A DNA stretch of 38,854 bases, taken from contig JAFZIO010000004.1 in the NCBI GenBank assembly GCA_017554335.1, forward strand, positions 1 to 38,854, in the 5' to 3' direction. The translations under genes and the position numbers were made by a program. This document shows positions 1 through 38,854 of the stretch, in pieces. Below the pieces are notes generated by a model. It was not told the origin of the DNA and did not search any database. It was given only the letters and a program-made list of their open reading frames with translations. Position 1 is the first letter of the stretch. Each line of letters begins with the position of its first letter. Origin of the DNA: Bacteroidales bacterium. Lineage in GTDB: Bacteria > Bacteroidota > Bacteroidia > Bacteroidales > UBA932.

Positions 1-516
1 CATTTTGAGATGATCTATCTTGTCTGCGTTATGACTATGCAAGATGGCCCTTCTTTGAGTCATGGTCATTTTTACGGCCTCTTGTTCATATCTGAGCCTG
101 GCGTCCGGATTGAAAAAGAAGCGGCCCGCACCCCATCTGTATGTGAACGGGGTTTCGTCAGGATTCGCCAGAAAGCCGTTCCGATTGCTGTAGCTGATCA
201 CGTTCTTCACGTCCTGAGCAGTTTCCAATACCCTTAACTTGCATTCAAAGCCCGATAAGTCAGTGGCACGATTAATAGATCTAAGCCATTTGCCAAGATG
301 ACTTTTATACAATGCGAAAAAATCTCTGGCATCCTTCTCTGTGCCGTGTAACATAACATGCAAATGGTTGTCCATCAATTCAAAAGTCAGGATAGCAATG
401 CCTGGTGACAATGCGGCAGATAGGGCGAAAATATTCATCGCCATCTTAAAGTCGGATTCGCAAGTGAGGATAATCTGCTGATTATCCGGTGTCCAAAGAT
501 GATAGAAGTTTTTCAT
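1..516 (-). CDS. REP-associated / IS200-like Y1 (HUH) transposase, 3' end beyond window
   Basis: The frame is open from ATG at 516 to the window edge (172 codons, no stop), so the C-terminus is missing. Seen: an HUH-type pair of histidines in MDNHLHVML (H51 and H53) and a candidate catalytic tyrosine in VISYSNRNGF (Y109), in the order and spacing of Y1_Tnp single-strand transposases; the tail is basic. In this family the tyrosine nicks single-stranded DNA and the histidines hold the metal. RAYT-type members are single genes flanked by palindromic REP sequences. A regular array of 7-bp palindromes begins 63 bp upstream of this start, which supports the RAYT reading. It could instead be an IS200/IS605-type tnpA; no second IS gene or IS end is visible. 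Confidence 0.8.
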   Translation of the reverse strand, partial: MKNFYHLWTPDNQQIILTCESDFKMAMNIFALSAALSPGIAILTFELMDNHLHVMLHGTEKDARDFFALYKSHLGKWLRSINRATDLSGFECKLRVLETAQDVKNVISYSNRNGFLANPDETPFTYRWGAGRFFFNPDARLRYEQEAVKMTMTQRRAILHSHNADKIDHLKM

Positions 517-578
517 ATGTCAAGGTGTGGCCCTTTAGTGAGTCACTGGCCGCAATATAATCATTATTCCCGTTAATG

Positions 579-833
579 CTGACAGGTAATCGCTCGAAAG
601 TTGTCGGATTTGAATAAATACTGACGATTCTGACAAAAAAACGCTCAAAATCTGTCAGAACGGATGAAAAACTGCCGTTGCTGACAGAAAAACGTGAAAA
701 ACCTGTCAGAAACAGAGAATAAATGCCGTCGCTGACAGGAAAACCGGCGAAAGCTGTCAGGCGCGACGAAAAAGAGCCGTTGCTGACAGGAAAACCGGCG
801 AAAGCTGTCAGGGTGGAGGTACCGCCGCCGGAG
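579..833. repeat. Five-unit 51-bp tandem array with CTGACAG/CTGTCAG palindromes (REP-like)
   Basis: Left arms (CTGACAG or close variants) start at 579, 630, 681, 732 and 783, and right arms (CTGTCAG or variants) at 601, 652, 703, 754 and 805. Both series step by exactly 51 bp, with 15 bp between arms. Units 2-4 also end in a similar GCCGTYG stretch. Units 4 and 5 are nearly identical over the hairpin; unit 1 is the most decayed. Each unit can fold into a 7-bp stem with a 15-nt loop. The array lies just upstream of the Y1 transposase gene, as REP/BIME arrays lie beside RAYT genes. Confidence 0.85.
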
Positions 834-941
834 ATGGTGCCGCCGCTGGAGATGGTACCGCCGCAGGAGAAGGTGCCGCTACCGGAGATGGTGCCGCCGC
901 CGGAGATGGTACTGCCGCCGGAGATGGTGCCGCCGCCGGAA
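819..941. repeat. 18-bp minisatellite (about 6.8 copies)
   Basis: Tandem units of the form ATGGTGCCGCCGCCGGAG begin at 834, 852, 870, 888, 906 and 924, with a partial unit at 819. Copies differ at only a few positions. The period is a multiple of three and reads as repeated VPPPEM in one frame, starting from an ATG at 723. That frame has no recognisable domain and begins inside the 51-bp array, so coding is doubtful. Confidence 0.85.
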
Positions 942-1035
942 TATGCGACGTCCGGCGGCTACGGCTCGCCGCTGCGGGGAGCTCGCCTCAAGGGCTCTCC
1001 TTGCGGCGGCCGTCACCAAGCCACCCCCTCCCCAG

Positions 1036-1108
1036 CCATACAAAAACAGCCCGGCCCGGCCATACAAAAATACAGCCCTCCCCGGCCACAAAAAATCAGC
1101 CGGCCCGG
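1036..1108. repeat. Three tandem copies of a terminator-tail-like unit
   Basis: Copies at 1036-1059, 1060-1085 and 1086-1108 each read, on the minus strand, as a G/C-rich CCGGGCCGGGCTG-like block followed by a run of five or six T and then GTATGG or GTGG. The copy nearest rplI carries the 3' half of the rplI terminator hairpin, so the unit looks like an amplified terminator end. Confidence 0.65.
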
Positions 1109-1120
1109 AGGGGTCGGCTG
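1090..1120 (-). terminator. Rho-independent terminator of rpsF-rpsR-rplI
   Basis: On the minus strand CAGCCG and CGGCTG form a stem with an inner CCC/GGG extension (1120 down to 1097), followed by ATTTTTTG. It begins 22 nt past the rplI stop codon. Confidence 0.85.
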
Positions 1121-1141
1121 AATAATCGTGATAAAGGCAAA

Positions 1142-1582
1142 TTATTCTGCCACGACGACGACCTTCACGGTTGCGAAGACGCCCTTGTAGCACTTAACCT
1201 TTGCCTCGAACTCGCCAAGCTCCTTGATCTCGGGAACCTCGACGTTCTTCTTGTCAACCTCGAAGCCTTTCTCGACCAGAGCGCTGGCAACCTGGGCTGC
1301 GGTGACGGCGCCGTAGAGCTTGCCGCTCTCGCCGACCTTCACTGCCACCTGTACGGGCTCTGCTGCAAGCTTTGCAGCCTTGGCCTCGGCCTCAGCGATG
1401 TTCTTTGCTTCTTTGTGGGCGCGCTGGCGCACGGTCTCCTCGTGCTGCTTGAGAGCTGCAGGAGTGCCGATGGCTGCGAATCCCTGGGGGACCAGATAAT
1501 TGAGAGCGTAACCGGTCTTTACTTCGACCACCTCACCGGCATCGCCGAGATTGGCCACATCTTTCTTAAGTATAATCTTCAT
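1142..1582 (-). CDS. rplI: Large ribosomal subunit protein bL9
   Basis: The 146-residue protein matches the usual bL9 length. It starts MKIILKKDVANLGDAGEVV, the conserved N-terminal rRNA-binding domain with GYALNYLVPQGFA following, then a charged Ala/Lys/Glu-rich connecting helix at about residues 42-75 and a C-terminal domain containing the family's GKLYGAVT-type loop. It binds 23S rRNA and helps maintain reading frame. It is last in the rpsF-rpsR-rplI operon, 10 bp after rpsR, and is followed by a strong terminator. Confidence 0.97.
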   Translation of the reverse strand: MKIILKKDVANLGDAGEVVEVKTGYALNYLVPQGFAAIGTPAALKQHEETVRQRAHKEAKNIAEAEAKAAKLAAEPVQVAVKVGESGKLYGAVTAAQVASALVEKGFEVDKKNVEVPEIKELGEFEAKVKCYKGVFATVKVVVVAE

Positions 1583-1592
1583 AACGCTTCAA

Positions 1593-1865
1593 TTATTTAA
1601 GGAGGTCAGTAACATAAGGAAGCAGAGCAAGGGAACGGGCACGCTTGATGGCTTGGGCGACCTTGCGCTGGAACTTGAGGGAAGTACCGGTGATGCGGCG
1701 GGGGAGAATCTTACCCTGCTCGTTGAGGAACTTCTTCAGGAACTCGGGATCCTTGTAATCTACGTACTTGATGCCGGCCTTCTTGAAGCGGCAGTACTTC
1801 TTCTTGCGAACCTCTACGGTAGGAGGGTTCAGATAACGGATTTCGTTGTTTTCGATAGCTGCCAT
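1593..1865 (-). CDS. rpsR: Small ribosomal subunit protein bS18
   Basis: This is a 90-residue basic protein with the bS18 signature: [20 protein letters not shown], then [20 protein letters not shown] and [21 protein letters not shown]. bS18 pairs with bS6 on the 30S platform. It lies between rpsF (3 bp upstream) and rplI, the standard order. The single cysteine in KKYCRF is near the N-terminus, as is typical. Confidence 0.97.
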
Positions 1866-1868
1866 GAC

Positions 1869-2279
1869 TTATTCCTCCACATTTTCGGGTTCAACTTCGG
1901 CCTCGACTGCTGCGACGGGCTCTTCAGCCTTGGGGGCAGCTGCCTTGCCGGCGCGCACCTGACGACGGTGCTCGGCATATGCGATGGAGTTCTTGTCCAG
2001 GGCCACGGTGAGGAAGCGAATGATACGCTCGTCACGGTGATACTGGGTCTCGAGAACATTGACGAACTGAGGGTCCGCCTTGAATTCAATCAGGTAATAA
2101 AAACCTGAGGTCTTGTGCTGGATCGGGTACGCGAGCTGCTTGAGCCCCCAATCCTCTTCGTACACGACTTCTCCGCCGTTGGCTTTGATAAGATCGGTGT
2201 ACTTGGCAACCGCTTCCTTCATCTGGGTCTCAGACAAAACGGGAGTTGCAATGAAAACGGTTTCGTACTGTTTGATCAT
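1869..2279 (-). CDS. rpsF: Small ribosomal subunit protein bS6
   Basis: The 136-residue protein starts MIKQYETVFIATPVLSETQ and carries the ferredoxin-like bS6 fold, with GLKQLAYPIQHKTSGFYYLI and RDERIIRFLTVALDK. It binds bS18 and 16S rRNA in the 30S platform. After about residue 105 there is an acidic and Ala-rich tail (AAAPKAEEPVAAVEAEVEP), common in Bacteroidota bS6. It is first in the operon, with a canonical promoter and a hairpin in its leader. Confidence 0.97.
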   Translation of the reverse strand: MIKQYETVFIATPVLSETQMKEAVAKYTDLIKANGGEVVYEEDWGLKQLAYPIQHKTSGFYYLIEFKADPQFVNVLETQYHRDERIIRFLTVALDKNSIAYAEHRRQVRAGKAAAPKAEEPVAAVEAEVEPENVEE

Positions 2280-2302
2280 AATGTTTTGTTAATATAAATT
2301 TT

Positions 2303-2354
2303 ACGTCCCCCAAAAAGGGGACGCAAAGATAGATAATCTTTTGATAAATACAAA
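2303..2354 (-). promoter_or_regulatory. rpsF operon promoter and leader hairpin
   Basis: Minus strand: TTTG at 2354-2351, a 19-bp spacer, then TATCTTTG at 2331-2324, a textbook Bacteroidota -33/-7 promoter. The predicted transcript starts close to a hairpin GTCCCC-TTTTT-GGGGAC (about 2322-2304), leaving an A/U-rich leader to the ATG at 2279. Its position in the rpsF leader suits S6:S18 autoregulation, but I cannot confirm that motif. Confidence 0.75.
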
Positions 2355-2360
2355 ATAATA

Positions 2361-3218
2361 TTAACGCCTGGGATGATGTTCCAGGACCTCCCGCTGCCAG
2401 GTGCGCGAGTCGATGTGGGTGTAAATCTCCGTCGTCAGTATGCTCTCGTGCCCCAGCATTTCCTGCACCACACGCAGGTCGGCGCCGTTTTCTACCAGGT
2501 GCGTGGCGAAGGAATGGCGGAAGGTGTGGGGGGAGATATCCTTGTGCACGCCGGCAAGCATCGCCCTGTCTTTCACCATGTTGAACACCGATATACGGCT
2601 GAGCGGCCGCCCCCTCAGGTTCAAAAAAGCGAAGTCGGAGAACTCCGGGGCGGCAGGAGCGGGACGCACCTCCAGCCAGGCGGCAAGCGCCTCCAGGGCC
2701 GGCGTACCGATGGGCACGAGCCGTTCTTTGTCGCCCTTGCCGACGATGCGGACGAAGCCTTCCTTGGCGTAGACGTGCGAGATCAGCAGCCCGCAGACCT
2801 CCGACACCCGCAGCCCGCAGCCGTACAGCACTTCGAGGATGGCGCGGTCGCGCAGGTCGCCCGGCTTGACGGAGGGCACCGATTCGATTATCGCCGTCAC
2901 CTCTTCGACCGACAGCACCTCCGGCAGGTAACGGCCGAGCTTGGGTGCTTCCAGCATGTCGCAGGGATTGTCTTTCCGCTCGCCCTCCAGGATCAGGAAG
3001 TCGAAGTAGGAACGTAAGGCGCTGAGAACGTGGGCCTGGCTGCGTTTGGAGAGCCCCTTCGAGCGGGAGCGCACGTACGCATCGACATCGTCGGAAGTGC
3101 ACTCCGCCGGGTTACCGCCAAGGAATTCCCGGAAAGCGGCCGCCTCCGCGCCGTAGGACGCTACGGTGTTGGGGGAGAGCTGGCGCTCTATGGAAAGATG
3201 ATAAGAATACGGGTCCAC
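2361..3218 (-). CDS. xerD: Tyrosine recombinase, XerC/XerD family
   Basis: 285 residues with the GTG start at 3218. The N-terminal SAM-like DNA-binding domain covers about residues 1-90 (SIERQLSPNTVASY) and the catalytic domain about 100-285. All catalytic residues are visible: R137 (LYGCGLRVSE), K164 (GKGDKERLVP), H231 and R234 (SPHTFRHSFATH), H257 (LGHESI), Y266 (TTEIYTHID). Xer recombinases resolve chromosome dimers at dif. The frame stays open upstream, but the GTG is chosen because a TATTTTTG -7 box ends 4 nt before it and Xer homology begins at SYHLSIERQLS. The C-terminal tail after the tyrosine is short, as in XerD. I cannot rule out XerC or a mobile-element integrase; the housekeeping surroundings favour Xer. 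Confidence 0.88.
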   Translation of the reverse strand: MDPYSYHLSIERQLSPNTVASYGAEAAAFREFLGGNPAECTSDDVDAYVRSRSKGLSKRSQAHVLSALRSYFDFLILEGERKDNPCDMLEAPKLGRYLPEVLSVEEVTAIIESVPSVKPGDLRDRAILEVLYGCGLRVSEVCGLLISHVYAKEGFVRIVGKGDKERLVPIGTPALEALAAWLEVRPAPAAPEFSDFAFLNLRGRPLSRISVFNMVKDRAMLAGVHKDISPHTFRHSFATHLVENGADLRVVQEMLGHESILTTEIYTHIDSRTWQREVLEHHPRR

Positions 3219-3222
3219 GTAA

Positions 3223-3251
3223 CAAAAATAGCAAAAAAGTTCGTATATTTG
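3223..3251. promoter_or_regulatory. Back-to-back promoters for xerD (-) and the clostripain-like gene (+)
   Basis: Minus-strand TATTTTTG (3230-3223) ends 4 nt before the xerD GTG. Plus-strand TATATTTG (3244-3251) ends 7 nt before the ATG at 3259. Both match the Bacteroidota -7 box TAnnTTTG. Neither has a clear TTG at -33. The spacing implies leaderless or nearly leaderless transcripts in both directions. Confidence 0.6.
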
Positions 3252-3258
3252 CCCAATT

Positions 3259-7568
<4,310 letters not shown>

Positions 7569-8144
7569 TTATTTGCTCTCTTCGGCGAGGGCTTTATTGT
7601 AGCATTCGCGGCAGAGCGGCTCATAAACGTCCTTCTCGCCGAGGACCACAAGGTCCTTGCTCTTGCTGAGGCGGTGCGAGTGGTTTGCGAGATTTCCGCA
7701 TTTCACGCAAATGGCGTGCACTTTCTGAACGTCTTCAGCGACTGCCATCAGCATGGGCATGGGGCCGAAAGGCTTGCCCATGTAATCGGTGTCCAGGCCG
7801 GCTATAATTACGCGTACGCCTTTGTTGGCCAGGGTCTGGCATACTTCCACAAGGTTGGGACCGAAGAACTGGGCTTCATCTACTCCGACCACTTCCACGT
7901 CGGGCTCTATCTTGAGCATCTCGGCGGCGTCGGAGATGGGCTTCGAGGAAATCTTATGAAAATCGTGGGATACCACTTCAACGTCCGAATAGCGGTTGTC
8001 GATTGCGGGCTTGAAGATGGCTATTTTCTGGTTGGCAAACTGGGCACGGCGGAGGCGCCTGATGAGTTCCTCGGTCTTTCCGGAGAACATGGAGCCGCAA
8101 ACTACTTCGATGCAGCCGGATTTTTTGTGGTTTTCTGAAAACAT
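7569..8144 (-). CDS. tdk: Thymidine kinase (type II)
   Basis: 191 residues from ATG 8144. It phosphorylates thymidine with ATP for nucleotide salvage. Walker A is [14 protein letters not shown] near residue 17, followed by a [10 protein letters not shown] Walker B, the lasso/active-site segment and a C-terminal zinc-binding set (CVKC and CREC). The frame is open about 77 codons further upstream, but homology begins at [20 protein letters not shown] and a TATATTTG box lies 19 nt upstream, so ATG 8144 is chosen. It is transcribed towards guaA and ends at the adjacent base. Confidence 0.96.
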
Positions 8145-8163
8145 TTGCTTAGCTTTGTGCAGA

Positions 8164-8171
8164 CAAATATA
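8164..8171 (-). promoter_or_regulatory. tdk promoter -7 box
   Basis: Minus-strand TATATTTG matches TAnnTTTG and ends 19 nt before the tdk ATG. No clear -33 TTG was seen. Confidence 0.55.
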
Positions 8172-8186
8172 ATAAAAACTTGCGAT

Positions 8187-8939
8187 ATGCCCAGCGGTAT
8201 TCTCTACATAGTTCCGACCCCTGTCGGGAATTTGGACGACATCACCCTCCGCGCCCTTTCCGTGCTGCGGGAGGCCGATCTCATCCTGGCGGAGGATACT
8301 CGTACGAGCGGCGTTCTGCTGCAGCACTATGGCATAAAGGGTAAACTGGCTGCCTTTCACAAGTTTAACGAGCATCAGGCGCTCGGGATGGTGCGGGAGA
8401 AGCTGCAGGCCGGCCTTAGCGTGGCCCTGGTGAGCGACGCCGGCACGCCCGGTATTTCCGATCCCGGCTTCCTGCTGGCCCGCGAGTGCGCACGTGAGGG
8501 CATAGAGGTGCAGACGCTTCCGGGCGCGACGGCCTGCATTCCGGCGCTGGTGTCGTCCGGCCTGCCCTGCGACCGCTTCTGCTTCGAGGGCTTCCTGCCG
8601 CAGAAGAAGGGGCGTCAGACTTTGCTGAATTCATTAACCTTAGAAACGAGAACTATGATATTTTATGAATCGCCGAGGCGTCTTGTTGCGACGCTGGAGC
8701 AGTTTGCAGCTGTCTTCGGGCCGGAGCGGGAGTGCTCTGTAGCCCGTGAGATTTCCAAGCTGCACGAGGAGCACTGCCGGGGGAGCCTGGCAGAGGTGCT
8801 GGAGCATTTCAGGGCGGAGGAGCCCAAGGGTGAGATTGTGATTGTGGTGGCCGGAAAGCCTGCAGAGGCGCACCGGGAGCACCGCAACAAGTACAAGGAG
8901 GGGACGGATCGTGGCGAAGAGGGATTCATCGAAGGATAA
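8187..8939 (+). CDS. rsmI: 16S rRNA (cytidine1402-2'-O)-methyltransferase
   Basis: 250 residues. RsmI is a SAM-dependent methyltransferase of the tetrapyrrole-methylase fold that 2'-O-methylates C1402 at the decoding centre. Signature segments: [20 protein letters not shown] at the N-terminus, [25 protein letters not shown] (SAM-binding), [17 protein letters not shown] and [15 protein letters not shown] 8187 is chosen over an upstream in-frame ATG at 8145 because it gives [14 protein letters not shown]. The end overlaps the next gene by 29 nt. Confidence 0.95.
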
Positions 8940-9918
8940 GACGCCGTCGAGCGTTTTCAAGGTGGGGGCTATCGCCCTGGCTTTCCTTATCATAGGTTTT
9001 CAGTCGTCGCTGTTCATGCAGCGGGCGGCGGCGTTGCGCATTGCCGCCAACCGCGACCGGCCGGATACCGTGTATGTTTATATTCCATCCGACGCCGCCG
9101 GTGGAGCGGATGCGAAGGCCAGTGAGGCATCGGATGGTTTGTCCCAGTGGCCTTTGGCTCCCGAAAAGGGAAGGGGCCCGCGCCAGCGGGAAGGCGCCAC
9201 GGGGACAAATTATCCGGGCCGGATCGGGCCTTCGCCAGGTGACAGCGGTATCGTGATTGTACGGCGGAATGCGGAGCACAGTGCGGTAGTGGAGAGAGAG
9301 AGGCGGCGGACGCGGCGGGTGGAGAGCTTCCGCTTCGACCCTAACACCGTCAGCGTGGAGGACCTCATGCGCCTGGGCTTCAGCGAAAAGCAGGCACAGG
9401 CGATAGACAGCTACCGGCAGAAGGGAGGACGGTTCCGTCGGCCGTCCGACTTTGGCAAGTCGTACGTGGTGGCAGATTCGGTCTTTGAGCGGCTCAAGCC
9501 TTTCATCGACATACCCAAGCTGGACATCAACAAGGCGGATTCGGCGGCATTCGACGGACTGCCCGGCATCGGTCCGTACTACGCCGCCAAGATGGTTGAG
9601 TACCGCGGGCGCCTGGGGGGCTATTCGTTCAAGGAGCAGCTGATGGACATCTGGCACTTCGACCGGGAGAAGTACGACGGTCTGAGCGACCTAATCGTAT
9701 GCTCCCGCCCTTCGACGCCCTTCCGTCTCTGGCAGATGCCGGAAGACAGCCTTCGCCAGCACCCGTACATCCGTTCGTGGCAGGCCGCCCGCTCCATCGC
9801 GCTATTCCGCAAGAGCATGCCGAGGGAGCAGTGGACCGTGGAGGCCATCACTTCCGCCGGCATACTCCCGCCGGAGGACGCCGCCAAGCTCGCCCGCTGC
9901 GTTATTGCTGACCCATGA
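8911..9918 (+). CDS. Helix-hairpin-helix (ComEA-like) DNA-binding protein, membrane-anchored
   Basis: 335 residues from GTG 8911, chosen because AAGGAGG lies just upstream and the protein then starts [10 protein letters not shown]. One N-terminal membrane segment (VGAIALAFLIIGFQSSLF, about residues 16-34) is followed by a low-complexity linker and two or three HhH/ComEA-type units; the clearest is LDINKADSAAFDGLPGIGPY (about 205-225), with SVEDLMRLGFSEKQAQAI before it. ComEA-like HhH proteins bind DNA non-specifically, often in uptake, but this exact role is inferred. A palindromic element (9138-9209) adds about 24 linker residues. The start lies inside rsmI, implying coupling. Confidence 0.75.
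   Translation: MAKRDSSKDKTPSSVFKVGAIALAFLIIGFQSSLFMQRAAALRIAANRDRPDTVYVYIPSDAAGGADAKASEASDGLSQWPLAPEKGRGPRQREGATGTNYPGRIGPSPGDSGIVIVRRNAEHSAVVERERRRTRRVESFRFDPNTVSVEDLMRLGFSEKQAQAIDSYRQKGGRFRRPSDFGKSYVVADSVFERLKPFIDIPKLDINKADSAAFDGLPGIGPYYAAKMVEYRGRLGGYSFKEQLMDIWHFDREKYDGLSDLIVCSRPSTPFRLWQMPEDSLRQHPYIRSWQAARSIALFRKSMPREQWTVEAITSAGILPPEDAAKLARCVIADP
9138..9209. repeat. In-frame palindromic element in the HhH gene
   Basis: Ends TTTGTCCC (9138-9145) and GGGACAAA (9202-9209) are inverted. The pairing continues inwards (GTGGC..CTT against AAGGCGCCAC) with one mismatch and a small bulge. The core contains GAAGGGGCCCGCG, which in reverse complement resembles the GGGCCCCTCCC core of the elements in thiL, ugd and the nucleotidyltransferase. 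It reads through without a stop. Confidence 0.7.
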
Positions 9919-9935
9919 AATAATTATTATATTTG
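9905..9935 (+). promoter_or_regulatory. rmuC promoter
   Basis: TTG at 9905-9907, a 20-bp spacer, then TATATTTG at 9928-9935, ending 6 nt before the ATG at 9942. It matches the Bacteroidota -33/-7 consensus and implies a leaderless rmuC transcript. Confidence 0.7.
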
Positions 9936-9941
9936 CAAAAT

Positions 9942-11252
9942 ATGAATAGTGAAACTATCATAATAGTCATTGTGGCGGTAGTGGTTATCGCCGTGCTGCT
10001 GGTGGTGCTCCTCACCCGCATAGGGCGGCTGAACCGCAGTCTGGAGGAGAAGAGGGGCGAGCTGGCAGGGAAGGATCTGCAGATTCAGGGCCTGGCCAAG
10101 GACCTGGAACACAAGACTGCAGAGGCGGAGAATGCCAGAAAGGCTTATGATGAGCGGCTGGCGGAGCTGAAGGAGTATAACGAAAAAGCCCTGCAGCAGC
10201 AGCTGGAGGCCGTCAAGGCGCAGATAAGCGTAGAGAGCGAGAAGATGCTCAAGAGCCGCGAAAAGGAGTTCAGCGAGCATGCCGAGAAGTCGTTCTCCAC
10301 AATTGCAGGCGACTTCAACAAGAACCTCAAGGACATGAAAGACGCCTTCGAGGCCAACAAGAAAACGCAGCACGACAGCTCCACCGAGCTCCGTACGCAG
10401 ATAGGGGAGGCCGTCAAGCAGCTGAAGGACCAGACGGAGACCGTCGGAGCCAAGGCGGACCGCCTTGCGAGCGCCCTCCGCGGCCAGAACAAGATGCAGG
10501 GCTGCTGGGGTGAGACCCAACTGTACAACCTGCTGCTTGCCGAGGGCCTGGAGGAAGGACGCGACTTCGACAGGGAAGAAACCCTCCGTGACGAACTCGG
10601 CATCATAATCCACAACGAAGAAACCGGCAAGCGCATGCGCCCCGACTTCATACTCCACTATCCGGACAACACCGACATAGTAGTCGACTGCAAGGTGTCG
10701 CTGAACGCCCTGTCGGACTACTTCTCCGCAGAGACCGAAGAAGAACGCAAGGACGCCTCCGCACGCAACCTGAAGGCCATCATGGACCAGGTGGACGGAC
10801 TCGCCCGCAAGGATTATGCGTCCTACTTGAAGCAGGGACGCAAGTGCCTGGATTACACCGTGATGTTCGTTCCCAACGTGAACGCCCTCATCCTGGCCCG
10901 CCAGCTCAACCCGCACATACTGACCGACGCCTTCCGCAAAAACGTGCTGATTACCAGCGAGGAAACGCTCATGCCTTTCCTGCGCCTCGTTCGCACCGCC
11001 TGGAAGAACTTCGAGCAGGCCCGCAACCAGGAAAAGATAGTTGCCGCCGCCCAGCGCATGATAGACCGCGTATCCGATTTCTGCACCTCTTATGCCGAGG
11101 TCGGCAAGAAGCTGGAGGATGCGCAGAAGAGCTTCGAGGCCGGCGACAAGAAGCTTCGGGAGAGCGGCCAGAGCATAGTGCGTGCGGCCAAAGAAGTGGA
11201 GTCTCTGGGACTTAAATCAAAGAAAGACCTTCCTCCGTTGCTGGAGGACTAA
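9942..11252 (+). CDS. rmuC: RmuC family DNA recombination protein
   Basis: 436 residues. The N-terminal membrane segment IIIVIVAVVVIAVLLVVLLT is followed by a long coiled coil (about residues 25-160, rich in Glu/Lys/Gln). The RmuC nuclease-like domain is at about 170-400, with GCWGETQLYNLL, RPDFILHYPDNTDIVVDCKV and LKAIMDQVDGLARKDY. The acidic/Lys residues of RPDFIL...DCKVSL suit a restriction-endonuclease-like fold. In E. coli, rmuC limits inversion at short inverted repeats, notable in a genome full of them. ATG 9942 is 6 nt after a TATATTTG box. Confidence 0.93.
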   Translation: MNSETIIIVIVAVVVIAVLLVVLLTRIGRLNRSLEEKRGELAGKDLQIQGLAKDLEHKTAEAENARKAYDERLAELKEYNEKALQQQLEAVKAQISVESEKMLKSREKEFSEHAEKSFSTIAGDFNKNLKDMKDAFEANKKTQHDSSTELRTQIGEAVKQLKDQTETVGAKADRLASALRGQNKMQGCWGETQLYNLLLAEGLEEGRDFDREETLRDELGIIIHNEETGKRMRPDFILHYPDNTDIVVDCKVSLNALSDYFSAETEEERKDASARNLKAIMDQVDGLARKDYASYLKQGRKCLDYTVMFVPNVNALILARQLNPHILTDAFRKNVLITSEETLMPFLRLVRTAWKNFEQARNQEKIVAAAQRMIDRVSDFCTSYAEVGKKLEDAQKSFEAGDKKLRESGQSIVRAAKEVESLGLKSKKDLPPLLED

Positions 11253-11264
11253 TACCATTTGAGT

Positions 11265-12434
11265 ATGAGCAACTCAATCAGATCGTTCGTTAAATCCATC
11301 GTCAACATTTCCGAAAATGTTGATATGGACAGCGCAAATGCTTCCATCCGCAAGAATATCTATTTCCGCGGGCACAACGTATTCATTCTGGCCTGCGCCA
11401 TCATCATAGCATCGGTGGGCTTGAACGTCAATTCCATACCGGTGATTATCGGCGCCATGCTTATCTCCCCGGTTATGGGACCTATACTGGGTTTCGGCTA
11501 CAGCCTCGGCGTGCAGGATACGCAGCTGCTTAAAGATTCGCTCCGCAATCTGGCCATAATGGTGGGTATAAGCATTATAGCATCAACTCTTTTCTTCCTG
11601 TTGAGTCCGCTCCGGCTGGAGCATCCTACCGAGCTTCTTGCACGTACCAATCCTACTATCTACGACGTGCTCATCGCGCTGTTCGGCGGCTTTGCCGGCA
11701 TATTGGAGATTTCCCGCAAAGAGAAAGGTACCGTGCTGTCCGGAGTGGCGATCGCCACAGCCCTCATGCCCCCTTTGTGTACCGTGGGATATGGCCTGGC
11801 CATACTCAACTGGAGCTATGCCCTCGGTGCTTTTTACCTCTTTATAATCAACAGTATCTTCATTGCGCTGGCGACCTTCGTTTCCGTCAAGTTAATGAAG
11901 TTCCCTACGGTTTCCAACGAGCTTGAAGGAACGCACAACCGTTTGCGTACCGGCTATGTGGCCCTGATTCTGGTGGTTATTATAGTTCCAAGCGTATTCT
12001 CTGCAGTCCGTATAGTTCAGGAGAGCAACTTCAACGCCAAGGCGGCCAAGCTGGTTGAGGAAAACAAGACCATAGGCAAAGGTTTTATCTACGACTACAG
12101 TGTAGATATGAGCGTCAAGCCGGCAACCATAGAATTGTACATGGCAGGCGAGAAGCTCAGTTATTCAGACAAGGAGCGGCTCTACAATGCGGCAGAGAAA
12201 TATGGCATCAGCAGGAATCAGCTGATATTCAGGGAAGAGGCTGTAAACAGCCGCGAGAGCATCTCGGATAAAGATTTGGTCCGGGATATACTGGAGCACT
12301 CTGAGCGTCAGGTAGAGAGGCTTTACGAGACTATCGCAAGCCTACAGGATTCCATTGCGGTGCTCAATTCCCAGCTGGAAGTCTACCGTCGCCAGGAAGC
12401 CCTTAACGCTGCTCCCGAGCCGGCCGGCGAATAA
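11265..12434 (+). CDS. DUF389 family integral membrane protein
   Basis: 389 residues. The protein carries the DUF389 core: VFILACAIIIASVGLNVNSIPVIIGAMLISPVMGPILG, then further membrane segments with GGFAGILEISRKEKGTVLSGVAIATALMPPLCTVGYGLA, about six helices in all. A soluble domain follows after about residue 235, and the end is coiled coil (about 330-380). The function is unknown; related proteins are predicted transporters. A TTG at 11259 could be the start, since GGAGG lies 11 nt before it. The gene follows rmuC closely and overlaps the convergent symporter by 32 bp at its 3' end. Confidence 0.85.
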   Translation: MSNSIRSFVKSIVNISENVDMDSANASIRKNIYFRGHNVFILACAIIIASVGLNVNSIPVIIGAMLISPVMGPILGFGYSLGVQDTQLLKDSLRNLAIMVGISIIASTLFFLLSPLRLEHPTELLARTNPTIYDVLIALFGGFAGILEISRKEKGTVLSGVAIATALMPPLCTVGYGLAILNWSYALGAFYLFIINSIFIALATFVSVKLMKFPTVSNELEGTHNRLRTGYVALILVVIIVPSVFSAVRIVQESNFNAKAAKLVEENKTIGKGFIYDYSVDMSVKPATIELYMAGEKLSYSDKERLYNAAEKYGISRNQLIFREEAVNSRESISDKDLVRDILEHSERQVERLYETIASLQDSIAVLNSQLEVYRRQEALNAAPEPAGE

Positions 12435-13860
12435 GAAGGCACAACCCGATAACAGTAAGGGCCGCGTTCAGCAGAATCAGTTCGTAACTGAAACGGTAGC
12501 CCCCGAACCACTGTTCGGAATGGGCCTGGATGAACCAGCTCAGGATAGGGGAGAGCACCGCCACCAGCGGCACCCATTTGTCGTGAACCTGCTTTTTGCA
12601 GCACAGGCCGAAGGCGAACATGCCAAGGATGGGACCGTAGGTGTAGCTGGCGAGCTTGTAGACGGCATCTATAACGCTCTGCGTGTTAAGCATGTAGAAT
12701 CCATATATGGTAATACCCATCAGCAGGGTCATGACTACGTGCACCAGCTTGCGTGTCCTGGAAACTTCGCTTTCGCTCCGTCCGCCGGTGCCGATTATGT
12801 CGGCCGTAAAAGAAGTGGTCAGAGCCGTCAGCGCAGAACCGCCGGCAGAGAAGGCGCAGGATACCAGCCCCAGCACGAACAGCACTCCGGCGGCAGCGGG
12901 CAGAAGGCCTCCGGTCGCCACCTCCGGGAACAGCAGGTCGCCGGTCTGCTGTATGCCTCGGGCGTCAGCAAACTCGTACAGCAGCACGCCCAGGCACAGG
13001 AAGAGGAAGATAACGGGAATCTGCATCAAGCCGCTGGTTATCATGTTCTTACGCGAGTCGCAGGCGTTGCGGCTGCTGAGCGTCCGCTGCATCAGGTCCT
13101 GGTCCAGTCCCGTCATCGCGATTACCGTGAACACGCCCGCCAGGAACTGCTTCCAGAAGTATCGCGGGTGGTTGGGGTCGTCGAAAAAGAAGATGCGGGA
13201 CATGCTGCTGCCGCCTATTGTGCGGACGGTCTCCTTCGCCCCGAGCCCTAGGTCGCCGGCAACGAAAACGATGGTAAGCACCACCGCCACTATCATGCAG
13301 ATGGTCTTGAGCACGTCGGTCCACAGCACCGACTTCATGCCGCCCTTGAAGGTGTAGGCCAGCACTATCAGCATGCAGACGGCCACGTTCAGCACGAACG
13401 GCAGGCCCAGCGGCGCGAACACCATCAGCTGCAGTGTCACGCATACCAGGAAGAGTCGTACCGATGCCCCTAATATCTTGGAAATGAAGAAGAACCATGC
13501 TCCCGTCTTGTGCGACGCGGCCCCGAACCTGTCTTCCAGATACTGGTAGATGGACACCATGTTCTTGCGGAAGAACACCGGCGTGAGCACGAAGGCGATG
13601 ACCAGGTAGCCCACGAAGAAGCCAAGCACCATCTGCATGTAGCTCATCGACGCCTCGCCCACCATTCCCGGCACGGATACGAAGGTGACGCCGGACATGG
13701 GCGCGCCTATCATGGCGATGGCCACCACCCACCAGGGGGCCTTACGCCCTCCGTTGAAGAAATCGGCCGCGTTGCCCTTCCCCCGCGCCGCCACGAGCGA
13801 CACGGTGATAATCAGGGCGAACCAGCCCAGCATGGTGAGTATGACGGCCAGCGGAGTCAT
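12403..13860 (-). CDS. Sodium:solute symporter family protein
   Basis: 485 residues from ATG 13860. A polytopic protein with about 13 predicted membrane helices. Recognisable SSS (SLC5) parts: ADFFNGGRKAPWWVVAIAMIGAPMSGVTFVSVPGM near the N-terminus, the FKGGMKSVLWTDVLKTICM segment, TGLDQDLMQRTLSSRN and FSAGGSALTALTTSFTADI. These proteins take up sugars, amino acids, sialic acids or other solutes with Na+; the substrate cannot be read here. The frame extends far upstream, but the first membrane helix (MTPLAVILTMLGWFALI) and a TATCTTTG box 4 nt before ATG 13860 fix the start. Confidence 0.92.
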   Translation of the reverse strand: MTPLAVILTMLGWFALIITVSLVAARGKGNAADFFNGGRKAPWWVVAIAMIGAPMSGVTFVSVPGMVGEASMSYMQMVLGFFVGYLVIAFVLTPVFFRKNMVSIYQYLEDRFGAASHKTGAWFFFISKILGASVRLFLVCVTLQLMVFAPLGLPFVLNVAVCMLIVLAYTFKGGMKSVLWTDVLKTICMIVAVVLTIVFVAGDLGLGAKETVRTIGGSSMSRIFFFDDPNHPRYFWKQFLAGVFTVIAMTGLDQDLMQRTLSSRNACDSRKNMITSGLMQIPVIFLFLCLGVLLYEFADARGIQQTGDLLFPEVATGGLLPAAAGVLFVLGLVSCAFSAGGSALTALTTSFTADIIGTGGRSESEVSRTRKLVHVVMTLLMGITIYGFYMLNTQSVIDAVYKLASYTYGPILGMFAFGLCCKKQVHDKWVPLVAVLSPILSWFIQAHSEQWFGGYRFSYELILLNAALTVIGLCLLIRRPAREQR

Positions 13861-13891
13861 TTTGCAAAGATAAACAGAATGCCTAAATTTG
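13861..13891. promoter_or_regulatory. Divergent promoters for the symporter (-) and dsbD (+)
   Basis: Plus: TTTG at 13861-13864, a 19-bp spacer, TAAATTTG at 13884-13891, ending 5 nt before ATG 13897. Minus: TATCTTTG (13872-13865) ends 4 nt before ATG 13860. The 36-bp gap between the start codons thus holds both promoters, interleaved, and both mRNAs would be essentially leaderless. Confidence 0.75.
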
Positions 13892-13896
13892 CCGAC

Positions 13897-15945
13897 ATGA
13901 AGAAACGCTTTTTGTTGCTGCTGCCACTGCTTTTCTGCCTGACTTTTGTGCTGCAGGCCCAGGATGCCAAGGTTTCCTGGAGCGCGGAGGCGGTCAAGAT
14001 TGATGATAATCTGTTCGAAATAGTTTTCTCCGGCACCCCGCTGGCCGGATGGCATACTTACGGAAGCGGTGCCGAGTATTCCGCCCCTGAGCTGACGTTC
14101 TCTGCCCTGCGAGGCTGCACGGCCGAAGGTGGGCTGTACGATATCAGCAAGCCCGTTTTTGAGGACGGCGACCCTGTGTTCGACGGCCCGTTCAAGCTGG
14201 GACAGAAGGTGCGGCTGACGGAGACCGGTGCCGCTGCTTCGGGGGCCGGTGCGGCAGCGGAGGGCGTTCTGACCTATGTGGCCTGCACGGACGGAGCCTG
14301 CACTGCTCCCATCGACTGGGAGTTCAGCGTGACGATGGAGGGCGACCCCTCTGTCATCCTGAGCGACTCTTCTGTCATCCTGAGCGACAGCGAAGGATCT
14401 AAATCCACCGCCATCGCCGATCCATCGGAGGAGGGGAGCGCCGGTGGGTCGCTGTGGGCGCTGATTCTGGAGGCCATACTCTGGGGCTTCGCGATGCTGC
14501 TCACGCCATGCGTGTTCCCTATGATACCCATGACGGTTTCGTTCTTCCTCAAGGGCTCTTCCACGCCTGCGGAGGGGCGCTTCAAGGCGTCCATGTACGG
14601 CTTGTTCATAGTGCTGCTTTATACAGTCCCCATAAGTGTCATAATTCTGATTACCAGACTGATAGGCGGTGAGGCCGTGACGGCCGACATCTTCAACTGG
14701 CTGTCGACCCACTGGCTGCCGAACATCATCTTCTTTATAGTATTCATGGTGTTCGCGGCATCCTTCTTCGGGGCCTTTGAAATAGTGCTGCCGTCGTCGT
14801 TGGTGAACAAGAGCGACAAGAATTCGGAAAAGGGCGGCCTGGCCGGAGTGTTCTTTATGGCGCTCACGCTGGTGCTGGTGTCTTTCTCCTGCACAGGGCC
14901 GATTGTGGGCTCGGTGCTTATACGTTCGACTTCCGGCGAGTTCTGGACGCCAATGGTGACGATGCTGGCGTTCTCGGTGGCGTTCGCCCTTCCGTTTACC
15001 CTCTTTGCTTTGTTCCCGTCGCTGCTAACTAAGATTCGCGGAAAGAGCGGCTCCTGGCTGAACAGCGTCAAGGTGGTGCTGGGCTTCATTGAGGTGGCGC
15101 TTGGCTTTAAGTTCCTGAGCGTGGCCGACCAGACTTACCACTGGGGTATCCTGGACCGCGAGGTATATCTGGCCATATGGATAGTGGTGTTCGCTCTGCT
15201 CGGGCTTTACCTGCTGGGTAAGATTAAGTTCCCTAACGACGATCCCGAAGAAAAGCCGCTGGGCGTGTTCCGGCTGGCGCTGGTTATTACGGTTTTCTCG
15301 TTCGTGGTGTATATGATTCCGGGTATGTGGGGCGCGCCGCTCAAGGCCCTTTCCGGTTATCTGCCGCCGCTGGAGACCCAGGACTTCGTACTTGGCCGTT
15401 ATGAGCCGGCAGGGGGTGGTTCCGGCATGGCTGGTGGTCCAGCTGCGGGCGCCTCTGTCATCCTGAGCGGCAGCGAAGGATCTTCATCCGCCCGGAAGTA
15501 CGACCTCAAAATGCCCCTCGGCCTCGATGGCTACTTCACGCTCGAAGAGGGCCTTGCCGCATCCCGCAGGCTCGGCAGGCCGGTGTTCGTAGACATAACC
15601 GGCCACGGCTGCGTCAACTGCCGGGAGATGGAACAGCGTGTCTGGAGCGACCCGCGTGTGCTGTCGATACTGCGGAATGATTACGTGATGGTGGCGCTCT
15701 ATACCGACGACAAGACGCGTCTCGCGGAGGAGGACTGGGTGACGCTTCCCAACGGCCGCGTGCTCAAGGACTTAGGGCGTGCGAATTCCTATCTGGTCCG
15801 CGAGCGCTTCGGCGTCAACGCCCAGCCTAACTACGCCTTGCTTGGCAGCGACGGCGAGCTCCTCGCCCCCATCCGCGGCTACAACCTGGATGTCGACTCT
15901 TTTGTAAACTTCTTGCAGTCGGGATTATCTGCCTATCGGCAGTAG
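13897..15945 (+). CDS. dsbD: Thiol:disulfide interchange protein DsbD
   Basis: 682 residues. Signal peptide MKKRFLLLLPLLFCLTFVLQAQ; N-terminal DsbD-alpha-like domain (about 23-150); transmembrane beta domain of about eight helices with redox cysteines C205 (LLTPCVFPMIPMTV) and C332 (SFSCTGPIVGS); C-terminal thioredoxin-like domain with CxxC C572-C575 (GHGCVNCREMEQ). It passes electrons from cytoplasmic thioredoxin across the inner membrane to envelope oxidoreductases. Both interdomain linkers carry in-frame copies of a SVILSDSEGS-encoding repeat. ATG 13897 fits the signal peptide and the promoter. Its 3' end overlaps folP by 21 bp. Confidence 0.93.
   Translation: MKKRFLLLLPLLFCLTFVLQAQDAKVSWSAEAVKIDDNLFEIVFSGTPLAGWHTYGSGAEYSAPELTFSALRGCTAEGGLYDISKPVFEDGDPVFDGPFKLGQKVRLTETGAAASGAGAAAEGVLTYVACTDGACTAPIDWEFSVTMEGDPSVILSDSSVILSDSEGSKSTAIADPSEEGSAGGSLWALILEAILWGFAMLLTPCVFPMIPMTVSFFLKGSSTPAEGRFKASMYGLFIVLLYTVPISVIILITRLIGGEAVTADIFNWLSTHWLPNIIFFIVFMVFAASFFGAFEIVLPSSLVNKSDKNSEKGGLAGVFFMALTLVLVSFSCTGPIVGSVLIRSTSGEFWTPMVTMLAFSVAFALPFTLFALFPSLLTKIRGKSGSWLNSVKVVLGFIEVALGFKFLSVADQTYHWGILDREVYLAIWIVVFALLGLYLLGKIKFPNDDPEEKPLGVFRLALVITVFSFVVYMIPGMWGAPLKALSGYLPPLETQDFVLGRYEPAGGGSGMAGGPAAGASVILSGSEGSSSARKYDLKMPLGLDGYFTLEEGLAASRRLGRPVFVDITGHGCVNCREMEQRVWSDPRVLSILRNDYVMVALYTDDKTRLAEEDWVTLPNGRVLKDLGRANSYLVRERFGVNAQPNYALLGSDGELLAPIRGYNLDVDSFVNFLQSGLSAYRQ
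14351..14400. repeat. GAGCG-core palindromic repeat in dsbD, one half and one full copy
   Basis: A half copy (CTGTCATCCTGAGCGA, 14351-14366) is followed by a full copy at 14372-14400. Arms ATCCT and AGGAT flank a GAGCGACAGCGA core. The reading frame gives SVILSDS then SVILSDSEGS, in the linker between the alpha and membrane domains. Confidence 0.85.
15455..15483. repeat. GAGCG-core palindromic repeat, second dsbD copy
   Basis: It differs from the 14372-14400 copy by a single base (core GAGCGGCAGCGA), has the same arms ATCCT/AGGAT, and is read in the same frame (SVILSGSEGS). It lies in the linker before the thioredoxin domain. Confidence 0.85.
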
Positions 15946-16749
15946 CTCGTGCACCCTTAATATATCGGCGCCGTGTTTCAGCGCCAGCTCGTGCGCGGCG
16001 GCAGTGTCTCCGTGCGTGAAACGCTTGTCGGCGGCACCAATCAGGATGGGGCGGCCGAAGACCTTCAGGTCATCCAGGTTCTCCAGAATCTCCCAGTTCT
16101 GCTCTATGTTCTTGGCGAATCCGAGACCGGGATCCAGAATCCAGTCATTTATGCCAAGTTCCTCTGCCTTAGCGGAAAAGGCCTTGAAGTAGCGGAGCAG
16201 CTCCGCCATTATTCCGTCGGGATAATCAGCAAGCGAATCCATGCTCCTGGGGTTGCCGCGCTTGTGCATGGCAATGTAGGGGAGACCCAGTTCAGCCACG
16301 GTCGGCAGCATCTCCGGGTCGTCCTCCCCGGCCGATATGTCGTTCACTATGAACTCCCCGATGACCTTGTATGCGCGACGTACAATCTCGGCGGACGTGG
16401 TGTCGATGGAGAAAAGCGGCAGTTTGGCGGCGCTTGTAGCGGCGGAGCGAGCGGAGGTGCCCCCAAGGGGAGGCTTTTCCCAAGTTTTCGCCTCCCCTGG
16501 GGGCAGCCTCCGGGCGCGAAGTGCGGAGAGCGCCGCCAGCACATCCTCCAGGCGCCTCCACTCTTCTTCCAGCGGCACGTCGGCGGCTCCAGGGCGCGTG
16601 GAAACGGCACCCAGGTCGATAATGTCGGCCCCGTCGGCCAGGAACTGGTGTATGCGCGCCATAGCGGCGTCGGGCTTGTTGCTCCATACCCGGCTGGGCT
16701 CATAAAAAGAGTCCGGAGTCAGGTTCACTATTGCCATCTGTTTCACCAT
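15925..16749 (-). CDS. folP: Dihydropteroate synthase, with an inserted segment
   Basis: 274 residues from ATG 16749. FolP condenses p-aminobenzoate with dihydropterin pyrophosphate in folate synthesis. Visible motifs: MAIVNLTPDSFY, ADIIDLGAVSTRPGA, LFSIDTTSAEIV, FIVNDISAG, IAMHKRGNPRSM, WILDPGLGFAKNIEQN, ADILRVHE. Residues about 71-108 are encoded by a palindromic element and are not family sequence. The region that is normally GxSRKSxIG reads GAADKRFTHGD and is shorter than usual, and the protein ends soon after RVHE, so the C-terminal part is atypical though the Lys-Arg is kept. It overlaps dsbD convergently by 21 bp. Confidence 0.88.
   Translation of the reverse strand: MVKQMAIVNLTPDSFYEPSRVWSNKPDAAMARIHQFLADGADIIDLGAVSTRPGAADVPLEEEWRRLEDVLAALSALRARRLPPGEAKTWEKPPLGGTSARSAATSAAKLPLFSIDTTSAEIVRRAYKVIGEFIVNDISAGEDDPEMLPTVAELGLPYIAMHKRGNPRSMDSLADYPDGIMAELLRYFKAFSAKAEELGINDWILDPGLGFAKNIEQNWEILENLDDLKVFGRPILIGAADKRFTHGDTAAAHELALKHGADILRVHELLPIGR
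16426..16537. repeat. In-frame palindromic element in folP
   Basis: Outer arms GGCGGCGCT (16426-16434) and AGCGCCGCC (16529-16537) are inverted. Inner arms TGCCCCCAAGGGGAGGC (16458-16474) and GCCTCCCCTGGGGGCA (16490-16505) pair with one bulged base around a 15-nt loop. It adds about 37 residues (71-108) between the LEDVLAALS helix and the LPLFSIDTT strand of FolP. Its core differs from the GGGCCCC family. Confidence 0.8.
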
Positions 16750-16776
16750 AGTAATGCAAAGATGACAATAAAATTG

Positions 16777-16784
16777 TATTTTTG
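16777..16784 (+). promoter_or_regulatory. -7 box of the radical SAM gene
   Basis: TATTTTTG (TAnnTTTG) ends 8 nt before ATG 16793. No -33 TTG was found. On the other strand a similar CATCTTTG precedes folP. Confidence 0.5.
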
Positions 16785-16792
16785 TATCACTT

Positions 16793-17545
16793 ATGCTCAG
16801 AGAAGAAACAGTATTCGGCCCAATACGCAGCCGCAGGCTCGGCAACTCCTTAGGTATTAATCTCTTGCCGACCAAGGGCAAGATTTGCAACTTCGACTGC
16901 ATCTATTGCGAGTGCGGCTGGAACGCCGACGGCCGGGGCGACACGGTCCTGCCCACGGCGGCACAGGTCCGCAGCGCGCTGGAGGACAAACTTTGCGCTC
17001 TGATGCTGGAAGGCACACGCATCGACTCCATCACCTTCAGCGGCGACGGCGAACCCACCCTCAATCCGGAGTTCCCCCGCATCATCGATGACACCCTGAA
17101 GCTGCGCGACGCCTTCTGCCCCGACGCAAAGGTCTCCGTGCTGTCGAACGCCACACGGGTGCACCTGCCGGAGGTTTTCGGGGCCCTGCGCAAGGTGGAC
17201 AACCCCATCATGAAAATCGATGCGCCGACGGATGAGCTGGCGGCTCTTATCAACCGGCCTGCCCCCGGCTACAGCGTGGCCCGCGTGGTTGAGGCGTTGA
17301 AGCGCTTCGACGGCGACTTCGTCCTTCAGACCATGTTCCTGCGGGCTCCTGGCTTCGATTCCGGGACGCCGGAGGTTCTCCTGCCGTGGATGGAAATCGT
17401 GCGCACGCTGCATCCCAGGCTCGTTCAGGTGTACACCATCGACCGCCCCACGCCGATGGCCGGCTTGCAGAAGTATACAGTGGAGCAGATGCAGGAGCTG
17501 GTGGCTCCGTTGCTGGCGGAAGGATACAATATACAGTTCAGATAA
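16793..17545 (+). CDS. Radical SAM protein (COG0731-like Fe-S oxidoreductase)
   Basis: 250 residues. The radical SAM cluster motif is CNFDCIYC (CxxxCxxC) at about residues 36-43, in the context LGINLLPTKGKICNFDCIYCECGW. It is followed by SITFSGDGEPTLNPEF, the glycine-rich SAM-binding strand, and VSVLSNATRV. This layout is typical of stand-alone radical SAM proteins distantly related to the wyosine-synthesis enzyme TYW1. The substrate is unknown. It ends 6 nt before the thiL promoter box, so it is probably a separate unit. Confidence 0.82.
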   Translation: MLREETVFGPIRSRRLGNSLGINLLPTKGKICNFDCIYCECGWNADGRGDTVLPTAAQVRSALEDKLCALMLEGTRIDSITFSGDGEPTLNPEFPRIIDDTLKLRDAFCPDAKVSVLSNATRVHLPEVFGALRKVDNPIMKIDAPTDELAALINRPAPGYSVARVVEALKRFDGDFVLQTMFLRAPGFDSGTPEVLLPWMEIVRTLHPRLVQVYTIDRPTPMAGLQKYTVEQMQELVAPLLAEGYNIQFR

Positions 17546-17551
17546 ATTTAT

Positions 17552-17559
17552 TATCTTTG
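17552..17559 (+). promoter_or_regulatory. thi operon -7 box
   Basis: TATCTTTG (TAnnTTTG) lies directly upstream of the TPP aptamer, so transcription would start a few bases before it. No obvious -33 TTG. Confidence 0.55.
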
Positions 17560-17562
17560 TGT

Positions 17563-17636
17563 GTTCGGGGTACCGGCGTGGTTGCCGGTTGAGAGAGTCC
17601 CGTTGAACTTGATACGGTTAATACCGTCGTAAGGAA
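17563..17636 (+). ncRNA. TPP riboswitch (THI element)
   Basis: The conserved THI-box segments appear in order: TTCGGGGTACC, the GTTGAGAGAGTCCC variant of CTGAGA...CCC, TTGAACTTGATACGGTTAATACCG (the GAACCTGATCTGGATAATGCC analogue) and CGTAAGGAA. The last segment runs straight into ATG 17637, so the aptamer's 3' strand carries the AAGGAA ribosome-binding region. TPP binding would hide it directly, with no separate expression platform or terminator visible. Confidence 0.93.
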
Positions 17637-18932
17637 ATGTCACATATTGGAGAATTCGAACTCATCGGGCGCATCAGCGCATCTGTAAATGTTCCGCAGG
17701 GAGTCACGGGAATCGGTGACGACTGCGCCATTATCCCACAGCATAGCGGATTGGATACCCTCGTTACGACTGATCTTTTGATCGAGGACCGCCATTTCTT
17801 GCTGTCTGACGTAACCCCTGAGCAGTTGGGATGGAAGAGTGCTGCCGTGAATATCAGCGACATAGCTGCCATGGGCGGCCGTCCGGTGGCGAGTTTCCTG
17901 TCCATTGCCCTGCCGAAAGGTCTTGATGCGGAATGGGTCGACAGGTTTATCGCCGGCTTCAACAAATTGAGCGGGCGATTCGGCGTGCCGCTGCTGGGCG
18001 GCGACACCTCGGCATCTCCGGACAAGTTGTTCATCAACGTTACCGTTCTTGGCGAATGCCCTCATGGTCAGGCAGTTCTGCGTTCCGGCGCCCGCCCCGG
18101 CGACCTCATTTGTGTCACGGGTTTTTTAGGTGATTCCGCCGCCGGGCTGAAGCTCGTTCTGGAGCGTGCCGGCGGCAATCAGCAGCCGGTTCAGGGGTAT
18201 GATGAGGCGACCCGTAGCCGCCCGTGGCTACGTGAACGGGAGGGGCCCAGCCGTCAGGCTGGGAGGGATGAGCGGAGCGAAGGTCTGGCTCATCATACCC
18301 CTGATCCGGCATCCATGCTGATTAGCCGCCATTATCTCCCGGTGCCGAGAGTTGAGCTCGGTCAGCAACTGGCGGCGCTCCCCGGCGTTCACGCCATGAT
18401 GGACATCTCCGACGGCATTGCCTCCGACCTGCGACATATTCTGAATGCTTCTGCGGCCAGTACCGTCGCAAATCGGGCAAGGTCCAATTTTACCCCCGAC
18501 ACCTTGCCCGGCAACATGCGTTTGGCGTCTCTCAATGGCACATTACCGTGCAAGATCCCCACCTCAGAATTGGACCTTGCCCAGATGTCTATGGATAGTG
18601 GTCAGGTATCTGCGCTGGGCGCCGAGATTGACCTGAAGGCGCTGCCGCTGAGCGAGGAGCTGAGGGCTGTGTGCGCGGAACGGGGCTGGGATGCGGCGGA
18701 GCTGGCGGTCAGCGGGGGAGAGGACTACGAGCTGCTGTTCACGGCGGCGCCGGGAACGCCGTTGCCGGAAGGCTGTACTGTGATAGGTCGGATAGTGGAT
18801 TCCGGGTCGGAGCCCGGAATGAGGTGCGAGGAGCCGGGAACTACAGATGGCGGACCTCGAACGAAGAATGGCGGGCCGGCTATCCGTTGGGTTGGCTCCG
18901 ACAAGGACTTCAAGGGCTTCACTCACTTTTGA
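17637..18932 (+). CDS. thiL: Thiamine-monophosphate kinase carrying three palindromic insertions
   Basis: 431 residues, against about 320-345 for the family. ThiL makes TPP from TMP with ATP. The AIR-synthase-like fold is recognisable: GIGDDCAIIP, VTTDLLIEDRHF, NISDIAAMGGRPV, LLGGDTSASPDKLFINVTVLG, GFLGDSAAGLKL, MMDISDGIASDL, VSGGEDYELLFT. The excess comes from three in-frame elements at about residues 183-224, 280-315 and 388-407, each in a loop between conserved blocks, so the enzyme is probably active. It is first in the riboswitch-led operon; the ATG is built into the riboswitch's 3' end. Confidence 0.93.
   Translation: MSHIGEFELIGRISASVNVPQGVTGIGDDCAIIPQHSGLDTLVTTDLLIEDRHFLLSDVTPEQLGWKSAAVNISDIAAMGGRPVASFLSIALPKGLDAEWVDRFIAGFNKLSGRFGVPLLGGDTSASPDKLFINVTVLGECPHGQAVLRSGARPGDLICVTGFLGDSAAGLKLVLERAGGNQQPVQGYDEATRSRPWLREREGPSRQAGRDERSEGLAHHTPDPASMLISRHYLPVPRVELGQQLAALPGVHAMMDISDGIASDLRHILNASAASTVANRARSNFTPDTLPGNMRLASLNGTLPCKIPTSELDLAQMSMDSGQVSALGAEIDLKALPLSEELRAVCAERGWDAAELAVSGGEDYELLFTAAPGTPLPEGCTVIGRIVDSGSEPGMRCEEPGTTDGGPRTKNGGPAIRWVGSDKDFKGFTHF
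18186..18309. repeat. Palindromic element, thiL copy 1 (GGGCCCC family)
   Basis: Terminal arms TCAGGGGTATGATGAG (18191-18206) and CTCATCATACCCCTGA (18289-18304) are perfectly inverted; allowing one mismatch they extend to 18186 and 18309. The reverse complement of the core (a CATCCCTCCC block, a GCCTGACGGC stem, GGGCCCCTCCCGTTCA, then a GGCGGCTAC stem) closely matches the ugd element. It encodes residues about 183-224. Confidence 0.88.
18475..18582. repeat. Palindromic element, thiL copy 2
   Basis: Fifteen-base perfect inverted arms GGGCAAGGTCCAATT (18475-18489) and AATTGGACCTTGCCC (18568-18582), with a further ACCTTGCCC inside. The core is unlike the other elements. It separates NASA from the GAEIDLKALPLSEEL segment that normally follows closely in ThiL. 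Confidence 0.75.
18799..18858. repeat. Palindromic element, thiL copy 3 (IAGxxxN-type hairpin family)
   Basis: Hairpin ATTCCGGG / CCCGGAAT (18799-18820) is followed by GAGGT...ACCTC (18821-18858), the same two-part design as the rfbD elements. It is read in a different frame from the rfbD copies, avoiding the TGA that the other frame would contain. Confidence 0.65.
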
Positions 18933-18950
18933 ATAGTTTAAAATTAGCAT

Positions 18951-19793
18951 ATGCAATATCCAAGAGTTTTAACTATAGCCGGCAGTGATTCCGGCGGCGG
19001 CGCCGGGATTCAGGCCGACATCAAAGCTATCTCTGCCACAGGCAGTTACGCCGCCAGTGCAATCACTGCAGTAACGGTGCAGAATACCCTCGGCGTGGAG
19101 GCGGTACACCCGGTGCCGGTGGATATTATTTCCGCACAGATTGACTGCGTGCTGTCGGATATCGGAGCAGACGCCATAAAAATCGGCATGCTCCATAGCG
19201 CCGAAGTGGTACTCGCCGTCCGCGATGCCCTGCTGCGCAACGCAGCGTGTCCGGCGGAGGGAGGCGCCGCCTCGCTCAACATCGTCCTCGACCCGGTAAT
19301 GGTGGCGACATCGGGGCATCGGCTGATAGAGGAATCGGCCGTCAAAGTGCTGACGGAGGAACTGCTCCCGCTGGCCCGCGTCATCACACCCAATATCCCT
19401 GAAGCAGAGATACTTGCGGGGCGCGTCATCAGCTCGCAGGAAGAACTTCCGTCCGTCGCCCGGGAGCTGTCGAAGAAGGCCTCCCGCGTCACCCCGGTGT
19501 CGGTGCTCATGAAGGCAGGCCACCTTACAGACGACCGCCTCGTGGACGTCTTCTACAACGCCGAAGAGGACCGCATCGTGGAGTTGCCGTCGGCCCGCGT
19601 CTACACGCAGAACACCCACGGCACCGGCTGCACGCTGTCGTCCGCCTTCGCCTCCTACCTCGCTCAGGGCCTGCCGCTGGATGATGCCGCCCGCGCCGCC
19701 ACGGACTACATTCACAACGCAATCGTCTCCGGCGCCGAGTACACCATCGGCCAAGGGCATGGCCCTGTCAATCATTTTTGGAACAGAAAATAA
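18951..19793 (+). CDS. thiD: Hydroxymethylpyrimidine/phosphomethylpyrimidine kinase
   Basis: 280 residues. ThiD phosphorylates HMP to HMP-P and HMP-PP for coupling by ThiE. Ribokinase-fold motifs: LTIAGSDSGGGAGIQADIKA at the N-terminus, TGSYAASAITAVTVQNT, IKIGMLHSAEVV, LDPVMVATSGHRLI, the TPNIPEAEIL strand and the anion hole/catalytic NTHGTGCTLSSAFAS near residue 222. It lies 18 nt after thiL and 9 nt before thiM. It shows no palindromic insertion, unlike thiL. Confidence 0.96.
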   Translation: MQYPRVLTIAGSDSGGGAGIQADIKAISATGSYAASAITAVTVQNTLGVEAVHPVPVDIISAQIDCVLSDIGADAIKIGMLHSAEVVLAVRDALLRNAACPAEGGAASLNIVLDPVMVATSGHRLIEESAVKVLTEELLPLARVITPNIPEAEILAGRVISSQEELPSVARELSKKASRVTPVSVLMKAGHLTDDRLVDVFYNAEEDRIVELPSARVYTQNTHGTGCTLSSAFASYLAQGLPLDDAARAATDYIHNAIVSGAEYTIGQGHGPVNHFWNRK

Positions 19794-19802
19794 CGCTAGA
19801 AT

Positions 19803-20534
19803 ATGAAAATCCTTTCCGATAAAACCCCGGTGGTGGTGAACATCACCAACTACGTGGCAATGAACTTCAACGCCAACGCCCTGCTGGCAATAGGAGCTTC
19901 GCCCATTATGTCCTTCTACGACAAGGAGATGGACGACCTGCTCGCAATAGCTAACTCGCTGGTAATCAATATTGGTTGCCTGGACGACAATGAGATACAC
20001 GGCATGCATGCGGCAGCGGCGGCGGCAGTCAAGTACGGCAAGCCGTGGGTGCTCGATCCGGTGGGCGTGGGTGCCAGCAAGGTGCGCACGGAGACCGCCG
20101 TCGACCTCATCACCAGATACCATCCCGCCATCGTCCGCTGCAACGCGTCGGAAATCATGGTGCTGCACGGGACGGCCTGCCAGACGCGCGGAGTCGACAG
20201 CGCCGAGCCGGTGGAGAAGGCACGCAGCTGCGCCCGCGAGTTCGCCGCCCAGCACGGAACCGTCGTCGCTGTGAGCGGGGCGGTGGACTTCATCACCGAC
20301 GGCAAGCGCGAGGCAGAGTGCCACAAAGGCTCGCCAATGATGGCCAAGGTGACGACGATGGGTTGCTGTGCCTCAGCGGTTTGCGCCGCTTTCGCCGCCG
20401 TGATGCCACCTTTCGAGGCCGCCGTTCACGCCATGGACGCCATGGGCACCGCCGGCGAACGTGCTGCCGCCCGCTCCGAGGGCACCGGCTCGCTCGCCAT
20501 GCACTTCATCGACGAACTCTACCGCCTGCCGTAG
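19803..20534 (+). CDS. thiM: Hydroxyethylthiazole kinase
   Basis: 243 residues, slightly short for ThiM. It phosphorylates salvaged 4-methyl-5-(2-hydroxyethyl)thiazole. Family blocks: PVVVNITNYVAMNFNANALLAIGASPIMS, LVINIGCLDD, GKPWVLDPVGVGASKVRT, IVRCNASEIMVL, VVAVSGAVDFITDG and the ATP/active-site MAKVTTMGCCASAVCAAFAA, where the usual GTGC is TMGCC. ThiM is a salvage enzyme, so the operon can use exogenous or recycled thiazole. Confidence 0.94.
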   Translation: MKILSDKTPVVVNITNYVAMNFNANALLAIGASPIMSFYDKEMDDLLAIANSLVINIGCLDDNEIHGMHAAAAAAVKYGKPWVLDPVGVGASKVRTETAVDLITRYHPAIVRCNASEIMVLHGTACQTRGVDSAEPVEKARSCAREFAAQHGTVVAVSGAVDFITDGKREAECHKGSPMMAKVTTMGCCASAVCAAFAAVMPPFEAAVHAMDAMGTAGERAAARSEGTGSLAMHFIDELYRLP

Positions 20535-20583
20535 CTTTTTGGCGTTATCTATAATCGTCAGTGCTGTAGGTACTTAAGGAATC

Positions 20584-20609
20584 CAAGTGGGGGTAAATTC
20601 CCCCACTTG
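20584..20609 (+). other. Perfect 10-bp hairpin between thiM and thiE
   Basis: CAAGTGGGGG / CCCCCACTTG around TAAATT. It is followed by AAAACAG rather than a T run on the plus strand, and no T run lies on its other side for the minus strand, so it is not a normal intrinsic terminator. It lies 14 nt upstream of the thiE ATG and may act as a processing or stabilising element, or be another small palindromic repeat. Confidence 0.7.
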
Positions 20610-20623
20610 AAAACAGTAAGAAG

Positions 20624-21292
20624 ATGGAAATCAGAAAGATACAGAAAACGGCCAGCCGCTCGCAGGAGCGCATCAGGGAACAACTCAGACTCTATCTGGT
20701 GACCGACAGGCCGCTGTCGCTGGGGCGAGACATCGCGTGGGTGGTGGAAGAGGCGGTGAAGGGCGGCGCGACCATGGTGCAGCTGCGGGAGAAGGACATC
20801 GACACCCGCGAGTTCATCGATCTGGCGCGGCGGCTGCAACCGATACTGAAGTCCAAAGGCGTGCCGCTGATCATCAACGACCGCGTCGACGTGGCGCTGG
20901 CGGTGGATGCTGACGGGGTGCACATTGGTCAGTCGGACATGCCGTACGAGATTGCACGGCGGCTGCTCGGGCCCGACAAAATCATCGGCCTAAGCGTTGA
21001 AAACATGGATGAGGTGCGAGAGGCTAACTTGCTGGATGTCGATTATATAGGGGTGTCTCCCGTTTATGCTACCGCTACCAAGACCGATACCGCTCCGCCC
21101 TTCGGAATCGAAGGGTTGAGGGAGGCGGTTCGCATCTCAGAGCACCCTGCCGTTGCCATCGGCGGCATGAACGCCCGCACCGCCGCGGACGCCCTTGCGA
21201 CGGGAGTCGACGGAATTGCTGTCGTCAGTGCGATTTGCAGTGCCCAGGATCCGCAAGAAGCGGCCCGTTATCTCCGGTCGATTCCGAAGTAG
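20624..21292 (+). CDS. thiE: Thiamine-phosphate synthase
   Basis: 222 residues. ThiE joins HMP-PP and thiazole phosphate to TMP. The TIM-barrel signatures are LRLYLVTDRPLS, GGATMVQLREKDIDTREF, VPLIINDRVDVALAVDADGVHIGQ, IIGLSVENMDEV, DYIGVSPVYATATKTD and PAVAIGGMNARTAADAL. An N-terminal extension of about 24 charged residues precedes the family start. It is last in the thi operon and its stop region overlaps convergent tenA by 25 bp. Confidence 0.96.
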   Translation: MEIRKIQKTASRSQERIREQLRLYLVTDRPLSLGRDIAWVVEEAVKGGATMVQLREKDIDTREFIDLARRLQPILKSKGVPLIINDRVDVALAVDADGVHIGQSDMPYEIARRLLGPDKIIGLSVENMDEVREANLLDVDYIGVSPVYATATKTDTAPPFGIEGLREAVRISEHPAVAIGGMNARTAADALATGVDGIAVVSAICSAQDPQEAARYLRSIPK

Positions 21293-21930
21293 CCGTAATC
21301 CCAGAAATAGTATTCGAACTTCGTAGCGGCCACGAACTCCTCCGTCATGCGTTCGCGAACGGCGTCAGAGGCCGCGGCGGCGTACTCGTCGGCCAGCTTC
21401 AGAACGGCGTTGACGCCCTCGGTGAACGCCTCGTTGCCGTATTCCTGAATCCACTCGCGGTAGGGGTTGCCATCCACGGAAGCGATTCTCAAAATATGCT
21501 GCCCCACCTCGTTGTAAACCCACATGCAGGGGAGCATGGCGGCGAGCCCGATCTCCTTGCTTCCGGTGCCTATGGCGGCCTGGGTGTGCTCGTTGTAATC
21601 GGCGGTTACAGGGGAGGGAAGTACCTGAGTATCAATGCCGAAGCGGTCTATCAGCAGAGCGTGCATCATCTTTTCTCCCTCTATCCCTTCTTTGGCGAAT
21701 TCGACGAACATAGCATGTGCTACGGGCTCGGTAATCAGCTCCGCAAGCTCGAACATCTGACGTCCGTAGTTGCCTATGTACAGCTCGTCCTGGGCGAGGT
21801 AGCGGTCGAAGATTGCGGTGTCAAGAGTTCCGGCTGCGAGTTCTTTTATGAAGGGGTGCCCGAGAATCTGGTTATAAATGGGAAGGGCCTTGTTCCAAGC
21901 CTCACGTGTCCAACAAGTTGTCTGTGCCAT
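21268..21930 (-). CDS. tenA: Aminopyrimidine aminohydrolase / thiaminase II
   Basis: 220 residues from ATG 21930 (an ATG 21 nt upstream is less likely). TenA recycles pyrimidines from degraded thiamine to HMP. Diagnostic features: the nucleophile Cys in AAMLPCMWVYNEVG falls at C135, the same number as in the Bacillus enzyme; YLAQDELYIGNYGR carries the active-site Asp; FEYYFWDYGY closes the C-terminus. It faces the thi operon, overlapping thiE by 25 bp; no riboswitch precedes it. With ThiM it completes a salvage route for both halves of thiamine. Confidence 0.93.
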   Translation of the reverse strand: MAQTTCWTREAWNKALPIYNQILGHPFIKELAAGTLDTAIFDRYLAQDELYIGNYGRQMFELAELITEPVAHAMFVEFAKEGIEGEKMMHALLIDRFGIDTQVLPSPVTADYNEHTQAAIGTGSKEIGLAAMLPCMWVYNEVGQHILRIASVDGNPYREWIQEYGNEAFTEGVNAVLKLADEYAAAASDAVRERMTEEFVAATKFEYYFWDYGYFGIDRR

Positions 21931-21966
21931 TGGTATACAAATTTTACACAAATATCGTAAAAAATC

Positions 21967-21997
21967 TTGGTAATAAGCAGCGGAATAATTAAATTAG
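21967..21997 (+). promoter_or_regulatory. Probable promoter of the 22038 gene
   Basis: TTG (21967-21969), a 20-bp spacer, then TAAATTAG (21990-21997), one mismatch from TAnnTTTG. This would give a leader of about 35 nt, A-rich just before the ATG. Confidence 0.5.
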
Positions 21998-22037
21998 CAG
22001 GACCTAACGATTCTAATCATTAAAACTTATAAAAATT

Positions 22038-22709
22038 ATGGCTATTCAGAAGATCGACATCAAAGAGACCATTATTGCCGGTGTGCAGTATGGTATGCAA
22101 AACATCCTGAACCTTATCCTGATGGTTCTTCTTTACATCGTAACCGTTTGGATTCCTTACCTTAACGTTGGCACTACTATCGGTCTGTACAAGGCCATCA
22201 TCAAGATCGGTCGCGGAGAGACTTTCAAACCGACAGATATTTTTGACAAAGAGAATTTCAACAACCTTGGAGATTTCTTCCTGCTCCTTGGCTTCTTGTG
22301 CATGGGTATCTATGTTGCTGCCATTTTCATGTTTATCCCCGCCATCGTCATCGGAATAGCATGGCAGTTCGCAATCTACTTCTTTATCGACAAGGGCCTC
22401 TCTCCTACCAAGTGCCTGAAGGTCAGCTACAAAGCAACCTATGGAGAGAAGTGGAGAATATTCTTCATCTACCTCATCCTCTATATCGTCATTTGCATTG
22501 TCTGCGGTGTTCTGGCTCTCATCCCGAAGGTCGGCGGCATCCTTGCAGTCCTTGCAGTTATTTGCTGTGCAGCTATTGTAGTTGCCATTGAGGGCGTGAT
22601 GTACAAGCACTTCTCCGACAAGGCTGACGAAATCTTCGCCGACAAGATCGGCTGCTGCTGCAAGGAGGCCCCCGAAGCCCCTGCCGCCCCTGAGGTTCCG
22701 GCCGAATAA
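22038..22709 (+). CDS. Conserved integral membrane protein of unknown function
   Basis: 223 residues with about four hydrophobic segments: ILNLILMVLLYIVTVWIPYL, FFLLLGFLCMGIYVAAIFMF continuing through IPAIVIGIAWQFAIYFFI, IFFIYLILYIVICIVCGVLAL and ILAVLAVICCAAIVVAIEGV. The soluble C-terminus has a Cys cluster (KIGCCCKE) and an Ala/Pro/Glu tail. The layout resembles membrane proteins of the DUF975/YciC type, but I do not recognise a firm family. It has its own promoter and terminator and lower GC than its neighbours. Confidence 0.7.
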   Translation: MAIQKIDIKETIIAGVQYGMQNILNLILMVLLYIVTVWIPYLNVGTTIGLYKAIIKIGRGETFKPTDIFDKENFNNLGDFFLLLGFLCMGIYVAAIFMFIPAIVIGIAWQFAIYFFIDKGLSPTKCLKVSYKATYGEKWRIFFIYLILYIVICIVCGVLALIPKVGGILAVLAVICCAAIVVAIEGVMYKHFSDKADEIFADKIGCCCKEAPEAPAAPEVPAE

Positions 22710-22727
22710 TCCTACCGGTAAAAAATA

Positions 22728-22758
22728 AGAGCCCGACCTCTGCAGGCCGGGCTCTTTC
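22728..22758. terminator. Bidirectional intrinsic terminator
   Basis: AGAGCCCG and CGGGCTCT form an 8-bp stem (22728-22755). The plus side is followed by TTCTGT. The minus side is followed by TTATTTTTTA, a stronger tract. It can therefore end both the 22038 gene and rubrerythrin. Confidence 0.8.
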
Positions 22759-22785
22759 TGTCATGTTGAGCGCAGCGAAACATCT
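22758..22785. repeat. GAGCG-core palindromic repeat (intergenic)
   Basis: CTGTCATGTTGAGCGCAGCG followed by AAACATCT. Arms ATGTT/AACAT are complementary and different in sequence from the dsbD copies, while the GAGCG-AGCGA core is kept. Its end touches the rubrerythrin stop codon. Confidence 0.8.
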
Positions 22786-23323
22786 ACCAGTTCTGCGCCG
22801 TAATCTCGAAGAACGACTGGGGATGCGCGCACACCGGGCAGAGCTCCGGAGCCTTGGTGCCCACTACGATGTGACCGCAGTTGCGGCACTCCCAAACCTT
22901 CACCTCGCTCTTTGCGAAAACTTCCTGAGCCTCAATGTTGTGCAGCAGGGCGCGATAGCGCTCCTCGTGCCTCTTTTCGATAGCGGCTACCAGGCGGAAC
23001 TTGGCGGCCAGAGCCTTGAATCCCTCTTCCTCGGCAGTCTTGGCGAAGCCCTCGTACATATCGGTCCACTCGAAGTTCTCGCCGGCTGCGGCTGCTGCCA
23101 GATTCTCGGCGGTGCTGCCTATGCCCTCGAGCTCCTTGAACCAGAGCTTGGCATGCTCCTTCTCGTTGTCCGCTGTCTTGAGGAAGATCTCGGAAATCTG
23201 CTCGAAGCCTTCTTTCTTTGCTACGGAAGCAAAATAAGTGTACTTGTTTCTCGCCTGTGATTCGCCGGCGAACGCTGCCTCCAGATTTTTCTCGGTCTGG
23301 GTACCTGCATACTTGTTAGCCAT
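22784..23323 (-). CDS. rbr: Rubrerythrin
   Basis: 179 residues, usual length. The four-helix ferritin-like domain carries the di-iron ligands in [27 protein letters not shown], and [14 protein letters not shown]. The C-terminal rubredoxin-type domain has CxxC pairs (VWECRNCGH and ELCPVCAH). It reduces hydrogen peroxide in the cytoplasm, typical of obligate anaerobes. It is monocistronic on the minus strand, with its own -7 box and a terminator. Confidence 0.97.
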
Positions 23324-23365
23324 ATCGGTAATAGTTTTAAAGAATCGTAAACAACATCGTTATGG

Positions 23366-23373
23366 CAAATGTA
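23366..23373 (-). promoter_or_regulatory. rbr promoter -7 box
   Basis: Minus-strand TACATTTG (TAnnTTTG), giving a leader of about 35-40 nt to ATG 23323. Confidence 0.55.
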
Positions 23374-23421
23374 AGAAATAATTTTGATATCCGAACATTA
23401 GGATTATTATTATATTATTCG

Positions 23422-23429
23422 TACATTTG
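23422..23429 (+). promoter_or_regulatory. rfb operon promoter -7 box
   Basis: TACATTTG (TAnnTTTG), 165 bp before rfbA. It predicts a transcript that starts about 23435 and includes the structured leader. Confidence 0.55.
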
Positions 23430-23450
23430 TGTGTTTTATCCAGTCAAGAT

Positions 23451-23556
23451 AAGACGGGGGACTACGGACACCGCTCCCGGAGGGAGCAAGACCGATTGAT
23501 ACTGAGCAAAGTAGCAAAGTCCCAGCCTCGACCGGAGCCAGGTTTTTATTTGGACC
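23451..23556 (+). ncRNA. Candidate structured leader RNA upstream of rfbA
   Basis: The segment folds by eye into a three-way junction: closing stem GGGACT (23458-23463) / AGTCCC (23518-23523); arm 1 CGG (23465-23467) / CCG (23492-23494), extended by GCTCCC-GGA-GGGAGC (23473-23487); arm 2 TACT-GAGCAA-AGTA (23500-23513). Then comes CCTCGACCGGAGCCAGG followed by TTTTTATTT, possibly a weak terminator. CCGGAGC (about 23532) could instead pair with GCTCCCGG of arm 1, an attenuator-like switch. I do not recognise the class. No ORF in this stretch is convincing. Confidence 0.4.
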
Positions 23557-23594
23557 CGGAGAGGGGAAGATATGCCATGCACTAATAACCTCCA

Positions 23595-24500
23595 ATGAAA
23601 GGCATCGTTTTAGCCGGCGGGTCAGGCACCCGTCTGTATCCCATAACGAAGGGCGTCAGCAAGCAGCTGCTGCCCATTTATGACAAACCGATGGTGTACT
23701 ATCCCGTCAGCGCGCTTATGCTCGCCGGCATCAGGGATATACTCATCATATCTACGCCGCAGGACCTCCCCGGATTCAAGCGTCTGCTCGGAACCGGAGA
23801 AGACTACGGCGTTCGTTTTGAATACGCCGAGCAGCCCAGCCCCGACGGACTGGCGCAGGCCTTCATCATCGGTGAGCAATTCATAGGCGACGACTGCGCC
23901 TGCCTGGTGCTTGGAGACAACATCTTCCACGGAGCCGGCTTCACCAAACTCCTGCGAGAGGCGGTGCGCACGGCGGAAGAGGAGCGCAAGGCCACCGTCT
24001 TCGGCTACTGGGTGTCCGACCCCGAGCGTTACGGCGTGGCCGAGTTCGACAAGGACGGCAACTGCCTGAGCATTGAAGAGAAGCCGAAGGAGCCCAAGAG
24101 CAACTATGCCGTCGTGGGCCTCTACTTCTACCCCAACAAGGTGGTGGACGTGGCGAAGCACATCAAGCCTTCCGCCCGCGGCGAGCTGGAGATCACCACG
24201 GTGAACCAGGAGTTCCTGCGCGACGGCGAGCTGAAGGTGCAGACGCTGGGCCGCGGCTTCGCCTGGCTGGACACCGGCACCCACGACTCCCTCGCGGAGG
24301 CGTCCATATACATCGAGACCATAGAGAAGCGCCAGGGCCTCAAGGTGGCGTGCCTGGAGGGCATAGCACTCTCGAAGGGCTGGATCACCCCCGCCCGCGT
24401 GCGTGAGATCGCCGCCCCCATGGCCAAGAACCAGTACGGCCAGTATCTCCTCAAGATGGCCGACGAAATAGAGAAGAACGGTCCGTTCGATATTGAGTAA
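23595..24500 (+). CDS. rfbA: Glucose-1-phosphate thymidylyltransferase
   Basis: 301 residues, full length. It forms dTDP-glucose from dTTP and glucose-1-phosphate. Nucleotidyltransferase signature [25 protein letters not shown] at the N-terminus, [27 protein letters not shown] (metal-binding Asp), VVGLYFYPN and [16 protein letters not shown]. It is first of rfbACDB, one base before rfbC, and is preceded by a long structured leader. Confidence 0.98.
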
Positions 24501-25079
24501 ATGATCAACGTTATCCAAACTGCCATCCCCGGCGCGGTCATAATCGAACCGCGCGTGTTCGGCGACGCCCGCGGCTACTTCTTCGAAAGCTGGAGCGAGC
24601 GCGAGTTCGACGCCGCCGTGCGACCGGTGCGATGGGTGCAGGACAACGAGAGCAAGAGCTCCTACGGCGTGCTCCGTGGCCTGCATTTCCAGACGGGACG
24701 CCACTCGCAGAGCAAGCTCGTGCGCGTGGTGAGCGGGCGCGTGCTGGACGTGGCGGTGGACATTCGCAAGGGCTCCCCCTGGTTCGGGCAGCACGTGGCT
24801 TGCGAGCTGAGCGGCGAGAACCGCCGGCAGTTCTTCATCCCCCGCGGCTTCGCCCACGGGTTCGCGGTGCTGAGCCCGGAGGCGGTCTTCCAGTACAAGT
24901 GCGACAACTTCTACGCCCCTGAGGCCGAAGGCGCGATCGCATGGAACGACGCCGCTCTCGGCATCGACTGGGGCCTCCCGGAGGCGGACATCCTGCTGTC
25001 GGAGAAGGACAAGCACCACCCGCTGCTGGCGGACGTCCCGGAACTGTTTGACTTTTCGATTGACTATTACGCCGAATGA
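24501..25079 (+). CDS. rfbC: dTDP-4-dehydrorhamnose 3,5-epimerase
   Basis: 192 residues, family length. The cupin fold includes EPRVFGDARGYFFESW, VLRGLHFQ (active-site His), SKLVRVVSGRVLDVAVDIRKGSP and FIPRGFAHGFAVLS, with a final YAPEAEGAIAWND segment. It epimerises dTDP-4-keto-6-deoxyglucose at C3 and C5. Stop and start overlap in ATGA with rfbD. Confidence 0.97.
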   Translation: MINVIQTAIPGAVIIEPRVFGDARGYFFESWSEREFDAAVRPVRWVQDNESKSSYGVLRGLHFQTGRHSQSKLVRVVSGRVLDVAVDIRKGSPWFGQHVACELSGENRRQFFIPRGFAHGFAVLSPEAVFQYKCDNFYAPEAEGAIAWNDAALGIDWGLPEADILLSEKDKHHPLLADVPELFDFSIDYYAE

Positions 25080-26041
25080 AGATACTTGTCACAGGTGCCA
25101 ACGGGCAGCTCGGAATGAGCTTGCGCAGGATTGCCGGTCAAGCCGGCAATGACGAAGGCCGTCATGCCCGACCTGATCGGGCATCCTTCGTCTTCACCGA
25201 CGTGGTGGACGCCCCCGGCGTGCAGACCGCGCACCTGGACATCACCGACGCCTCCGCAGTGCGGGCTATGGTTGCAGCAGAGAAGGTGGACACCGTCATC
25301 AACTGTGCCGCCTATACCAACGTGGACGCGGCCGAGGACAATCCGGAGCTGGCGGAACTGCTGAACGCAACGGCGGTGGGCATACTGGCGGAGGCGATGA
25401 AGGAGGTGGACGGCCTGCTGGTGCACATCTCCACCGACTACGTCTTCGGAGGCGACCCGTACAACACCCCTTGCACGGAGGAGCAGAAAGGCACGCCCAC
25501 AGGCGCGTACGGCCTGAGCAAGCTCCACGGCGAGCAGGCTATCCTCGTTTCCGGCGTACGGCACATAATCATACGCACCGGATGGCTGTACAGCGAGTAC
25601 GGCAAGAACTTCGTGAAGACCATGCTGAAGCTCACCGCCGAGCGGCCGCAACTCAGTGTGGTGTTCGACCAGGTGGGTACGCCTACGTACGCCGGGGACC
25701 TTGCGGCAGCGATAGTGGCTATCCTTGGGATTGCGGGTCAAGCCCGCAATGAGGGTAAGGGGGGTGCCCCTCATCCCGGACTTGATCCGGGATCCCTTGG
25801 CATCTACAACTACTCCAACGAGGGCGTCTGCAGCTGGTACGACTTTGCGAAGACAATTGCTGAGTACGCCGGCCATACATCGTGCGACATCCGGCCGTGC
25901 CATTCTAACGAGTTCCCCTCCAAGGTGCACCGCCCGTCGTACTCGGTGCTGGACAAGACCAAAATCAAGAATACTTTCGGACTGCAGATCCCTTACTGGA
26001 CCGAGTCCCTCAAAAAATGCATACAGAACCTTAACGCATGA
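25076..26041 (+). CDS. rfbD: dTDP-4-dehydrorhamnose reductase with two palindromic insertions
   Basis: 321 residues; about 280-300 is usual. It reduces dTDP-4-keto-rhamnose to dTDP-rhamnose with NAD(P)H. Motifs: ILVTGANGQLG, HLDITDASAV, VINCAAYTNVDAAEDN, HISTDYVFGGD, the catalytic YGLSKLHGE (YxxxK) and IIIRTGWLYSEYGKNF. Two segments are foreign: about residues 19-39 (IAGQAGNDEG...) after SLRR, and about 217-241 (GIAGQARNEG...) before IYNYSNEG, both from related palindromic elements and both in loops. Four-base overlaps with rfbC and rfbB show coupling. Confidence 0.96.
   Translation: MKILVTGANGQLGMSLRRIAGQAGNDEGRHARPDRASFVFTDVVDAPGVQTAHLDITDASAVRAMVAAEKVDTVINCAAYTNVDAAEDNPELAELLNATAVGILAEAMKEVDGLLVHISTDYVFGGDPYNTPCTEEQKGTPTGAYGLSKLHGEQAILVSGVRHIIIRTGWLYSEYGKNFVKTMLKLTAERPQLSVVFDQVGTPTYAGDLAAAIVAILGIAGQARNEGKGGAPHPGLDPGSLGIYNYSNEGVCSWYDFAKTIAEYAGHTSCDIRPCHSNEFPSKVHRPSYSVLDKTKIKNTFGLQIPYWTESLKKCIQNLNA
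25129..25192. repeat. Two-hairpin palindromic element, rfbD copy 1
   Basis: Hairpin 1 ATTGCCGG-TCAAG-CCGGCAAT (25130-25150). Then GACGAAGG (25151-25158) pairs with CCTTCGTC (about 25185-25192), enclosing hairpin 2 ATGCCCGA...TCGGGCAT. It reads IAGQAGNDEGRHARPDRASF without a stop. Confidence 0.88.
25723..25799. repeat. Two-hairpin palindromic element, rfbD copy 2
   Basis: Hairpin 1 ATTGCGGG-TCAAG-CCCGCAAT (25730-25750) and hairpin 2 ATCCCGGA-CTTGA-TCCGGGAT (25773-25793). The same order, loops and reading frame as copy 1, with different but still complementary arms. CCTTGG occurs on both sides, a possible target duplication. Confidence 0.88.
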
Positions 26042-27165
26042 AACGTACAATCATTATAACCGGCGGTGCCGGTTTCATCGGCTCGCACGTCGTGCGCCTT
26101 TTCGTGAACAAGTATCCTGAGTACAAGATCATCAACCTTGACAAGCTGACTTACGCCGGCAACCTGGCCAACCTCAAGGACATCGAGGACAAGCCAAACT
26201 ATCGATTCGTGAAGATGGACATCTGCGACTTCGAGGGCGTGCTCAAGCTCATGCAGGAGGAACACGTGGACGGCATCATCCACCTGGCCGCCGAGTCCCA
26301 CGTGGACCGTTCCATCAAGGATCCGTTCACCTTCGCCCAGACCAACGTCATGGGTACGCTGAGCCTGCTGCAGGCCGCGAAGATTGCCTGGGACGGCAAC
26401 TGGGAGGGCAAACGCTTCTACCACATCAGCACCGACGAGGTGTACGGAGCCCTGCAGATGACGCACCCCGAGGGCATCGAGCCCCCGTTCACAACCAAGG
26501 CCAGCTCCGGCGAGCACCATCTGGCGTACGGCGAGAAGTTCTTCACCGAGGACCTCAAGTATCAGCCGCATTCACCGTATTCCGCCGCCAAGGCCAGCAG
26601 CGACCACTTCGTCCGTGCTTTCCACGACACATACGGAATGCCGACGGTGGTCACCAACTGCAGCAACAATTACGGTCCCTATCAGTTCCCGGAGAAGCTC
26701 ATCCCGCTCTTCATCAACAACATCAGGCACCGCAAGCCGCTGCCGGTGTACGGCAAGGGTGAGAACGTACGCGACTGGTTGTACGTGGAAGACCACGCCC
26801 GCGCCATCGACCTCATCTTCCACGAGGGCAAGGTGGGGGATACCTACAACATCGGAGGCTTCAACGAGTGGAAGAACATCGACATCATCAAAGTGCTGAT
26901 TAATACCGTGGACCGGCTGCTTGGCCGTCCCGAGGGTGCCGATATGGACCTCATCACTTATGTGACGGACCGTGCCGGACATGACCTGCGCTATGCCATC
27001 GACTCTTCCAAGCTCCAGCGGGAACTGGGCTGGGAGCCTTCGCTGCAGTTCGAGGAGGGCATAGAGAAGACCGTCCGCTGGTACCTGGACAACCAGGAGT
27101 GGATGGACAACGTCACCTCCGGGGACTACCAGAAGTATTACGAAGACATGTACAAAAACAGATAG
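26038..27165 (+). CDS. rfbB: dTDP-glucose 4,6-dehydratase
   Basis: 375 residues. It makes dTDP-4-keto-6-deoxyglucose, the second step to dTDP-rhamnose. Extended SDR features: NAD-binding TGGAGFIGSHV, IIHLAAESHVDRSI, HISTDEVYG with the Asp-Glu catalytic pair, PYSAAKASSDH (YxxxK), CSNNYGPYQFPEKLIPL and RDWLYVEDHARAI. The loop between EVYG and PYSAAK is longer than in enterobacterial RfbB, as usual in Bacteroidales. It overlaps rfbD by ATGA; ugd begins 3 bp later. Confidence 0.97.
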   Translation: MKRTIIITGGAGFIGSHVVRLFVNKYPEYKIINLDKLTYAGNLANLKDIEDKPNYRFVKMDICDFEGVLKLMQEEHVDGIIHLAAESHVDRSIKDPFTFAQTNVMGTLSLLQAAKIAWDGNWEGKRFYHISTDEVYGALQMTHPEGIEPPFTTKASSGEHHLAYGEKFFTEDLKYQPHSPYSAAKASSDHFVRAFHDTYGMPTVVTNCSNNYGPYQFPEKLIPLFINNIRHRKPLPVYGKGENVRDWLYVEDHARAIDLIFHEGKVGDTYNIGGFNEWKNIDIIKVLINTVDRLLGRPEGADMDLITYVTDRAGHDLRYAIDSSKLQRELGWEPSLQFEEGIEKTVRWYLDNQEWMDNVTSGDYQKYYEDMYKNR

Positions 27166-27168
27166 ACC

Positions 27169-28557
27169 ATGAAGATTGCTGTAGCAGGAACCGGTTACGT
27201 CGGTCTGAGTATCGCCACTCTGCTGGCCCAGCACCACGAGGTGGTAGCTGTGGACGTGATTCCGGAGAAGGTAGAGAAGATCAACAACAAGATTTCGCCC
27301 ATCCAGGACGAGTATATCGAGAAGTATCTGGCCGAGAAGCCGCTGAATCTGGTGGCTACGCTGGATGGTAAGGCCGCTTATAAAGACGCGGACTTTGTGG
27401 TGATTGCCGCCCCTACCAACTACGACCCCAAGAAGAATTTCTTCGACACCACGCACGTGGAGGAGGTGATTGAGCTGGTGCTGGAGGTTAACCCGAATGC
27501 CGTGATGGTAATCAAGTCTACCGTGCCGGTGGGTTACACCAGGAGCGTGCGGGAGAAGTTCAGCTACCGGGAGCGTCAGGCGGACGGCAAGATGAAGGTG
27601 GTGGTTCCGAATATCATCTTCGCTCCGGAGTTCCTTAGGGAGTCGAAGGCATTGTTCGACAACTTGTATCCCAGCCGCATCATTGTGGGCTATGATGAGG
27701 ACGTAGAGGGTACTGCCTCCGGCAGCCTTCCGCTTCGCTCCATCCCTCCCACGCCTGATGGCGCGGGCCCCTCCCGTTCATGTGGCCACGGGCGGCCACA
27801 GGCTCCGGAGGCAGCACCCTCCACGCCCCTGGCCATGGCGGCCCACACGTTTGCGGCACTGATTGCCGAGGGAGCCATCAAGGAGGACGTTCCGGTGCTG
27901 TTCATGGGAAGCACGGAGGCGGAGGCGGTGAAGCTGTTCGCCAACACCTACCTGGCCCTGCGCGTCTCCTACTTCAACGAACTTGATACTTATGCCGAGA
28001 TGAAGGGCCTCGATACTCAGGCCATCATAGAGGGCGTGGGGCTCGACCCGCGCATCGGCACGCATTATAACAACCCGAGCTTCGGTTACGGCGGATACTG
28101 CCTCCCGAAGGATACAAAGCAGCTGCTTGCGAACTTCAACGATGTGCCGGAGAACCTCATCAAGGCCATCGTGGACAGCAACCGCACCCGCAAAGACTAC
28201 ATTGCAGACCGCGTCCTTGAAAAAGCCGGCTACTACAGTGCCAACAGCGCCTATGACACCTCAAAGGAGAAGGAGGTGGTCGTGGGCGTTTATCGTCTTA
28301 CCATGAAGTCGAATTCCGACAACTTCCGCCAGAGCGCCATTCAGGGCATTATGAAGCGCATCAAGGCCAAGGGCGCCCATGTGATTATCTACGAGCCTAC
28401 GCTGGAGGACGGATCTACTTTCTTCGGCAGCAAGGTGGTGAACGACCTTGACGCCTTCAAGGCTCAGAGCGACGCCATCATAGCGAACCGCTACGACTCC
28501 TCGCTGGACGATGTGGCCGGGAAAGTTTATACACGAGACATTTTCAAGAGAGATTAA
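27169..28557 (+). CDS. ugd: UDP-glucose 6-dehydrogenase with a palindromic insertion
   Basis: 462 residues; about 390-440 is usual. It oxidises UDP-glucose to UDP-glucuronate with two NAD+. N-terminal [53 protein letters not shown]; middle domain [26 protein letters not shown]; catalytic Cys C311 in [15 protein letters not shown]-terminal UDP-binding domain. Residues about 181-222 come from the palindromic element, in the loop after RIIVGYDED, a surface position before the helix that normally follows. It supplies UDP-glucuronate for capsule and for the epimerase further on. Confidence 0.96.
27713..27814. repeat. Palindromic element in ugd (GGGCCCC family)
   Basis: Ten-base inverted arms CTGCCTCCGG (27713-27722) and CCGGAGGCAG (27805-27814). 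The core CGCTTCGCTCCATCCCTCCC, then GGGCCCCTCCCGTTCA and a GGCCACGGGCGGCCAC stem, matches the reverse complement of thiL element 1. Only the arms are unrelated. Confidence 0.88.
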
Positions 28558-28581
28558 ATAAATATTAAACATAAACAACGC

Positions 28582-29433
28582 ATGAACAAGTTATCTATCA
28601 AGAGCTTACCTATTGCCGCAGCACTCACGCTGCTGCTGGCGGGGTGTAGCGTACCCAAAGACATCGTGTACCTTCAAGATGTAAAAAGCGGATGGCAGAT
28701 TTATTCCGTTCCTGCTTCGCCCATCAGGCTTAAACCTATGGATCAGATATCCATAATCGTCAACGGTCTCGATCCTCAGGTCTCAGCCATGTTCAACCTG
28801 CCTTACTACACCAGGCGAATCGGAGACTCCCAGTCGCTGTCTTCCGCAAACGGAAACATGCTTAATTCCAGTTCCCAGATGGCCGGTTATACCGTGGATT
28901 CCGATGGCAATATCGATTTCCCCGTACTTGGTAAGATTTATGTGCAGGGCAAGACCCGTGCAGAGACCTGCGAATATGTAAAGCAACTTCTTATCGAGAG
29001 CAAGCAGATCAAGGACCCCGTGGTGACAGTTGAATTCATGAACCTTGGCTTTTCCGTGCTTGGTGAAGTTACACGTCCCGGGCGTTACCGTATAGACAAG
29101 GATGAATTCACCATTTTCGATGCAATAAGCCTGGCCGGTGACCTTACAATCAACGGCCAGCGCAACAATATTACTCTGGTCAGGGATGCCGGAACCGACT
29201 GCGAGCAGGTTTATACCTTCGACCTCACAAAGTCTTACGGGGTTTACTCGTCCCAGGCATATTACATCCAGCAAGATGATATAATCTATGTGGTCCCGAA
29301 CGAAAAGAAACGCCGTGAATCCACCGTCATGGGTAATTCCGCCCTGACTCCTTCTTTCTGGATTTCACTCCTGTCATCCGGTACTTCCATAGCAACATCC
29401 ATTGTTTCAATAGCAGTCCTAATGTCTAAATAA
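28582..29433 (+). CDS. Wza-like polysaccharide export lipoprotein
   Basis: 283 residues. Type II signal peptide with lipobox LLLAGCS (C22). The Poly_export domain is recognisable from IRLKPMDQISIIVNG to GYTVDSDGNIDFPVLGKIYVQGKT, followed by an SLBB-like domain (LGEVTRPGRYRIDKDEFTIFDAISLAGD). A C-terminal hydrophobic stretch (ISLLSSGTSIATSIVSIAVLM) could be the outer-membrane helix. It is shorter than enterobacterial Wza, as is common in Bacteroidota. It forms an export channel with the BY-kinase encoded 9 nt later. Confidence 0.92.
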   Translation: MNKLSIKSLPIAAALTLLLAGCSVPKDIVYLQDVKSGWQIYSVPASPIRLKPMDQISIIVNGLDPQVSAMFNLPYYTRRIGDSQSLSSANGNMLNSSSQMAGYTVDSDGNIDFPVLGKIYVQGKTRAETCEYVKQLLIESKQIKDPVVTVEFMNLGFSVLGEVTRPGRYRIDKDEFTIFDAISLAGDLTINGQRNNITLVRDAGTDCEQVYTFDLTKSYGVYSSQAYYIQQDDIIYVVPNEKKRRESTVMGNSALTPSFWISLLSSGTSIATSIVSIAVLMSK

Positions 29434-29442
29434 TTCAGTTAT

Positions 29443-31947
29443 ATGGACGAGAACAATATCAACAGAACTTCAGTAGAGGAAAGCCAGCAGCTGACCCTCA
29501 AGGATCTTTGGTCAATGTGTATAAACCGCTGGCCCTGGTTCCTCATTTCAGTAGTAATATGCCTTGCAGTGGCCGTCTTTTACATAATGAAGACCCCGCC
29601 GGTGTATACCAGGTCGGCACAAGTCCTCATCAAGGAAGACCGTAGGGGTCGTTCCATATCAGCCGCAGACGTTCAGTCTTCTATCTCCGACCTCGGCCTG
29701 GTGAACACCAACGTGAATGTCAACAACGAAATCCTGAACATTTCGTCTCCGGACATGATGATAGAGGTTGTAAAGCGTCTGCACCTTGAGGTCGACTACA
29801 AGATGGCCCACAGGCTTTATGACCGTACCCTATACGGCAGCAGTCTTCCCCTTAAGATTGAGTTCCTCGATCTTGGCAACGGAGAGTCGGCATCTTTGGA
29901 CATAGCCTCCACCGGAGACAGCAGTTATGTTTTCAGCAACTTCAAACGTAACAAAGAGGAGTTAAAGGATGCCGCTCAGGTTGCGGCTGCCATTGGCGAT
30001 ACCCTCGACACACCTGTCGGACGCATCATCCTTTCTGCTCCTGAAAACCAGGAAATTAAGCCACTGGAGTCGACCCTACATGTATACCGCTCTTCATATA
30101 ACGCAGCTACAAGGGCCTTCTCCAAGAACCTCAATGTAGATCTGGCCAACAAGCAGGCTACCGTTATCAACATGTCCCTGAGCGACGTGAACGTACAGCG
30201 TGCAGAGGATGTGCTGAACATGCTCATCAACGTTTATAACGAAAAGTGGATAAAGGACAAGAACCAGATTGCCACCAGTACAAACGAGTTTATTGCCGAG
30301 CGTCTTCTGGTCATCCAGGACGAACTCGGAGACGTGGACCAGACCATATCCTCGTTCAAGAGTGCCAACCGTCTGCCCGATATCGGTGCCGTGGCAAGCA
30401 TGGAAATGCAGGTGTCCAGGGAGGCCAGCCGTGAGATTATGGCCCTGAACAACCAGCTCTCCATCGCCCGCTATCTGCAGTCTTACATACGCGACTCCCG
30501 CGGACGTCTGCTTCCGGCTGACGCAGGATTGCAGGAGGCAAGTATCCAGAGCATGATCAACCAGTTCAACACCACGCTCCTCCAGCGCAACCGTCTGGTA
30601 GAAAGCAGCTCTGAAGAGAACTACCTGGTGCGTGACCTGGACAATCAGCTGGCCGGTTACCGCGAGGCTATCCTCTCCTCCATAGACAACTACATCGTAG
30701 GCGTGAACATGCAGCTCTCTGCATACCGCAGCACTCAGGCCGCTGCAGACGCCCGAATAAGCAACAACCCTCAGCAGGCAGGCAGGCTGCTCAGCGACGA
30801 GCGCCAGCAGAAAGTCAAGGAGAGCCTGTATCTGTTCCTCCTGCAGAAACGCGAGGAGAACGAGCTTTCACAGGCCTTCACCGCATATAACACCCGCGTG
30901 CTCATGGCTCCTACCGGCAGCAATGCCCCTATAGCCCCCCGCCGCTCAATGATACTGCTGATCGCCTTCGTAATGGGCCTTGCAATTCCTTTCGGTCTGC
31001 TCTACATCAGGGAAATCACCAACACTACCGTGCGTGGCAGGGAAGACCTCAAGGGCATGGCTGCTCCTTTCGTGGGCGAGCTGCCTTCCATAGTCAAGAA
31101 GAAGCGTTTCGATGTCAAGAAACATATTCCTTTCCTGAAGAACAAGGTTCAGGACGGCGAGCGCAAGTTCGTTGTCGAGGCCCATAACCGAGACATGATA
31201 AACGAGGCGTTCCGAGTCGTCAGAACCAACCTTGAATTCATGCGAGGAAAGGGCAAGGGCGGTTACGTTATCATGATTACTTCCATGAATCCTGGTTCCG
31301 GTAAGACTTTCATCTCTTCCAACCTTTCTTCCTGCTTTGCCATCAAGGGCAAGAAGACGATAGTGTTAGACCTCGACCTCCGCAAGAAGTCGTTGTCCGA
31401 GATGATAGGCAAGCCCAAGCGTGGTATATCCGACTACCTGAACGGCCGCGAGGACGATTACGAGAGCCTGATTGTTCATAATGTAAACGAATGCGACCTG
31501 GATCTCCTTCCCGTCGGTACACTGCCTCCCAATCCTGCCGAGCTTCTTGCCGACGAGCGTCTGGATAAACTCATGGAGGTTCTTCGTGGCAAGTACGACT
31601 ATATCTTCCTGGACTGCCCGCCCGTTGAGATAGTTACCGATGCCGACATAATCAACCGCCTGGTAGACCTGACACTCTTCGTCACCCGTGCCGGTATCCT
31701 CGAGCGCAGCATGCTTACAGAGATAGACCGCTACTACAACACCAAGAAGTACGTCAACCTTGCAGTCGTACTCAACGGTACCGACAGCGCCGGCCACTAC
31801 GGCTACAAGTATGGATACCGTTACGGCTACGGCTATGGCCATTACGGCTATGGTTACGGTTACGGCAACTATGGCAGCGAGCACGATGCCGAGATCGAAG
31901 AAGGCGAGAAAGCTGCCGAGGCTAAACACGAAAGCAAGAAAAGCTGA
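29443..31947 (+). CDS. Wzc-like polysaccharide co-polymerase / BY-type tyrosine kinase
   Basis: 834 residues. The N-terminal Wzz domain has a membrane helix WFLISVVICLAVAVFYIM (about 32-50), a periplasmic coiled-coil region (about 240-480) and a second helix MILLIAFVMGLAIPFGLLYI (about 503-522). The cytoplasmic BY-kinase has Walker A NPGSGKTFISSN (about 615-626), Walker A' IVLDLDLRKK and Walker B YIFLDCPPVEIVTDAD. The C-terminus carries a Tyr-Gly cluster with twelve tyrosines in about 32 residues (about 784-816), followed by an acidic tail, the autophosphorylation region. It controls chain length and export. The PHP phosphatase start overlaps its stop (TGATG). Confidence 0.95.
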   Translation: MDENNINRTSVEESQQLTLKDLWSMCINRWPWFLISVVICLAVAVFYIMKTPPVYTRSAQVLIKEDRRGRSISAADVQSSISDLGLVNTNVNVNNEILNISSPDMMIEVVKRLHLEVDYKMAHRLYDRTLYGSSLPLKIEFLDLGNGESASLDIASTGDSSYVFSNFKRNKEELKDAAQVAAAIGDTLDTPVGRIILSAPENQEIKPLESTLHVYRSSYNAATRAFSKNLNVDLANKQATVINMSLSDVNVQRAEDVLNMLINVYNEKWIKDKNQIATSTNEFIAERLLVIQDELGDVDQTISSFKSANRLPDIGAVASMEMQVSREASREIMALNNQLSIARYLQSYIRDSRGRLLPADAGLQEASIQSMINQFNTTLLQRNRLVESSSEENYLVRDLDNQLAGYREAILSSIDNYIVGVNMQLSAYRSTQAAADARISNNPQQAGRLLSDERQQKVKESLYLFLLQKREENELSQAFTAYNTRVLMAPTGSNAPIAPRRSMILLIAFVMGLAIPFGLLYIREITNTTVRGREDLKGMAAPFVGELPSIVKKKRFDVKKHIPFLKNKVQDGERKFVVEAHNRDMINEAFRVVRTNLEFMRGKGKGGYVIMITSMNPGSGKTFISSNLSSCFAIKGKKTIVLDLDLRKKSLSEMIGKPKRGISDYLNGREDDYESLIVHNVNECDLDLLPVGTLPPNPAELLADERLDKLMEVLRGKYDYIFLDCPPVEIVTDADIINRLVDLTLFVTRAGILERSMLTEIDRYYNTKKYVNLAVVLNGTDSAGHYGYKYGYRYGYGYGHYGYGYGYGNYGSEHDAEIEEGEKAAEAKHESKKS

Positions 31948-32657
31948 TGTGGCCCTTCACTCATAAATACGCCCTGCAGCCGTCCGGTTACTTCCGTGAC
32001 CTGACGGACTGGCACTGCCACATACTTCCCGGAGTGGACGACGGCTTCCGTAACATGGACGACTCGCTCAAGGCGCTGTCTTTCTATGCCGACATTGGCA
32101 TTACGGAGGTGTGGCTCACTCCGCACATTATGGAGGACATACCCAATACTCCGGACGAGCTGAGGGCGCGTTTCAGCGAGCTGCTTGCCGCATACAAGGG
32201 GCCCGTGCGCCTGCACCTGGCTGCCGAGCACATGCTGGACAAGCTGTTCGAAGACAGGTTCGCGGCCGGCGAGGTGCTGCCCATAGGCAAAAGGGCAGAC
32301 ACTCTGCTGGTAGAGACCTCCTACTTCAATCCGCCCATGGATTTGTACGGGCTGCTCGAGCGTATAAAGCAGAAGGGCTTCAGGCCCCTGCTGGCTCACC
32401 CCGAGCGTTACGTCTACATGGACATGAAGGACTACAGGCGCCTGCGCGATGCCGGGGTGGAGCTGCAGCTCAACCTCATGTCGCTCTACGGGCTTTACGG
32501 CCTGCATGCCAGGGACAAGGCGTTCCGCCTGCTCAAGGAGGGCTTCTACGGTCGCGTGGGCACAGACCTGCACCGCCTGCGTCCGCTCGAGCGTGTGATA
32601 GTGGAAGAGCGCCTTACGCGCAAGCAGATAGCGTCTATTCCTAAGTATAACGAGTAG
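31947..32657 (+). CDS. PHP-type tyrosine-protein phosphatase (CpsB/CapC/YwqE-like)
   Basis: 236 residues. PHP metal-binding motifs: DWHCHILPGVDDG near residue 22, WLTPHIMEDIPNT, the LLAHPERYVYM histidine and GVGTDLH-like VGTDLHRL at the end. CpsB-type phosphatases dephosphorylate the BY-kinase tyrosine cluster, and the gene overlaps the kinase gene by one base, so this pairing is strongly supported. It ends the export operon, or the operon continues after a 43-bp gap containing a palindromic repeat. Confidence 0.93.
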   Translation: MWPFTHKYALQPSGYFRDLTDWHCHILPGVDDGFRNMDDSLKALSFYADIGITEVWLTPHIMEDIPNTPDELRARFSELLAAYKGPVRLHLAAEHMLDKLFEDRFAAGEVLPIGKRADTLLVETSYFNPPMDLYGLLERIKQKGFRPLLAHPERYVYMDMKDYRRLRDAGVELQLNLMSLYGLYGLHARDKAFRLLKEGFYGRVGTDLHRLRPLERVIVEERLTRKQIASIPKYNE

Positions 32658-32670
32658 TATTATCATTAGT

Positions 32671-32699
32671 TTGTCATTTCGAGCGTAGTCGAGAAATCT
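32671..32699. repeat. GAGCG-core palindromic repeat immediately before a start codon
   Basis: TTGTCATTTCGAGCGTAGTC then GAGAAATCT. Arms ATTTC/GAAAT are complementary. It ends one base before ATG 32701, so it occupies the whole ribosome-binding region of the kinase gene. Confidence 0.8.
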
Positions 32700-32700
32700 T

Positions 32701-33834
32701 ATGCAGTATCACATTTTCAGCCCCTATCGCGTCTGCCCGCTGGGCGCGCACGTTGACCACCAGCACGGTCTTGTCACCGGTTTTGCCATTGACAAGGGCG
32801 TGGACCTGTGGTTCGATGTGCGGGAGGACTCCCTGGTGAAGCTGAGTTCCAAAACCTTTGAGGGTGATGTGCAGTTCCACATCGATACGCCTTCCCAGGT
32901 GAAAGAGCGCCATTGGGGTGACTACGCCCGCGGTGCCAAGTATGCACTCCGGAAGCGCTTCGAGCTGAAGCGGGGGATTGAGGGTGTCATTCAGGGAAGC
33001 CTGCCGGTGGGTGGCCTCAGCAGCTCTGCTGCGGTACTCATCGCCTATGTGATGGCATTCGCCAAGGCAAATGATATTACGCTTCAGCCCTTTGAGATTG
33101 TGAAGATTGCTTCGGAGGCGGAGCGGGAGTATATCGGACTGAATAACGGTCTTCTGGACCAGGCTTGTATAGCCCTCGGCAAGAAAGACGGGCTGCTGTT
33201 CCTGGATTGCGACAGCAACGACTGGCGCATCATCAAGCGGAATCCTGAGATGCCAGAGTTTGAGATTGGCATCTTCTTCAGCGGACTCACGCGCAGCCTG
33301 GTGAACTCTGACTACAACCTCCGAGTTTACGAATGCAAAACGGCCGCATGGAACATGCTGGCCTATATGGACCAGCCGCTCAAGACTTTCGACAAGACCT
33401 TCCTGCGGGATATCCCCAAGGCAACGTTCGATAAGACAAAGATTGCCATGCCGGCAAGGTTTGCCAGAAGGGCCGAGCATTTTTATAGCGAGTACCGCAG
33501 GGTAAGGCAGGGCGTTACGGCATGGGAATCCGGCAACTTGAAGCTCTTTGGGAAGCTGAGTTTTGACTCTTGCGAGAGCTCCATCCACAATTATGAGTGC
33601 GGCTCTCCGGAGCTGATTGCCATATATGAGATTATGCACAGTCTTCCCGGCGTATATGGCGGCCGATTCTCCGGTGCCGGTTTCAAGGGCGCGTGCATCG
33701 CGCTGGTGGATCCCGCTTACAAGGAAGAGATTGAAAAAACGCTTACAGAGCGCTACCTGAAGCAGTTCCCGGAGTACGAGAATACCTTCAAAGTGTTCTG
33801 GGTTAAACCCGACGACGGAGCAAGATTCGTATGA
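32701..33834 (+). CDS. GHMP kinase, probable galacturonokinase
   Basis: 377 residues. GHMP features: FSPYRVCPLGAHVDHQHG (residues 6-23), GGLSSSAAVLIA (104-115) and PGVYGGRFSGAGFKGAC near residue 320. The first motif differs from ordinary galactokinase (GRTNLIGEHTDYNGG) and resembles plant galacturonokinase, which I recall as SPYRICPLGAHIDHQGG; YARGAKYAL, GLNNGLLDQ, YNLRVYEC and RFARRAEHFYSE also look shared. It would phosphorylate galacturonate (or a related uronate) at C1. It overlaps the nucleotidyltransferase gene by ATGA, and a uronate epimerase follows. The substrate is inferred, not shown. Confidence 0.78.
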   Translation: MQYHIFSPYRVCPLGAHVDHQHGLVTGFAIDKGVDLWFDVREDSLVKLSSKTFEGDVQFHIDTPSQVKERHWGDYARGAKYALRKRFELKRGIEGVIQGSLPVGGLSSSAAVLIAYVMAFAKANDITLQPFEIVKIASEAEREYIGLNNGLLDQACIALGKKDGLLFLDCDSNDWRIIKRNPEMPEFEIGIFFSGLTRSLVNSDYNLRVYECKTAAWNMLAYMDQPLKTFDKTFLRDIPKATFDKTKIAMPARFARRAEHFYSEYRRVRQGVTAWESGNLKLFGKLSFDSCESSIHNYECGSPELIAIYEIMHSLPGVYGGRFSGAGFKGACIALVDPAYKEEIEKTLTERYLKQFPEYENTFKVFWVKPDDGARFV

Positions 33835-34667
33835 AGAATATAGTTATTGCCGCAGGATACGCCACCAGGTTAGGGGAGCTCACCAGGAACTTCCCCAAGC
33901 CGCTGCTCCAGATTGGCAGCAGCACCATCCTGGGCCGTATGCTGGACGATATAGACCGCATCCCGGAGATTGATGAGCACATCATCATCACCAACCATAA
34001 GTTTGCTCCGATATTTGACGAATGGGTAGCAGGGAGGTTGTCTCCCGAAACGTCGCTTCGCGACCCCTCCCATTCTGCGAATGGGCCCCTCCCTCTTATG
34101 GGGCCGAGGGTGGCCACAGTTTCGGGAGACAACCTCCCTGCTACCCACAAGCCCATAACTATTGTGGATGACGGGACGGAGACGAATGAGACGAGGCTGG
34201 GTGCTGTGTGTGACCTGTTGTTTGCGATGGACAAGTTGGAGATAGACGACGATATGCTGGTGGTGGCGGCAGACAATATCCTGGACTTCAGTTTCCAGGA
34301 GTTCGTGGACTTTGCCAAAGAGAAAGGCACAAGTTGCATCATGTGCCACGAGCAGCCGAGCATTGAGAAGCTCCAGCGGACGGGTGTTGTGGTGCTGGAC
34401 CAGAATCACAAGGTGCTGGAGATGGCCGAGAAGCCGCAGGAACCCAAGACCCACTGGGCCGTGCCGCCCTTCTATATCTATTTGAAGAAGGATCTGGACC
34501 TGGTCCGCCACTCCGTGGAGAACGGCTGCGGCAAGGATGCCCCCGGCAATCTGGCGCATTATATGGTGGAGCACACTACCATGCACGCCTGGCCGATGAG
34601 TGCCGGTCGCTTTGATATCGGCAGTCTGGACACTTACGAAGAGGCAAAACGAATTTACGGACAATAG
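33831..34667 (+). CDS. Sugar-1-phosphate nucleotidyltransferase with a palindromic insertion
   Basis: 278 residues, about 240 without the insert. N-terminal NTP_transferase motif IVIAAGYATRLGELTRNFPKPLLQIG; VVAADNILDFSF carries the metal Asp; MAEKPQEPKTHWAVPPFYIY and GRFDIGSLDTYEEA complete the fold. The variable second motif precludes naming a sugar. Residues about 65-106 come from an element with a perfect 29-bp inverted repeat, between FDEWVAG and KPITIVDD. It is coupled to the GHMP kinase (ATGA), so it probably activates the kinase product, giving a UDP-uronate that the epimerase downstream could use. Confidence 0.85.
   Translation: MKNIVIAAGYATRLGELTRNFPKPLLQIGSSTILGRMLDDIDRIPEIDEHIIITNHKFAPIFDEWVAGRLSPETSLRDPSHSANGPLPLMGPRVATVSGDNLPATHKPITIVDDGTETNETRLGAVCDLLFAMDKLEIDDDMLVVAADNILDFSFQEFVDFAKEKGTSCIMCHEQPSIEKLQRTGVVVLDQNHKVLEMAEKPQEPKTHWAVPPFYIYLKKDLDLVRHSVENGCGKDAPGNLAHYMVEHTTMHAWPMSAGRFDIGSLDTYEEAKRIYGQ
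34023..34147. repeat. Palindromic element in the nucleotidyltransferase gene, 29-bp perfect arms
   Basis: Positions 34023-34051 and 34119-34147 are exact reverse complements (left arm starts TGGGTAGCAGGGAGGTTGTC). The 67-bp core contains CGCTTCGCGACCCCTCCC, GGGCCCCTCCC and GGTGGCCAC, in the same order as the ugd and thiL-1 cores. It has the longest arms in the window and is read through in frame. Confidence 0.92.
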
Positions 34668-34689
34668 TGGCACATAAAGAGAAAATGAA

Positions 34690-35754
34690 ATGAAAACAAT
34701 ACTGGTTACCGGCAGCGCCGGGTTTATCGGAGCCGCACTTGTAGAGCGCTTGCTTGACAGGCAAGAGGTCGCGAGTATAGTAGGCCTGGATAACCTGAAC
34801 GGGTATTACGATCCGGCGCTGAAGGAGTACCGGTTGAGGAGAATAGAAGAGCATTACTCTTCCCTCATTGCGGGCTCGACCCGCAATCTCCAATACCGGT
34901 TCATCAAGGGCGATATCACAGACCGGGAACTGGTCGACCGGCTTTTCGCAGAGCACAAGTTCGACATAGTGGTGAACCTTGCCGCCCAGGCGGGCGTGCG
35001 GTATTCGATCGAGAATCCGGATGCGTACATCCAGAGCAATATGATCGGGTTCTACAACATCCTGGAGGCCTGTAGGCATAATCCCGTTGAGCACTTGGTA
35101 TATGCGAGCTCGAGCTCTGTGTATGGCGGTAACAAGAAGGTGCCGTTCTCAACGGATGATCGGGTAGACAATCCAGTCTCCCTATATGCGGCAACGAAGA
35201 AGTCCAACGAGCTGTTCGCGCATTGCTACAGCAAGTTGTACGATATTCCGACCACCGGTTTGCGTTTCTTCACGGTGTATGGCCCGGCAGGGCGCCCGGA
35301 TATGGCGTACTTCGGTTTCACGAACAAGCTGCTCGCCGGGAAGACCATCCAGATCTATAACTACGGCAACTGCCGACGCGACTTCACGTACGTGGACGAC
35401 ATCGTAGAGGGCATCGTGCGCGTGATGGCCAAGGCCCCCGAGCGCAAGAAAGGGGAGGACGGGCTTCCGATCCCTCCGTACGCGGTTTACAACATCGGTG
35501 GCGGCCAGCCCGAGAACCTGCTGGACTTTGTGAACATCCTGCAGGAGGAACTCCTCCGCGCGGGCGTGTTGCCGCAGGACTACGACTTCGAGGCCCATAA
35601 GGAGCTGGTGCCCATGCAGCCCGGCGACGTGCCGGTGACGTACGCAGACGCCTCAGCGTTGGAGCGCGACTTTGGCTTCACGCCAAAAACAACACTCCGC
35701 GAAGGCTTGCGCAAGTTCGCGGAGTGGTACAGAGAGTATTACCGGACGGCTTAG
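34690..35754 (+). CDS. NAD-dependent epimerase, probable UDP-glucuronate 4-epimerase
   Basis: 354 residues. Extended SDR: TILVTGSAGFIGAALVERL, DNLNGYYDPALKEYRL, VVNLAAQAGVRYSIENPDAYI, YASSSSVYGGNKKVPF, catalytic YAATKKSNELF and FTVYGPAGRPDMAYF, the GRPDMA form typical of UDP-glucuronate 4-epimerases. It interconverts UDP-GlcA (from Ugd) and UDP-GalA. A small hairpin repeat inserts IAGSTRN near residue 60. It overlaps the convergent lipoprotein gene by four bases (TTAG). Confidence 0.92.
   Translation: MKTILVTGSAGFIGAALVERLLDRQEVASIVGLDNLNGYYDPALKEYRLRRIEEHYSSLIAGSTRNLQYRFIKGDITDRELVDRLFAEHKFDIVVNLAAQAGVRYSIENPDAYIQSNMIGFYNILEACRHNPVEHLVYASSSSVYGGNKKVPFSTDDRVDNPVSLYAATKKSNELFAHCYSKLYDIPTTGLRFFTVYGPAGRPDMAYFGFTNKLLAGKTIQIYNYGNCRRDFTYVDDIVEGIVRVMAKAPERKKGEDGLPIPPYAVYNIGGGQPENLLDFVNILQEELLRAGVLPQDYDFEAHKELVPMQPGDVPVTYADASALERDFGFTPKTTLREGLRKFAEWYREYYRTA
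34867..34887. repeat. Single-hairpin palindromic repeat in uge
   Basis: ATTGCGGG-CTCGA-CCCGCAAT, the same hairpin 1 and same reading frame (IAG..RN) as in the rfbD elements, without a second hairpin. Confidence 0.75.
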
Positions 35755-36632
35755 AACGTATCGCTGTACGTCGTAAGCCAGTCGGTACTCAATTGAAAGG
35801 AAGAGCTGACTCCGTCGTTGGTGTACAGTGAGCCGCTGAGCTGGGTGATGCGGTTGCGCTTGAAGGGCACGTCGGACACCACCCTGTGCGAGACGGAATT
35901 GCCGTCGGAATCGAGCACATCGATAGTTACATTCATCGTCTGCTCGTCGGTAGCAAGGAAGAATGCGGTTGAGGATGTGGATGAGTTTCCCACTGTGGCA
36001 CTGATGCCCACGGTGTTTACGAATCCGGAGTTGGTGAGCGAGAGGCCGCTCGTGGGGCTGAAATCCCTGGCGCCTGCAGAGAGGGTCATACGGACCTGGT
36101 TGGCGTTGGCTGTCTTGCCGTCGGTAGAGATTATCTTCAGCATGGCGTTGATCCGCTCGAGCGTGGCACTCAGTTCCACGGCACTCGTGCTGGAGATTTC
36201 CACCGCCTGGGTGTAGGCGAAGGTCTCATAGGCGTGGTCGCCCGTGTAGGCCGCCTCAGTGGGACTGGTGAGAACAAAGGGGCTCGTCTCCTTGGTGGTG
36301 TGAGCAATGACCACCATTGTGTAGCTGCCCATCGGGAGCGAGAGGCTGAAGTCTCCGAAGGTGGTGTAAGCGGCAGAGGTGCTCCGCAGTTGGGTTACTT
36401 TGTACTGCTCGGCTCCGGCAGAAGTGTAGAAGGCCAGCGTGATGGCGCCCACCTCGTTACAAGCCGCCACCGTTGAAGTGGTTTTGGTGCCGGGGTAGTT
36501 CAGCTGGGAAACAGAGAAGTCGTTCACGTGAACGTTTACAGGAGCGAGGCACTCAGACCGCCTCTCTTTGACGCTGCAGCCGGCGGCAATCAGCGTGGCC
36601 GCTGCAAGAAGGAAAAAGTGTTTTGTTTTCAT
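35751..36632 (-). CDS. FimB/Mfa2-like fimbrial-type lipoprotein
   Basis: 293 residues. Signal peptide and lipobox LIAAGCS (C19) are followed by VKERRSEC, a pattern common in Bacteroidales FimB/Mfa2-family anchors. The rest is Ser/Thr-rich beta-strand sequence: an N-terminal domain to about residue 145 with LSLPMGSYTMVVIAHT, and a second domain with VELSATLERINAMLKI and VPFKRNRITQLSGSLY, typical of fimbrillin-related folds. It is probably exported to the outer membrane. The usual full Mfa2 length is similar. It is alone: no major fimbrillin gene is in the window. Confidence 0.72.
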   Translation of the reverse strand: MKTKHFFLLAAATLIAAGCSVKERRSECLAPVNVHVNDFSVSQLNYPGTKTTSTVAACNEVGAITLAFYTSAGAEQYKVTQLRSTSAAYTTFGDFSLSLPMGSYTMVVIAHTTKETSPFVLTSPTEAAYTGDHAYETFAYTQAVEISSTSAVELSATLERINAMLKIISTDGKTANANQVRMTLSAGARDFSPTSGLSLTNSGFVNTVGISATVGNSSTSSTAFFLATDEQTMNVTIDVLDSDGNSVSHRVVSDVPFKRNRITQLSGSLYTNDGVSSSFQLSTDWLTTYSDTF

Positions 36633-36672
36633 AGTTCGTTTATCATTAAAACGGACTGCAAGTTAGGAAGAA

Positions 36673-36704
36673 TTAAGCGTTTCTTTAAGAAACGCAACGC
36701 TTAA
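36673..36704. other. Nested palindrome upstream of the FimB-like and aldose epimerase genes
   Basis: GCGTTTCTTTAAGAAACGC (36677-36695) is a perfect palindrome. An overlapping alternative pairs TTAAGCG (36673-36679) with CGCTTAA (36698-36704). It lies between divergent starts at 36632 and 36778, so it may be an operator or a leader hairpin. No convincing -33/-7 pair was found nearby. Confidence 0.55.
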
Positions 36705-36777
36705 GTTTTAAGTGATTGATATAGAGGGGATCGGAAAGGACAATTGCTGAAAAAGTACGTTATTTTTTACCAAGATA

Positions 36778-37629
36778 ATGATTGAATATCAAATAGCGCT
36801 TCACGGGGCTGAACTCCAGAGCCTGAAATATGACGGCCGCGAATACCTCTGGCACGGAGATCCTGCCTACTGGGGCCGGCGGTCGCCCATTCTGTTCCCC
36901 ATGGTGGGGAAGGTGTATGGGGGCTCGTTCCGCGTGGACGGGAATGAGTACCCGATGGGACAGCATGGCTTTGCCCGGGATTCGGAGTTCCAGAAGGTGG
37001 GGGAGAGATACGTGTTGGCTGGATGCCCGCTGGAGAAGTATCCGTATAAGTTTGAACTGTCGGTGAGATATCGTGCAGAGGGCCGGCGGTTCTATGCCGA
37101 GTGGGAGGTGCTGAACACGGATTCCCGCGACATCCACTTCCAGCTGGGCGCGCATCCGGCGCTACTGCTACCGGATTATCACGAGGAAGATCCGGTACAC
37201 GGGTACCTTCAGTGCTTTGACGCAGACGGCAAGGTGGTAAAGCAACCGATGCTTTCCCACGGGCTGGACGGTGGATATCTCACGGAGCTGGACGCTCCCG
37301 TGCCGATGCCGGTGGACGAAGACGGTCTCCTGACCATCACCGGTGAGACCTTTGCCATCGACACGTTTATGCTGGAGCACGGCTCCGTGAAGAGCGTCAC
37401 TTTGTTTGACAAAAACAAGAAGCCTTACCTGAGCGTGGGAAGTGACCAGACCGAAGCCTACGGCATCTGGGCCCCTTACAAGCCCGGCTGCCCCTTCGTG
37501 TGCCTCGAGCCCTGGTGCGGCATTACGGACCTCGTGGGTTTCAACGGAGAGCTCTCCGAGCGCTACCTGGACCACAGCTTGAAGCCGGGTGAGAAGTTTG
37601 AATTTACTTACTGGATTGAGATACTATGA
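36778..37629 (+). CDS. Aldose 1-epimerase family protein (LacX/COG2017-like)
   Basis: 283 residues. The galactose-mutarotase-like fold: GAELQSLKYDGREYLWHGDPAYWGRRSPILFPMVG at the N-terminus, the catalytic histidine region MGQHGFARDSEF, LGAHPALLLP and LEPWCGITDLVGFNG, with a C-terminal strand. It interconverts sugar anomers. The specific sugar cannot be read. Its downstream neighbour overlaps it by four bases (ATGA), so the two are co-translated. Confidence 0.88.
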   Translation: MIEYQIALHGAELQSLKYDGREYLWHGDPAYWGRRSPILFPMVGKVYGGSFRVDGNEYPMGQHGFARDSEFQKVGERYVLAGCPLEKYPYKFELSVRYRAEGRRFYAEWEVLNTDSRDIHFQLGAHPALLLPDYHEEDPVHGYLQCFDADGKVVKQPMLSHGLDGGYLTELDAPVPMPVDEDGLLTITGETFAIDTFMLEHGSVKSVTLFDKNKKPYLSVGSDQTEAYGIWAPYKPGCPFVCLEPWCGITDLVGFNGELSERYLDHSLKPGEKFEFTYWIEIL

Positions 37630-38027
37630 CCCAACTCAACGATAAAGACCACAAAGCGCAGATGGAGGACATGGCCTCCTTCGACGAGCAGATGCCGTGC
37701 GTGGGGATCTTCTGGTACGATCCGGAGGACAACACGCTGTTTGGTGTGCGCAAGAAGGAGCTGACGCCACAGATGGTGGAGGAGGCGGCTGAAAAAGGCG
37801 TGTTCTTTATCGAATATGGTGAGCATAAGGCTGAAGAGTATGCTGGTTGCATAGTATGGGCTAAAGACAAGTTCATCGTGCTCGTTGGCAAGTGGGCCGA
37901 GCCGATACAAGACAAGCTCAGCGAGCTGCTTGAGCAGGAGTTCTCTCTGCCGTACTTCGAGTTCGTGTACGACGAGCATTGGGACCTGGGCCACGGCTGG
38001 AGTGGCGATATGCCCACAAGCCGGTAA
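37626..38027 (+). CDS. Conserved protein of unknown function
   Basis: 133 residues, acidic, no signal peptide or membrane segment. Notable segments: MPCVGIFWYDPEDNTLFGVRKKELTPQ, FIEYGEHKAEEYAGCIVWAKDKFIVLVGKWAEPIQ, and a C-terminal FEFVYDEHWDLGHGWSGDMP. I recall similar short proteins in Bacteroidales that end DEHWDxGHGWS, but none with a known function. The ATG sits in the stop of the aldose epimerase gene. It might belong with the DUF3791/DUF3990 pair downstream; the intervening 584 bp is repeat DNA. Confidence 0.72.
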   Translation: MTQLNDKDHKAQMEDMASFDEQMPCVGIFWYDPEDNTLFGVRKKELTPQMVEEAAEKGVFFIEYGEHKAEEYAGCIVWAKDKFIVLVGKWAEPIQDKLSELLEQEFSLPYFEFVYDEHWDLGHGWSGDMPTSR

Positions 38028-38037
38028 CTGAGGGATT

Positions 38038-38081
38038 CTTGGACGAGCCAAGCGGCAGAGCCGAGCGGAGAGTTGAGAGAC
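38038..38081. repeat. 44-bp direct repeat, copy A
   Basis: Begins CTTGGACGAGCCAAGCGGCA and ends GAGAGTTGAGAGAC. It is identical over 44 bp to copy B at 38541-38584. Confidence 0.9.
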
Positions 38082-38540
38082 GGTTCGCAAGTCGATAGTG
38101 CCGCCAAGGCGGAGTATCTAGTTAAACTCTAAACTGACGCCAAGCCGAGAGCCATCTGAGCTCGCTCAGTGATGGCCGAGGCGCGAACCGATGGAGCAGC
38201 GAGAGGAGAATGAAGCTTGCTTCGATTATCCCGAGTCGCGACAGAGGTGGACAAGATGTCAAGGAAGAAGACGATAGTCAACCGACGCTCGAGCGAATAC
38301 AATGCCAAGCTGTTTGGCTTCGCCGAACTCGGACGCGACTCGACAATGTCTGAAAGCAAGCTTTCACCATTGTGCTCACTGCTCCCTCGCTTGAGCATTG
38401 TTGAGCGAGAAGGAGGAAAACCAAAGGTTAACCGACGCACGAGCGAATGCAGAGCTCTTGTTAGTTCTTGCTTAGGCAAGCGACCAGAGGTCGAGCGGAG
38501 AGTGGATAGTTCTTCGACGAGCGAAGCGGCAAGCCGATTA

Positions 38541-38584
38541 CTTGGACGAGCCAAGCGGCAGAGCCGAGCGGAGAGTTGAGAGAC
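38541..38584. repeat. 44-bp direct repeat, copy B
   Basis: Identical to copy A, 503 bp downstream, 27 bp before the DUF3791 gene. A diverged partial copy starts near 38512. Confidence 0.9.
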
Positions 38585-38611
38585 AGTTTTAAAGTTGATA
38601 GTTGAAAAAGT

Positions 38612-38839
38612 ATGGAAGAGTTAAGAAACATATTTGCATCCTCATGCGTTGAGGCAGCAGCTCGTAAACTGGGGTGCAGCACCAGCGAGATGTACCGTCG
38701 AATGAAACGCGTGGGGCTCATCCACGGATTCATCATCCCGGGGTACGAGGCACTGCACTCTCAGAGCCGTGAACATGTCACGGAAGATGTCATTGGTGCA
38801 CTCGGTATTTGGGAGAAAAAAATGGGAATAGTAGCATGA
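38612..38839 (+). CDS. DUF3791 domain protein
   Basis: 75 residues. The family pattern is visible: an N-terminal helix, SEMYRRMKRVGLIHGFIIPGYEALHSQSREHVTEDVIGAL, corresponding to the DUF3791 core in which a short helix-turn is followed by Y-x-x-LH-[ST]Q-x and a V-x-D-[VI] helix. DUF3791 genes often precede DUF3990 genes and have been suggested to form a toxin-antitoxin-like pair; the role is unproven. The stop overlaps the next ATG (ATGA), as in such pairs. Confidence 0.75.
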   Translation: MEELRNIFASSCVEAAARKLGCSTSEMYRRMKRVGLIHGFIIPGYEALHSQSREHVTEDVIGALGIWEKKMGIVA

Positions 38840-38854
38840 TAAAGGTTTATCACG
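38836..38854 (+). CDS. Start of a probable DUF3990 protein (cut by window end)
   Basis: Only six codons are present (MIKVYH), matching the N-terminal [IV]xVYHG pattern of DUF3990 proteins, and the ATG overlaps the DUF3791 stop in the arrangement usual for that pair. DUF3990 proteins resemble ADP-ribosyltransferases. The call rests mainly on context. Confidence 0.45.

Follow-up and report, generated by a model that had tools for sequence, protein, structure and literature searches.

Several families of small palindromic elements lie in frame within unrelated protein-coding genes of an uncultured member of the Bacteroidales, and at several sites they are absent from the orthologues of related species. 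The elements probably represent small non-autonomous mobile families, seen inside genes as in-frame survivors in permissive loops and with stems kept paired mainly by template switching. We read the most abundant of the families counted, here termed family B, as a folded selfish element, filtered by selection into such loops.

Palindromic inserts in open frames

The window (the whole 38,854-nucleotide stretch analyzed) contains twelve palindromic segments at the positions noted earlier; re-reading of the sequence places all twelve in open frames:

HhH protein gene, 9112..9235 (-): B-like element of the GGGCCCCTTCCC subfamily, outer arms imperfect, inverted arms 73%
dsbD, first site, 14342..14409 (+): family C hairpin plus a partial tandem copy
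dsbD, second site, 15446..15492 (+): family C hairpin
folP, 16447..16517 (-): unclassified hairpin insert, arms 79% complementary
thiL, first insert, 18185..18310 (-): family B (match to model R1, 18197-18296)
thiL, second insert, 18475..18582 (+): family D, GGGCAAGGTCC...GGACCTTGCCC
thiL, third insert, 18798..18880 (+): A-like CCTC-tagged hairpin (18798-18824), then a further insert
rfbD, first site, 25128..25195 (+): family A dimer, CGTC-tagged hairpins with tags facing each other
rfbD, second site, 25728..25804 (+): family A dimer, CCTC tags
ugd, 27701..27828 (+): family B (R1 match 27713-27816)
nucleotidyltransferase gene, 34023..34147 (+): family B, perfect 29-bp outer arms (R1 match 34037-34134)
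uge, 34863..34888 (+): family A, single CCTC-tagged hairpin

As the earlier note supposed, the segments are of several kinds, and four unrelated families (A, B, C and D) were told apart. Its description of the folP and thiL segments as singletons is wrong for thiL: the third insert is an A-like CCTC-tagged hairpin, and the second groups with a hairpin located upstream of a gene resembling Y1 transposases. The element in the HhH gene gives no match to the family B model R1; its subfamily is also found at L024, L025, L027 and L031.

The view that the inserts fall in loops is borne out for ThiL. In an AlphaFold2 model 255 of the 431 residues have a pLDDT of at least 90, and there are three stretches below 50 (residues 186-218, 294-322 and 391-408), each within one insert. 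Pfam matches place the ugd element between two UDPG_MGDP_dh domains; in the nucleotidyltransferase the NTP_transferase domain (residues 2-275) spans the B element.

Inverted repeats are far more frequent than expected by chance: in 436 kb of the genome (the window and 20 further stretches) 31 were found at a score of at least 13, against 1.0 expected, and 68 against 13.0 under a looser rule. They are more closely packed in the window than elsewhere: its 38.9 kb holds six of the ten hairpins scored in frame under the looser rule. That these are ordinary loops native to the proteins of this lineage and complementary by chance is barely credible. Their location in variable loops would suit such an origin, as would the AtpG loop, the length of which varies throughout the genus, but it is already contradicted by the occurrence of the same families in unrelated genes and intergenically, by the excess of inverted repeats and by the absence of the inserts from orthologues.

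Empty and filled sites in orthologues

Alignment with orthologues upheld the proposal that the segments are insertions: those of thiL, rfbD and folP are mostly absent from the genus, or another element occupies the same loop. For thiL, 31 genomes were searched and nine genus loci compared, the remainder giving weak or no match. The first site is empty at six of the nine and holds other elements at three; the second is empty at eight, genome G035 carrying a homologous insert; the third is empty at all nine. In rfbD, 27 of the 29 loci that extend to the position of the first insert lack it, and 28 of 30 lack the second; the filled loci belong to the genome under study and to G035, where arrays of another family occupy both sites. 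In folP, G035 holds a different insert and G031 none, and the B site of ugd is empty in G004. For dsbD and the HhH gene the sole comparison was with G035, in which both dsbD sites hold longer arrays of family C and the HhH gene carries a B element.

Tagged hairpins: families A and C

Family A comprises CGTC- or CCTC-tagged hairpins, mostly arranged as dimers. Both hairpins of the first rfbD site (ATTGCCGG-CTTGA-CCGGCAAT and ATGCCCGA-CCTGA-TCGGGCAT) carry CGTC, while the second rfbD site and uge, which are built alike, and the third thiL insert carry CCTC. Stems and loops follow the rule for CGTC-tagged REPs (8-9 bp, an A-T start and a loop of 4-5 bases), and the tag, the 8-bp stem starting with AT, the five-base loop, the tag-facing dimers and the in-gene units all correspond to the description of that superfamily in the excerpts of PMC3733652 consulted. 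Judged by its sequence, family A fits this known superfamily; the third thiL insert, of the same form as a hairpin at L409, is only A-like because its loop has six bases. The family A pattern, which misses the thiL hairpin, occurs at four places in the genome, three of them in the window. The earlier statement that no established system is known in Bacteroidales therefore needs amendment, since CGTC-tagged REPs have been recorded in five phyla, Bacteroidetes among them, and intragenic REPs in several species (PMC3733652).

Family C is a TGTC-tagged hairpin that departs from the REP stem rule: five Watson-Crick pairs are followed by a two-by-two mismatch, two pairs and a three-base loop. A looser pattern located nine places in the 436-kb sample, six of them in genes (seven and six with the first pattern, which fits a single spacing only).

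Family B: a pseudoknotted element

Family B, the GGGCCCCTCCC-core element, is the real novelty among the families. It has 43 matches in the genome under study and is present in 36 of the 41 genomes of the genus (this one included); outside the genus, one of 78 genomes from the same order has it. Some counts across genomes are lower bounds, with scoring of 98 or 50 candidates in each genome and stricter filters. The fold has four helices, an outer stem (P1) and three hairpins (P2, P3 and P4), plus a pseudoknot of 5 bp that joins the P4 loop to the strand preceding this hairpin. Across 20 copies 93.7% of cells are paired (81.5% in shuffled controls), 14 pairs display two-sided changes, and covariation is 0.350, compared with 0.122 after shuffling and no more than 0.080 after sliding. 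The pseudoknot, in five sequence versions, pairs in all 80 readable copies of the 85 model matches (five were not read by the rule); it is absent from the search model and was first noticed in copies belonging to the same 85 matches.

Family B does not resemble a single tagged hairpin of the REP type, and no conserved foot tag was found in the aligned copies. An Rfam search of positions 9000-35000 returned no family at threshold on the B copies; only a TPP riboswitch reached its gathering score. A likeness of the nucleotidyltransferase copy to mir-642 (43.5 of 90) was dismissed as a chance hairpin likeness, and a hammerhead- or HDV-like ribozyme was rejected because the order of strands does not fit.

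Reading frame and strand of family B

A model search with a count of intragenic copies, as envisaged for each family in the earlier note, gave for family B 21 of 43 copies in frame within genes, as judged by whole-frame reading and Pfam. Hosts include aroB, polA, uvrA, dnaX, atpG, fmt and tilS; the 22 copies not assigned to a gene include equivocal ones (L356 and L358). The in-gene share is taken from whole-frame reading because earlier scoring had called many such copies one-sided or noncoding; counting by hairpin scan or short-flank coding score is too insensitive.

Among 48 B copies 169 of 288 frames are stop-free, against 157.3 expected after base shuffling. This lends no support to a reading frame built into the element, and with so little excess no special frame protection is needed: selection after insertion suffices, which answers in part the question of how the frame is protected. 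In-gene copies would survive only where the frame is kept, the frame used is free of stops and the loop is permissive, and the survivors would be translated as flexible linkers.

Mobile bypass elements exist in other systems, and the inserts might likewise be spliced, bypassed by the ribosome or excised, so that frame would be irrelevant. We consider this very improbable. No copy was scored as frame-shifting among 37 from this genome and G035, although that scoring missed many in-gene copies, and the in-gene places found for families A and C are open frames. That in-gene copies keep the frame counts against bypass, which would not require open frames.

The C-rich strand is found in the mRNA in 16 of the 21 in-gene copies and the opposite strand in five (for L138 and L139 the strand is that of the recognized gene, folC and a phosphatase-like lipoprotein gene respectively, not the automatic choice). 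Stop-free frames alone predict 66%; with about two thirds thus expected, we do not take the bias as a sign of a role in mRNA.

Copy-specific arms and their upkeep

The outer arms of family B vary from copy to copy, but the two arms of a single copy pair with each other (own-partner score 18.8, against 1.6 for swapped partners), to the same degree inside genes and outside them. The own partner is the best for 40 of 43 copies, the arm ends having been chosen to maximize own pairing. Terminal inverted repeats of the MITE type, shared by all copies, are not a feature of family B: arms rarely pair between copies, and a subset shares a GGGGGACTG-type arm.

A B insert in a spoU-type gene is common to four species. 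Of its 20 P1 pairs, six have changed on both sides, none on one side only, and seven are invariant; the other seven depart through unpaired cells only (12 of 80 stem cells are unpaired). After insertion, the B sequence would drift while fold-back template switching, selection or both hold the stems paired. We infer that template switching rather than selection is responsible, and lean towards the copying of one arm from the other by fold-back during replication as the main cause; selection on mobile source copies would set the conserved core. In other systems template switching homogenizes arms, inverts spacers and maintains hairpins, according to the portions of PMC8604942 and PMC8794818 consulted.

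An unlikely alternative is that the G-rich strand of B gives rise to a structured RNA or single-stranded DNA in which form the element works, and that selection on the fold, not template switching, keeps the stems. The pseudoknot and conserved linkers speak for it, as does the better folding of the G-rich strand (RNAalifold -31.5, C-rich -25.6). Mismatches in P1 are strand-biased (52 A.C and 19 G.T as read on the C-rich strand, p = 1e-4; G.T favored on the G-rich strand), which favors constraint on the folded G-rich strand over symmetric copying, and in 82 of 85 copies the G-rich strand has G.U, A-U or G-C at the fourth pair of P3. The bias is not general: the corresponding counts, all taken from an alignment fitted to the C-rich strand, are 12 to 5 in P4 (p = 0.14), 1 to 2 in P2 and 3 to 4 in the three inner P1 model pairs, and P3 without its fourth pair leans the opposite way (1 to 15). 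The near-predicted share of C-rich strands in mRNA and the lack of an Rfam family at threshold on the window copies also weigh against it, and with host genes so unrelated no common cis-role is apparent. Put forward more tentatively than the template-switching account, family B may be a mobile genetic element of a new kind: a pseudoknotted, folded nucleic acid, active as RNA or single-stranded DNA through the G-rich strand, lacking terminal repeats common to all copies, rebuilding its stem from its surroundings and colonizing essential genes in frame.

The outer stem P1 extends into host codons further than it does with swapped hosts (combined p = 3e-4 over nine genes; the swaps are not independent), which speaks for the main account. 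It is conceivable, if improbable, that the target is copied in inverted form upon insertion, each copy starting with arms from its own host gene. The stems of fmt, prmC, folC, trmB and thiL do enter host-conserved codons, but there is no such extension in aroB, tilS or atpG, and L142 and L144 have near-identical arms at two places, albeit with right flanks 90% alike over 183 bases. The test for host sequence copied into an arm came out weak, to the disadvantage of the main account: exact matches of at least 8 nt were found in two of nine own and two of 72 swapped comparisons.

Y1/HUH genes as candidate mobilizers

Family D, represented by the second thiL insert, includes an inverted repeat (L002, 1158-1267) upstream of a Y1_Tnp-like gene (1396-2319), the single locus at which D lies next to such a gene; no GTAG tag is present at the ends of the three clustered copies. 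Across the genus a strong hairpin lies within 500 bases of Y1-like genes at 16 of 24 loci; among control ORFs the figure is 18 of 117. In the genome under study, both Y1_Tnp matches are about 308 amino acids long and score near the family cut-off. Two strong and two weak B matches were found in 49 Y1 loci, the strong ones being one orthologous locus in two sister species, which gives no support to a Y1 gene as mobilizer of B. To the question whether a mobilizer exists there is thus a candidate for family D, the gene at L002, and none for B: Y1/HUH enzymes would be the mobilizers, an association being seen with D and other hairpins, but not with B. The elements themselves would move as folded single strands, landing in genes and between them.

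Relation to known systems

The comparisons below are limited to the excerpts of the cited papers that were consulted. The likeness to Rickettsia palindromic elements drawn in the earlier note is sound: here, too, several palindrome families lie in frame within unrelated genes (PMC10969869, PMC3733652), are absent from orthologues and fall in loops, alike in effect. Unlike those elements, the present ones belong to another phylum, and B is a pseudoknotted multi-helix structure with copy-specific arms, a distinction drawn from descriptions and not from sequence. Host genes of CGTC-tagged REPs (uvrA, uvrD/rep and polA; PMC3733652) recur as B hosts, although neither B nor D follows the tag and stem rules of that superfamily. 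RAYT/REP systems (REPtrons, REPINs) likewise combine Y1/HUH transposase-like genes with flanking hairpins, and subclass 2.6 of Bacteroidetes is described as having 'atypical secondary structures', copies of which occur elsewhere (PMC6006769); in contrast to these systems, no GTAG tag was seen here and B does not as a rule lie beside Y1 genes. BrickBuilt MITEs of Porphyromonas gingivalis, a member of the Bacteroidales, are small repeated non-autonomous elements too, but are treated as intergenic and noncoding (PMC5771137). The STAXI motif is, like B, a pseudoknot that occurs repeatedly and has been discussed as single-stranded DNA or RNA; it is usually tandem near genes for DNA-handling proteins (PMC2864571), whereas the Rfam matches listed for the window include no such family. 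Hairpins maintained by template switching share the two-sided changes that keep stems paired (PMC8794818), and coding genes of Nematomorpha mitochondria contain palindromes (PMC6649704), but neither are mobile families. No description of family B, or of in-frame palindromes in Bacteroidales, was found in the excerpts of the REP, RPE, MITE, pseudoknot and hairpin literature consulted.

Rickettsia supplies most of the known instances of palindromes colonizing genes in frame, and other phyla add scattered REP cases. The present case, in uncultured gut and rumen Bacteroidales, is genus-wide and involves multiple families, with many relatives and both empty and filled sites, and the fold of family B can be traced within coding genes by means of its paired changes. 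This opens two old questions to testing: by what means such elements move, and whether it is selection or template switching that keeps the stems. The inserts also explain odd loops rich in P, G, S and R in the predicted proteins of these bacteria.

Palindromic segments in open frames

The twelve short palindromic segments that the earlier note had placed within the HhH gene, dsbD, folP, thiL, rfbD, ugd, a nucleotidyltransferase gene and uge were all found at their positions in the window, and all are open. The genome, from a genus of uncultured Bacteroidales, comprises 2.35 Mb in 75 contigs (the window is contig 60); in 436 kb of it 31 strong inverted repeats were observed versus 1.0 expected.

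Other features of the window
563-811: cluster of TCTGACAG-type repeats; also in loci L024 (323-581) and L025 (2391-2828)
17556-17652: TPP riboswitch, immediately upstream of thiL
20580-20632: further small hairpin family (AATCCAAGTGGGGG...CCCCCACTTGG), apart from the reported set; also in loci L026, L027 and L034
38034-38099 and 38536-38602: near-identical pair of ~66-base copies

Orthologous sites

Alignment with orthologues, which the earlier note had proposed as a check, bore out its view of the segments as inserts: those of thiL, rfbD and folP are mostly absent or replaced by other elements in the genus. Site 1 of ThiL is empty in six of nine genus orthologues and holds different elements in the other three; insert 2 is absent from eight of the nine, and insert 3 from all nine. 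ThiL of the close relative G035 carries family C (TGTC-tagged) hairpins at two additional sites, each translated CHPERSEGS. Among 29 and 30 loci, the two RfbD sites are filled only in the window's genome (family A, CGTC/CCTC-tagged hairpins) and in G035 (C-type arrays). The FolP inserts of these two genomes differ from each other, and G031, of the same genus, has none. For dsbD and the HhH gene the comparison was limited to G035; the nucleotidyltransferase gene and uge lay outside it. The comparison thus reveals insertions, with different families repeatedly striking the same loops.

Families A, C and D

Family A obeys the rules of the CGTC REP superfamily, and is a known superfamily in a new occurrence. 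Its pattern occurs four times in the genome, each time within an open frame. A narrow family C pattern occurs at seven places, six of them in frame within genes; a looser one gives nine over 436 kb, six in genes, with uvrA newly among these.

Places of families A and C in genes (names are our interpretation of the translations)
Family A: rfbD (two), uge, one gene read as DNA-alkylation repair
Family C, narrow pattern: dsbD (two), pheT, MFS transporter, altronate-dehydratase-like gene, NRPS-like gene

Family D, insert 2 of thiL, falls in one cluster with a hairpin lying upstream of a Y1_Tnp-like protein of 308 residues. Among the 24 genus loci with full flanks (of 30 surveyed), 16 have a strong hairpin at most 500 bases from the Y1 gene, one of these being a family B copy, versus 18 of the 117 ORFs from this genome that served as controls.

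Family B: fold and distribution

Family B, a new structured element, yields a single fold from twenty copies: an outer stem built from two arms (P1), inner hairpins P2, P3 and P4, and a pseudoknot, paired in this set as CCCGT with ACGGG, CCCAT with ATGGG and CCCTC with GAGGG. A covariance-model search, also proposed in the earlier note, returned 43 matches in this genome. The model was built without the pseudoknot, which is nonetheless paired in all 80 matches parsed out of 85 (the remaining five were not parsed by the rule). Within the genus, 36 of 41 genomes have matches, this one being counted. Among genomes drawn from the order, 1 of 78 outside the genus has the element, with three matches; one additional genus genome in that draw gave none.

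Family B within genes

By whole-frame reading, 21 of the 43 own copies lie in frame within genes.

Genes holding family B
aroB (two copies), dnaX, polA, uvrD-type helicase, uvrA, fmt, trmB, tilS, atpG
spoU-type methylase, prmC, THUMP-like methyltransferase, hemW-like, YfhO-like protein, thiL, ugd
nucleotidyltransferase, folC, pbpC, phosphatase-like lipoprotein (less sure, as the copy lies near the N-terminus)

REP-carrying genes of other bacteria listed in PMC3733652 include uvrA, uvrD/rep and polA, which recur here. Pfam was counted as support where a domain crosses the insert or where the insert is flanked by a domain to its left and another to its right. ATP synthase gamma (1-281 of 285) spans residues 4-320 of atpG, and NTP_transferase is matched over 1-241 of 245 in the nucleotidyltransferase; domains are broken in two at aroB, fmt and tilS, and lie on each side in polA, prmC, spoU and ugd. 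Matches fall on one side only in dnaX, the uvrD-type helicase, hemW, trmB and the THUMP-like gene; thiL has one domain only, the YfhO-like protein gave no Pfam match, and the scan left out folC, pbpC and the phosphatase. None of 37 scored copies (own and G035) separates differently framed pieces of one gene, nor does any of 68 scored hairpins, one of which lies in the same frame, with a stop.

Orthologous sites are empty, with continuous flanks, for tilS, trmB, folC, fmt, prmC, aroB and ugd. In aroB the same two subfamilies occur in the window's genome and G035 with order and orientation swapped, which is compatible with inversion of the spacer and also with two insertions made independently. 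Both genomes have B copies in one and the same linker or loop of dnaX and of fmt, and the subfamily differs between them.

Other arrangements involving family B
L143 1889-1994 (aroB), L403 (G035 folC), L400 (G035 prmC): more inserts nested in or beside B, host frame open
L242 (G031 trmB): tandem array beside a B element, adding some 70 residues in frame to the TrmB loop
L253 (G000:C38:38000-50000) and L146 (G035:C12:5000-17500): ~4 kb segment (sigma factor, lipoprotein, Y1-like gene) lying in opposite orientations in the two species, in each of them with B copies at its two ends

Family B shows a high GC content, not an adaptation to being read: open frames (169 of 288 in 48 copies) are close to the 157.3 obtained after base shuffling. 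The C-rich strand is in the mRNA for 16 of the 21 in-gene copies; a share of about two thirds is expected from open frames alone. An AlphaFold2 model of ThiL (20 aligned sequences; mean pLDDT 80.4) falls below 50 in three stretches, residues 186-218, 294-322 and 391-408, all within the three inserts.

Upkeep of the stem

P1 varies in most copies, and in 40 of 43 the own right arm is the best partner of the left. Mean pairing scores are 18.8 for own and 1.6 for swapped arms, arm ends having been picked for the strongest own pairing, a choice that biases the comparison towards own arms; these score 19.2 in genes and 18.4 elsewhere. The spoU-type insert is common to G000 (the window's genome), G035, G031 and G004; its 20 P1 pairs comprise six with two-sided changes, none one-sided, seven invariant and seven departing by unpaired cells only (an opposite-strand copy in G011 was excluded).

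For nine genes with an empty orthologue, the stem gained from the own host flank was compared with that from 64 swapped flanks. In fmt, folC, trmB, prmC and thiL the own flank beats nearly all (0 to 3 of the 64 swaps do as well); the gain is weaker in ugd (9 of 64) and absent in tilS, atpG and aroB (30, 32 and 64 of 64). A stricter exact-match test gave 2 of 9 own versus 2 of 72 swapped. Such extension is suggestive of fold-back copying.

Stems might instead be kept by selection on a folded G-rich strand or RNA. The best evidence for this is that P1 mismatches on the C-rich strand are biased (A.C 52, G.T 19 in 54 distinct copies), together with the better fold of the G-rich strand. The bias is not uniform: 12 to 5 in P4, 1 to 2 in P2, 3 to 4 in inner P1, and 1 to 15 in P3 minus its fourth pair.

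We consider it probable that these are folded mobile families residing in genes and between them, with the stems of family B upheld mainly by fold-back template switching. A bolder and rather doubtful proposal is that family B is a new kind of mobile element, pseudoknotted and active from its G-rich strand. Confidence in both is slightly lowered by the uneven strand bias. In-frame palindromic elements are a real, genus-wide system of multiple families.
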